From Ptychodera flava (lineage: Eukaryota; Hemichordata; Enteropneusta; Ptychoderidae): a stretch of 64,000 nt of DNA. The stretch spans positions 20,095,599-20,159,598 of the forward strand of contig NC_091933.1 in NCBI RefSeq assembly GCF_041260155.1. The letters are read 5' to 3'. Of the stretch, positions 1 through 64,000 are shown piece by piece; position 1 is the first letter of the stretch, and each line of letters starts with the position of its first letter. Position numbers and translations under genes: made by a program. The notes beneath the pieces were generated by a model. It was not told the origin of the DNA, did not search any database, and worked only from the letters and a program-made list of their open reading frames with translations.

Positions 1-57
1 TAGATTTAAAACACATAATGGCAGATTGTTTATACACACAGCAGTCTAACAATTAAC
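1..57 (+). other. Intron flank following an upstream, out-of-window exon copy
   Basis: This stretch matches the bases that begin about 56 bp after the donor of exon copies 1 and 2 (at 5518 and 11005). It shows that the exon array continues beyond the left edge. Confidence 0.8.
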
Positions 58-72
58 ACAATTAGTTTTTAG

Positions 73-106
73 CTCCCATTTGCCATACATATATCGCAAT
101 TGGGAG
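73..106. repeat. Palindrome at the left end of type I module
   Basis: The 15 bases starting CTCCCATTTGCCATA pair with the last 15 of the 34-bp stretch apart from a few mismatches, leaving a loop of about 4 bases. Related but more decayed versions lie at 5590-5623 and 11077-11110. The best-preserved stems outside the arrays are at 54480-54513 and 58353-58386. Confidence 0.75.
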
Positions 107-137
107 GTTATATGGTTGAATAAAGTCTGTATGTGAG

Positions 138-178
<41 letters not shown>

Positions 179-816
179 CAATGCAAAAACTCACAAACCG
201 CTGCACGTGTTAAGCTGATTTTTGGTGTAGTGATGCCGTATATGGTCTTGATGTGCCGTTGTTAAAAATGAACTTGTTAGTCTCATGGATATACAAATGA
301 GATAGAAAAAGGGCGAAAATGGTCAAAAATCAATAACTGAGGAACTACGTATCTGATCATTGTCATATTTGGTTTTTAGGTACCTTTGGCCAACTCATTT
401 TAACTATAGATTTGATGTCAATATTTGATGCTTTCTATTTTTAATGAATTTAATTCCTTTTTTTGCCATTTTAGTAAAACATCTTTTTCTCGTAAAGCAA
501 TGGTCGGATCGTGCAGGTGCCTTGTGATAACTCAAAATAGAATTCATCGAAATTATGGCAAACTTTGCATATTTGTACTTTTGGGGCAATTTTTGCCATT
601 TTTGGTCAAAAAATCTTCTTTGACATTGTGTATGGTATTACTTTCTAATTAGGTGTCCAGGTTCTAGGAGTGACCTGAAGATGACTTGGTGAACTAAAGG
701 CAAAATTTGCTAATTCGGAGTACTTTTTGCCATGCTTTCAAATTTGGTACACAGGTGAAATGTAGTAGGTCATTCATTTAAAGTCAAGTACTGCCAGTGT
801 GAATGAGCAGATTATG

Positions 817-937
817 ATTGTTCTGTTCCAGGCTGAGGTGTTATTTATAGGAATGATGCAATGGTAGACGGTAATTGATATTTAACTTAATTTGACTTAC
901 ATTGTATGTAACTCTTGTACTGTATAAAACCTATCAA
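817..937 (+). repeat. Inverted repeat, left arm (unit A1)
   Basis: This 121-bp arm is nearly identical to the reverse complement of 2271-2391. The arms flank a linker plus a complete type II module (about 1.33 kb). The left arm is the natural tail of the type I module, because it is also present without a partner at about 17300-17420 and 41920-42030. The right arm is therefore the secondary, inverted copy. Confidence 0.85.
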
Positions 938-1340
938 TTCACCCAGAAAAAATAATTCATATAATTTTAAATAATTAAATTAATAAGGAAATCAACAAAG
1001 CCAAATAATTTTAGTGTAGAATTATGAGAAAGTTCAACATTTTTGGGAGTTCATCGTGATATGTTTACCGTATTGGATGATTAAAACATATAAAGTCAAC
1101 TTTCCTGAATCCCAACTTTGACATATTCTGCTTGGTTAATAGGCTGAAAGTACTGATAAAGACAACCAGCTGAAGATTCTTTAGAACCTGACAGATATGC
1201 TGTTTTTTATGATATGATCTTGATAAGAAAGGCATGTTTACTTCAATTAGAATGTAATTAACTCTTGTATTATTATAAGCAGTAGTATCAAATTGAACAA
1301 GCTGATATTGATAGGTTGGGCGGCTGTTGAAGGTTAAAAG
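938..1340 (+). repeat. Linker between type I and type II modules, unit A1
   Basis: An AT-rich linker with no gene. It is a shortened form of the linker at 17421-18028 plus 20178-20420 and of 44338-45190. About 370 bp of the full linker, including the stretch with the AAATAAAGAGAG motif, is absent here. Confidence 0.7.
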
Positions 1341-1375
1341 CTGTAAAAATAAATGTATGTATATATGCATGTCTA

Positions 1376-1416
<41 letters not shown>

Positions 1417-2266
1417 GTCTGTCTGTCTGTCTGAATGTGTGTGTGTATGTATGTATGTATGTATGTATGTATGTATGTATGTATGTATGTATGTATGTAT
1501 GTATGTATGTATGTATGTATGTATGTATGTATGTATGTTAGTATGTGCGGATGTATGTCCGTCCACATAAAAAATTCCTAAACTGCAGGACCTACCATCT
1601 TAGTATTTGTTGGACAGGTACCCGCAGGGGTGGAGATGTAAGATTTTGTTCAAATGAATATGCCAAAGTCAAAAGTATGCAAATGTAGGCAAAACAAGGA
1701 CAAATCCTGCAAATTGCTAAAACTCTGTAACTACTGACCACATTTGGTTGAAATTTGGTAAGCATGCTCTTTATAGTGACCTCCGTTACATTTCTTCAAA
1801 CTGTGGTGAAATGTTGAAAGTTGTATTTTTCGGGCGATTTCCCCTTTTTTGGTTAAAAATCTTATTTTCTGAAAGCGCTCATCCCATTGCCTTGAAAACT
1901 TGTATGTATGATCCGAGGGTTTGCCTTTGTCAGATTCGTTCAAATTGTGGTGAAATTTTCGTATTTGTATTTTTGTGGCAAGTTTTCCCACTTTTGTCAA
2001 ACAATCGTTATCTCCCAAAGTATTTGTTGGATTGCTTTAAAACATGATGGTCTTGATCCTAGGGTGGTTTTCTGTCGGATATTTTAAAGTCATTATAAGA
2101 TGGAGCATTTCATATTGCTGGGGTATAAGATTAATTTGGACTTATGATGGAATTTTCTTAGTAATCAACCTGCTAAAATGCAATGTCATGTGTGTTCTAG
2201 TACTGAGTATTTCTGTAAAATGGGAGCGCAGTGACATTGACACTATTTTTATATTACACTGACCCT
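1341..2266 (+). mobile_element. Type II repeat module with microsatellite, unit A1
   Basis: A (CTGT)n then (GTAT)n tract occupies about 1368-1540. The core follows and contains two copies of a motif of about 142 bp (starting near 1790 and 1930) that both include TTCAAA(C/T)TGTGGTGAAAT. The module ends with the hairpin-like AGTGACATTGACACT at about 2230-2244 and the branch-point-like CTGAC normally found before an exon. No exon follows. Confidence 0.7.
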
Positions 2267-2391
2267 TTATTTGATAGGTTTTATACAGTACAAGAGTTAC
2301 ATACAATGTAAGTCAAATTCAGTTTAATATCAATTACCGTCTACCATTGCATCATTCCTATAAATAACACCTCAGCCTGGAATAGCACAAT
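2245..2391 (+). repeat. Exon-less acceptor flank fused to inverted-repeat right arm (unit A1)
   Basis: The acceptor flank runs CTGACCCTTTATTTGA as it does before a true exon. Then, instead of exon sequence, the inverted repeat 2271-2391 starts (TTGATAGG...). The shared TTGA at the join is consistent with a microhomology-mediated junction that removed an exon copy. The same junction is present at 7755 and 13224, so it predates amplification of the A units. Confidence 0.75.
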
Positions 2392-3164
2392 TTTGGGGAA
2401 ACTACTATGTGGTAATGAAGAATGGGAAATGGGCAATGAAATGAGCAGACAGCGGGTGATTTTAGATTAAATGTTACATCTTCACTGCAAATAAAACCAT
2501 AAGTGTGTCATAAATAATACAAATAAAACAAAATCATGTTTATTTGTTTTGTTGTATGTGAGCCACGTCTAAGACACACAACAAAAGTACTGTTTCAGTC
2601 TCAGCTAAATGTCACCTCAGGTGCCACCAGAGAACACCATTTCCACTCCAAAATTTAATTTTTCGCCTTGCGAGAGGGGGGACACCCCCCTCTCGCGCTC
2701 TCCCCCCCCTCGTTCGCTACGCTCACTCGCCGCTCAGTCGCTTCGCTTCCTCGCAGTCCACCCATCTACTTCTTAAATTACCTGGCTACTTTCAATGTAA
2801 GGACAACACTGACAAGTAAATGCCATAAAATGCCATAAATGTACATGATTTTACAAATATGTTTTTGTAAAGTTAATCAAAAATGTACATGTATTTACAT
2901 ATCTTTATTTAGTTTCTTGAATATAGTCTGTGTGCGATAGAACAGCATCTTGTTACTGGGTGTGAAAAACCAAGCAAACAAACATTGCACCGAAATTTGG
3001 TAAAAAAAAAATATATCTCGAAGAAGGAAAGTGAAAAAAAAAGTTGCAAGCATATGCCCTGTAGAAAAAAAATAATTCATGGTGAAGCACGTGGGAAAAA
3101 AATAATGGCTCTCCACCAATCTTCCAAGCCCCCCCCCCCCCAGGATATCAAATGGTCCACCCCT
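2392..3164. mobile_element. TE-derived segment with GC hairpin and poly-C tract, unit A1
   Basis: Its right end is sharp: ...GGTCCACCCCT meets AAGGCTGGGC, which is linker sequence also seen uninterrupted at about 17826 and 44753. It contains a strong hairpin (GCGAGAGGGGGG / CCCCCCTCTCGC, 2670-2696), a CpG-rich stretch at about 2700-2760 and a C13 run at about 3130. A related segment lies in inverted orientation at 42640-42935. The family was not identified and no open gene is present. Confidence 0.65.
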
Positions 3165-3631
3165 AAGGCTGGGCTATAAGATTCCTCATGTTCTATTTAA
3201 AGAAATTATGGAATCTGTGTAAACAGTGCAATGAAAGAGTTACATGATTCCTTGTAATGCTTTTGATGACCTTGAACTTTTAACGTTGCAAACATTTGTC
3301 TCTTCAGTGTGCTTTCTCTGAGTACGTACAGTCTCAACTTATTCAACAGAACTTACTTGCAATGTTATTTGAGAGTTAAAATGTGCTTGGTTAATAGGCT
3401 GAATAGTACTGATAAAGATAACAGCTGAAGATTCTTTATAACCTGACAGATATGCTGGGGTTTTTTTTGACATAATCTTGATAATGAAGGCATTTTTACT
3501 TTAATTAGAATGTAATTAACTCTTGTTAATATTATTATAAGCAGTAGCATCAAGTTCAACAAGCTGGTATTGATAGGTTGGGCGGCTGTTGGAGGTTAAA
3601 AGCTGTAACAATAAATGTATGTATGCATGCA

Positions 3632-3670
<39 letters not shown>

Positions 3671-3978
3671 ATGTATGTATGTATGTATGTATGTATGCAT
3701 GCATGCATGTATGCATGCATGTTTTTATGTATGTATGTTTGTATGTTAGTATATGCGGATGTATGACCGTCCACATAAAGAACACCTAAACCGCAGGACC
3801 TGCCATCTTAGTATTTGTCTGACAGCTGCACCAGGGATGGAGATTGTGAGATTTTGTTCAAATGAATATGCCAAGTTAAAAATATGAAAATGTTTGGAAA
3901 AAAGGAAAAGTCCTGCAAATTGCTAAAACTCTGTAACCACTGACCAGATTTGGTTGAAATTTGGTAAGCATGTTGGTA
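3165..3978 (+). repeat. Linker and truncated type II module, unit A1
   Basis: Linker (3165-3600) and microsatellite (about 3619-3760, with a palindromic (GCAT)n portion) lead into a type II core that stops after only about 215 bp, at TTTGGTAAGCATG. It is then fused to sequence that normally follows an exon. The rest of the core and one whole exon are missing. Confidence 0.7.
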
Positions 3979-4888
3979 ACACAATTCGTTTTGAGCGCCC
4001 ACAATTCATAGGTTATATGGTTGAATAAAGTCTGTATGTGAGTTGTCTATCTGTATGTATGTATATAGGGATGTCCGTCCGTCTATGTATGTATGTATGT
4101 ATGTATGTATGTTTGCATGCATGCATGCATGGATATATTTATGTATGTATGTTTGTATGTTAGTATGTGCGGATGTATGTACACATTAAAAACTCCTTAA
4201 CCGCAGGACCTACCATCTTAGTATTTGTTGGACAGGTGCACCCAGGGGTGTAGATGTGAGATTTATTTCAAATGAATATGCCAAAGTAAAAAATGTGACA
4301 ATGTTTGGAAAAAAAGGAAAAATCCTGCAAATTGCTAAAACTCTGTAACCACTGACCAGATTTGGTTGAAATTTAGTAAGCATGCTCTTTAGAGTGACTT
4401 TCGTTACATTTCTTCAAACTGTTGTAAAATATTGAAAGTTGTATTTTTGGGGTGATTTTCCCGTTTTTGGTCAAACATCGTATTTTCTAAAAGCGCTCAT
4501 CCCATTGCTTTGAAAACCTGTATATATGATCCAAGGGTTTGCCTTTGTCAGATTCGTTCAAATTGTGGTGAAATTTTCGTATTTGTATTTTTGTGGCAAG
4601 TTTTCCCACTTTTTGTCAAAAAATCGTTTTCGCTAAAAGTATTTGTTGGATTGCTTTAAAACATCATGGTCTTGATCCTAGGGTTGTTTTCTGTCAGATA
4701 TGTAAAAGTCATTATAAGATGGAGCATTTCATATTGCTGGGGTATAAGATTAATTTGGACTTATGATGGAATTTTCTTAGTAATCAACCTGCTAAAATGC
4801 AATGTCATGTGTGTACTAGTACTGAGTATTTCTGTAAAATGGGAGCACAGTGACATTGACACTATTTTTATATTACACTGACCCTTTA
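3979..4888 (+). mobile_element. Chimeric I/II module preceding exon copy 1
   Basis: It starts with the exon's downstream flank and the left end of a type I module (GGTTATATGGTTGAATAAAG), changes inside the microsatellite (about 4048-4170) and continues as a type II right half with two 142-bp core repeats. It ends with the hairpin and CTGAC immediately before the exon. The B units have exactly this structure. Confidence 0.75.
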
Positions 4889-4895
4889 TTTGAAG
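4878..4895 (+). promoter_or_regulatory. Branch point and 3' splice site of the repeated exon (representative)
   Basis: CTGAC at 4878-4882 matches the branch-point consensus, with its A 15 bp before the exon. A short pyrimidine stretch and TTGAAG follow. The arrangement is kept in front of all fourteen exon copies, apart from CTAAC (also a good branch-point match) before copy 12. Fifteen bases is short for a branch-to-acceptor distance, so an additional upstream branch site is possible. Confidence 0.6.
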
Positions 4896-5461
4896 GTAAT
4901 TTCAACTGCATCAACAACATTTGTTCCTGGTCAAACAACTCAGCAAGAGAAAACAAGTACAGCAGTGGAACAGACTACAATGCAAGCAACTTCACAACAG
5001 TCAACAGGAGCTCCCATCGTTGGAGGCGATGTGTCTGTAGGAACAGCAGCCAAAACAACTGCTAGAGAATCCCCTATACCATCAACAGCACAGGTTTCTA
5101 GCGAGCCTACAGATGCTGCAACTACTGCAGCAGCACCAGTGCAGGTCACTATAAAGCAGACTACTCAGGCCACAAGAGCATCTACTGCTGCAGCAAGCAT
5201 CAGCCAGCCATCAACTGCGGCGAAGGAGACGCAACAACCGACAACCAGACAACAGACTACAGCTGAAAGGGAAACCAGCAGCCACGCTGTCTCAACTAAG
5301 CCTGTGGTGCTGGTGACGTCAGGTGAAACAACTGCCAAGGAGGAGAAAAGACTACATCTGTAGCCAAACAAACCACTCTGCTGAGAAACGTATCATCCGT
5401 GGCTGTGACTACTGTGAAAGTAACAACGGAAACACCAGAAACAACTGCTGTTCCTGAAAAG
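4896..5461 (+). CDS. Mucin-like repeat exon, copy 1 (frame-disturbed)
   Basis: First visible copy of the 567-bp exon, here 566 bp. The family exon starts with codon GTA or ATA straight after AG and ends with a complete AAG codon before GTAAGT or GTTAGT, so it is phase 0-0 and can be repeated without breaking the frame. It encodes 189 residues rich in Thr, Ser, Ala, Gln and Pro, with no Cys, Trp or Tyr, and two N-glycosylation sequons (residues about 153 and 165). This fits an extended O-glycosylated stalk. This copy lacks one G in the GGAGGAGG run near 5340, which shifts the frame after about residue 149. The product family is not recognised beyond mucin-like. The short minus-strand Val/Ala-rich ORFs over each copy are shadows. 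Confidence 0.65.
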
Positions 5462-5517
5462 GTAAGTGTTTGTGCACTATTTGCAATTACTGTAATGTGG
5501 ACTTCCAAAGCATTGTG

Positions 5518-5574
5518 TAGATTTATAACACATAATGGCAGATTGTTTATACACACAGCAGTCTAACAATTAAC
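5518..5574 (+). other. Intron flank after exon copy 1
   Basis: Start of unit A2: sequence shared with position 1 and position 11005. No gene. Confidence 0.7.
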
Positions 5575-6450
5575 ACAATTAGTTTATAGCTCCCATTTGC
5601 AATACATATATGACAATTGGGAGTTTATGTGGTTGGAAAAAGTCTGTATGTGAGTTGTCTGTCTGTATGTATGTATATGGGTCTGTCTGTCTGTCCAATG
5701 CAAAAACTCACAAACCGCTGCACGTGTTAAGCTGATTTTTGGTGTAGTGATGCCGTATATGGTCTTGATGTGCCGTTGTTAAAAATGAACTTGTTAGTCT
5801 CATGGATATGCAAATGAGATAGAAAAAGGGCGAAAATGGTCAAAAATCAATAACTGAGGAATTAATGTGATCATTGTCGTATTTGGTTTTTAGGTACCTT
5901 TGGCCAACTCATTTGAACATATAGATTTTATGTCAATATTTGATGCTTTCTATTTTTAATGAATTTATTCCTTTTTTGCCATTTTAGTAAAAAATCTTTT
6001 CTCTAAAGCAATGGTCGGATCATGCAGGTGCCTTGTGATAACTCAAAATAGAATTCATCGAAATTATGGCAAACTTTGCATATTTGTACTTTTGGGCAAT
6101 TTTTGCCATTTTTGGTCAAAAAAAACTTCTTTGAAACTGTGTGTGGTATTACTTTCTAATTGGGTGTGCAGGTTCTTAGGAGTGACCGGAAGATGACTCG
6201 GTGAACTAAAGGCTAGATTTGCAAATTTGTTGTACTTTTTGCCATGCTTTCAAATTTGGTACACAGGTGAAATGTAGTAGGTCATTCATTTAAAGTACAA
6301 GTACTGCCAGTGTGAATGAGCAGATTATGATTGTGCTGTTCCAGGCTGAGGTGTTATTTATAGGAATGATGCAATGTTAGACGGTAATTGATATTCAACT
6401 GAATTTGACTTACATTGTATGTAACTCTTGTACTGTATAAAACCTATCAA
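5575..6450 (+). mobile_element. Type I repeat module, unit A2
   Basis: The palindrome at 5590-5623 is more decayed than in unit A1. The microsatellite is shrunk to a few CTGT/GTAT repeats (about 5657-5695). The tail 6330-6450 is the left inverted-repeat arm. Confidence 0.6.
6330..6450 (+). repeat. Inverted repeat, left arm (unit A2)
   Basis: Pairs with the reverse complement of 7755-7874. Confidence 0.85.
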
Positions 6451-6850
6451 TTCACCCAGAAAAAATAATTCATATAATTTTAATAATTAAATTAATAAGG
6501 AAATCAACAAAGCCAAAATAATTTTAGTGTAGAATTATGAGAAAGTTCAACATTTTTGGGAGTTCATCGTGATATGTTTACCGTATTGGATGATTAAAAC
6601 ATATAAAGTCAACTTTCCTGAATCCCAACTTTGACATATTCTGCTTGGTTAATAGGCTGAAAGTACTGATAAAGACAACCAGCTGAAGATTCTTTAGAAC
6701 CTGACAGATATGCTGTTTTTTATGACATAATCTTGATAAGAAAGGCATGTTTACTTCAATTAGAATGTAATTAACTCTTGTATTATTATAAGCAGTAGTA
6801 TCAAATTGAACAAGCTGATATTGATAGGTTGGGCGGCTGTTGAAGGTTAA
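6451..6850 (+). repeat. Linker, unit A2
   Basis: Same shortened linker as 938-1340. No gene. Confidence 0.65.
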
Positions 6851-7750
6851 AAGCTGTAAAAATATATCTATGTATCTATGCATGTCTATCTGTCTGTCTG
6901 TCTGTCTATGTGTCTGTCTGTCTGTCTGTCTGTCTGTGTGTGTCTGTCTCTCTGTCTGTATGTGTATGTATGTATGTATGTATGTATGTATGTATGTATG
7001 TATGTATGTATGTATGTATGTTAGTATGTGCGGATGTATGTCCGTCCACATAAAAAATTCCTAAACTGCAGGACCTACCATCTTTGTATTTGTTGGACAG
7101 GTACCCGCAGGGGTGGAGATGTAAGATTTTGTTCAAATGAATATGCCAAAGTCAAAAGTATGCAAATGTAGGCAAAACAAGGACAAATCCTGCAAATTGC
7201 TAAAACTCTGTAACTACTGACCACATTTGGTTGAAATTTGGTAAGCATGCTCTTTATAGTGACCTCCGTTACATTTCTTCAAACTGTGGTGAAATGTTGA
7301 AAGTTGTATTTTTCGGGCGATTTCCCCTTTTTTGGTTAAAAATCTTTTTTTCTGAAAGTGCTCATCCCATTGCCTTGAAAACTTGTATGTATGATCCGAG
7401 GGTTTGCCTTTGTCAGATTCGTTCAAATTGTGGTGAAATTTTCATATTTGTATTTTTGTGGCAAGTTTTCCCGCTTTTTGTCAACAAATCGTTTTCTCCA
7501 AAAGTATTTGTTGGATTACTGTAAAACATGATGGTCTTGATCCTAGGGTGGTTTTCTGTCAGATATGTAAAAGTCATTATAAGATGGAGCATTTCATATT
7601 CCTAGGATATAAGATTAATTTGGACTTATAATGGAATTTTCTCAGTAATCAACCCGTTAAAATACAATGTCATGTGTGTACTAGTACTGAGTATTTCTGT
7701 AAAATGGGAGCGCAGTGACATTGACACTATTTTTATATTACACTGACCCT
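6851..7750 (+). mobile_element. Type II repeat module with microsatellite, unit A2
   Basis: Microsatellite at about 6868-7024 with interspersed GTGTGTCT, then the core with two 142-bp repeats. In this copy the second half of the core has changes (for example CATATTCCTAGGATATAAG) not seen in A1 or A3, perhaps a conversion tract from another copy. Confidence 0.65.
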
Positions 7751-7754
7751 TTAT

Positions 7755-7874
7755 TTGATAGGTTTTATACAGTACAGAGTTACATACAATGTAAGTCAAA
7801 TTCAGTTTAATATCAATTACCGTCTACCATTGCATCATTCCTATAAATAACACCTCAGCCTGGAATAGCACAAT
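7755..7874 (-). repeat. Inverted repeat, right arm (unit A2), with exon-less acceptor flank
   Basis: 120 bp, one A shorter than the A1 arm. It is joined at TTGA to the usual pre-exon flank, as at 2271. Confidence 0.85.
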
Positions 7875-8651
7875 TTTGGGGAAACTACTATGTGGTAATG
7901 AAGAATGGGAAATGGGCAATGAAATGAGCAGACAGCGGGTGATTTTAGATTAAATGTTACATCTTCACTGCAAATAAAACCATAAGTGTGTCATAAATAA
8001 TACAAACAAAACAAAATCATGTTTATTTGTTTGTTGTATGTGAGCCACGTCTAAGACACACAACAAAAGTACTGTTTCAGTCTCAGCTAAATGTCACCTC
8101 AGGTGCCACCAGAGAACACCATTTCCACTCCAAAATTTAATTTTTCGCCTTGCGAGAGGGGGGACACCCCCCTCTCGCGCCTCGCGCTCCCCCCCCTCGT
8201 TCGCTACGCTCACTCGCCGCTCAGCCGCTTCGCTTCCTCGCAGTCCACCCATCTACTTCTTAAATTACCTGGCTACTTTCAATGTAAGGACAACACTGAC
8301 AAGTAAATGCCATAAAATGCCATAAATGTACATGATTTTACAAATATGTTTTTGTAAAGTTAATCAAAAATGTACATGTATTTACATATCTTTATTTAGT
8401 TTCTTGAATATAGTCTGTGTGCGATAGAACAGCATCTTGTTACTGGGTGTGAAAACCAAGCAAACAACATTGCACCGAAATTTGGTAAAAAAAAAATATA
8501 TTTCGAAGAAGGAAAGTGAAAAAAAAAGTTGCAAGCATATGCCCTGTAGAAAAAAAATAATTCATGGTGAAGCACGTGGGAAAAAAATAATGGCTCTCCA
8601 CCAATCTTCCAAGCCCCCCCCCCCCCCCAGGATATCAAATGGTCCACCCCT
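7875..8651. mobile_element. TE-derived segment with GC hairpin and poly-C tract, unit A2
   Basis: Same segment as 2392-3164. The CpG-rich part has a small local repeat (CTCTCGCGCCTCGCGCTC) and the C-run near 8615 is slightly longer, both typical of slippage. Confidence 0.6.
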
Positions 8652-9117
8652 AAGGCTGGGCTATAAGATTCCTCATGTTCTATTTAAAGAAATTATGGAA
8701 TCTGTGTAAACAGTGCAATGAAAGAGTTACATGATTCCTTGTAATGCTTTTGATGACCTTGAACTTTTAACGTTGCAAACATTTGTCTCTTCAGTGTGCT
8801 TTCTCTGAGTACGTACAGTCTCAACTTATTCAACAGAACTTACTTGCAATGTTAATTTGAGAGTTAAATGTGCTTGGTTAATAGGCTGAATAGTACTGAT
8901 AAAGATAACAGCTGAAGATTCTTTATAACCTGACAGATATGCTGGGTTTTTTTTGACATAATCTTGATAATGAAGGCATTTTTACTTTAATTAGAATGTA
9001 ATTAACTCTTATTAATATTATTATAAGCAGTAGCATCAAGTTCAACAAGCTGGTATTGATAGGTTGGGCGGCTGTTGGAGGTTAAAAGCTGTAACAATAA
9101 ATGTATGTATGCATGCA

Positions 9118-9152
<35 letters not shown>

Positions 9153-9463
9153 ATGTATGTATGTATGTATGTATGTATGTATGCATGCATGCATGTATGC
9201 TGCATGTTTTTATGTATGTATGTTTGTATGTTAGTATATGCGGATGTATGACCGTCCATATAAAGAACTCCTAAACCGCAGGACCTGCCATCTTAGTATT
9301 TGTCTGACAGGTGCACCCAGGGATGGAGATTGTGAGATTTTGTTCAAATGAATATGCCAAGGTTAAAAATATGAAAATGTTTGGAAAAAAGGAAAAGTCC
9401 TGCAAATTGCTAAAACTCTGTAACCACTGACCACATTTGGTTGAAATTTGGTAAGCATGTTGG
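8652..9463 (+). repeat. Linker and truncated type II module, unit A2
   Basis: Same structure as 3165-3978, with the deletion junction at about 9461-9466 (core stops at GGTAAGCATG, exon flank resumes). Microsatellite at about 9115-9235. Confidence 0.7.
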
Positions 9464-10374
9464 TAACACAATTCGTTTTGAGCGCCCACAATTCATAGGT
9501 TATATGGTTGAATAAAGTCTGTATGTGAGTTGTCTATCTGTATGTATGTATATAGGGATGTCCGTCCGTCTATGTATGTATGTATGTATGTATGTATGCA
9601 TGCATGCATGCATGCATGGATATATTTATGTATGTATGTTTGTATGTTAGTATGTGCGGATGTATGTACACATTAAAAACTCCTTAACCGCAGGACCTAC
9701 CATCTTAGTATTTGTTGGACAGGTGCACCCAGGGGTGTAGATGTGAGATTTATTTCAAATGAATATGCCAAGGTTAAAAATATGAAAATGTTTGGAAAAA
9801 AGGAAAAGTCCTGCAAATTGCTAAAACTCTGTAACCACTGACCACATTTGGTTGAAATTTGGTAAGCATGTTCTTTATAGTGACTTTCGTTACATTTCTT
9901 CAAAGTGTGGTGAAATATTGAAAGTTGTATTTTTGGGGTGATTTTCCCGTTTTTGGTCAAACATCGTATTTTCTAAAAGCGCTCATCCCATTGCTTTGAA
10001 AACCTGTATATATGATCCAAGGGTTTGCCTTTGTCAGATTCGTTCAAATTGTGGTGAAATTTTCGTATTTGTATTTTTGTGGCAAGTTTTCCCACTTTTT
10101 GTCAAAAAATCGTTATCTCCCAAAGTATTTGTTGGATTGCTTTAAAACATGATGGTCTTGATCCTAGGGTTGTTTTCTGTCGGATATTGTAAAGTCATTA
10201 TAAGATGGAGCATTTCATATTGCTGGGGTATAAGATTAATTTGGACTTATGATGGAATTTTCTTAGTAATCAACCTGCTAAAATGCAATGTCATGTGTGT
10301 TCTAGTACTGAGTATTTCTGTAAAATGGGAGCGCAGTGACATTGACACTATTTTTATATTACACTGACCCTTTA
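9464..10374 (+). mobile_element. Chimeric I/II module preceding exon copy 2
   Basis: As 3979-4888. The microsatellite at about 9536-9655 includes a (GCAT)n palindromic run. Confidence 0.7.
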
Positions 10375-10381
10375 TTTGAAG

Positions 10382-10948
10382 GTAATTTCAACTGGATCAA
10401 CAACATTTGTTCCTGGTCAAACAACTCAGCAAGAGAAAACAAGTACAGCAGTGGAACAGACTACAATGCAAGCAACTTCACAACAGTCAACAGGAGCTCC
10501 CATCGTTGGAGGCGATGTGTCTGTAGGAACAGCAGCCAAAACAACTGCTAGAGAATCCCCTATACCATCAACAGCACAGGTTTCTAGCGAGCCTACAGAT
10601 GCTGCAACTACTGCAGCAGCGCCAGTGCAGGTCACTATAAAGCAGACTACTCAGGCCACAAGAGCATCTACTGCTGCAGCAAGCATCAGCCAGCCATCAA
10701 CTGCGGCGAAGGAGACGCAACAACCGACAACCAGACAACAGACTACAGCTGAAAGGGAAACCAGCAGCCACGCTGTCTCAACTAAGCCTGTGGTGCTGGT
10801 GACGTCAGGTGAAACAACTGCCAAGGAGGAGGAAAAGAATACATCTGTAGCCAAACAAACCACTCTGCTGAGAAACGTATCATCCGTGGCTGTGACTACT
10901 GTGAAAGTAACAACGGAAACACCAGAAACAACTGCTGTTCCTGGAAAA
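10382..10948 (+). CDS. Mucin-like repeat exon, copy 2 (intact)
   Basis: Fully open 567-bp copy, 189 codons, phase 0-0. The exon begins GTA ATT TCA after TTGAAG and ends ...CCT GGA AAA before GTAAGT, so the donor-side codons differ from the usual GAA AAG, with no change in length. It encodes Gly-Ser near the start (GSTTFV), unlike copies 1 and 3 (ASTTFV), and keeps the NTS and NVS sequons. It is the best reference sequence for the A-type exon. Confidence 0.78.
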
Positions 10949-11004
10949 GTAAGTGTTTGTGCACTATTTGCAATTACTGTAGTGTGGACTTCCAAAGCAT
11001 TGTG

Positions 11005-11061
11005 TAGATTTAAAACACATAATGGCAGATTGTTCATACACACAGCAGTCTGACAATTAAC
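11005..11061 (+). other. Intron flank after exon copy 2
   Basis: Start of unit A3. No gene. Confidence 0.7.
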
Positions 11062-11935
11062 ACAATTAGTTTTTAGCTCCCATTTACCATACATATATCG
11101 CAATTGTGAAGTTATATGGTTGAATAAAGTCTGTATGTGAGTTGTCTGTCTGTATGTCTCTATATGGGGATGTCTGCCCGTCCAACGCAAAAACTCACGA
11201 CCCGCTGCACGTATTAAGCTGATCTTTGGTGTAGTATTGCCATATATGGTCTTGATGTGCTAATGTCAAAATGAACTTGTTAGTCTCATGTATATGCAAA
11301 TGAGATAGAAAAAAGGGCGAAAATGGTCAAAAATCAATAACTTAGGAATTAATGTGATCATTGTCGTATTTGGTTTTTAGGTACCTTTGGCCAACTCATT
11401 TGAACATATAGATTTTATGTCAATATTTGATGCTTTCTATTTTTAATGAATTTATTCCTTTTTTGCCATTTTAGTAAAAAATCTTTTCTCTAAAGCAATG
11501 GTCGGATCATGCAGGTGCCTTGTGATAACTCAAAATAGAATTCATCGAAATTATGGCAAACTTTGCATATTTGTACTTTTGGGCAATTTTTGCCATTTTT
11601 GGTCAAAAAATCTTCTTTGACACTGTGTGTGGTATTACTTTCTAATTGGGTGTGCAGGTTCGTAGGAGTGACCTGAAGATGACTTGGTGAACTAAAGGCA
11701 AAATTTGCTAATTCGGAGTACTTTTTGCCATGCTTTCAAATTTGGTGCACAGGTGAAATGTAGTAGGTCATTCATTTAAAGTCAAGTATTGCCAGTGTGA
11801 ATGAGCAGATTATGATTGTTCTGTTCCAGGCTTAGGTGTTATTTATAGGTATGATGCAATGTTAGACGGTAATTGATATTTAACTGAATTTGACTTACAT
11901 TGTATGTAACTCTTGTTCTGTATAAAACCTATCAA
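11062..11935 (+). mobile_element. Type I repeat module, unit A3
   Basis: The palindrome (11077-11110) has lost its right arm identity (AATTGTGAAG instead of AATTGGGAGG). The microsatellite is almost gone (about 11140-11165). The core is otherwise as in unit A2. Confidence 0.6.
11815..11935 (+). repeat. Inverted repeat, left arm (unit A3)
   Basis: Pairs with the reverse complement of 13224-13344. Confidence 0.85.
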
Positions 11936-12345
11936 TTCACCAGGAAAAAAATAATTCATATAATTTTAAATAATTAAATTAATAAGGAAATCAACAAAGC
12001 CAAAATAATTTTAGTGTAGAATTATGAGAAAGTTCAACATTTTTCTGATTTTTGGGAGTTCATCGTGATATGTTTACCGTATTGGATGATTAAAACATAT
12101 AAAGTCAACTTTCCTGAATCCCAACTTTGACATATTCTGCTTGGTTAATAGGCTGAAAGTACTGATAAAGACAACCAGCTGAAGATTCTTTAGAACCTGA
12201 CAGATATGCTGTTTTTTATGACATGATCTTGATAAGAAAGGCATGTTTACTTCAATTAGAATGTAATTAACTCTTGTATTATTATAAGCAGTAGTATCAA
12301 ATTGAACAAGCTGATATTGATAGGTTGGGCGGCTGTTGAAGGTTA
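11936..12345 (+). repeat. Linker, unit A3
   Basis: Same shortened linker as 938-1340, with a small extra TTTCTGAT stretch near 12040. No gene. Confidence 0.65.
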
Positions 12346-13219
12346 AAAGCTGTAAAAATATATCTATGTATCTATGCATGTCTATCTGTCTGTCTGTCTG
12401 TCTATGTGTCTGTCTGTCTGTCTGTCTGTCTGTGTGTGTCTGTCTCTCTGTCTGTATGTGTATGTATGTATGTATGTATGTATGTATGTATGTATGTATG
12501 TATGTATGTATGTATGTATGTTAGTATGTGCGGATGTATGTCCGTCCACATAAAAAATTCCTAAACTGCAGGACCTACCATCTTAGTATTTGTTGGACAG
12601 GTACCCGCAGGGGTGGAGATGTAAGATTTTGTTCAAATGAATATGCCAAAGTCAAAAATATGCAAATGTAGGGAAAACAAGGACAAATCCTGCAAATTTA
12701 GATGAAATTTGGTAAGCATGCTCTTTATAGTGACCTTCGTTACATTTCTTCAAACTGTGGTGAAATGTTGAAAGTTGTATTTTTCGGGCGATTTCCCCTT
12801 TTTTGTTAAAAATCTATTTTCTGAAAGCGCTCATCCCATTGCCTTGAAAACTTGTATATATGATCCGAGGGTTTGCCTTTGTCAGATTCGTTCAAATTGT
12901 GGTGAAATTTTCATATTTGTATTTTTGTGGCAAGTTTTCCCACTTTTTGTCAAACAATCGTTATCTCCCAAAGTATTTGTTGGATTGCTTTAAAACATGA
13001 TGGTCTTGATCCTAGGGTGGTTTTCTGTCGGATATTTTAAAGTCATTATAAGATGGAGCATTTCATATTGCTGGGGTATAAGATTAATTTGGACTTATGA
13101 TGGAATTTTCTTAGTAATCAACCTGCTAAAATGCAATGTCATGTGTGTTCTAGTACTGAGTATTTCTGTAAAATGGGAGCGCAGTGACATTGACACTATT
13201 TTTATATTACACTGACCCT
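12346..13219 (+). mobile_element. Type II repeat module with microsatellite, unit A3
   Basis: Microsatellite at about 12374-12520. About 40 bp of the core before the first 142-bp repeat is missing near 12700. The end carries the hairpin and CTGAC but no exon. Confidence 0.65.
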
Positions 13220-13223
13220 TTAT

Positions 13224-13344
13224 TTGATAGGTTTTATACAGTACAAGAGTTACATACAATGTAAGTCAAATTCAGTTTAATATCAATTACCGTCTACCAT
13301 TGCATCATTCCTATAAATAACACCTCAGCCTGGAATAGCACAAT
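13224..13344 (-). repeat. Inverted repeat, right arm (unit A3), with exon-less acceptor flank
   Basis: 121 bp, joined at TTGA to the pre-exon flank. Confidence 0.85.
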
Positions 13345-14114
13345 TTTGGGGAAACTACTATGTGGTAATGAAGAATGGGAAATGGGCAATGAAATGAGCA
13401 GACAGCGGGTGATTTTAGATTAAATGTTACATCTTCACTGCAAACCATAAGTGTGTCATAAATAATACAAACAAAACAAAATCATGTTTGTTTGTTTTGT
13501 TGTATGTGAGCCACGTCTAAGACACACAACAAAAGTACTGTTTCAGTCTCAGCTAAATGTCACCTCAGATGCCACCAGAGAACACCATTTCCACTCCAAA
13601 ATTTAATTTTTCGCCTTGCGAGAGGGGGGACACCCCCCTCTCGCGCTCTCCCCCCCCCTCGTTCGCTACGCTCACTCGCCGCTCGGTCGCTTCGCTTCCT
13701 CGCAGTCCACCCATCTACTTCTTAAATTACCTGGCTACTTTCAATGTAAGGACAACACTGACAAGTAAATGCCATAAAATGCCATAAATGTACATGATTT
13801 TACAAATATGTTTTTGTAAAGTTAATCAAAAATGTACATGTATTTACATATCTTTATTTAGTTTCTTGAATATAGTCTGTGTGCGATAGAACAGCATCTT
13901 GTTACTGGGTGTGAAAAACCAAGCAAACAAACATTGCACCGAAATTTGGTAAAAAAAAAAATATATTCGAAGAAGGAAAGTGAAAAAAAAAGTTGCAAGC
14001 ATATGCCCTGTAGAAAAAAAATAATTCATGGTGAAGCACGTGGGAAAAAAATAATGGCTCTCCACCAATCTTCCAAGCCCCCCCCCCCCCCAGGATATCA
14101 AATGGTCCACCCCT
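13345..14114. mobile_element. TE-derived segment with GC hairpin and poly-C tract, unit A3
   Basis: Same as 2392-3164, with the right end again at GGTCCACCCCT next to AAGGCTGGGC. Confidence 0.6.
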
Positions 14115-14580
14115 AAGGCTGGGCTATAAGATTCCTCATGTTCTATTTAAAGAAATTATGGAATCTGTGTAAACAGAGCAATGAAAGAGTTACATGATTC
14201 CTTGTAATGCTTTTGATGACCTTGAACTTTTAACGTTGCAAACATTTGTCTCTTCAGTGTGCTTTCTCTGAGTACGTACAGTCTCAACTTATTCAACAGA
14301 ACTTACTTGCAATGTTAATTTGAGAGTTAAAATGTGCTTGGTTAATAGGCTGAATAGTACTGATAAAGATAACAGCTGAAGATTCTTTATAACCTGACAG
14401 ATATGCTGGGTTTTTTTTGACATAATCTTGATAATGAAGGCATTTTTACTTTAATTAGAATGTAATTAACTCTTTTAATATTATTATAAGCAGTAGCATC
14501 AAGTTCAACAAGCTGGTATTGATAGGTTGGGCGGCTGTTGGAGGTTAAAAGCTGTAACAATAAATGTATGTATGCATGCA

Positions 14581-14619
<39 letters not shown>

Positions 14620-14925
14620 ATGTATGTATGTAGGTATGTATGTATGCATGCATGCATGTATGCATGCATGTTTTTATGTATGTATGTTTGTATGTTAGTA
14701 TATGCGGATGTATGACCGTCCATATAAAGAACTCCTAAACCGCAGGACCTGCCATCTTAGTATTTGTCTGACAGCTGCACCCAGGGATGGAGATTGTGAG
14801 ATTTTGTTCAAATGAATATGCCAAGGTTAAAATATGAAAATGTTTGGAAAAAAGGAAAAGTCCTGCAAATTGCTAAAACTCTGTAACCACTGACCAGATT
14901 TGGTTGAAATTTGGTAAGCATGTTG
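14115..14925 (+). repeat. Linker and truncated type II module, unit A3
   Basis: As 3165-3978. The deletion junction lies at about 14921-14930 and the microsatellite at about 14578-14700. Confidence 0.7.
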
Positions 14926-15835
14926 GTAACACAATTCGTTTTGAGCGCCCACAATTCATAGGTTATATGGTTGAATAAAGTCTGTATGTGAGTTGTCTAT
15001 CTGTATGTATGTATATAGGGATGTCCGTCCGTCTATGTATGTATGTATGGATGTATGTTTGCATGCATGCATGCATGCATGGATATATTTATGTATGTAT
15101 GTTTGTATGTTAGTATGTGCGGATGTATGTACACATTAAAACTCCTTAACCGCAGGACCTACCATCTTAGTATTTGTTGGACAGGTGCACCCAGGGGTGT
15201 AGATGTGAGATTTATTTCAAATGAATATGCCAAAGTAAAAATGTGACAATGTTTGGAAAAAAAGGAAAAATCCTGCAAATTGCTAAAACTCTGTAACCAC
15301 TGACCAGATTTGGTTGAAATTTAGTAAGCATGCTCTTTAGAGTGACTTTCGTTACATTTCTTCAAACTGTTGTAAAATGTTGAAAGTTGTATTTTTGGGG
15401 CGATTTTCCCGTTTTTGGTCAAACATCATATTTTCTAAAAGCGCTCATCCCATTGCTTTGAAACCTGTATATATGATCCAAGGGTTTGCCTTTGTCAGAT
15501 TCGTTCAAATTGTGGTGAAATTTTCGTATTTGTATTTTTGTGGCAAGTTTTCCCACTTTTTGTCAAAAAATCGTTATCTCCCAAAGTATTTGTTGGATTG
15601 CTTTAAAACATGATGGTCTTGATCCTAGGGTGGTTTTCTGTCGGATATTTTAAAGTCATTATAAGATGGAGCATTTCATATTGCTGGGGTATAAGATTAA
15701 TTTGGACTTATGATGGAATTTTCTTAGTAATCAACCTGCTAAAATGCAATGTCATGTGTGTTCTAGTACTGAGTATTTCTGTAAAATGGGAGCGCAGTGA
15801 CATTGACACTATTTTTATATTACACTGACCCTTTA
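14926..15835 (+). mobile_element. Chimeric I/II module preceding exon copy 3
   Basis: As 3979-4888. Its microsatellite carries GTATGGATGTATGTTT, the form shared by every B unit, which makes this unit the closest A-type relative of array B. Confidence 0.7.
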
Positions 15836-15842
15836 TTTGAAG

Positions 15843-16408
15843 GTAATTTCAACTGCATCAACAACATTTGTTCCTGGTCAAACAACTCAGCAAGAGAAAA
15901 CAAGTACAGCAGTGGAACAGACTACAATGCAAGCAACTTCACAACAGTCAACAGGAGCTCCCATCGTTGGAGGCGATGTGTCTGTAGGAACAGCAGCCAA
16001 AACAACTGCTAGAGAATCCCCTATACCATCAACAGCACAGGTTTCTAGCGAGCCTACAGATGCTGCAACTACTGCAGCAGCACCTGTGCAGGTCACTATA
16101 AAGCAGACTACTCAGGCCACAAGAGCATCTACTGCTGCAGCAAGCATCAGCCAGCCATCAACTGCGGCGAAGGAGACGCAACAACCGACAACTAGACAAC
16201 AGACTACAGCTGAAAGGGAGACTAGCAGCCACGCTGTCTCAACTAAGCCTGTGGTGCTGGTGACGTCAGGTGAAACAACTGCCAAGGAGGAGGAAAGAAT
16301 ACATCTGTAGCCAAACAAACCACTCTGCTGAGAAACGTATCATCCGTGGCTGTGACTACTGTGAAAGTAACAACGGAAACACCAGAAACAACTGCTGTTC
16401 CTCAAAAG
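15843..16408 (+). CDS. Mucin-like repeat exon, copy 3 (A/B mosaic, frame-disturbed)
   Basis: 566 bp. The start (GTA ATT TCA ACT GCA) and the body follow the A type, but the end (CCT CAA AAG then GTTAGT) is the B type, so the exon is a recombinant or represents the ancestor of B. One A is missing from the GGAAAAG run near 16292, shifting the frame after about residue 150. Confidence 0.65.
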
Positions 16409-16464
16409 GTTAGTGTTTGTGCACTATTTGCAATTACTGTAATGTGGACTTCCAAAGCATTGTG

Positions 16465-17420
16465 TAGATGTAAAACACATAATGGCAGATTGTTTATACA
16501 CACAGCAGTTTCACAATTAACACAATTAGTTTTCAGCGCCCGTTTGCCATACATATATCGCAATTCGTAGGTTATATGATTGAATAAAGTCTGTATGTTA
16601 GTTGTCTGTCTGTGTGTATGTATATGGGGATGTCTGTCCGCTCAATGCAAAAACTCACAAACCACTGCACGTATTAAGCTTATCTTTGCTGTAGTGATGT
16701 CATATATGGTCTTGATGTGCAATTGTTAAAATGAACTTGTTAGTCCCATGTGTATGCAAATGAAATAGAAAAAAGGGCGAAAATGGTCAAAAATCAATAA
16801 CTGAGGAACTACTCATCTGATCATTGTCGTATTTTGTTTTTAGGTACCTTTGGCCAACTCATTTAAACATAGAAATTTCATGTCAATATTTGATGCTTTC
16901 TATTTTTAATGAATTTTTATTTCTTTTCTTTTTGCCATTTTAGTAAAAAATCTTTTTCTCTTGAAGCAATGGTCGGATCGCTTTAAAATGAGGCGTGAAG
17001 GTGCCTTATGATAACTCAAAATAGAATTCATCGAAATTATGGCAAACTTTGCATATTTGTACTTTTGGGCAATTTTTGCCATTTTTGGTCAAAAAAAACT
17101 TCTTTGAAACTGTGTGTGGTATTACTTTCTAATTGGGTGTGCAGGTTCGTAGGAGTGACCTGAAGATGACTTGGTGAACTAAAGGCAAAATTTGCTAATT
17201 CGGAGTACTTTTTGCCATGCTTTCAAATTTGGTGCACAGGTGAAATGTAGTAGGTCATTCATTTAAAGTCAAGTACTGATAGTGTGAATGAGCAAATCAT
17301 GATTGTGCTATTCCAGGCTGAGGTGTTATTTATAGGAATGATGCAATGGTAGACGGTAATTGATATTTAACTTAATTTGACTTACATTGTATGTAACTCT
17401 TGTACTGTATAAAACCTATC
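16465..17420 (+). mobile_element. Exon flank and type I module, unit A4
   Basis: A diverged type I module (AGCGCCCGTTTGCC in place of the palindrome arm; microsatellite reduced to about 16604-16625). It keeps about 35 bp at 16970-17010 (TCGCTTTAAAATG...) that units A1-A3 have lost but the stand-alone copies at 54476 and 58353 retain, so A4 is closer to the ancestral element here. Confidence 0.6.
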
Positions 17421-18028
17421 AATTCACCCAGAAAAAATAATTCATATAATTTTAAATAATTGAATTAATTAGGAAATCAACAAAGCCAAAATAATTTTAG
17501 TGTAGAATTATTAGAAAGTTTATTATCTTTAACAGTTCATAGTGAAATTGTCACCATCTTGGATGATTAAAGCATATAAAGGCAACTTTCCTGAAGCCCA
17601 ACTTTGACATATTCTGTACCATCATGTATTGTTCTCTGTATGTTATCTAAAAGATATTGCTCATAATAGTTTGTCATGACGGATTGGCCAAATAAAGAGA
17701 GATAGAGAACGTTGCGATTTCCAGTTGTGGTGAACTTGATAAAGATAAAGAAACACAATTACATTTTGAGGAAAAAATAGAGTGGTCAATTAAAAGAGTG
17801 GTCAAAGTGATAGGGTTTTATGGTAAGGCTGGGCTATAAGATTCCTCATGTTCTATTTAAAGAAATTATGGAATCTGTGTAAACAGAGCAATGAAAGAGT
17901 TACATGATTCCTTGTAATGCTTTTGATGACCTTGAACTTTTAACGTTGCAAACATTTGTCTCTTCAGTGTGCTTTCTCTGAGTACGTACAGTCTCAACTT
18001 ATTCAACAGAACTTACTTGCAATGTTAA
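17421..18028 (+). repeat. Full-length linker, unit A4 (left part)
   Basis: Uninterrupted form of the linker, also seen at 44338-44960 and 59565-60036. It shows what the A1-A3 linkers and the inserted TE segment replaced. No gene; the short minus-strand ORF at 17567-17758 is not kept in frame in the other copies. Confidence 0.65.
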
Positions 18029-20177
18029 GGTAGTGACTCAGGTTCGTTGACACATATTTTCAATCAAAAGTTTCACATAAAAAACGGGGTCTCACACCCA
18101 ACATGTGGTACATTTTCTGTTAGGTCTATACTTGAAAAAGGTAACAATTTTGTTTTGTTGTCAAAACATACATTCTGATGTTTGTTTAAGTCAAAAACGT
18201 GTGATTTTAAGTTTTTTCACTTAAAAAGTATAAGTAAAAATTGGCAGCACCCCTAAGTGATCTGTTAACGGCACTAGACAGCTGGATATACTGGGAGGGG
18301 GGGGAAACCGTGTTTTGGATTTTTTAAATTCGCTTTTGTTTCTGCACAGTGAGCCTTCGAAGTGTGAACTGTCGAATTTTCGCATAAATTATCGTCTGTT
18401 GTTCACGTTTGTCAAGTTATCGTCACTTCCGGGGGGTTTATCAAAAATCTAAAACACGGTTTTTCAGGTCTAATCATGAAGTGTTAGCATGCGAAGAGTG
18501 GGGGAATTCCACCCACGCGTCGCTGACTTACACTCATTTGGGGGTGCGCATACATAGCAAAATTCGGAACTGAGAAAATCGACGATTTGTGTAAACGTCC
18601 TATTTTTCACACAAAATGGCCAAAAATGTCAGTTTTTTGTGCCTTTACAAAAAATTCATTCGATCTGGGTCTAGGTTAAATATTGGGCATAAAATTGGAG
18701 AATTTCTGACAAGTCCTGAACACTAGTTCGCCTAAAAATGATGAAAATTGTGCTTAGAAACGTGAGGCTGGTCAGCTTAAGCGGTGGGTACTATTTACAC
18801 GATAAACACTAGAAAGATAATTCAGGGCATAATCTGTTTGTCAAATACGCATCTAGCTTATAATTATTTTAACTGTACACTGTTTGGTAACGGTTAGAGT
18901 CTGGTTACAAGACTAGAAAAGTTTAAAAAAATACAGCCGGAATGGTTTACAGGTCTGCGTTCTGCCGACGACGCGCACTCGCTTGCTCGCAAGCGCTCGA
19001 CTTCCGGTCTCATAGCCCGTAATTTATGCACGTACCAAGTGTGAAATGGTTGTCAAGTTCATTTTAGCATAGACCCTCCGTTTTTAGGGTCTATGATTTT
19101 AGCGCTGATTTTTGTGCCTATAGTACAGGACGTCACTTGCTTGCTTGCTTTCGAATATGAGACGACCAACTCTCGATGCTCTAAAAAATTCTGTAGTTGA
19201 GAAGTTCAAGGAATGCGAGTAAGTCGCACTTGTTTTTGTAGTTTTCACATGTGATCTGCTGCAGTCTTTTTGCTCACCATCAGGAATGATACCGGGTTTT
19301 TCGTGCGCTATTTCGCTTTCGAAACCAAAATCAACTTCAGGTACACGTAAAAGCGATTCTTCATGACTTAAGATTAACGACTGAGGCAATACTCGACAGA
19401 TTCACTGATTGTAAATTTAAAATTGAAACGGCGACGTGTCGCGACACCCAGCGACACTCTCATGACCTGAGAAACAGACCGGCACCGATCGTGAAGCGAC
19501 GTTTCGCGTACGTTGCTGTGCTCTAGACCGACATAACAGTGTCGAATTGACAATTTACAAACTAAGTCCAAAAATATGGGCTGCTGTTTTAGAACCATAT
19601 TTTCCAGTGAAGATTAAATAGAGTCTCGTGGGGCGGCAGTGTAATCTACAGTGCTGTACGTGCGCGTGTGTATGGAGCCCGGGTATGGAGCTATAGTTAT
19701 GCATTCTCAACATCACGCGTGCAACCATGTTACCATAGTACCAACAAATGTTTCAATGGCAGTTGTAGTATGAGCCAAGGTCAGAAAGTTTCAAAAGTTT
19801 CAAAACGCTCGCGTCCATCAGCTTTCCATTTTGCTTCTTTGGCCCCCGTTTACGTTTTCTACACCGCTACTGCCGGCAGTCGTCAGCCATGTTGGAATAG
19901 CGTCTCTTATGCGCATGCACAACATGGTGCGTAAAAATTTACATAATCTCCTTCAAGGTATAACAATAACGCTGACAGTAATCCGGACCGTTAATACAAA
20001 ATGAAAATAATAACTCGCGCAGTGGTTAGAAGGCCGTGTTTTCACTAAAATTCCAGACATTTCCTAGTAAAATGTTACCTCACAGTTTTCTCTAATAAAA
20101 AGATCATATTTCGGGGGTTCAGAATATGAAATAATCACAAAATTGCTAAAATTGACCAACAAACCTGAGTCACTACC
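18029..20177. mobile_element. TTAA-flanked DNA element (Kolobok- or piggyBac-like TSD), non-autonomous
   Basis: A 2149-bp insertion in the linker. The target TTAA is duplicated at 18025-18028 and 20178-20181. Both ends carry the inverted sequence GGTAGTGACTCAGGTT. Removing it restores linker sequence identical in outline to 44940-44990 (AATGTTAATTTGAGAG). TTAA duplication is typical of piggyBac and Kolobok; the GG start and absence of a CCC terminus favour Kolobok. Internal ORFs are all under 100 codons and none resembles a transposase. The internal poly-G run and CpG-rich parts differ from the surrounding AT-rich DNA. Confidence 0.85.
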
Positions 20178-20478
20178 TTAATTTGAGAGTCAAAATGTGC
20201 TTCGTTAATAGGCTGAAAATACTGATAAAGATACACAGCTGAAGATTCTTTATAACCTGACAGATATGCTATTTTTTATGACGTAATCTTGATAAGCAAG
20301 GCATTTTTACTTTAATTAGAATGTAATTAACTCTTGTTTATATTATTATAAGCAGTAATATCAAGTTAAACCAGCTGATATTGATAGGTTGGGCGGCTGT
20401 TGGAGGTTAAAAGCTGTACAAATAAATGTATGTATGTATGCATGTCTATCTATCTGTCTGTGTGTGTGTCTGTCTGTG

Positions 20479-20508
<30 letters not shown>
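20178..20508 (+). repeat. Linker continuation and first part of interrupted microsatellite, unit A4
   Basis: Linker resumes directly after the TTAA. The (CTGT)n tract runs from about 20445 to 20508 and resumes at about 24380. Confidence 0.65.
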
Positions 20509-20509
<1 letters not shown>

Positions 20510-21342
20510 GTGAAATTAACGTCGGTCCGACGGTCCGAGACCGACAGATTTCTCGTCGGGCCGAAAGTTTTTAGCAACATGTCGGTCCTGATGACCGACT
20601 GAAATTTGGAATAAATGATGGAAATTTCTCCGTCAAGACTTGTAACAGATGCAGATGATGACAGACTTTGAATCATGTGATCCAGACTTGAATGTCATGC
20701 ACCTATCAATGTTTTCCACCGTGGGAGTGCGGGGCAACAGGGGATATTGATCGCACTTCGAGTCCTGGTAGTGGGGAATTCGATCTCTATGGTACGCCAG
20801 ACGGGGAGCGGGGTGGGGTGTTGACAATGTCGCAACATAGTAATTTTTGCCTGGCAACTTTTTGCACTTACAAGTGTTGATAACTGCCTTGAAAGTCTTT
20901 GTATATCATATTTCAGGTTTATTTTAGGAGTAAGTAAACGCACCCCTTTTGAGGGTATTAGATCTGAGCTAGGTAGATTCCCTTGTAAAATTAAGCTCAA
21001 TATGTCTGTGATAAGATATTGGTGTAGATTAATAATTTTCCAGGAGGCTATATTTTGAAAAAATGCACATAGAGAAAATATACAAATCAATTCTCCATGG
21101 GCAAAATTTGTTCATCACGTTTTGGGAAGTTACAATCAAAGTCGTGTTTTCAGTGAATTTAGAGTAAATTCTTATTCTCAGTCATGTAAGAAGCTAATAA
21201 ACATGAGTATGAAAATCAATACTTAGAAACCTTGAAGAGAACCCTTTTCGATGATTCAAGGAAGAATGGAAGTGGTAACAAATTGCGCACTTATAGAATC
21301 TTCAAGACCAATTTTGGTAATATTTAAGATATATTTCAGATA

Positions 21343-21590
21343 CGGATAGTTTTCAATCGGATTCGAACCCACAACATACGGCATCAGTCGCCTAGCCGAG
21401 AGGCCTGAGACAGAACCAGTCGGCTAAATCTCCACTCTCAAAAAAGAGTGGTTCAATAGCCGGCTAAGTTGTTACATTTTTCTGACTGAGACCTTTCAAC
21501 ACGTTGTAGAGTTCGTGAAGCACTCACGCACGCATGCTCACTATCATACATCGCACATACACACTTTATCGAAGCGAAGAAACGAATTTC
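21343..21590 (-). mobile_element. tRNA-derived SINE-like copy 1
   Basis: On the minus strand a polymerase III A-box-like TAGCCGACTGG (21416-21426) is followed about 50 bp later by a B box GGTTCGAATCC (about 21357-21369). The sequence does not fold as a normal cloverleaf, so it is not a functional tRNA gene. A direct second copy starts 322 bp downstream. Confidence 0.55.
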
Positions 21591-21664
21591 ATCGCTTTAA
21601 CTGGGCGAACGATAACCTCGGGGACAATTCTGTCCACCAGCAGTGTTACCGACCCAGGATAGAA

Positions 21665-21911
21665 AATACGGATAGTTTTCAATCGGATTCGAACCCACAA
21701 CATACGGCATCAGTCGCCTAGCTGAGAGGCCTGAGACAGAACCAGTCGGCTAAATCTCCACTCCCAAAAAAAGTGGTTCAATAGCCGGCTAAGTTGTTAC
21801 ATTTTTCTGACTGAGACCTTTCAACACGTTGTAGAGTTCGTGAAGCACTCACGCACGCATGTTCACTATCATACATCGCACATACACACTTTATCGAAGC
21901 GAAGAAACGAA
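21665..21911 (-). mobile_element. tRNA-derived SINE-like copy 2
   Basis: Nearly identical to copy 1 over about 240 bp, with A box at 21742-21752 and B box at about 21683-21695. The two copies are separated by about 75 bp of non-duplicated sequence, giving a tandem period of 322 bp. Confidence 0.55.
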
Positions 21912-21913
21912 AT

Positions 21914-22410
21914 TCAGATTTCGAGTTACGTAGAAGTTTAACAAAATATAGACTGAGTGATCATAATTTGCGTGTTAAAATTGGTAGGAAATGTAAACCT
22001 CATTTACCTTTAAATGAAAGAATTTGCTTGAGATGTGATAGTAATGTTATAGATGATCAGTTTCACTTTTTATTCACAGTGTCCTATTTCTGAGAGATCA
22101 ACTTTGTGCCAGAAAAGCGGAACAGATTTTTTAATCACTAGAAAACATGAAAAAGATTATGGAACAGAATTTTCTGAACCTTGCTATATTTATAAAGAAT
22201 TCTGGTGTTTGCTGTCCCCTCCAGTAGCAACCTACAGTTAGCTGGTTACAGTTAGAGTTATATGTGTACTTCAATTCAATTTATTTGGCTTTTAATATCC
22301 ATTTAATGGTGTTCAGTTTTGAACATGTTGTTCTTTCATCTGAAATGTACCATACCACACTCTCTGTCAGTGTGTGTTGAGTAATAAAAGATTGATTGAT
22401 TGATTGATTT
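21914..22410 (+). mobile_element. LINE 3' fragment with C-terminal zinc-knuckle-like segment
   Basis: Reading from 21920 gives ...LTKYRLSDHNLRVKIGRK..., then ICLRCD and DDQFHF, the Cys/His pattern found at the C terminus of many non-LTR reverse transcriptases. An extra G near 22080 shifts the frame, after which TCPISERSTL continues. The 3' end is AATAAAAGATTGATTGATTGATTG, a tetranucleotide tail typical of CR1/L2-like LINEs. Only the last 100 or so codons survive. The opposite-strand ORF at 22281-22532 is a shadow. Confidence 0.6.
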
Positions 22411-23770
22411 ACGAAGAGTTTAATCCCTCCGATAGACGCGCATAGCATGGTGCAGCTGATTACATTCAGATCATTATGAATTACGTCCGTGCATGCAGAT
22501 TCTAGCAATGGAACGGATTGATTTTGGTGCAATAATGCAATATTATAATAATATAATATTATAATAATACTCGTCTAGTAAGTGTAACCCTGGTAATGTT
22601 AGCATATCTCCGTCATATGACAACAACACCCAGTATCACTTCACTAGTTCTACACTTTAAGTGTTCGGAATTTACATGTACACAAATGTACATAATACAG
22701 CCCTTCATTTTATCAAACTGACTCCGTTTTCTTTGCTTTGATTTTCCATTGAAGCGTTCAAAACATAAACGGTTCATAGAAGAGTTTAAGACAAAAACCT
22801 ACTAAGAGAAGAGTGCTGTTGACTAATCATATTTGGTTTTGAACATGGAGGTATTTTTTTACCTCTATGGTTTTGAACTACGCCCGATACAAGGACTAGA
22901 TGTTACACGACAGCCCAATTGTGCTACCTGCAGTCGACAGTCAAGTTCACGTTTCGCTGCGTTTGTTTGTGGACCGCTAGAACATCTTACTTGCTCGTTG
23001 GTCTTTAACCAGAGTTCACAAGGCCGACTGTTACCACGATATATCGACGTGATAATAAGTGTACATTTTATAAAACATAGCGGCCTTATTATAACAGTTT
23101 TGTCGAGTTGCACGATCCGTCGTGTATACTCTCTGAGGCCGAGAGTAGGGCTTCAAATTGTTTCGATGTATACCGGTACCGTTTTACGACAGGCATGCAA
23201 AACTCACCGTCATCCTGGGCTGTAGGCCTAAATGTCGCAAAAAATACGTCTTTTAAGATTTTACGGTATCATTATCTGATCGTGTCGATGGTTTTCAGCT
23301 GTATCGAGTGTCTGTCAAACTTTTCAGAGTCATTTTAATAACTTTAAGCTTTCAAAGGACGATGAGACCCAGCAATTGCTCAGGCAAAACGTTCGATCAG
23401 AAAATATGCATTCATTTCCGCGAGTGGCGTTTGCCATTCATGTTGTCTGCAATTTCTATAATCGAGAAAAAGTTACGATACTTGTCCTTTTAATTAAAAC
23501 TATAACTTCATCTGTTTCTTCGTGAATGCAACAGAAGCCACATTTAGGCATATTTATTTTTTGAAAAATGTTGAAAGTAATCCATACGTTATATCAAAAT
23601 ACATACCAAGTATTTTCTCCCTTCTGTTTTACATTACAATAAAAAGACGCAGTGATCAATGTTTGCATAAAAAATTATTCATACACTCCCCTTATACTCA
23701 TGACTGTTTTCAGGGTACTAAGCTATTCACTAACTCTTCTACCACTCGCGTTGGCTAATTTCAGAAGTGA
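22411..23770. other. Interior of the 3.9-kb element, no recognised gene
   Basis: Mixed-composition DNA. It includes an AT palindromic stretch near 22540-22570 (TATTATAATAATATAATATT) and several ORFs of 60-130 codons in conflicting frames. None shows a recognisable domain. Confidence 0.4.
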
Positions 23771-24372
23771 TTTTCAAATGACGATATCACATGCCCTGGT
23801 GTAGTGTACAATTGTACATAGCAATGTAGAGAACATCATTCCCGGTAGAAAGTCATGAGAGACAAACTGTCTCGCTTTCATCATCCACATGTAGTCAGTG
23901 CATGAGCCTGTATTCTCTGGCCCCTGGGTGTTTGACATCATTTTATGGTCCGGGAGTGGGGGATTAGACACGGCTAGAAAAAAATGTCCAATTCTCCTGT
24001 TAGTCCCATAGTCCCCCCTCCGTGGTGGAAAACATTGATAAATGTGTGCGCATGACAATGAGGAAGATGAGGGCTGTGATCTTTTTCAGATTCCAGATCA
24101 TGTAGATAAATGATTCATGATCATTTACCTACACTATTCTGCAATCTATGTGAACAATAGTCCTTTTGAGTGAATACCTACTGACTCTATTGATAAAAGG
24201 ACATGAAACATTAAATATTACAACATTCAAAAGCAGACTATTGGTGGAGAAGTGTACTTTAATGATCGTCAACAACTGCATTCAGTAAGGACCGGCAGTT
24301 TTCTGTGAGGACCTGAAGCTTTGGCTTGGTGCAGGCCCTTAAGACCTGAAGCTATTTTCTCTTAATTTCGCA

Positions 24373-24410
24373 CACTGCTGTCTGTCTGTCTGTATGTATG
24401 TATGTCTGTA

Positions 24411-24450
<40 letters not shown>

Positions 24451-24508
24451 GGTAGGTAGGTAGGTAGGTAGGTAGGTAGGTAGGTAGGTAGGTAGGTAGG
24501 TATGTATG

Positions 24509-24540
<32 letters not shown>

Positions 24541-24690
24541 TGTATGTATGTATGCTTGTATGTATGTATGTATGTATGTATGTATGTATGTATGTATGTA
24601 TGTATATATGTATGTATGTATTTATGTATGCATGTATGTATGTATGTATGCATGCATGCATGTATGTATGTCTGCATGTATGTGTGTTAG
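24373..24690. repeat. Compound tetranucleotide microsatellite
   Basis: (CTGT)n to about 24449, then (GTAG)n at about 24450-24500, then (GTAT)n with GCAT interruptions. The GTAG block occurs nowhere else in the window. The Tyr/Met/Cys/Val and His/Thr/Tyr/Ile ORFs across it are products of the repeat. Confidence 0.9.
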
Positions 24691-25247
24691 TATGTGCGGA
24701 TGTATGTCCGTCCACATTAAAAACTCCATCCATTAAAAACCATCTTAGTATTTGTTGGACAGGTGCACCAGGGTGGAGATGTGAGGTTTTGTTGAAATGA
24801 ATATGCGAAAGTCAAAAATATGCAAATGAGGATGGAAAAAAGTAAAAATCCTGCAAATTGCTAAAACTCTGCTCTGTAACCACGGGCCATATTTGGATGA
24901 AATTTCGTAAGCATGCTCTATAGTGACTTTAGTTGCATTTCTTCAAACTGTGGTGAAATGTTGAAAGTTGTATTTTTGGGCGATTTTCCCGTTTTTGGTA
25001 ACAAAATCTTATATTGCCTTGAAACTTGTATGTATGATCCGAGGGTTTGCCTTTGTCAGATTCGTTCAAATTGTGGTGAAATTTTCATATTTCTATTTTT
25101 GGGGCAAGTTTTCCAATTTTTTGTTAAGAAATATTTTCTCCCAAAGTATTTGTTAGATTGCTTTAAAACATTATAGTCTTGCTCCTAGGGTTGTTTTCTG
25201 TCAGATATGTAAAAGTCATTATGAGATGCAACATTTCATATTGCTGG
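24691..25247 (+). mobile_element. Truncated type II core, unit A4
   Basis: It contains the two 142-bp core repeats with several deletions, and stops abruptly at CATATTGCTGGGG, where microsatellite and a B-type core begin. The expected hairpin, CTGAC and exon are missing, so this is the junction between A-type and B-type arrays. Confidence 0.65.
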
Positions 25248-26056
25248 GGGATGTATGTATGTATGTATGGATGTATGTTTGCATGCATGCATGCATGCAT
25301 GGATATATTTATGTATGTATGTTTGTATGTTAGTATGTGCGGATGTATGTACACATTAAAAACTCCTTAACCGCAGGACCTACCATCTTAGTATTTGTTG
25401 GACAGGTGCACCCAGGGGTGTAGATGTGAGATTTATTTCAAATGAATATGCCAAAGTAAAAAATGTGACAATGTTTGGAAAAAAAGGAAAAATCCTGCAA
25501 ATTGCTAAAACTCTGTAACCACTGACCAGATTTGGTTGAAATTTAGTAAGCATGCTCTTTAGAGTGACTTTTGTTACATTTCTTCAAACTGTTGTAAAAT
25601 GATGAAAGTTGTATTTTTGGGGCGATTTTCCCGTTTATGGTCAAAAATCGTATTTTCTAAAAGCGCTCATCCCATTGCCTTGAAAACTTGTATGTATGAT
25701 CCGAGGGTTTGCCTTTGTTAGATTCGTTCAAATTGTGGTGCAATTTTCATATTTGTTTTTTGGGGCAATTTTTCCCACTTTTGTCAAAAAATCGTTTTCT
25801 CTAAAAGTATTTGTTGGATTGCTTTAAAACATCATGGTCTTGATCCTAGGGTTGTTTTCTGTCAGATATGTAAAAGTCATTATAAGATGGAGCATTTTAT
25901 ATTGCTTGGGTAAAAGATTAATTTGGACGTATAATGGAATTTTCTTAGTAATCAACCTGTTAAAATGCAATGTCATGTGTGTACTAGTACTGAGTATTTC
26001 TGTAAAATGGGAGCACAGTGTCATTGACACTATTTTTATAGTACACTGACCCTTTA
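25248..26056 (+). mobile_element. First B-type intron module (right half)
   Basis: Microsatellite with a (GCAT)n palindrome, then the core with its two copies of the 142-bp motif (beginning near 25580 and 25722), then the hairpin AGTGTCATTGACACT and CTGAC. It sets the pattern for every later B intron. Confidence 0.7.
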
Positions 26057-26063
26057 TTTGAAG

Positions 26064-26630
26064 ATAATTTCAACTGGATCAACAACATTTGTTCCTGGCC
26101 AAACAACTCAGCAAGAGAAAACAAGTACAGCAGTGGAACAGACTACAATGCAAGCAACTTCACGACAGTCAACAGGAGCTCCCATCGTTGGAGGCGATGT
26201 GTCTGTAGGAACAGCAGCCAAAACAACTGCTAGAGAATCCCCTATACCATCAACAGCACAGGTTTCTAGCGAGCCTACAGATGCTGCAACTACTGCAGCA
26301 GCACCAGTGCAGGTCACTCTAAAGCAGACTACTCAGGCCACAAGAGCATCTACTGCTGCAGCAAGCATCAGCCAGCCATCAACTGCGGCGAAGGAGACGC
26401 AACAACCGACAACCAGACAACAGACTACAGCTGAAAGGGAAACCAGCAGCCACGCTGTCTCAACTAAGCCTGTGATGCTGGTGACGGCAGGTGAAACAAC
26501 TGCCAAGGAGGAGGAAAAGAATACATCTGTAGCCAAACAAACCACTCTGCTGAGAAACGTATCATCCATGGCTGTGACTACTCTAAAAGTAACAACGGAA
26601 ACACCAGAAACAACTGCTGTTCCTCAAAAG
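26064..26630 (+). CDS. Mucin-like repeat exon, copy 4 (B type, intact)
   Basis: Open 567-bp exon starting ATA ATT TCA and ending CCT CAA AAG before GTTAGT. B-type differences from copy 2 include Ile for Val at residue 1, Arg for Gln in RQSTG, Leu for Ile in VTLKQ, Met for Val in VMLVT and SSMAVTTLKV. It has the Ala variant GACGGCAGG (VTAGE), shared with copies 5, 8 and 13. Confidence 0.78.
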
Positions 26631-27651
26631 GTTAGTGTTTGTGCACTATTTCCAATTACTGTAATGTGGACTTCCAAAGCATTGTGTAGATGTAAAACAT
26701 AGCAGATTGTTTATACACACTCAGTCTAACAATTAACACAATTCGTTTTGAGCGCCCACAATTCGTGGGTTATATGGTTGAATAAAGTCTTTATGTGAGT
26801 TGTCTGTCTGTATGTATGTATATCGGGATGTCCGTCCGTCTATGTATGTATGTATGGATGTATGTTTGCATGCATGCATGCATGCATGCATGGATATATT
26901 TATGTATGTATGTTTGTATGTAGTATGTGCGGATGTATGTACACATTAAAAAACTCCTTAACCGCAGGACCTACCATCTTAGTATTTGTTGGACAGGTGC
27001 ACCCAGGGGTGTAGATGTGAGATTTATTTCAAATGAATATGCCAAAGTAAAAAATGTGACAATGTTTGGAAAAAAAGAAAAATCCTGCAAATTGCTAAAC
27101 TCTGTAACCACTGACCAGATTTGGTTGAAATTTAGTAAGCATGCTCTTTAGAGTGACTTTCGTTACATTTCTTCAAACTGTTGTAAAATGTTGGAAGTTG
27201 TATTTTTGGGGCGATTTTCCCGTTTATGGTCAAAAATCGTATTTTCTAAAAGCGCTCATCCCATTGCCTTGAAAACTTGTATGTATGATCCGAGGGTTTG
27301 CCTTTGTTAGATTCGTTCAAATTGTGGTGAAATTTTCATATTGTTTTTTTGGGGCAATTTTTCCCACTTTTTGTCAAAAAATCGTTTTCTCTAAAAGTAT
27401 TTGTTGGATTGCTTTAAAACATCATGGTCTTGATCCTAGGTTGTTTTCTGTCAGATATGTAAAAGTCATTATAAGATGGAGCATTTTATATTGCTTGGGT
27501 AAAAGATTAATTTGGACGTATAATGGAATTTTCTTAGTAATCAACCTGTTAAAATGCAATGTCATGTGTGTACTAGTACTGAGTATTTCTGTAAAATGGG
27601 AGCACAGTGTCATTGACACTATTTTTATAGTACACTGACCTTTATTTGAAG

Positions 27652-28218
27652 ATAATTTCAACTGGATCAACAACATTTGTTCCTGGCCAAACAACTCAGC
27701 AAGAGAAAACAAGTACAGCAGTGGAACAGACTACAATGCAAGCAACTTCACGACAGTCAACAGGAGCTCCCATCGTTGGAGGCGATGTGTCTGTAGGAAC
27801 AGCAGCCAAAACAACTGCTAGAGAATCCCCTATACCATCAACAGCACAGGTTTCTAGCGAGCCTACAGATGCTGCAACTACTGCAGCAGCACCAGTGCAG
27901 GTCACTCTAAAGCAGACTACTCAGGCCACAAGAGCATCTACTGCTGCAGCAAGCATCAGCCAGCCATCAACTGCGGCGAAGGAGACGCAACAACCGACAA
28001 CCAGACAACAGACTACAGCTGAAAGGGAAACCAGCAGCCACGCTGTCTCAACTAAGCCTGTGATGCTGGTGACGGCAGGTGAAACAACTGCCAAGGAGGA
28101 GGAAAAGAATACATCTGTAGCCAAACAAACCACTCTGCTGAGAAACGTATCATCCATGGCTGTGACTACTCTAAAAGTAACAACGGAAACACCAGAAACA
28201 ACTGCTGTTCCTCAAAAG
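27652..28218 (+). CDS. Mucin-like repeat exon, copy 5 (B type, intact)
   Basis: Open, 567 bp, and by inspection identical in protein to copy 4, including the VTAGE variant. Confidence 0.78.
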
Positions 28219-29240
28219 GTTAGTGTTTGTGCACTATTTCCAATTACTGTAATGTGGACTTCCAAAGCATTGTGTAGATGTAAAACATAGCAGATTGTTT
28301 ATACACACAGCAGTCTAACAATTAACACAATTCGTTTTGAGCGCCCACAATTCGTAGGTTATATGGTTGAATAAAGTCTGTATGTGAGTTGTCTGTCTGT
28401 ATGTATGTATATCGGGATGTCCGTCCGTCTATGTATGTATGTATGGATGTATGTTTGCATGCATGCATGCATGCATGGATATATTTATGTATGTATGTTT
28501 GTATGTTAGTATGTGCGGATGTATGTACACATTAAAAACTCCTTAACCGCAGGACCTACCATCTTAGTATTTGTTGGACAGGTGCACCCAGGGGTGTAGA
28601 TGTGAGATTTATTTCAAATGAATATGCCAAAGTAAAAAATGTGACAATGTTTGGAAAAAAAGGAAAAATCCTGCAAATTGCTAAAACTCTGTAACCACTG
28701 ACCAGATTTGGTTGAAATTTAGTAAGCATGCTCTTTAGAGTGACTTTCGTTACATTTCTTCAAACTGTTGTAAAATGTTGAAAGTTGTATTTTTGGGGCG
28801 ATTTCCCGTTTATGGTCAAAAATCGTATTTTCTAAAAGCGCTCATCCCATTGCCTTGAAAACTTGTATGTATGATCCGAGGGTTTGCCTTTGTCAGATTC
28901 GTTCAAATTGTGGTGAAATTTTCGTATTTGTATTTTTGTGGCAATTTTTCCCACTTTTTGTCAAAAAATCGTTTTCTCTAAAAGTATTTGTTGGATTGCT
29001 TTAAAACATCATGGTCTTGATCCTAGGGTTGTTTTCTGTCAGATATGTAAAAGTCATTATAAGATGGAGCATTTTATATTGCTTGGGTAAAAGATTAATT
29101 TGGACGTATAATGGAATTTTCTTAGTAATCAACCTGTTAAAATGCAATGTCATGTGTGTACTAGTACTGAGTATTTCTGTAAAATGGGAGCACAGTGTCA
29201 TTGACACTATTTTTATAGTACACTGACCTTTTATTTGAAG

Positions 29241-29806
29241 ATAATTTCAACTGGATCAACAACATTTGTTCCTGGCCAAACAACTCAGCAAGAAAAAACA
29301 AGTACAGCAGTGGAACAGACTACAATGCAAGCAACTTCACGACAGTCAACAGGAGCTCCCATCGTTGGAGGCGATGTGTCTGTAGGAACAGCAGCCAAAA
29401 CAACTGCTAGAGAATCCCCTATACCATCAACAGCACAGGTTTCTAGCGAGCCTACAGATGCTGCAACTACTGCAGCAGCACCAGTGCAGGTCACTCTAAG
29501 CAGACTACTCAGGCCACAAGAGCATCTACTGCTGCAGCAAGCATCAGCCAGCCATCAACTGCGGCGAAGGAGACGCAACAACCGACAACCAGACAACAGA
29601 CTACAGCTGAAAGGGAAACCAGCAGCCACGCTGTCTCAACTAAGCCTGTGATGCTGGTGACGTCAGGTGAAACAACTGCCAAGGAGGAGGAAAAGAATAC
29701 ATCTGTAGCCAAACAAACCACTCTGCTGAGAAACGTATCATCCATGGCTGTGACTACTCTAAAAGTAACAACGGAAACACCAGAAACAACTGCTGTTCCT
29801 CAAAAG
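29241..29806 (+). CDS. Mucin-like repeat exon, copy 6 (B type, frame-disturbed)
   Basis: 566 bp. One A is missing in CACTCTAAAGCAG near 29498, shifting the frame after about residue 86. It carries the Ser variant (GACGTCAGG, VTSGE). Confidence 0.65.
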
Positions 29807-29939
29807 GTTAGTGTTTGTGCACTATTTCCAATTACTGTAATGTGGACTTCCAAGCATTGTGTAGATGTAAAACATAGCAGATTGTTTATACACACAGCAG
29901 TCTAACAATTAACACAATTCGTTTTGAGCGCCCACAATT

Positions 29940-30040
29940 CGTAGGTTATATGGTTGAATAAAGTCTGTATGTGAGTTGTCTGTCTGTATGTATGATAAAG
30001 TCTGTATGTGAGTTGTCTGTCTGTATGTATGTATATCGGG
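29940..30040 (+). repeat. Local tandem duplication of module left end
   Basis: The stretch ATAAAGTCTGTATGTGAG plus its CTGTCTGTATGTATG tail is present twice in direct succession, which explains the 1623-bp spacing of this unit against about 1587 in the others. Confidence 0.8.
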
Positions 30041-30864
30041 ATGTCGTCCGTCTATGTATGTATGTATGGATGTATGTTTGCATGCATGCATGCATGCATG
30101 GATATATTTATGTATGCATGTTTGTATGTTAGTATGTGCGGATATATGTACACATTAAAAACTCCTTAACCGCAGGACATACCATCTTAGTATTTGTTGG
30201 ACAGGTGCACCCAGGGGTGTAGATGTGAGATTTATTTCAAATGAATATGCCAAAGTAAAAAATGTGACAATGTTTGGAAAAAAAGGAAAAATCCTGCAAA
30301 TTGCTAAAACTCTGTAACCACTGACCAGATTTGGTTGAAATTTAGTAAGCATGCTCTTTAGAGTGACTTTTGTTACATTTCTTCAAACTGTTGTAAAATG
30401 ATGAAAGTTGTATTTTTGGGGCGATTTTCCCGTTTATGGTCAAAAAACGTATTTTCTAAAAGCGCTCATCCCATTGCCTTGAAAACTTGTATGTATGATC
30501 CGAGGGTTTGCCTTTGTTAGATTCGTTCAAATTGTGGTGAAATTTTCATATTTGTTTTTTGGGGCAATTTTTCCCACTTTTTGTCAAAAAAATCGTTTTC
30601 TCTAAAAGTATTTGTTGGATTGCTTTAAAACATCATGGTCTTGATCCTAGGGTTGTTTTCTGTCAGATATGTAAAAGTCATTATAAGATGGAGCATTTTA
30701 TATTGCTTGGGTAAAAGATTAATTTGGACGTATAATGGAATTTTCTTAGTAATCAACCTGTTAAAATGCAATGTCATGTGTGTACTAGTACTGAGTATTT
30801 CTGTAAAATGGGAGCACAGTGTCATTGACACTATTTTTATAGTACACTGACCTTTTATTTGAAG

Positions 30865-31429
30865 ATAATTTCAACTGGATCAACAACATTTGTTCCTGGC
30901 CAACAACTCAGCAAGAGAAAACAAGTACAGCAGTGGAACAGACTACAATGCAAGCAACTTCACGACAGTCAACAGGAGCTCCCATCGTTGGAGGCGATGT
31001 GTCTGTAGAACAGCAGCCAAAACAACTGCTAGAGAATCCCCTATACCATCAACAGCACAGGTTTCTAGCGAGCCTACAGATGCTGCAACTACTGCAGCAG
31101 CACCAGTGCAGGTCACTCTAAAGCAGACTACTCAGGCCACAAGAGCATCTACTGCTGCAGCAAGCATCAGCCAGCCATCAACTGCGGCGAAGGAGACGCA
31201 ACAACCGACAACCAGACAACAGACTACAGCTGAAAGGGAAACCAGCAGCCACGCTGTCTCAACTAAGCCTGTGATGCTGGTGACGTCAGGTGAAACAACT
31301 GCCAAGGAGGAGGAAAAGAATACATCTGTAGCCAAACAAACCACTCTGCTGAGAAACGTATCATCCATGGCTGTGACTACTCTAAAAGTAACAACGGAAA
31401 CACCAGAAACAACTGCTGTTCCTCAAAAG
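30865..31429 (+). CDS. Mucin-like repeat exon, copy 7 (B type, frame-disturbed)
   Basis: 565 bp. One A is missing at about 30900 (GGCCAACAAC) and one G at about 31008 (GTAGAACAG), so about 36 codons are read out of frame and the frame is not restored. VTSGE variant. Confidence 0.6.
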
Positions 31430-32449
31430 GTTAGTGTTTGTGCACTATTTCCAATTACTGTAATGTGGACTTCCAAAGCATTGTGTAGATGTAAAACATA
31501 GCAGATTGTTTATACACACAGCAGTCTAACAATTAACACAATTCGTTTTGAGCGCCCACAATTCGTAGGTTATATGGTTGAATAAAGTCTGTATGTGAGT
31601 TTGTCTGTCTGTATGTATGTATATCGGGATGTCCGTCCGTCTATGTATGTATGTATGGATGTATGTTTGCATGCATGCATGCATGCATGGATATATTTAT
31701 GTATGTATGTTTGTATGTTAGTATGTGCGGATGTATGTACACATTAAAAACTCCTTAACCGCAGGACCTACCATCTTAGTATTTGTTGGACAGGTGCACC
31801 CAGGGGTGTAGATGTGAGATTTATTTCAAACGAATATGCCGAGTAAAAAATGTGACAATGTTTGGAAAAAAAGGAAAAATCCTGCAAATTGCTAAAACTC
31901 TGTAACCACTGACCAGATTTGGTTGAAATTTAGTAAGCATGCTCTTTAGAGTGACTTTCGTTACATTTCTTCAAACTGTTGTAAAATGTTGAAAGTTGTA
32001 TTTTTGGGGCGATTTCCCGTTTATGGTCAAAAATCGTATTTTCTAAAAGCGCTCATCCCATTGCCTTGAAAACTTGTATGTATGATCCGAGGGTTTGCCT
32101 TTGTTAGATTCGTTCAAATTGTGGTGCAATTTTCATATTTGTTTTTTGGGGCAATTTTTCCCACTTTTTGTCAAAAAATCGTTTTCTCTAAAAGTATTTG
32201 TTGGATTGCTTTAAAACATCATGGTCTTGATCCTAGGGTTGTTTTCTGTCAGATATGTAAAAGTCATTATAAGATGGAGCATTTTATATTGCTTGGGTAA
32301 AAGATTAATTTGGACGTATAATGGAATTTTCTTAGTAATCAACCTGTTAAAATGCAATGTCATGTGTGTACTAGTACTGAGTATTTCTGTAAAATGGGAG
32401 CACAGTGTCATTGACACTATTTTTATAGTACACTGACCTTTATTTGAAG

Positions 32450-33016
32450 ATAATTTCAACTGGATCAACAACATTTGTTCCTGGCCAAACAACTCAGCAA
32501 GAGAAAACAAGTACAGCAGTGGAACAGACTACAATGCAAGCAACTTCACGACAGTCAACAGGAGCTCCCATCGTTGGAGGCGATGTGTCTGTAGGAACAG
32601 CAGCCAAAACAACTGCTAGAGAATCCCCTATACCATCAACAGCACAGGTTTCTAGCGAGCCTACAGATGCTGCAACTACTGCAGCAGCACCAGTGCAGGT
32701 CACTCTAAAGCAGACTACTCAGGCCACAAGAGCATCTACTGCTGCAGCAAGCATCAGCCAGCCATCAACTGCGGCGAAGGAGACGCAACAACCGACAACC
32801 AGACAACAGACTACAGCTGAAAGGGAAACCAGCAGCCACGCTGTCTCAACTAAGCCTGTGATGCTGGTGACGGCAGGTGAAACAACTGCCAAGGAGGAGG
32901 AAAAGAATACATCTGTAGCCAAACAAACCACTCTGCTGAGAAACGTATCATCCATGGCTGTGACTACTCTAAAAGTAACAACGGAAACACCAGAAACAAC
33001 TGCTGTTCCTCAAAAG
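32450..33016 (+). CDS. Mucin-like repeat exon, copy 8 (B type, intact)
   Basis: Open, 567 bp, with the VTAGE variant and a protein like copies 4 and 5. Confidence 0.78.
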
Positions 33017-34035
33017 GTTAGTGTTTGTGCACTATTTCCAATTACTGTAATGTGGACTTCCAAAGCATTGTGTAGATGTAAAACATAGCAGATTGTTTAT
33101 ACACACAGCAGTCTAACAATTAACACAATTCGTTTTGAGCGCCCACAATTCGTAGGTTATATGGTTGAATAAAGTCTGTATGTGAGTTGTCTGTCTGTAT
33201 GTATGTATATCGGGATGTCCGTCCGTCTATGTATGTATGTATGGATGTATGTTTGCATGCATGCATGCATGCATGGATATATTTATGTATGCATGTTTGT
33301 ATGTTAGTATGTGCGGATATATGTACACATTAAAAACTCCTTAACCGCAGGACATACCATCTTAGTATTTGTTGGACAGGTGCACCCAGGGGTGTAGATG
33401 TGAGATTTATTTCAAATGAATATGCCAAAGTAAAAAATGTGACAATGTTTGGAAAAAAAGAAAAATCCTGCAAATTGCTAAAACTCTGTAACCACTGACC
33501 AGATTTGGTTGAAATTTAGTAAGCATGCTCTTTAGAGTGACTTTTGTTACATTTCTTCAAACTGTTGTAAAATGTTGAAAGTTGTATTTTTGGGGCGATT
33601 TCCCGTTTATGGTCAAAAATCGTATTTTCTAAAAGCGCTCATCCCATTGCCTTGAAAACTTGTATGTATGATCCGAGGGTTTGCCTTTGTTAGATTCGTT
33701 CAAATTGTGGTGAAATTTTCATATTTGTTTTTTGGGGCAATTTTTCCCACTTTTTGTCAAAAAATCGTTTTCTCTAAAAGTATTTGTTGGATGCTTTAAA
33801 ACATCATGGTCTTGATCCTAGGGTTGTTTTCTGTCAGATATGTAAAAGTCATTATAAGATGGAGCATTTTATATTGCTTGGGTAAAAGATTAATTTGGAC
33901 GTATAATGGAATTTTCTTAGTAATCAACCTGTTAAAATGCAATGTCATGCGTGTACTAGTACTGAGTATTTCTGTAAAATGGGAGCACAGTGTCATTGAC
34001 ACTATTTTTATAGTACACTGAACCTTTATTTGAAG

Positions 34036-34601
34036 ATAATTTCAACTGGATCAACAACATTTGTTCCTGGCCAAACAACTCAGCAAGAGAAAACAAGTAC
34101 AGCAGTGGAACAGACTACAATGCAAGCAACTTCACGACAGTCAACAGGAGCTCCCATCGTTGGAGGCGATGTGTCTGTAGGAACAGCAGCCAAAACAACT
34201 GCTAGAGAATCCCCTATACCATCAACAGCACAGGTTTCTAGCGAGCCTACAGATGCTGCAACTACTGCAGCAGCACCAGTGCAGGTCACTCTAAAGCAGA
34301 CTACTCAGGCCACAAGAGCATCTACTGCTGCAGCAAGCATCAGCCAGCCATCAACTGCGGCGAAGGAGACGCAACAACCGACAACCAGACAACAGACTAC
34401 AGCTGAAAGGGAAACCAGCAGCCACGCTGTCTCAACTAAGCCTGTGATGCTGGTGACGTCAGGTGAAACAACTGCCAAGGAGGAGGAAAAGAATACATCT
34501 GTAGCCAAACAAACCACTCTGCTGAGAAACGTATCATCCATGGCTGTGACTACTCTAAAAGTAACAACGGAAACACCAGAAACAACTGCTGTTCCTCAAA
34601 G
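34036..34601 (+). CDS. Mucin-like repeat exon, copy 9 (B type, one base short at donor)
   Basis: 566 bp. The only change in length is a missing A in the last codon (CTCAAAGGTTAGT), so the whole 189-residue segment is open but the exon would leave the frame at its 3' junction. VTSGE variant. Confidence 0.68.
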
Positions 34602-35620
34602 GTTAGTGTTTGTGCACTATTTCCAATTACTGTAATGTGGACTTCCAAAGCATTGTGTAGATGTAAAACATAGCAGATTGTTTATACACACAGCAGTCTA
34701 ACAATTAACACAATTCGTTTTGAGCGCCCACAATTCGTGGTTATATGGTTGAATAAAGTCTGTATGTGAGTTGTCTGTCTGTATGTATGTATATCGGGAT
34801 GTCCGTCCGTCTATGTATGTATGTATGGATGTATGTTTGCATGCATGCATGCATGCATGGATATATTTATGTATGTATGTTTGTATGTTAGTATGTGCGG
34901 ATGTATGTACACATTAAAAACTCCTTAACCGCAGGACCTACCATCTTAGTATTTGTTGGACAGGTGCACCCAGGGTGTAGATGTGAGATTTATTTCAAAC
35001 GAATATGCCAGAGTAAAAAATGTGACAATGTTTGGAAAAAAAGGAAAAATCCTGCAAATTGCTAAAACTCTGTAACCACTGACCAGATTTGGTTGAAATT
35101 TAGTAAGCATGCTCTTTAGAGTGACTTTCGTTACATTTCTTCAAACTGTTGTAAAATGTTGAAAGTTGTATTTTTGGGGCGATTTCCCGTTTATGGTCAA
35201 AAATCGTATTTTCTAAAAGCGCTCATCCCATTGCCTTGAAAACTTGTATGTATGATCCGAGGGTTTGCCTTTGTTAGATTCGTTCAAATTGTGGTGAAAT
35301 TTTCGTATTTGTATTTTTGGGGCAAGTTTTCCCACTTTTTGTCAAAAAATCGTTTTCTCTAAAAGTATTTGTTGGATTGCTTTAAAACATCATGGTCTTG
35401 ATCCTAGGGTTGTTTTCTGTCAGATATGTAAAAGTCATTATAAGATGGAGCATTTTATATTGCTTGGGTAAAAGATTAATTTGGACGTATAATGGAATTT
35501 TCTTAGTAATCAACCTGTTAAAATGCAATGTCATGTGTGTACTGTACTGAGTATTTCTGTAAAATGGGAGCACAGTGTCATTGACACTATTTTTATAGTA
35601 CACTGACCCTTTATTTGAAG

Positions 35621-36187
35621 ATAATTTCAACTGGATCAACAACATTTGTTCCTGGCCAAACAACTCAGCAAAAGAAAATCAGTAGAGCAGTGGAACACAC
35701 TACAATGCAAGCAACTTCACGACAGTCAACAGGAGCTCCCATCGTTGGAGGCGATGTGTCTGTAGGAACAGCAGCCAAAACAACTGCTACAGAATTCCCT
35801 ATACCATCAACAGCACAGGTTTCTAGCGAGCCTACAGATGCTGCAACTACTGCAGCAGCACCAGTGCAGGTCACTCTAAAGCAGACTACTCAGGCCACAA
35901 GAGCATCTACTGCTGCAGCAAGCATCAGCCAGCCATCAACTGCGGCGAAGGAGACGCAACGACAGACAACCAGACAACAGACTACAGCTGAAAGGGAAAC
36001 CAGCAGCCACGCTGTCTCAACTAAGCCTGTGATGCTGGTGACGTCAGGTGAAACAACTGCCAAGGAGGAGGAAAAGAATACATCTGTAGCCAAACAAACC
36101 ACTCTGCTGAGAAACGTATCATCCATGGCTGTGACTACTCTAAAAGTAACAACGGAAACACCAGAAACAACTGCTGTTCCTCAAAAG
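35621..36187 (+). CDS. Mucin-like repeat exon, copy 10 (B type, intact, diverged)
   Basis: Open, 567 bp. It is the most diverged B copy: QQKKISRAVEH replaces QQEKTSTAVEQ, TATEFPIP replaces TARESPIP, and ETQRQTTR replaces ETQQPTTR. All substitutions fall in the first two thirds, and several are G/C transversions. VTSGE variant. Confidence 0.78.
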
Positions 36188-37211
36188 GTTAGTGTTTGTG
36201 CACTATTTCCAATTACTGTAATGTGGACTTCCAAAGCATTGTGTAGATGTAAAACATAGCAGATTGTTTATACACACAGCAGTCTAACAATTAACACAAT
36301 TCGTTTTGAGCGCCCACAATTCGTAGGTTATATGGTTGAATAAAGTCTGTATGTGAGTTGTCTGTCTGTATATATGTATATCGGGATGTCCGTCCGTCTA
36401 TGTATGTATGTATGGATGTATGTTTGCATGCATGCATGCATGCATGCATGGATATATTTATGTATGTATGTTTGTATGTTAGTATGTGCGGATGTATGTA
36501 CACATTAAAAACTCCTTAACCGCAGGACCTACCATCTTAGTATTTGTTGGACAGGTGCACCCAGGGGTGTAGATGTGAGATTTATTTCAAACGAATATGC
36601 CAGAGTAAAAAATGTGACAATGTTTGGAAAAAAAGGAAAAATCCTGCAAATTGCTAAAACTCTGTAACCACTGACCAGATTTGGTTGAAATTTAGTAAGC
36701 ATGCTCTTTAGAGTGACTTTCGTTACATTTCTTCAAACTGTTGTAAATGTTGAAAGTTGTATTTTTGGGGCGATTTTCCCGTTTATGGTCAAAAATCGTA
36801 TTTTCTAAAAGCGCTCATCCCATTGCTTTGAAAACTTGTATGTATGATCCGAGGGTTTGCCTTTGTTAGATTCGTTCAAATTGTGGTGAAATTTTCATAT
36901 TTGTTTTTTGGGGCAATTTTTCCCACTTTTTGTCAAAAAATCGTTTTCTCTAAAAGTATTTGTTGGATTGCTTTAAAACATCATGGTCTTGATCCTAGGG
37001 TTGTTTTCTGTCAGATATGTAAAAGTCATTATAAGATGGAGCATTTTATATTGCTTGGGTAAAGATTAATTTGGACGTATAATGGAATTTTCTTAGTAAT
37101 CAACCTGTTAAAATGCAATGTCATGCGTGTACTAGTACTGAGTATTTCTGTAAAATGGGAGCACAGTGTCATTGACACTATTTTTATAGTACACTGACCC
37201 TTTATTTGAAG

Positions 37212-37776
37212 ATAATTTCAACTGGATCAACAACATTTGTTCCTGGCCAAACAACTCAGCAAGAGAAAACAAGTACAGCAGTGGAACAGACTACAATGCA
37301 AGCAACTTCACGACAGTCAACAGGAGCTCCCATCGTTGGAGGCGATGTGTCTGTAGGAACAGCAGCCAAACAACTGCTAGAGAATCCCCTATACCATCAA
37401 CAGCACAGGTTTCTAGCGAGCCTACAGATGCTGCAACTACTGCAGCAGCACCAGTGCAGGTCACTCTAAAGCAGACTACTCAGGCCACAAGAGCATCTAC
37501 TGCTGCAGCAAGCATCAGCCAGCCATCAACTGCGGCGAAGGAGACGCAACAACCGACAACCAGACAACAGACTACAGCTGAAAGGGAAACCAGCAGCCAC
37601 GCTGTCTCAACTAAGCCTGTGATGCTGGTGACGTCAGGTGAAACAACTGCCAAGGAGGAGGAAAAGAATACATCTGTAGCCAAACAAACCACTCTGCTGA
37701 GAAACGTATCATCCATGGCTGTGACTACTCTAAAAGTAACAACGGAAACACCAGAACAACTGCTGTTCCTCAAAAG
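37212..37776 (+). CDS. Mucin-like repeat exon, copy 11 (B type, frame-disturbed)
   Basis: 565 bp. One A is missing in GCCAAACAAC (about 37369) and another in CCAGAACAAC (about 37755). VTSGE variant. Confidence 0.6.
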
Positions 37777-38794
37777 GTTAGTGTTTGTGCACTATTTCCA
37801 ATTACTGTAATGTGGACTTCCAAAGCATTGTGTAGATGTAAAACATAGCAGATTGTTTATACACACAGAGTCTAACAATTAACACAATTCGTTTTGAGCG
37901 CCCACAATTCGTAGGTTATATGGTTGAATAAAGTCTGTATGTGAGTTGTCTGTCTGTATGTATGTATATCGGGATGTCCGTCCGTCTATGTATGTATGTA
38001 TGGATGTATGTTTGCATGCATGCATGCATGCATGGATATATTTATGTATGTATGTTTGTATGTTAGTATGTGCGGATGTATGTACACATTAAAAACTCCT
38101 TAACCGCAGGACCTACCATCTTAGTATTTGTTGGACAGGTGCACCCAGGGGTGTAGATGTGAGATTTATTTCAAACGAATATGCCAGAGTAAAAAATGTG
38201 ACAATGTTTGGAAAAAAGGAAAAATCCTGCAAATTGCTAAAACTCTGTAACCACTGACCAGATTTGGTTGAAATTTAGTAAGCATGCTCTTTAGAGTGAC
38301 TTTTGTTACATTTCTTCAAACTGTTGTAAAATGATGAAAGTTGTATTTTTGGGGCGATTTTCCCGTTTATGGTCAAAAAACGTATTTTCTAAAAGCGCTC
38401 ATCCCATTGCCTTGAAAACTTGTATGTATGATCCGAGGGTTTGCCTTTGTTAGATTCGTTCAAATTGTGGTGCAATTTTCATATTTGTTTTTTGGGGCAA
38501 TTTTTCCCACTTTTTGTCAAAAAATCGTTTTCTCTAAAAGTATTTGTTGGATTGCTTTAAAACATCATGGTCTTGATCCTAGGGTTGTTTTCTGTCAGAT
38601 ATGTAAAAGTCATTATAAGATGGAGCATTTTATATTGCTTGGGTAAAGATTAATTTGGACGTATAATGGAATTTTCTTAGTAATCAACCTGTTAAAATGC
38701 AATGTCATGTGTGTACTAGTACTGAGTATTTCTGTAAAATGGGAGCACAGTGTCATTGACACTATTTTTATAGTACACTAACCTTTATTTGAAG

Positions 38795-39360
38795 ATAATT
38801 TCAACTGGATCAACAACATTTGTTCCTGGCCAAACAACTCAGCAAGAGAAAACAAGTACAGCAGTGGAACAGACTACAATGCAAGCAACTTCACGACAGT
38901 CAACAGGAGCTCCCATCGTTGGAGGCGATGTGTCTGTAGGAACAGCAGCCAAACAACTGCTAGAGAATCCCCTATACCATCAACAGCACAGGTTTCTAGC
39001 GAGCCTACAGATGCTGCAACTACTGCAGCAGCACCAGTGCAGGTCACTCTAAAGCAGACTACTCAGGCCACAAGAGCATCTACTGCTGCAGCAAGCATCA
39101 GCCAGCCATCAACTGCGGCGAAGAGAGACGCAACAACCGACAACCAGACAACAGACTACAGCTGAAAGGGAAACCAGCAGCCACGCTGTCTCAACTAAGC
39201 CTGTGATGCTGGTGACGTCAGGTGAAACAACTGCCAAGGAGGAGGAAAAGAATACATCTGTAGCCAAACAACCACTCTGCTGAGAAACGTATCATCCATG
39301 GCTGTGACTACTCTAAAAGTAACAACGGAAACACCAGAAACAACTGCTGTTCCTCAAAAG
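38795..39360 (+). CDS. Mucin-like repeat exon, copy 12 (B type, frame-disturbed)
   Basis: 566 bp with three small indels: an A missing near 38953, one base gained in GCGAAGAGAGACG near 39123, and an A missing near 39268. The branch site is CTAAC rather than CTGAC. This is the most disturbed copy. Confidence 0.58.
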
Positions 39361-40378
39361 GTTAGTGTTTGTGCACTATTTCAATTACTGTAATGTGGAC
39401 TTCCAAAGCATTGTGTAGATGTAAAACATAGCAGATTGTTTATACACACAGCAGTCTAACAATTAACACAATTCGTTTTGAGCGCCCACAATTCGTAGGT
39501 TATATGGTTGAATAAAGTCTGTATGTGAGTTGTCTGTCTGTATGTATGTATATCGGGATGTCCGTCCGTCTATGTATGTATGTATGGATGTATGTATGTA
39601 TGCATGCATGCATGCATGGATATATTTATGTATGTATGTTTGTATGTTAGTATGTGCGGATGTATGTACACATTAAAAACTCCTTAACCGCAGGACCTAC
39701 CATCTTAGTATTTGTTGGACAGGTGCACCCAGGGGTGTAGATGTGAGATTTATTTCAAACGAATATGCCAGAGTAAAAAATGTGACAATGTTTGGAAAAA
39801 AGGAACAATCCTGCAAATTGCTAAAACTCTGTAACCACTGACCAGATTTGGTTGAAATTTAGTAAGCATGCTCTTTAGAGTGACTTTCGTTACATTTCTT
39901 CAAACTGTTGTAAAATGTTGAAAGTTGTATTTTGGGGCGATTTTCCCGTTTATGGTCAAAATCGTATTTTCTAAAAGCGCTCATCCCATTGCCTTGAAAA
40001 CTTGTATGTATGATCCGAGGGTTTGCCTTTGTTAGATTCGTTCAAATTGTGGTGAAATTTTCATATTTGTTTTTTGGGGCAATTTTTCCCACTTTTTGTC
40101 AAAAAATCGTTTTCTCTAAAAGTATTTGTTGGATTGCTTTAAAAACATCATGGTCTTGATCCTAGGGTTGTTTTCTGTCAGATATGTAAAAGTCATTATA
40201 AGATGGAGCATTTTATATTGCTTGGGTAAAAGATTAATTTGGACGTATAATGGAATTTTCTTAGTATCAACCTGTTAAAATGCAATGTCATGTGTGTACT
40301 AGTACTGAGTATTTCTGTAAAATGGGAGCACAGTGTCATTGACACTATTTTTATAGTACACTGAACCTTTATTTGAAG

Positions 40379-40944
40379 ATAATTTCAACTGGATCAACAA
40401 CATTTGTTCCTGGCCAAACAACTCAGCAAGAGAAACAAGTACAGCAGTGGAACAGACTACAATGCAAGCAACTTCACGACAGTCAACAGGAGCTCCCATC
40501 GTTGGAGGCGATGTGTCTGTAGGAACAGCAGCCAAAACAACTGCTAGAGAATCCCCTATACCATCAACAGCACAGGTTTCTAGCGAGCCTACAGATGCTG
40601 CAACTACTGCAGCAGCACCAGTGCAGGTCACTCTAAAGCAGACTACTCAGGCCACAAGAGCATCTACTGCTGCAGCAAGCATCAGCCAGCCATCAACTGC
40701 GGCGAAGGAGACGCAACAACCGACAACCAGACAACAGACTACAGCTGAAAGGGAAACCAGCAGCCACGCTGTCTCAACTAAGCCTGTGATGCTGGTGACG
40801 GCAGGTGAAACAACTGCCAAGGAGGAGGAAAAGAATACATCTGTAGCCAAACAAACCACTCTGCTGAGAAACGTATCATCCATGGCTGTGACTACTCTAA
40901 AAGTAACAACGGAAACACCAGAAACAACTGCTGTTCCTCAAAAG
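40379..40944 (+). CDS. Mucin-like repeat exon, copy 13 (B type, frame-disturbed)
   Basis: 566 bp. One A is missing in GAGAAAACAAG near 40434, close to the start, while the remaining 170 or so codons are open. VTAGE variant. The downstream flank (ACACACTCAGTC) is shared only with copy 4. Confidence 0.62.
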
Positions 40945-41641
40945 GTTAGTGTTTGTGCACTATTTCCAATTACTGTAATGTGGACTTCCAAAGCATTGTG
41001 TAGATGTAAAACATAGCAGATTGTTTATACACACTCAGTCTAACAATTAACACAATTCGTTTTGAGCGCCCACAATTCGTAGGTTATATGGTTGAATAAA
41101 GTCTGCATGTGAGTTGTCTGTCTGTATGTATGTATATCGGGATGTCCGTCCGTCTATGTATGTATGTATGGATGTATGTTTGCATGCATGCATCATGCAT
41201 GCATGGATATATTTATGTATGTATGTTTGTATGTTAGTATGTGCGGATGTATGTACACATTAAAAACTCCTTAACCGCAGGACCTACCATCTTAGTATTT
41301 GTTGGACAGGTGCACCCAGGGGTGTAGATGTGAGATTTATTTCAAATGAATATGCCAAAGTAAAAAATGTGACAATGTTTGGAAGAAAAGGAAAAATCCT
41401 GCAAATTGCTAAAACTCTGTAACCACTGACCAGATTTGGTTGAAATTTAGTAAGCATGCTCTTTATAGTGACTTTCGTTACATTTCTTCAAACTGTTGTA
41501 AAATGTTGGAAGTTGTATTTTTGGGGCGATTTTCCCGTTTATGGTCAAAAATCGTATTTTCTAAAAGCGCTCATCCCATTGCCTTGAAAACTGGTATGTA
41601 TGATCCGAGGGTTTGCCTTTGTTAGGTTCGTTCAAATTGTG
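40945..41641 (+). mobile_element. Last B-type chimeric module, truncated
   Basis: Normal B-type module up to GTTCAAATTGTGG at 41642, where it switches into type I core sequence inside the internal 142-bp motif. It has no exon of its own. Confidence 0.7.
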
Positions 41642-42033
41642 GGGTCATCGAAATAATGGCAAACTTTGCATATTTGTACTTTTGGGGCGATTTTTGCAAT
41701 TTTTGGTCAAAAAAATCTTCTTTGAAACTGTGTATGGTATTACTTTCTAATTGGGTGTGCAGGTAATTGGGAGTGACCTGAAGATGACTAGGTGAAGCAA
41801 AGGCAAAATTTGCAAATTTGTAGTACTTTTTGCCATACATTCAAATTTGGTACACAGGTGAAATGTAGTAGGTCATTCATTTAAAGTCAAGTACTGCCAG
41901 TGTGAATGAGCAGATTATGATTGTGCTGTTCTAGGCTGAGGTGTTTTTTACAGGAATGATGCAATGATAGACGGTAATTGATATTTAACTGAATTTGACT
42001 TACATTGTATGTAACTCTTGTATTGTATAAAAC
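41642..42033 (+). mobile_element. Type I core tail joined to B-type module
   Basis: Continues as a type I core (ATCGAAATAATGGCAAAC...) through to the inverted-repeat-arm sequence, and is interrupted at 42034 by the TIR element. The switch point lies at the homologous positions of the type I and type II core motifs. Confidence 0.65.
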
Positions 42034-42639
42034 CCAGGGGTACTCTCAATATTTTCATACGGGGGTGTGCGGCCCAAGTTTAAAACGTCTACCCATGTGT
42101 ATTGTCAAAAACAGACCCATTGTTAGGGACTTTGTGTCAAAATCAGACCCATAGTTAGGGAAAAATGCAGCGATCAAAAAAAGAAAATAAGCTGACCAGT
42201 TGTCAAGTAGAATACTAGCAAACAAAAATATTAAAGGGCCGTGAGCTGCAATGTCATTGAATTTGTTCAAGTTCAAATATTTCCAATAATTTCAGATATT
42301 ATTTGATTTCTACCAATAAAGTGATATTACCTTGCAATGTCATAAAAACAATAATTTGTTACAAAACAGCCAGGAATTTTTACATACCGGGAGTCTAATA
42401 AGTTAATCTTAAATTTCCCGCAATTTTCCAATACTTCACATATTACAATGAAAATGGAGAATACCTTGTCTCAGTGAAGTATATTCTGTTCCATGAGATC
42501 TATTTGATGGAAACACGTTGGTCTGTAAAATTCTTATAGGTTTATGCACTGGTTTCACTGTCTGTTTGAAAATTCACATGGGGCGGCCACATTTGGGTGT
42601 GGCACCACTTAATCATTTATCTGTTTAAAACTTACATAT

Positions 42640-42935
42640 GTGCTTACATTCAGAGTTTCATGTAACTTATACTCAGAAAGTGTTGTCCTTGTATTTAAAA
42701 GTAGCCCGGTAATTAAGAAAGTAGACGGGTGGACAGCGTTGGAGCGAAGCGAGGGGCGGAGGGTGCGAGAGAGGGGTATCCCCCCTCTCGCAAGGCGAAA
42801 AGTGAAATTTTTTAGTGGAAATGGTGTTTTGTGGTGGCATCTGAGGTGACATTTGACTAATTCATTGAACATTTGGCTAAGACTTAAAAAGTGCTTTTGC
42901 TGTGTCTTAATTGTGGCTCACATACAACAAAACAA
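42640..42935 (-). mobile_element. Inverted relative of the A-unit GC-hairpin segment
   Basis: The reverse complement matches about 2545-2810, including the ...CACCATTTCCACT... stretch and the GC hairpin (here GCGAGAGAGGGG / CCCCCCTCTCGC, about 42765-42792). It lies inside the TIR element, so this family has moved at least twice in this region. Confidence 0.7.
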
Positions 42936-42999
42936 AAGAATTTGTCATGAATTTGTCATGCATTTCATATGAACTGCAGATTTCATAATGGTACACTTT

Positions 43000-43345
43000 C
43001 ACTTAGCAAACATCAAGATATCTCTGACATATATCTCTGATTTATTAAAGTGCGGCGCCCGAAGGGCGCACAGAAAAATATGAAATATCCTTATATCTCT
43101 GATATATATGTCTTATATATTTAAGTCATCAGCTGGAAGGGCGTGCTAAAAATATATGATAGATTAATTAAGTAATGCGCTCAAAGAGCCCTCTTAAAAA
43201 TATTGAACCCGGGTAGTGAACATACAGATATGATATATCTCTGATATATGTATGTCTGATATATTTAAGTTGGGTGTGCTGAAAATTATGTCTGATTATT
43301 AAAGTTATGCGGAAAACTGCAACAAATTACTGAATGATGAAATTT
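43000..43345. repeat. Degenerate tandem repeat, TCTGATATAT / GCGC type
   Basis: About three to four diverged copies of a unit of roughly 85-110 bp. Each has TCTGATATAT(AT)GTCTGATATATTTAAGT followed by a GC-rich piece such as GCGCCCGAAGGGCGC, itself palindromic. It lies inside the TIR element. Confidence 0.5.
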
Positions 43346-44160
43346 GTGGCTGACATGATTCATTTTACGCAATTATGAGGCCGTGTCAAAATCCAAAAAC
43401 ACACTGACCCCTATTTGGCATTTCAAAAACATGGTGACCCCTATCACCAAATCAAAAACAGGGTGACCCCCATGAATCCACGGGCCCCCCGCCCCCTAGG
43501 CCGAAGAAACTGACCAGTCCCTTAATTATCATGCATGCAATGTCTTTACTGCCACTGCCCACGTGCACATTTCCACCAGTCATCAAAAAACAGAAATGGA
43601 TTTTCACTGTGTAGCCTGAATCATTTTTTAGAATATGCAAAATCACAATAAACTGCACAGTATATCATCTCAGCTCGCTCGGCACAGCACATTTAATCTT
43701 TCCGGCTATGTGTGCCTGGAAGCCATGCAAAGGAAGCCATGCAGACGACAACATATGAATGAAATCAAATCCCGATATCTTTCACAGCTTCGTACTGTTT
43801 TGTAACATTTGAATAAACGATACAGGTTTATTTCCGGGGGTTTATTATAACTTAAACTATGGGGATTTTCTGAAAAAAACTGGAATCCTAACCTCAAATG
43901 TGTGAATGCCACGAGCAAAACCTCCCGCGACACCTTAAACACCAAACGCCGCCATGACAGATGACTTCGAAGGATCAGACGCACAGGAGCTGACGACATT
44001 GGTTGCTAAATAACAGTCTTTCAGTGGGGTCAACCTGGGTCACGTGACTGCAGAGAAGGTTCTCGATCGAGAGTCGCATCACCTATTCACCGCATACGCG
44101 CGTTGCCTATCACGGTCGGCGCGGCCGGCCCGAGGGATGGGGCTTGAAGATTTTATACCT
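43346..44160. other. Right interior of TIR element, no recognised gene
   Basis: Holds three copies of a GTGACCCC(T/C)AT motif at about 43400-43470 and a comparatively CpG-rich stretch at about 43900-44130 with a 19-codon plus ORF (43954-44013) starting ATGACAGATGAC. A 97-codon minus ORF (43706-43999) is unrecognised. Confidence 0.35.
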
Positions 44161-44337
44161 TTATTCTAATCCATGTAAAAAATTTAGGGACGTTCGCTGT
44201 GTTTGCGACCCATGTTTAGGGATTTTTCAAATAAAAAGTCGACCCATATTTAGGGATTTTTCCGCGAAAAAGTGACCCATTCGGGCGGCACATACCCGTT
44301 CACCTTTCTATGGGAGTACAACCCCCCGGGGTATAAA

Positions 44338-45190
44338 CCCTATCAATTCACCCAGAAAAAATAATTCATATAATTTTAAATGATTGAATTAATTAGGTAA
44401 TCAACAAAGCCAAAATAACTTTAGTGTAGAATTATTAGAAAGTTCAACATTTTTGACAGTTCATAGTGAAATTTTCACCATCTTGGATGATTAAAACATG
44501 TAAAGGCAACTTTCCTGAATCCCAACTTTGACATATTCTGTACCGTCATGTATTGTTCTCTGTACGTTATCTAAAAGAAATTGCTCATAATAGTTTGTCA
44601 TGACGGATTGGCCAAATAAAGAGAGATAGAGAAAGTTGCGATTTCCAGTTGGGGTCAACTTGATAAGGATAGAAAAAATACAAATACATTTTGAGGAAAA
44701 CAATAGAGTGGTCAATTAAAAGAGTGGTCAAAGTGATAGGGTTTTTATTGTAAGGCTGGGCTATAAGATTCCTCATGTTCTATTTAAAGCAATTATGGAA
44801 TCTGTGTAAACAGTGCAATGAAAGAGTTACATGATTCCTTATAATAATTCTGATGACCCTGAAATTCTTAAGTTCCAAATATTTGTCTCTTCAGTGTGCT
44901 TTCTCTGAGTACGTACAGTCTCAACTTATTCAACAGAACTTACTTGCAATGTTAATTTGAGAGTCAAAATGTGCTTCGTTAATAGGCTGAAAATACTGAT
45001 GAAGATAAGCAGCTGAAGATTCTTTATAAACTGACAGATATGCTGTTTTTTATGACTTAATCTTGATAAGCAAGGCATGTTTACTTTAATTAGAATGTAA
45101 ATAACTCTTATTTATATTGTTATAAGCAGTAGTATCAAGTTAAACAAGCTGATACTGATAGGTTGGACGGCTGATGGAGGTTAAAAGCTG
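44338..45190 (+). repeat. Full-length linker before exon copy 14
   Basis: Uninterrupted linker, matching 17421-18028 joined to 20178-20420. It confirms the outer limits of the TTAA element. No gene. Confidence 0.7.
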
Positions 45191-45284
45191 TGAAAATAAA
45201 TGTATGTATGTATGTATGTATGCATGCCTATCTGTCTGTGTGTCTGTGTGTCTGTCTGTCTGTTTATCTGTCTGTCTGTCTGTA

Positions 45285-45315
<31 letters not shown>

Positions 45316-45860
45316 ATGTATGTATGTATGTATGTATGTATGTATGTATGTATGTATGTATGTATGTATGTATGTATGTATGTATGTATGTATGTATGTA
45401 TGTATGTATGTATGTATGTATGTATGTATGTATGTATGTATGTATGTATGTATGTATGTATGTATGTATGTAGGTATGTATGCATGCTTGTATGTATGTA
45501 TGTATGTATGTATGTATGTATGTATGTATGTATGTATGTATGTATGTATGTATGTATGTATGTATGTATGTATGTATGTATGTATAATTGTATGTATGCA
45601 TGTATAAGTGTATGTATGCATGTATAAGTGTATGTATGTATGTATGTATATAGTGTATGTAGTATGTATGTATGTATAATTGTATGTATGCATGTATAAT
45701 TGTATGTATGCATGTATAAGTGTATGTATGCATGTATAAGTGTATGTATGTATGTATGTATGTATGTATGTATGTATGTATCTATGTATCTATGTATCTA
45801 TGTATCTATGTATGTATCTATGTATCTATGTATCTATATATCTATGTATGTGTGTTAGTA
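45191..45860. repeat. Long compound microsatellite (about 650 bp)
   Basis: (GTAT)n with CTGT, GCAT, AAGT, AATT and CTAT variants. It is the longest tract in the window. All the 90-197 codon ORFs in it (Tyr-Val-Cys-Met or His-Thr-Tyr-Ile repeats) are products of the tetranucleotide, which has no stop in several frames. Confidence 0.95.
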
Positions 45861-46173
45861 TGTGCGGATGTATGTCCGTCCACATTAAAAACTCCTAAAC
45901 TGCAGACCTACCATGTTAGTATTTGTTGGACAGGTGCACCTAGGGGTGGAGATGTGACATTTTGTTCGAATGAATATGCCATAGTCAAAAATATGCAAAT
46001 ATGAGGAAAAAACCGAAAAATCCCGCAAATTGCTAAAACTCTGTAACCACTGACCAGATTTGGTTGAAATTAGGTAAGCAGGTTTTTTTTATAATGACTT
46101 TCGTTACATTTCTTCAAACTGTGGTGAAATGTTGAAAGTTGTATTTTGGGGCGATTTACCCGTTTTTGGTCAA
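45861..46173 (+). mobile_element. Type II core, left part, interrupted by LINE
   Basis: Core sequence up to CGTTTTTGGTCAA, continuing after the LINE at 50587 with TCAAAAAATCGTATTTTC. Confidence 0.75.
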
Positions 46174-46598
46174 GTTTAGTTTATTCATTCATTCATTCAT
46201 TCATTTCCATAATTACAAAACTGCAATTACATCACAATCTATGATTGCAAGATACAGAGACTGGTATTCTTATGAGGTATAAAGACCCCACATTATAAAC
46301 TCTCACTGTGTATTACAAAAGTATATACAACAGTAAATATCTCAGTGTACAAATAAATAGAAACAAAAACTTACATATAATTAAATTAGTCAATAAAGAA
46401 ATGCTGTTACAAAAAAGACACACGAGAATTATGAGGAATATATTCTCTTTTATGAAGGGGAATGAATGTGAATAGGAGCTAGAAAATAGCTAATGCAAAG
46501 CTATGAGTGTCTAGCTCCTGGTGGGTGGTAGCTGAGAATTAAATAAACAAAAAAAAACTAATTAAACGAGGACGGAGGGTATAATCAGAAAAAGACAA
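46174..46598 (-). other. LINE 3' untranslated region and tetranucleotide tail
   Basis: AT-rich, without ORFs, ending in five ATGA repeats and TAAACTAAAC. Confidence 0.7.
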
Positions 46599-49556
46599 CT
46601 AGTCGTGGTTTAAAATCCAAGATTTAAGAGTTTGTTTAAACTGGTGTCTATTGTTTATATTTTTTATAGTAGCTGGTAAACTGTTCCAAAATTTGGCTCC
46701 GTGGTAACTAAATGAAAACTGGCCTAGACGCAGTGTTCTTTTTGGTACAATTAAGTGGATACTGGCTACAGATCTGGTATAATACTGGTGACTGATGTAG
46801 GAAAAGTAGTCTGAGAAATTGTGGGGGAGTCTGCCATACAAAAGATCATGAATAAAAATTCCTGTCTGGAAACAAAATTGTTCATAAATGTTCAACATAT
46901 TTAATTCTCTGAAAAGGGGTGCACTTGAGGCTTGCGGGGGATTGAACGTGATGATTCTAACAAGTTTTTTTAATAGCTTGTGAACAGGAAGAAGTGTGGA
47001 AGGGTAAGTACTACCCCAAACCTCGAGACAGTAAGAAATATGAGGTAAGATAAGGGAGTTGTACAAGCGAATAAGAATATGTTTTGGGACAAAATACCTG
47101 AGTTTAGAAAAGAGACCAATTTTAGGACTAATCTGGTTGCAAACTTTCTTAATGTGTGATTTCCAGGAAAGATGGTGGTCTATAGAACTCCAAGGTAACA
47201 TACATAATCTTCCTCTCTGATCTCACATGAGTGAATGTCAATAAAACCAGCTTTACTAAAGTGACGTTGATGGGGAGCAATGAGAACATAGTTTGTTTTA
47301 TCCTGATTAACTGTAAGTTTGTTGGCTTCACACCATTCTACAACATGTGAGAACTCATCATTTGCTTCAGTCATATCTACTATATTGTCTGGGAAAGCAT
47401 GAAAAAAGTTAGAGTCGTCAGCAAAAAGTTTTGATGAAAAGTAATGAGAGCAATCAGGTAAGTCGTTGATGTAAATAAGAAAAAGAATGGGACCTAGGAT
47501 TGAACCTTGAGGTACTCCATGTGTTATGGATTTGAGTGTTGAAGTATAATTTCCTGTACAAACATATTGTTTCCTTGAGGTCAGATAGCTTTTCAAACCA
47601 CTTCAGAGGGATACCTCTAACTCCATAACATGGCAATTTGTCTAATAAAATACTATGGTCGATGGTATCAAAGGCTTTAGTCAAATCAAGACAGATCCCC
47701 AGGAGAACATTTCCCTCATCAACATTGTGTAAAACTTCGTCAATAAGATTAATAAGAGCCAATTTTGTACTATAGGTTTTTCTGAAGCCATACTGTTGAG
47801 GGTAGATCAGAGAATGTTTATCAAGAAAAGCAACAAGCTGTTTACAAATTATGCGTTCAAAAATTTTACTTAGTTGGGGTAGGATGGAAATTGGGCGGTA
47901 GTTACTGAGGTAGTAGGGGGAGCCTTTTTTGAATATTGGAGTGATCTTAGCAATTTTAAGGGGATCAGGAAAAACACCATGTTGAAAAGATAAATTAATG
48001 ATATGACACAATGGTTTGGCAATAATGTGAGCCCCATCAAGTAGCAAGCGAGCTGGGATATTATCATGACCAGTTGATTTAGATGGATTAAGTGATAATA
48101 ATTCTTTAACAACATCTTGCTCTACAACAGGGTGAAGAAAAATATTTGTTGGCTGAGAGAGAGTAATGTACTTCTTGTGACTAATTCCTGAGTCTATGTT
48201 ATCTGCTAGTGTTTTACCAATGTTACAAAAGAAGTCGTTAAAATTCTCAACGATGGAAGATGGTTCTGTAACAGTATTTATGGCTGTACTACTATTATCA
48301 ATAATTATTTTGTTGGGAAGTTTAGTGTTTGTTTTCTCTGTTTTACCCAAGATATCATTAATCACTTTCCATGTCTTGGCAGAATCTGTCTGGCATTCAC
48401 TGAATTTATTACTGTAGTAAAGTTTCTTTGATTTCCTAAGGAGGGTGGTCAAAATGTTCCTGTAAGAGTTAAATTTTGCCCTGACTGCTAAATTGAAATT
48501 ACTTTTGACAAGTTTATGGTATAGCTTATATTTTGCCCTGATGGACTTTTTTAAACCTTGGGTGATCCAGGGCTTATCTTTGTTGTTCTTTTTATGTGAT
48601 GGGGTAACAAATGGAGCATGTTTAGAACAAACACTTTCAAGAATACTGGAAAAATTGTGGTAAGAATCGTTGACATCATTGTTGAGTAACACAGAATCCC
48701 AATTTGTACAAGCTAAGTCATTTTGAAAGGAGGCTACATTGTAATTTAAATAACTCCTGACTTTGATTGTGTTCTCTCTAGTGAAAGCACAATGGAGATT
48801 GCTGAATGTTGCAAAAATTGGTAGGTGATCGGATATATCAGCTGAAATTGTGCCAGAATTAATGAAATAGTTGCTGAAATTACAATAAATATGGTCTATT
48901 AAGGTTCTAGAGTGATCGGAAATACGTGTTGGAACAGTAATCAACTGTGTAAAATTACTGGCTGCAAGTGTATTGATAAAATTACATGTCTGGAGATTCT
49001 GTGAGTCAAGGTAATCTATGTTGAAGTCACCAACAAGAATACATTGGTATTTAGTTGACTTAACTTTGTGAAGGGCTTGTTCAATGCCTTCAGTAAACAG
49101 ATCAATCGATGTCCCAGGTTTTCTGTAAACTATTCCGATGAGTAAGGTTTCCTGGCCAGTATGAAGTTTGATCCAGAGAGTTTCACTATGCGCTACAGTT
49201 ATGTCTTCAATGATCTCAAAGTTAATGGAAGTGTTAATGTATGCTCCAACGCCACCTCCTTGTTGACCCGACTGTCTTTGATGTAGAATTAGTTGATAGC
49301 CTGGAATACTGTGCAATGAAGGGTTTCCTACTTGCCAAACTTCAGACATTGCGATGACATGGAGTGGTACGTGTTCAATACTATCCTTAAGTAGCATAAG
49401 GTCTTCAATGTGCTTGCTGAGAGAGCGAATATTGATATGTAGTAAGTTGAATGAGGCACGGGAAGAGTTCTTACAATGAAATTCATTCAGTTCATCGACT
49501 GTCAGTGTATTACAAGTGGACTTACAAACTCTGTCGTCGGATGGTGAAGGATCCAT
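46599..49556 (-). CDS. LINE ORF2: endonuclease and reverse transcriptase (two frameshifts)
   Basis: Starts with ATG at 49556. The N-terminal 250 residues form an exonuclease-endonuclease-phosphatase nuclease: INIRSL (41-46), SEVW (71-74), GDFN (176-179) and ISDHLP (241-246). The reverse transcriptase follows with [43 protein letters not shown] and the catalytic FADD. The C-terminal part ends ...KFWNSLP...SWILNHD, common in CR1/L2-group LINEs. An extra A near 47590 (AAAAGCTATCTG) and one missing base near 47186 break the frame; reading otherwise continues to the stop at 46599. It would act in target-primed reverse transcription. Confidence 0.85.
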
Positions 49557-49596
49557 AAGTTATGCAGGACTTTTAATGTTGTAAAATACTGACTCA

Positions 49597-50488
49597 CTAT
49601 TGTATGCGTTGAACATCTTCGATGGACTTGATGCACACATGTCTCAGACCTTTGTCTTTTCTGACGAAGATATTCCCGTTCTGTGTCCATACATATTTCC
49701 ATCCAATTTCCTTGAGTTTCTTCCTACTTTCGTAGAAGAGTTGTTTGTTCTTGGCAGTTAACTGTTCATTGATATAGATTTGGTTATGTTCACCTTTTTC
49801 ACCAACGATATCTATGTCTCTGCTACTTTTGTTTCTAAGTTGTTTTTTGGCTTCGTACAGTTTGTTTCGAAGATTTCTCCTCGTAAAGCGGACGATTATT
49901 GGGGGTGGGTGTGCTTGTTGCTTATTTGGTAAACGATGGCTCACATCGATATCCGTTTTTTCGATGGTTACTCCCGCTGCTGCGGCGACCTTGGCGACTA
50001 TTTGGTCAGTATCTTCGTCCCTCCTTACAGGTATCCCGTGTATTTCAAGATTATTACGACGCGTATATTGTTGAAGGTCATGAATTTCTCTTTCGGCTGT
50101 TGTTAATTTCTGCTGCGTCACAGACAATTGTTCTTTCAGTTCTTTGTTCTCCTTGTTAATCTTGTCGACTTCTTTCCTGTTTTTCCTCGAAATATGAGTT
50201 CATATATTGCACCGATGTTTGTAGTACATCTAACTTGCCTTCTATATTAGCTAGGTGTTCCACTTTTACCGTAAGGTTGATTAGAGTTGTCTGGATACTG
50301 GCAAGTTGAGCTGTGAATTCCGTCGTGTTGCCTGTGTCAATGTTGGCGGCCATGTTGGTTTCAGGCTGCGTTCCTTCACGACGAGGGAAACGTTTCTGCT
50401 CACATATTCTACACAGGTCCAAGTCGCCTTGACACAAACGTACCTTTCTAGTAGTTCCACAGTCATTACACTTGAGGTTGTTTGGCAT
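49597..50488 (-). CDS. LINE ORF1: nucleic-acid-binding protein (one frameshift)
   Basis: The likely start is the ATG at 50488 (MPNNLKCNDC); upstream codons in the same frame belong to the leader. The N terminus has CxxC...C...CxxC (CNDC, CQGDLDLCRIC), which is zinc-finger-like. A predicted coiled coil follows (EGKLDVLQ... into KINKENKELKEQL), then an RRM-like part with RRNNLEIHGIP. One A is missing in the run at about 50180-50184, which separates the first 110 or so codons from the rest. It ends about 40 bp before ORF2. In related LINEs ORF1 binds the element's RNA. Confidence 0.75.
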
Positions 50489-50586
50489 AGTGGTGAGAAA
50501 TTTTCCAGATTTACCAGTGCAAAACGCACTTTTTTGGGAGCTGATGTACCACGGAACGACCGTACGTGAAGCGCCCTCTCTATCTC

Positions 50587-51004
50587 TCAAAAAATCGTAT
50601 TTTCTAAAAACGCTCATCCTATTGCCTTGAAAACTTGTATGTATGATCCGAGGGTTTGCCTTTGTCAGATTCGTTCAAATTGTGGTGAAATTTTCATATT
50701 TATTTTTTGGGGCAATTTTTCCCACTTTTTTGTCAAAAAATCGTTTTCTCTAAAAGTATTTGTTGGATTGCTTTAAAACATCATGGTCTTGATCCTAGGG
50801 TTGTTTTCTGTCAGATATGTAAAAGTCATTATAAGATGGAGCATTTCATATTGCTTGGGGATAAGATTAATTTGGACTTACAATGGAATTTTCTTATTAA
50901 TCAACCTGTAAGAATGCAATTTCATGTGGGTACTAGTACTGAGTATTTCTGTAAAATGGGAGCACAGTGTCATTGACACTATTTTTATACTACACTGACC
51001 CTTT
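50587..51004 (+). mobile_element. Type II core, right part, before exon copy 14
   Basis: Completes the interrupted core: second 142-bp motif, hairpin AGTGTCATTGACACT (about 50965-50979) and CTGAC. Several private substitutions (TAAGAATGCAATTTCATG) mark it as the most diverged pre-exon module. Confidence 0.75.
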
Positions 51005-51012
51005 ATTTGAAG

Positions 51013-51579
51013 GTAATTTCAACTGGATCAACAACATTTGTTCCTGGCCAAACAACTCAGCAAGAGAAAACAAGTACAGCAGTGGACCTGACTACAATGC
51101 ATGCAACTTCACAACAGTCAACGGGAGCTCCCTTCGTTGGAGGCGATGTGTCTGTAGGAACAGCAGACAAAACAACTGCTAGAGAATCCCCTATACCATC
51201 AACAGCACAGGTTTCTAGCGAGCCTACAGATGCTGCAACTACTGCAGCAGCACCAGTGCAGGTCACTCTAAAGCAGACTACTCAGGCCACAAGAGCATCT
51301 ACTGCTGCAGCAAGCATCAGCCAGCCATCAACTGCGGCTAAGGAGACGCAACAACCGACAACCAGACAACAGACTACAGCTGAGAGGGAAACGAGCAGCC
51401 ACGCTGTCTCAACTAAGCCTGTGATGCTGGTGACGTCAGGTGAAACAACTGCCAAGGAGGAGGAAAAGACTACATCTGTAGCCAAACAAACCACTCTGGT
51501 GAGAAACGTATCATCCGTGGCTGTGACTACTGTGAAAGTAACAACGGAAACACCAGAAACAACTGCTGTTCCTGAAAAG
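51013..51579 (+). CDS. Mucin-like repeat exon, copy 14 (intact, last copy)
   Basis: Open 567-bp exon beginning GTA ATT TCA and ending CCT GAA AAG before GTAAAT. It mixes A-type (SSVAVTTVKV, VPEK) and B-type (VTLKQ, VMLVTSG) residues and has private changes (DLTTMHATS, APFVGG, VGTADKTT, EKTTSV). EKTTSV removes the NTS sequon, so only NVS remains. It is the copy nearest the unique 3' exons and could be close to the ancestral single exon. Confidence 0.8.
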
Positions 51580-52046
51580 GTAAATGTTTATGCACTATTT
51601 CCAATTACTGTAATGTGGACTTCCGAGGCATTGTGTAGATGTAAAACACATAATGGCAGATTGTTTATACACACAGCAGTTTAACAATTAACACAATTTG
51701 TTCTGATATTACACTGACCCTTTATTTGAAGGAAATTTCTTAACAAACTTTCGATGCTGTTTATCAATCACTCTCACAGCCTCAGTATGTATTATCTTGA
51801 TCACTTCTAACAATAATGGCAAGTTAGCAATTGAATTCTGACGTTGAATTCTCACGTTGAATTCTCACGTCTCAAAACTGATATTTAATCAGGTCAAAGT
51901 ATGACAAAGATGGGTATTGTGTCTTCATTTGAGGAAAAAAATCATTTTTTTAGGGTATGCACAGAAAATTTTGTAATGGTAACCTGTACCTTGCGTATTT
52001 ACAATTTCCTTTTCAATACTTGAATTGATCTTGTTATCATCTCCAG
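51580..52046 (+). other. Intron with a vestigial acceptor and exon start
   Basis: After the usual exon flank, a second pre-exon flank (ATATTACACTGACCC TTTATTTGAAG) appears at about 51705-51731, followed by GAAATTTCTTAACAAAC, which resembles the first bases of the exon (GTAATTTCAACTGG) and then diverges. It is probably the stump of a deleted exon copy. The rest is unique intron. Confidence 0.55.
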
Positions 52047-52148
52047 ACAGCAGAATCGGCATTTTTACCAGCTAATGCTGTGGATCCAAAAGCTTTGACA
52101 AAGGAGCAGAATGAAGCTGTTGTCACCGTTACACTGGCAGACATGCTG
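52047..52148 (+). CDS. Downstream exon 15 (34 codons)
   Basis: Bounded by ATCTCCAG on the left and, on the right, by CTG followed by GCAAGT, a plausible GC donor. It is phase 0 at both ends and therefore compatible with the mucin exons before it and exon 16 after it. The peptide (TAESAFLPANAVDPKAL..., ending VVTVTLADML) is not mucin-like. VVTVTL looks like a beta strand leading into a folded domain. The alternative donor GTAGAG at about 52176 is also phase 0, and would add nine codons. Family not recognised. Confidence 0.6.
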
Positions 52149-53086
52149 GCAAGTAGCTTTTGTAAACCTTTTGTAGAGATTTACAACTTGTCAATACCAT
52201 TTCCTGAGCATGCTTAGTAAATCCCCATATGGCATTCATTATTCGGTGGTCTTGCATCCAGTGCCATTGTTAAGATTGGTTCTAGCCTGGAGTGACATAT
52301 CATGTTTCATGCATTTGTTTTATGTCATAAAATGATACTGCAGTGTTGTTGGCTGCAAGATTTACAAAAACAAGGGGCAGCCACCCTGCTGATTTGAAAA
52401 ATAATGACCAAATGGTTTTTTGAATGTGTCAATATGGTACTCTAACATTCAGAACAAAATTTTAATTCCAAGGAGTAAGTGATATCAGTTACAATTATTT
52501 TATCTTTTACAATTGCGCTCCTATGGGTTGAAATTTCCCCTTCCTCATCACAAAAGCATTCCACTTCTGGCTTCCCGTAAAAAGATATTCCCGACTGCCC
52601 TCTCTCAGTTAAAAAGCTTCCTTACTGCCTTCTCTGGCTGATAGGCCTTTGCTCTTCCAGTGTGTTAATTTTTGAAAACCACGATATCATACTCCCACCC
52701 TCCCCTCTTGGCTTCTTTGCCTGTTGCCCACAGTGCAAAAGATTGAATTTTCTGAATAATGAGAAAATATTGCCTACATGCCCATACAGAAATCACTCGC
52801 AAATATCATTTGTTTCTTGACTGCCATTGAAAATAAAAAGTGCATAATGTATCGGTCTACTAGTCATCCACTCATAATGGTCAGTATTTATTGAACATGC
52901 TCTGCTATTAATTCTTCATGGATACATATATGTTATTCACCTGGCCATATTGATAGTATATATACTTTACAAAAATGGGCCAACTTTTACAGTAATTCAG
53001 GATAGTTTTCTAGATATCTTGAGGTATGAATTAGAAAAAAGAAATTTTCATCCATAAAATGTTTGTATCTTTTCTTAAATATGTAG
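52149..53086 (+). other. Intron 15, nothing recognised
   Basis: Unique AT-rich intron of about 0.94 kb, possibly GC-AG. No repeat module or conserved ORF is seen. Confidence 0.5.
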
Positions 53087-53333
53087 CCAGAGAAATGGAA
53101 CAGTGAAACATGGGAACAACTCAAGAGTATGATTAAAAAATGGATACAGGAATGGATGGAGAAACAGAAGGGGCGAAAACGACGAGACGTCACTGATCAA
53201 TCGAGTGTATCACCTGGATCATCAGCACCAACAACTTCTAGTTCTGCTGAACCTGACGTGAAAATGGTTGGCAGTCTTTCTGAAGACAAGGATAGCAATT
53301 TTCACATTGCTCTTTTAGCAGAGGATGGTAAAG
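53087..53333 (+). CDS. Downstream exon 16 (helix, dibasic site, strand)
   Basis: Acceptor AATATGTAG, donor AAAG then GTGAGT; 247 bp, starting in phase 0 and ending in phase 1. The peptide starts PEKWNSETWEQLKSMI and forms a long amphipathic, Trp-containing helix, followed by KGRKRR (a furin-like site), a Ser/Thr-rich loop and VKMVGSL...FHIALLAEDGKG, which suggests strands. Strand (exon 15), helix, cleavable loop, strand is reminiscent of a SEA-type module, but no GSVVV-like motif is present, so this is only a structural analogy. Confidence 0.65.
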
Positions 53334-54475
53334 GTGAGTAAAAAAACATAGATTTCTTGGCATCTGATGGATATTTGGACAGTTAACAAGGCTTCATTTC
53401 TAGATGATTTCCTCGGTTTCTATTATCGAAATAAGGGTAAAGTAATTAAAGTCATTGTTGTATGGCCCTGCATGCTTCGTTTTTTTAGGTTTTCATGAAA
53501 AAAAGACTGTGACTTTAAATAGACTTCACCTTGTAGCTTTTTTCCAGCAAATCTTTTTGTTTAGAAATTTTCGTAAACTATAATACTTAAAAAGCCTGCA
53601 TGCTTGCAGAATGTCACATATGGTAGTGTATATCGAGAAGGTGAAAACGAAGTTTCTTCTTTACCCATGGAATGAACACTCATATTACATGGAAACAATC
53701 GTTGCAAGTAGGAAACAATCATTGCAAGTTCAGCAGTGTAACGATTCAGAAATACCATTGCCCTCAAAGTAACAAAGCCTTCCATTTCAAACCAGTCCTA
53801 ATATTCACTGAATCTTACCCTTATATGGGATTGAGGTTTGGAGTGAATGGAAATGGTGTGACAAATGTTAATTTCACAACATATATACCTCAAAACGTCA
53901 AGAAATTCTTTCTATTTGGTCTCATAGGCAGAAGTAATGAAGGTATAAGGTAATCTTTTTTTCATAAATCTGAATTGAAGTAATATTATCAGGGTCGTAT
54001 TGTCCATCAGGATATGTGCTGGAAATAGCAAGAATGACATGATTGATATTAAATGTCATATTAAGATTTATTTCAGAAACAGTAGAAGAGATCAGACCTA
54101 AATTTCGTATCAGAGCTGCTATTTCTAGAAAAGCTGTCAAGAGATTTTTACCTGTTTAATACGGGAGTCTTGAAGCAGGGAAGTGGAAGGGCAATAGTTC
54201 ACAAGATTAAAACTGTGCTGTGACGTTTTGGTCACCCATTACAAAATGTTGTACATAACAGTATGTGCCTGTACCATGTATTCGTTTCTGAGTGTACCAT
54301 CGCCGTAATGAAACAATTTGGCTCAATGCTAGCATCTTGCAACACAACATGCTACTGGGAGAACCATTTGATTTCGGGGGGGGAGGATATGGAGCAAGTG
54401 GGTATGGGATCATTGTTTTTCCTGTCAGAGTGACAGCAATTGTTTTTCTACTCTTAGACCTGTATCAATGTTTTA
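53334..54475 (+). other. Intron 16, left part
   Basis: Unique intron. A 93-codon ORF at 53672-53953 looks coding-like in places (ESYPYMGLRFGVNGNGV) and ends next to an AAG/GTAATC donor-like site. Its possible acceptors are phase 0 or 2, which do not join exon 16 (phase 1). No function is assigned. Confidence 0.4.
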
Positions 54476-54547
54476 TTAGCTCCAATTTGCCATACATATG
54501 TGGCAACTGGGAGGTTATATGGTTGAAAACAGTCTATATGTGAGGTC

Positions 54548-54580
<33 letters not shown>

Positions 54581-55440
54581 ATGTATGTATGTATGTATGT
54601 ATGTATGTATGTATGTATGTAGATATGTATGTATGCATGTATGCATGTATGTATGTATGTATGTATGTATGTAGGTGGGGATGTCTGGCCGGCCAACACA
54701 AAAACTCACAAACCACTGCACGTATTAAGCTGATTTTTGGTGTAGTGATGCCATATATGGTCTTGATCTGCCGTTGCTAAAATGAACTCGTTAATCTCAT
54801 GGACATGCAAATGAGGTAAAAAAAATGAGTGAAAATGGTCAAAAATCAATAACTGAGGAACTACTAATCTGACCATTGTCATATTTGGTTCTTAGGAACC
54901 TAAGGCTCAACTCATTTAAACATATAGATTTGATGTCATTATATCATGCTTTCTTACTCATTTAAACATATAGATTTGATGTCATTATTTGATGCTTTAT
55001 ATTATTTATATCAATTTTTTTTGCCAATTTAGTAAAAAATCTTTTTCTCTTAAACCAATGGTCGGATCGCTTTAAAATGTGACGTGCATGTGCCTTGTGA
55101 TAACTTAAACTAGAATTCATCAAAATTATGGCAAAATTGGCATATTTGTATTTTTGGGCAATTTTTCCCATTTTTGGTCAAAAAAAATCTTCTTTGAAAC
55201 TGTGTATGCCATTACTTTCTTATTGGGTGCGCAGGTTCCTATGAGTGACCTGACGATGACTCGGTGAACTACAGGCAAAATTTGCAAAATTTGTGGTATT
55301 ATTTGTCATGCTTTCAAATTTGGTACACAGGTGAAATGTAGTAGGTCAATCATTTAAAGTCAGGTACTGTCAGTGTGAATGAGCAGATTATGATTGTACT
55401 GTTCCAGGCTGAGGTGTTATTTATAGGAATGATGCAATGA
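54476..55440 (+). mobile_element. Solo type I element in intron 16
   Basis: A stand-alone type I module with a good palindrome (54480-54513), microsatellite at about 54549-54675 and full core, ending at GAATGATGCAATGA. Flanks are unrelated to any exon module, so the element can exist separately from the exon array. It contains a direct duplication of about 45 bp (54915-54996) in the core. Confidence 0.7.
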
Positions 55441-57489
55441 ATCCCTGGAGACTAGCTCTTATTTCAAGTTGATGTGGTCACCAAACTGCAGGACTGCATA
55501 TATGCTGTTGACATAATTTGTAACAGTTAAACTACTGACTTTAAATTCAAACCTGCGTGGCATACACTTCAGGAATATTTCCCACCTTTTGTTCACATTA
55601 GCATAATAGACTTAGTAAACATGACCAATGTAAACATTAACCAAGTTTTTATCCATCAGAAGGCGCGGGGGCGGGGGTGGGTCCCAGGATCTTTTCTGGC
55701 ACCAATCAAATGTTAGGCCAGTGGTTTGAAATAAAGTGATTTTTAGAGGCAGATGTGCAAATAATTTAAGAACACGTGGCTGTGATGTACCTTGCACATA
55801 CCTGGTATATGGTAGCTTCTAATCAATATTCATTTGTGATAACCATCACTTTCTGCTTCTCAAGGTTCATTCAGTGTTTTGTAGTACCCTCTCTCTATGA
55901 GATACAGCTGTTAAATCTTGAAGCTCTGAACGTTTCCTACATTTCTCAGAGATAATTGCAAGTCATAAGAAGATGTCAGATAGATATATAGAACTGACCA
56001 AAGTTAATTGAGAATGATATCAAGTTCAATACTTGTTTGAAAAAAGGGACATTGACAAGCCTTTAATCTTGATAATGAAAATAGACTTGCAATTAAACTT
56101 TGATGTCATGCTGTAATCAACATTTTGACCCATATACTCACAGTTCATCAAGTTGGCCTGAAAGTAAAATTATGATTGGGGTTGACCTTTTAAGTTTGTC
56201 TTTGCAAGTACCTGTACAAAGATATATTACAGAATTGAGTATTGTCGTTGAAGTTTGATTATTTTCCATACAGAGTTCAGTTCTGCTTAAAACAGGTTAT
56301 AGTCCACCAAGAGATAAACCCATTTTAATACTCAAAATGCTGAATGTTTAAGAGTTTAAACAGGCCATTAAGTGGTCACTTGTAGCAGTACATGGAAAGT
56401 AGCCCAAGGAACTTTAAATTCCATGTTTCTCAAAATATCACTATACAAATGTGATTTTTTTATCTGAGCTGAAACTCCCAACAGCTTCAGTTTTGTGCTA
56501 CATTATGTCTTTCCCATTTGCCCTAGCGATTCCATTGACTTGAACAAATATTTCTTAAGTCAAGATAAGTAAATATAGTGCATACAAATTAACATAGAGC
56601 TGCAGCGCTGGTTCTTTGAAAGGAATGTGGTAATCAGAAGGGAGATGAGAGGTGAAATTGGTTGCCATGGAGACTTGTTTAAGTCTTATCATGGGATATT
56701 GACCAGAGGATATTTTAAGCGAGTTGATAAACTAAATGTGGATTACATGATGTTAAATCCCTGGCTTGCCAGTCAAGGTCAAATAGCAAATTCTTGGACT
56801 GTGGTTTAATCAAATGTTAGTATGGCTAGTCTAGTCTGAGTATTCCCTGTCTCTACTTCCACGCTGTATTAAGTGACAAAGTGTTACCAAATAATGTAGT
56901 TTTGTGTTCGTAATGAAGTTTTGGGGGAATTTTTTCATATTTCTGTATATTCCCTGCATCCAAAGAATTTGTTGAACTATATAGTCTAATAGTTCATTAT
57001 GTGGTTTTGTAGTTACTTTTTGACAATGTGTCGTGGACTGAAACACCTAAAGTTTTCACAGTGTTTTGTAAGTGTATGAATTAAATTTATCATTTCCAAT
57101 AAGAAAGTTCCGAATGAGTAAAATTAATTATATGCCAATGAAACTGAGAATCGGATTTTATCAAAAGAAAACTAAACACCTATGAACACTTTATTTTGTG
57201 TGTTCTTAAGCTGTCATTTACAGTCCCCTTGCTCTTGATGGTTCACACTATCAGATGTTAGTGCAGTGGGATGCCTTTCATGAACTATAAATATCTTTCT
57301 CAATTAACAGCAGTTTGTAACTTCCCATTACTGCTCCAAGGTAACACTCAATAGGCCTTGTACTAACAAGTTCCATCAAGAAAAGCAAGTCAGTTTTATC
57401 AGTTCAAAATAATTTGAAATTTTTAAGAGATAGATGTAATTAGCAGTATTTTTAAATAAAACTTTGTTTTTATAATATACAGTATATGC
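55441..57489 (+). other. Intron 16, middle part, nothing recognised
   Basis: Two kilobases of unique AT-rich DNA with only short, unsupported ORFs. Confidence 0.5.
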
Positions 57490-57690
57490 ATGGAAATATA
57501 ATTTTTACTATAACCCGAACGGGATTCGAACACCCACACACTCAAGGCTTCATCGCCTAGCTGCTAGGCCTCACACAAAACCAGTCGGCTACCGTTTCCA
57601 ACCCAAAAGGGTTGGTCACAGCAACCGACTTAGATGTTACAATCCTGTGCCCGACCGAGAAACACAGTGTGCATGAAGCAGACGACACAA
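57490..57690 (-). mobile_element. tRNA-derived SINE-like copy 3
   Basis: Minus-strand A box TAGCCGACTGG (57581-57591) and B box GTGTTCGAATCCCG (about 57519-57533), with the same order and spacing as the two copies at 21343-21911 and a related flank (GATGTTACAATCCTG...GACCGAGA). It is older and more diverged. Confidence 0.55.
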
Positions 57691-58079
57691 AGACATATTA
57701 CAAACACACATATAGTAAATAAAACCAGAAATATTGAATACGGATGTCAGAAATTGTCCCTTCCGATTTTAGTATTATGTAGTGTAAAATGTGACACATT
57801 AATTTTCAAAATTTACAAAAGTGTGGTTCATCTAGAATAAACTGGACTTGTATCAAAAGTAATAATGTACAGGACTGCATGTACTGCAGGTATATTTATG
57901 AATTTGACTTTAAAATCTGTTTTCAAATTTGGATAGCAGTTTCAGATGTAAATAGACAAATATTAACATGGAAATAGAAAGCAAACGTTATCAATGAAGT
58001 AAAAGATCAAGTTTGTTTATGTTTGATAATGCAAGGAAAGATATGTAATTATAGATGTTAGTTTCTTCTCTGTCTGCAG
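57691..58079 (+). other. Intron 16, right part
   Basis: Unique AT-rich intron leading to the acceptor of exon 17. Nothing else seen. Confidence 0.45.
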
Positions 58080-58171
58080 ACATAAAGAAACTAATCCTAC
58101 AACACATCCAAATTTTACAACATGGTATGACTCAGCTTGAAGAGATTTTCTCAATCTATTTGAAACAATAA
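58080..58171 (+). CDS. Downstream exon 17 (possible terminal exon)
   Basis: Preceded by CTTCTCTGTCTGCAG, a strong pyrimidine-rich acceptor. It continues from phase 1 (G + AC) to give DIKKLILQHIQILQHGMTQLEEIF then SIYLKQ and TAA at 58169-58171, an amphipathic helix. It may instead be a 45-bp exon ending at CATG before GTATGA (58124), also consistent with phase 1. No clear polyadenylation signal follows within 200 bp, so the gene may continue to the right. Confidence 0.45.
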
Positions 58172-58352
58172 GATGTAAACATACTCTATGAGTAATTTAA
58201 AAGCTTTTAGCTACTAAGGACGAAGTCATTGCAATTTCCTGTGTTCTAAATAACACTGCCAGGGTGTTGCATGGTGAAAGTGATCGCATTTATTCTTTTA
58301 TTCCAACACATGTCTAGGTTTCATTGAACAGTTGTTAGGATGCTGTTTTTAC
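58172..58352 (+). other. Unique sequence after exon 17
   Basis: Short unique stretch between the putative terminal exon and the composite repeat. No polyadenylation signal recognised. Confidence 0.4.
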
Positions 58353-59318
58353 CTCCCATTTGCCATACATTTATTGCAATTGGGAGGTTATATGGTTGAA
58401 AAAAGTCTATATGTGAGATGTCTGTCTGTATGTATTTATGTATGTATGTATGTATGTATGTATGTATGTATGTATGTATGTATGTATGTATGTATGTATG
58501 GATGGATGGATGTCCGTCCAATGCAAAAACTCATAAAACCGCTGCATCTTTTAAGCTAATTTTTTGTGTAGTAACGCCATATATGGTGTAGATGTGCCGT
58601 TGTTAAAATGAACTTTTTAGTCTCATGGATATGCAAATGAGGTAGAAAAAACAGCAAAAATGGTCAAAAATCAATAGCTCAGGAACTACTCTTCTGATCA
58701 TTGTCATATTTGGGTTTTACAGTACCTTAGGCCCAACTCATTTAACCATGTAAATTTGATGTCAATATTTGATGCTTTCTATTTTTAATGAATTTTTTTC
58801 TTTCTTTTTTTTGCCATTTTCGTAAAAAAATCTTTTTCTCTTAAACAAATGGTCGGATCGCTTTAAAATTTGGCGTGCAGGTGCCTTGTGATAACTCAAA
58901 AACAGAATTCATCAAAATTATGGCAAAATTTGGATATTTGTATTCTTGGGCAATTTTTACCATTTTTGGTTAAAGAAATCTTTGAAACTGTGTTTGCCAT
59001 TACTTTCTAATTGGATGTGCAGGTTCCTAGAAGTGACCTGAAGATGACTCTGTGAACTCAAGCTGAAATTTGCAAATTTTGTGGTTCTTTTTGTCATGCT
59101 TTCAAATTTGGTACATAGGTAAAATGTAGTAGGTCATTCGTTCAAAGTCAAGTACTGCCTGTGTGAATGAGCAGATTATGATTGTGCTGTTCCAGGCTGA
59201 GGTGCTATTTATAGGAATGATGCAATGTTAGACGGTAATTGATGTTTTAACTGAATTTGACTGACATTGTATGTAACTCATGTACTGTATAAACCCTGTC
59301 AATTCACCCAGAAAAAAA

Positions 59319-59563
59319 CAATATCATTACGGGAAGGCTCCATTAACTTAGGAATACCCTACTTCCCTAGAGGATCAATTTCACAGACCTGCCTTTCCTA
59401 CAAAGGCACTACAAAAGCACCAGCTGGATTAGATAAATATAACAATGAAACATTCTCTCCTTGGGGATTAAAAGTCTTCTGTTTGTCACCCGAGTTGCTC
59501 AGGCAAGGAGTCGGGTTTCAGGTACCATACAAGTTAATGCAGTCGTCCCCTAATATGATTTTA
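59319..59563. other. Unidentified 245-bp insertion in the composite element
   Basis: Linker copies read ...CACCCAGAAAAAATAATTCATATAATTTTAAATAATTG. Here AGAAAAAA is followed by 245 bp of unrelated, less AT-rich sequence before ATTTTAAATAATTG resumes. The plus strand is open through all of it (inside the ORF 59267-59572; for example NLGIPYFPRGS and KVFCLSPELL). No clear TIR or target duplication was found and the peptide is not recognised. Confidence 0.5.
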
Positions 59564-60036
59564 AATAATTGAATGAATTAGGAAATCAACAAAGCCAAAA
59601 TAATTTTAGTGTAGAATTATTAGAAAGTTCAACTTTTTGACAGTTCATAGTGAAATGCCGACCATCTTGGAGGATTAGAAATGTAAAGGCAACTTTCCTG
59701 AATCCCAGTTTCTGAACGTCATATATTGTGCTCTGTATGTTAGCTAAAAGAAATTGCTCATAATAGTTTGACATGATAGGTTGGACAAATAATTAGAGAT
59801 AGAGAAAGTTCCAATTTCCATTTATGGTTGACTTGGAAAGGATAAAACAAAATTACTTTTTAAGGAAAAAAATAGAGTGGTCAATTAAAAGATTGGTAAA
59901 GTGATAGGGTTTTTATGGTAAAGCTGGGCTGTAAGATTCCCCATGTGCTATTTATAGCGATTATGCAATCTGTGTAAAACAGTGCAATGAAAGTGTTACA
60001 TGATTCCTTACAATACTTTTGATGACCTTGAACTTC

Positions 60037-60316
60037 TCATGAGGGGATTGGCCGGCACAAATCATGTAGGTAGACTAATCCCCTGAATGCGGAAAAATTC
60101 CGCATTGCCGAATTAACAGCTTATGACTCCCCAGAGAGTAAATAAACTACCGATCAAGTAGAACAAAAGATCACAATGTTTATGAATATGACATCACCCG
60201 TGATATTTGTAGAGTAATCACCGATTGACAGTCAGTTCACACCTCAAGTAAGGTATCTTTTCATATGGAAATGATTTCGAACCGACAGCGTTTGTGCCGG
60301 GGAATCTTGGCATGCT
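60037..60316. mobile_element. MITE-like insertion with internal palindrome
   Basis: Interrupts CCTTGAACTT...(AACG)TTGCAA of the linker. The ends are imperfect inverted repeats of about 25 bp sharing CATG, GATT and CCGGCACAAA. An internal perfect palindrome AATGCGGAA/TTCCGCATT lies at about 60087-60107. There is no coding capacity. Family unresolved. Confidence 0.6.
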
Positions 60317-60671
60317 GAGGTTGCAATCATTTGTCTCTCTGGTGTGCTTTCTCTGAGTACCTACAGGCTCAACTCATTCCACAGTACTTAGTTGCAATAT
60401 TAATTTGAAAGTTAAAATGTACTTGGTTAATAGGATGAAAATACTGATAAAGATAACCATCTGAAGATTCTTTATAACCTGACAGACATGCTGTTTTTTA
60501 TGACGTTAATCTTGATAAGCAAGTCTTGTATACTTTAATTAGAATGTAATTAACTCTCCTTTATATTATTATAAGCAGTAGTATTAAGTTAAACAAGCTG
60601 ATATTGACAAGTTGGTTGGCTGTTGGAGGTTTAAAGCTGTAAAAATAAATGTATGTGTGTATCCATGTCTA

Positions 60672-60708
<37 letters not shown>

Positions 60709-61421
60709 ATGTATGTATGTATGAATGTTAGTTATTATGTGCGGATGTATGTATGTCCACATTAAAAACTCCTAAATCGCTGCACCTACCATCTTAGTAT
60801 TTGTTGGACAGATGCACCCAGAGGTGGAGATGTGAATTTGTTGAAATAAACATGTCAAAGTCAAAAATATGCAAATGAAGGGGGAAAAAGGAAAAAATCC
60901 TGCAAATTGCTAAAAATCTGTAACCACTGGCCAGATTTGGTTGAAACTTGGTATGTAGGCTCTTTATAAGTGACTTAAGTTACATTTCTTCAAATTGTGG
61001 TGAAATTTTGAAAGTTGTTTTTTTGGGGCGATTTTTCCATTTCTTGTCAAAAAATCTTCTTTTCTGAAAGCATTCATCCCATTGCCTTGAAAACTTGTAT
61101 ATATGATCCTAGGGTTGGCCTTTGTCAGATTTGTTCAAATTGTGGTGAAATTTTCATATTTGTATTTTAGGGGCAATTTTTCCCATTTTTTGTCAAAAAA
61201 TCATTTTCTCCCAAAGTATTTGTTGGATTGATGTAAAACATGATAGTTTTGATCCTAGGGTTGTTTTCTGTCAGATATGTAAAAGTCATTATGAGATGGA
61301 GCATTTCATATTGCTGGGGTATAAGATTAATTTGGACTTGAATGGAATTTTCTTATTCAACCTGTAAGAATGCAATGTCATGTGTGTACTAGTAGTTATT
61401 ATCTCTGTAAAATGGGAGGAC

Positions 61422-61436
61422 AGTGTCATTGACACT
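61422..61436. repeat. Terminal hairpin of the composite element
   Basis: AGTGTCATTGACACT is a perfect 7-bp inverted repeat with a single central base. It is present before exon copies 4-14; the A units have the one-mismatch form AGTGACATTGACACT. Confidence 0.75.
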
Positions 61437-61643
61437 ATTTTTTTAAAGTTTTATCAGCTAAGGAGCAATTGCTTGGTCTGCTAAGGCAAATGAGTACAAA
61501 ATTAACGTCTACTGTATATATTTCTTCTGTTAAATCAAGAAAGTCATTTGAATTGAGAGACAAGCCATATGATAATTTTCGACAGTTTTTACACAAATGC
61601 AACAATGTTTTGTTGGATCATGCATGATTAATGGCATTTCATT

Positions 61644-63597
61644 TTAGATAACACCAGATATGAACTGAATATGCTCACGTGTTTTACAACAGGTTCATTA
61701 ATAGTAGTGCGCTTCACAGAACAATGAGATATATGTTATCACTATATGCAGCAGATTTTTTTCAACTTTGCACAGTACTCTCAGAGTTCAATCACTAAAT
61801 ACAAAACTTTCTTTAATATGCAAATGAGCTGTTCATTAACTCGACACTGCTCAATGCTTTATGGGACAATTAGATATCCATCAGATAAACATTTGTAGCA
61901 CGTTTTATTTAATTTAATGCTGTAATTTTAGAGTAATGTCACTAATTACAAAGTTTATTAAATATGCAAATAAACCTTAAATTAACTTGACACTATTCAA
62001 TGATTCATAGCACATTTAAATATTTATCAAATCAATATCTTTAGAACGTTTCAAAAGTTTTGGTGCCGAAATTCAGAGTTATATACGTAATTACAAAGTT
62101 ATTAAATATGAATATGAACCCTTAATTAACTTAACACTACTAAATGCTTTACAACACAGTTAGATATCTGTCGTATCGGTATGTGCAGCAGTTTTCATCA
62201 CATTTGATGCTGTTATTTCGGATTTATATGACTAATTATACGACTTCATAAAATATACAAATGATCTAATTATTAACTTGACAATGCTCAGTGCTTCTCA
62301 TTACAATTGGACATTTATCAGATCAACATCTGTAGCAAGTTTCATCAAATTTAACGCTGTAATTTTGGAGTAATATCACTAATTACACAGTTCATTAAAT
62401 ATGCAAATGAATCCTTAATTAACTTAACACTACTAAATGCTTTACAACACAGTTAGATATCTGTCGTATCGGTATGTGCAGCAGTTTTCATCACATTTGA
62501 TGCTGTTATTTCGGATTTATATGACTAATTATACGACTTCATAAAATATACAAATGATATAATTACTAACTTGACACTGCTCAGTGCTTCTCATTACAAT
62601 TGGACATTTATCAGATCAACATCTGTAGCAAGTTTCATCAAATTTAACGCTGTAATTTTGGAGTAATATCACTAATTACAAAGTTCATTAAATATGCCAA
62701 TGAACCCTTAGTTAACTTCACACAACGAAAAGCTCTACACCACAATTAGATATCAGCTGGATCAGTATCTGCAGCAGGTTTCATCACATTTGGTGCAGTT
62801 ATTTTGGAGTTATATCACTAATTACAAAACTTCATAAAATATGCAAATGACGTATTTGTTAACTTGACACTGCCAAATGCTTCCCAGTACAATAAGATAT
62901 TTATCAAAACAATATCTGTACCCAATTTCACTGACTTGGGTGCCGTAATTTCAGAGTTATATACCTAATTACAAAGTTCATTAAATATGCAAATGAACCC
63001 TTAATTAATTTCACACTACTAAATGCTTTACACTACAGTTAGATATCAGTCGGATCAATACCGATACGACAGATATCTAACTGTGTTGTAAAGCATTTAG
63101 TGATGTAAAGTTAATTAAGGGTTTATTTGCATATTTAATAAACTTTGTAATAATGTATATAACTCTGAAATTTCGGCACCAAAATTTTGTGAAACGTGCT
63201 ACAGATATTGATTTGATAAATATTTAATTGTGCTATGAATCATTGAACAGTGTCAAGTTAATTTAAGGTTTATTTGCATATTTAATAACTTTGTAATTAG
63301 TGACATTACTCTAAAATTACAGCATCAAATTAAATAAAACGTGCTACAAATGTTGATTTGATGGATATCTAATTGTTCCATAAAGCATTGAGCAGTGTCA
63401 AGTTAATGAACAGCTCATTTGCATATTAAATAAAGTTTTGTAATTAGTGATTAAACTTTGAGAGCACTGTGCGAAGTTAAAAAAACCTGCTACATATAGT
63501 GATAACATATATCTCAGTGTTCTGTGAAGCGCACTACTATTAATGAACCTGTTGTAAGACACGTGAGCATATTCAGTTCATATCTGGTTGTTATCAG
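61644..63597. mobile_element. Foldback-like element with 540-bp arms
   Basis: Left arm about 61646-62185 and right arm about 63058-63596 are inverted copies with roughly 90% or more identity by eye. Outer ends read GATAACACC and, reversed, GATAACAACC. Arms and loop are made of tandem units of about 146 bp. There is no ORF of note. The structure matches foldback elements (for example Drosophila FB or Galileo-type ends) in form only. Confidence 0.75.
61795..63055 (+). repeat. Tandem repeat of about 146 bp inside the foldback element
   Basis: A marker of the form ACTAATTAC(A)AA.TTCATTAAATATGCAAATGA recurs near 61795, 61948, 62088, 62230, 62380, 62526, 62672, 62818 and 62965. Alternate units form two subtypes, so part of the array is a 293-bp dimer. 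The dimer starting at 62131 is almost identically repeated from 62424. Confidence 0.8.
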
Positions 63598-64000
63598 TGG
63601 TTGGCATCTACATGACTTGGTTCATAAACAAACTTTGAGGAAATTATCCTGAACTAGTTTTCCCCTTTTCTGAATCCCCATTAGAATAAGATTCTGAGTA
63701 AAGAAATACTCCTTTTTAGCAGATGATTGACTTGGTATTCCAAAAATCACAGTCTCTATAATCGATCATAGGAATTCAAAGTGATGGCGGTAAAAAGAAG
63801 CCCTCACAGTGCTCAGAGAGTACACTGTCTCCAACATACGGTCAGAAGTGAACCGATTTATACCAGCCATCTGATGACCTTATACAATCTATTGAAAACT
63901 GAGATGATATTAAAGAAATGTATGTGGTACCTTTGGTGACTTGTGGGTTCTATGATGTCTGAAAGCTCAAAAAGCCATGATAGCTTTACAACTTTACATG
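63598..64000. other. Unique sequence at the right edge, nothing recognised
   Basis: AT-rich DNA without a conserved ORF or repeat. Confidence 0.4.

Follow-up and report, generated by a model that had tools for sequence, protein, structure and literature searches.

A tandem array of mucin-like exon-plus-intron units in the hemichordate Ptychodera flava

Repeated exons in mucins and other proteins

In the SmPoMuc genes of Schistosoma mansoni, exon 2 and its flanking introns form tandem units of ~1 kb, of which up to ~20 occur per gene (PMC2576457). The intronic parts are described as >94% alike, with microsatellites between the units and concerted evolution, and repeat number varies among individuals in this multigene family, for which transcripts were seen (PMC2576457). 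The PTS repeats of chicken Muc13 likewise derive from multiple near-identical exons, one repeat per exon; there are at least 12 repeats of 20 residues, SEA and transmembrane domains and EST support, and length change by recombination or splicing has been suggested (PMC1552070). Human MUC16 uses five exons for each SEA-containing repeat of 156 residues (PMC3431878), and the frog mucin FIM-C.1 is said to be polymorphic via alternative splicing (PMC7177656). Kringle IV type 2 of human LPA is a coding exon-plus-intron copy-number repeat with a 5.6-kb unit in 1 to >40 copies (PMC6314250), and the modules of the spider silk protein Flag (Nephila) come from homogenised tandem exon/intron units (PMC3522626; PMC2576457). 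A preliminary description of the locus treated here stated that mucin repeats are usually minisatellites inside one exon, which holds in general, but exon-coded mucin repeats have been published (PMC2576457, PMC1552070).

The P. flava array lies in a window (the whole stretch of DNA analysed) of 64,000 nt. As far as the published accounts quoted above describe their systems, it shares with SmPoMuc a mucin repeat that consists of an exon with its introns in tandem genomic units, but exon 2 measures 27 bp there and the exon 567 bp here, and a multigene family there stands against one locus here. The array works like SmPoMuc and is no member of that family, which is marked by the 27-bp exon 2. 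With Muc13 it has in common near-identical PTS exons of one repeat each (the Muc13 account states no intron likeness), whereas Muc13 has 20-residue repeats and SEA, and here the repeat is 189 residues long and has no Pfam SEA match. In MUC16, too, tandem mucin repeats are distributed over exons and introns, but with five exons and SEA per repeat rather than one exon and no Pfam SEA match. The coding unit of LPA is also exon plus intron; it contains two exons and encodes a folded kringle, whereas each unit here has one exon of mucin-like composition. Flag resembles the array in its repeated modules coded by homogenised tandem units of exons and introns, and differs in being a silk without mucin composition; its introns are reported to be more alike than its exons, whereas here the exons are as alike as the introns or more so. 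Since this layout is known from other mucin and silk genes, the locus is a good further example and not a new kind of gene.

Structure of the array

The features on which the description rests are as follows.

1..4895, + strand: intron belonging to one more exon copy outside the window on the left; its part within the window starts 56 nt after that copy's donor
2254-2276, + strand: exon-less acceptor scar in this leftmost intron, found by the acceptor-tail search
4896..5461, + strand: exon copy 1, 566 nt, one 1-nt deletion, frame closing at codon 156
10382..10948, + strand: exon copy 2, 567 nt, open, 5.5-kb class
15843..16408, + strand: exon copy 3, 566 nt, one 1-nt deletion, mosaic with a 3' end and donor of the 1.6-kb class
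26064..26630, + strand: exon copy 4, 567 nt, open, first of ten spaced by ~1.6 kb
27652..28218, + strand: exon copy 5, 567 nt, open
29241..29806, + strand: exon copy 6, 566 nt, one 1-nt deletion
30865..31429, + strand: exon copy 7, 565 nt, two 1-nt deletions
32450..33016, + strand: exon copy 8, 567 nt, open
34036..34601, + strand: exon copy 9, 566 nt, one 1-nt deletion adjoining the donor
35621..36187, + strand: exon copy 10, 567 nt, open
37212..37776, + strand: exon copy 11, 565 nt, two 1-nt deletions
38795..39360, + strand: exon copy 12, 566 nt, two 1-nt deletions and one 1-nt insertion
40379..40944, + strand: exon copy 13, 566 nt, one 1-nt deletion
46599..50674, - strand: LINE-type retrotransposon with endonuclease, reverse transcriptase and an FP-like ORF1, between copies 13 and 14
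51013..51579, + strand: exon copy 14, 567 nt, open, last copy, mixing states of both classes
51709..51731, + strand: exon-less acceptor scar, an exact copy of the acceptor tail ~130 nt past copy 14

The fourteen tandem copies of the preliminary description were all recovered: 14 starts were located within 4896-51579, each copy with E=0.0 in blastn, and the remaining 13 are 96.5-99.1% identical to copy 1. The array extends leftward beyond the window, whose left edge falls within the intron of the additional copy. Starts of copies 1-3 are 5486 and 5461 bp apart, those of copies 4-13 1583-1624 bp, and gaps of ~10 kb flank the block of copies 4-13 on both sides, the right-hand one holding the LINE. 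There are two unit classes, of ~5.5 kb and ~1.6 kb. In the blastn self-comparison 1-12139 matches 5518-17616 at 95.9%, and units 4-12 are mutually 95.8-99.3% alike over ~1.6 kb. That the repeat is exon plus intron was confirmed, as a near-identical exon recurs in tandem with its own intron and its splice sites kept.

The two classes differ at 29 diagnostic sites. In copy 3 the first 24 of these, which reach through codon 174, are in the 5.5-kb state and three of the last five are in the 1.6-kb state, and copy 14 carries a mixture of both; such mosaics are expected from exchange between copies.

All 14 copies have AG directly 5' and GT directly 3' of the exon and a branch-point-like CTGAC, CTGAA or CTAAC ~15 nt upstream. 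To this extent the conserved branch point, acceptor and donor reported earlier are present, but the donor hexamer differs among copies (GTAAGT in copies 1-2, GTTAGT in copies 3-13, GTAAAT in copy 14). With up to 3 mismatches allowed, 15 occurrences of the 23-nt acceptor tail stand against a mean of 0.00 in 100 shuffles, so its repetition is not due to chance. Acceptor tails without an exon, at 2254, 7738, 13207 and 51709, suggest a trace of exon loss or truncation. Complementarity between flanking introns, an idea proposed for exon repetition in SmPoMuc, was looked for at copy 8, where none of eight pairs joins both introns. Separately, one 12-nt stretch of exon copy 8 inversely matches both flanking introns.

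Coding character and alternative readings

The term 'mucin-like' is justified by composition: in all six open copies serine plus threonine account for 63-66 of 189 residues and proline for 10-11, and cysteine is absent. A stricter rule for mucins, 40% serine plus threonine, lies above the maximum of 36-38 per 100 residues. The cut-offs quoted for PTS domains, 20-25% serine plus threonine and 5% proline (PMC2515642), are exceeded by all six. The earlier designation of the product as an ectodomain is unsupported, the gene's start lying beyond the window. No Pfam family scored above cut-off for the exon (copy 2 queried); a match of copy 2 to ddrB-ParB was below the Pfam cut-off (E=0.037) and set aside.

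We consider it probable that the array belongs to a nuclear gene, as the repeat-coding region of a long protein that is rich in serine and threonine and probably O-glycosylated, and that it was built by tandem exon-plus-intron duplication. From the sequence we infer splicing of the copies, a protein product, its glycosylation and polymorphism of copy number. A single 189-codon exon with the same phase 0-0 had been claimed throughout; it is found in six of the 14 copies (2, 4, 5, 8, 10 and 14; 567 nt, open), whereas copies 1, 3, 6, 7, 9, 11, 12 and 13 are frameshifted as assembled, 12 one-base indels (11 deletions, 1 insertion) leaving them at 565-566 nt, so that phase 0-0 is confined to the former. 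When 2000 order-1 Markov sequences were derived from copy 2, none stayed open across 567 nt in the given frame.

The alternative that survives best, though we regard it as unlikely, is that the array is decayed or never coded: exon and intron were amplified from a real gene, and most copies are truly frameshifted and absent from the mature message, an intronic satellite in effect. It draws on the eight copies off frame and on exon indels near the intron rate, the depletion in nine complete units being not significant when homopolymers are counted (9 seen against 14.1 expected from intron rates, P=0.11). The donor GTTAGT, present in 11 of 14 copies, also scores below the GTAAGT of copies 1-2. 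Equal change at all codon positions, which the preliminary description had named as a refutation, is nearly what was found: variable columns divide 10/12/16 over positions 1/2/3 (p=0.48). This outcome speaks against coding constraint, but with just 38 columns the test has little power. The proportion of nonsynonymous to synonymous changes (25:14) is statistically indistinguishable from that of the sites (p=0.20); dN/dS between copies, a descriptive value here, is 0.5-1.2, and 3.2 for copy 10 against copies 4, 5 and 8, with 9 nonsynonymous and 1 synonymous differences between copies 10 and 8.

Against decay stand the retention of AG and GT in every copy and the divergence of the exon relative to ~400 bp of upstream intron, compared in three class comparisons. 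The exon is less diverged in two, copy 2 against 8 (13/567 against 28/398, p=5e-4) and copy 2 against 14 (17/567 against 42/400, p=2e-6), and alike in copy 8 against 14 (18/567 against 16/398, p=0.48). Furthermore, one-base indels per kb per copy amount to 3.1 in the nine 1.6-kb units and 1.95 in two 5.5-kb-class introns, while substitution densities for these sets are 4.1 and 12.7. Indel density does not scale with substitution density, which points to an error floor. We read most of the exon frameshifts as putative assembly errors.

A further reading, rather improbable in our view, is that unit count and order are partly a product of the assembly, near-identical units having been collapsed, expanded or joined from two haplotypes. 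Units up to 99.3% alike and frequent single-base indels would fit this, but private variants separate units, one of which has a 37-bp insertion, and the LINE and other sequence interrupt the copies; several units are therefore probably distinct. Very improbably, the frameshifts are real and the message stays open through omission of the frameshifted copies, splicing or mRNA surveillance favouring those in frame, so that one genome gives a range of protein lengths; as intact copies are 0-0 and interchangeable, these processes could favour them, and the array would tolerate damaged exons. We find it scarcely credible that the unit belongs to a transposable element or dispersed repeat with a chance open frame rather than to a gene: among the matches listed, the main intron pieces do reappear past the array at 54.6, 58.5 and 60.4 kb (79-85%), but without the exon, which within the window is found at the 14 places only (blastn, E up to 1e-3), with one weak addition inside the LINE by tblastn at E up to 1 (E=0.079), and which has no Pfam match above cut-off.

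Downstream exons, origin and significance

If the array is the repeat region of a gene, its 3' part may lie in three candidate exons.

52047..52148, + strand: candidate exon A downstream of the array, 34 codons in phase 0-0, with a GC-AG donor of moderate score
53087..53333, + strand: candidate exon B downstream of the array, 82 codons and 1 nt in phase 0-1, with a strong donor
58080..58124, + strand: weak candidate exon C downstream of the array, 45 nt in phase 1-1

Their phases fit, a point in favour of the gene, and candidate B contains RKRR, which we take to be furin-like. Nothing in Pfam scored above cut-off for A and B; a match of B to DUF4681 (E=0.009, 16.7 bits against a cut-off of 27) and three weaker Pfam matches were set aside, and a PDB search with B gave seven sequences, all with E of 0.9 or worse. 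The Pfam input comprised the three + strand frames of 17617-25252 and 51580-60581, the three reading frames of the LINE, exon copy 2 and candidates A and B. Among the sequences queried only LINE domains exceeded the cut-off, and the mucin-associated domains VWD and SEA had no match in the + strand frames of the two regions. The LINE itself is outside the gene proper; together with the apparently spliced exons it marks the DNA as eukaryotic.

The array probably arose from one symmetric (0-0) 189-codon exon that multiplied with its intron through tandem duplication, most likely by unequal crossing over among near-identical units. Later exchange and gene conversion would have homogenised the units into two classes, with mosaic copies at the borders. 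Fourteen full-length copies spliced in order would encode 2646 residues, after which unique exons would supply the C-terminus. Since gain or loss of a unit would preserve the frame, the length of alleles could drift.

The array joins the short list of SmPoMuc, Muc13, LPA and spider silk and opens no new one. Its two unit classes, mosaics and exon-less scars make the birth and loss of exons legible at one locus. Should transcription and polymorphism be borne out, the locus would offer a clean case of a large-exon mucin whose length steps by 189 residues via unequal exchange.

The exon array and its unit classes

When exon copy 1 (the copies are numbered from left to right between 4896 and 51579) was used as a blastn query against the window, 14 matches were obtained, all on the plus strand. 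The remaining 13 copies are 96.5-99.1% identical to copy 1, and AG 5' and GT 3' of the exon are present in all 14. The tandem exon array of the preliminary description is real, and was well described there apart from the frame of eight copies and the implied novelty of such repeats. Allowing up to three mismatches, 15 instances of the 23-nt acceptor tail are present, compared to an average of 0.00 over 100 shuffles. Eleven occurrences lie 5' of exons and four are exon-less (2254, 7738, 13207 and 51709); copies 5, 8 and 12 are uncounted because their tail is one base shorter. Bases 1-49 of the window align with intron-start positions 57-100, which implies one more exon immediately to the left.

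The units, each an exon plus its intron, form a 5.5-kb and a 1.6-kb class, with start-to-start spacings of 5486 and 5461 bp in copies 1-3 and 1583-1624 bp in copies 4-13. Pairwise identity among the nine complete units 4-12 is 95.8-99.3%, gaps included; in the tenth stretch, 3' of copy 13, it decreases to 85-88% over 1600 bases because the intron departs. Class-diagnostic sites (n=29) separate copies 1-2 from at least nine of copies 4-13. Up to and including codon 174, the first 24 of these sites are in the 5.5-kb state in copy 3, whereas three of its last five are in the 1.6-kb state; copy 14 mixes both states. Such mosaics are a hallmark of exchange between copies. Copies 13 and 14 flank a retroelement:

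46599-50674, minus strand: LINE-type element (endonuclease and reverse transcriptase domains)

Its ORF1 has a Pfam match to Baculo_FP_2nd. ORF2, with both enzymatic domains, is split between two frames into three overlapping pieces, a disruption that could reflect error or decay.

Main parts of the intron also occur without exon at 54.6, 58.5 and 60.4 kb, with 79-85% identity among the matches listed, the last terminating in a truncated acceptor region (61369-61445). These pieces may be lost units or dispersed repeats. At 2254-2276, 7738-7760 and 13207-13229 the intron 3' end is retained, stopping no more than 2 bp short of where the exon would begin, and the exon is gone; beyond it, part of that intron recurs in inverted orientation (817-937 versus 2391-2271, among the matches listed). 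In the intron 3' of copy 3, a block resembling a DNA transposon was spotted by eye at 18030-20180; its ends are inverted (GGTAGTGACTCAGGTT ... AACCTGAGTCACTACC). Large introns carry long (TGTA)n tetranucleotide microsatellites (24379-24707 and 45200-45875), perhaps comparable to those between SmPoMuc units. A satellite-like 146-bp repeat occupies 61784-63450, and its arms are inverted (e.g., 61757-61955 versus 63287-63485, 94% complementary).

Reading frame and selection

The 189-codon frame, previously attributed to every copy, holds in six (2, 4, 5, 8, 10 and 14; open, 567 nt), whereas 12 one-base indels (11 deletions, one insertion), by eye mostly within short A runs, leave the other eight at 565 or 566 nt. 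Joined as assembled, all copies together would break the frame. Substitutions in the nine complete units number 59 and one-base indels 45 (38 deletions), or 4.1 and 3.1 per kb per copy; between the introns 3' of copies 1 and 2 the values are 12.7 and 1.95. Indel density does not rise with divergence, which suggests consensus errors of long-read assembly. However, certain one-base indels are common to several units, so not all need be errors. The exons of the nine units hold 9 indels versus 14.1 expected from their introns, homopolymer length allowed for, a non-significant deficit (P=0.11) that gives no support for selection against frameshifts.

The 38 variable columns of the 14 copies are distributed 10/12/16 over codon positions 1/2/3 (p=0.48; 9/6/14 excluding copy 10, p=0.19), with shared columns at 7/3/3 (p=0.29) and singletons at 3/9/13 (p=0.048). 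The 25 nonsynonymous and 14 synonymous changes stand in a ratio not different from that of the sites (p=0.20). Ratios taken from computed pairwise dN and dS of the six open copies are 0.5 (2 versus 14), 0.8-0.9 (2 versus 4, 5 and 8; these three versus 14), 1.1-1.2 (10 versus 14 and 2) and 3.2 (10 versus 4, 5 and 8, based on nine changes against one); copies 4, 5 and 8 are identical. Neither codon positions, nor the synonymous and nonsynonymous shares, nor dN/dS thus support amino-acid selection among the array copies, a test blunted by homogenisation through exchange. Copy 10 (35621-36187) differs from copy 8 by nine nonsynonymous and one synonymous change between flanks 97-100% alike, perhaps by conversion from a diverged copy.

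The exon and 400 bp of intron upstream of it were compared in three of the 15 pairs of open copies, those among copies 2, 8 and 14, one per class comparison and non-independent; pairs with copy 10, whose exon is more changed, lie outside this set. The exon is less changed for 2 versus 8 (13/567 against 28/398, p=5e-4) and 2 versus 14 (17/567 against 42/400, p=2e-6), whereas 8 versus 14 shows no such difference (18/567 against 16/398, p=0.48). With the exon restricted to synonymous sites, the values are p=0.06, 0.03 and 0.81, respectively. At the DNA level, some of the comparisons thus show a somewhat protected exon.

Predicted protein and candidate downstream exons

Serine and threonine account for 63-66 and proline for 10-11 of the 189 residues in the six intact exons, and cysteine is absent; two N-glycosylation sequons are present in each except copy 14, which has one. 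All six pass the PTS-type repeat cut-offs quoted in the available passages of PMC2515642. Possible continuations downstream are:

52047-52148, plus strand: candidate exon A, phase 0-0, GC-AG donor
53087-53333, plus strand: candidate exon B, phase 0-1, strong donor, containing RKRR, which we take to be furin-like
58080-58124, plus strand: candidate exon C, weak, phase 1-1

Exons A and B are phase compatible with copy 14, and C could follow B. Pfam gave no above-cut-off match for exon A, exon B, exon copy 2 or the plus-strand frames covering C, and neither SEA nor VWD matched in the regions searched; "ectodomain" is a guess for the encoded part. We consider it reasonably probable that the array is the tandem exon-plus-intron repeat of a serine/threonine-rich protein gene, spliced to unique C-terminal exons, an explanation slightly weakened because some indels are common to units and the copy-10 ratios oppose constraint.

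Known exon-plus-intron repeats

Mucin repeats composed of exon plus intron, implied to be new in the preliminary description, have already been published, as the available passages of the following sources indicate. In SmPoMuc of S. mansoni, exon 2 and introns form homogenised tandem units of ~1 kb, up to ~20 per gene, in numbers varying between individuals (PMC2576457, which also lists spider silk and the fungal SOWgp gene as cases where exons and introns are repeated). Chicken Muc13 has one PTS repeat per exon (PMC1552070) and MUC16 five exons per repeat (PMC3431878). In human LPA KIV-2 the unit measures 5.6 kb, includes two exons and is present in 1 to >40 copies (PMC6314250). The Ptychodera flava array is of the same kind as these, with a larger exon.
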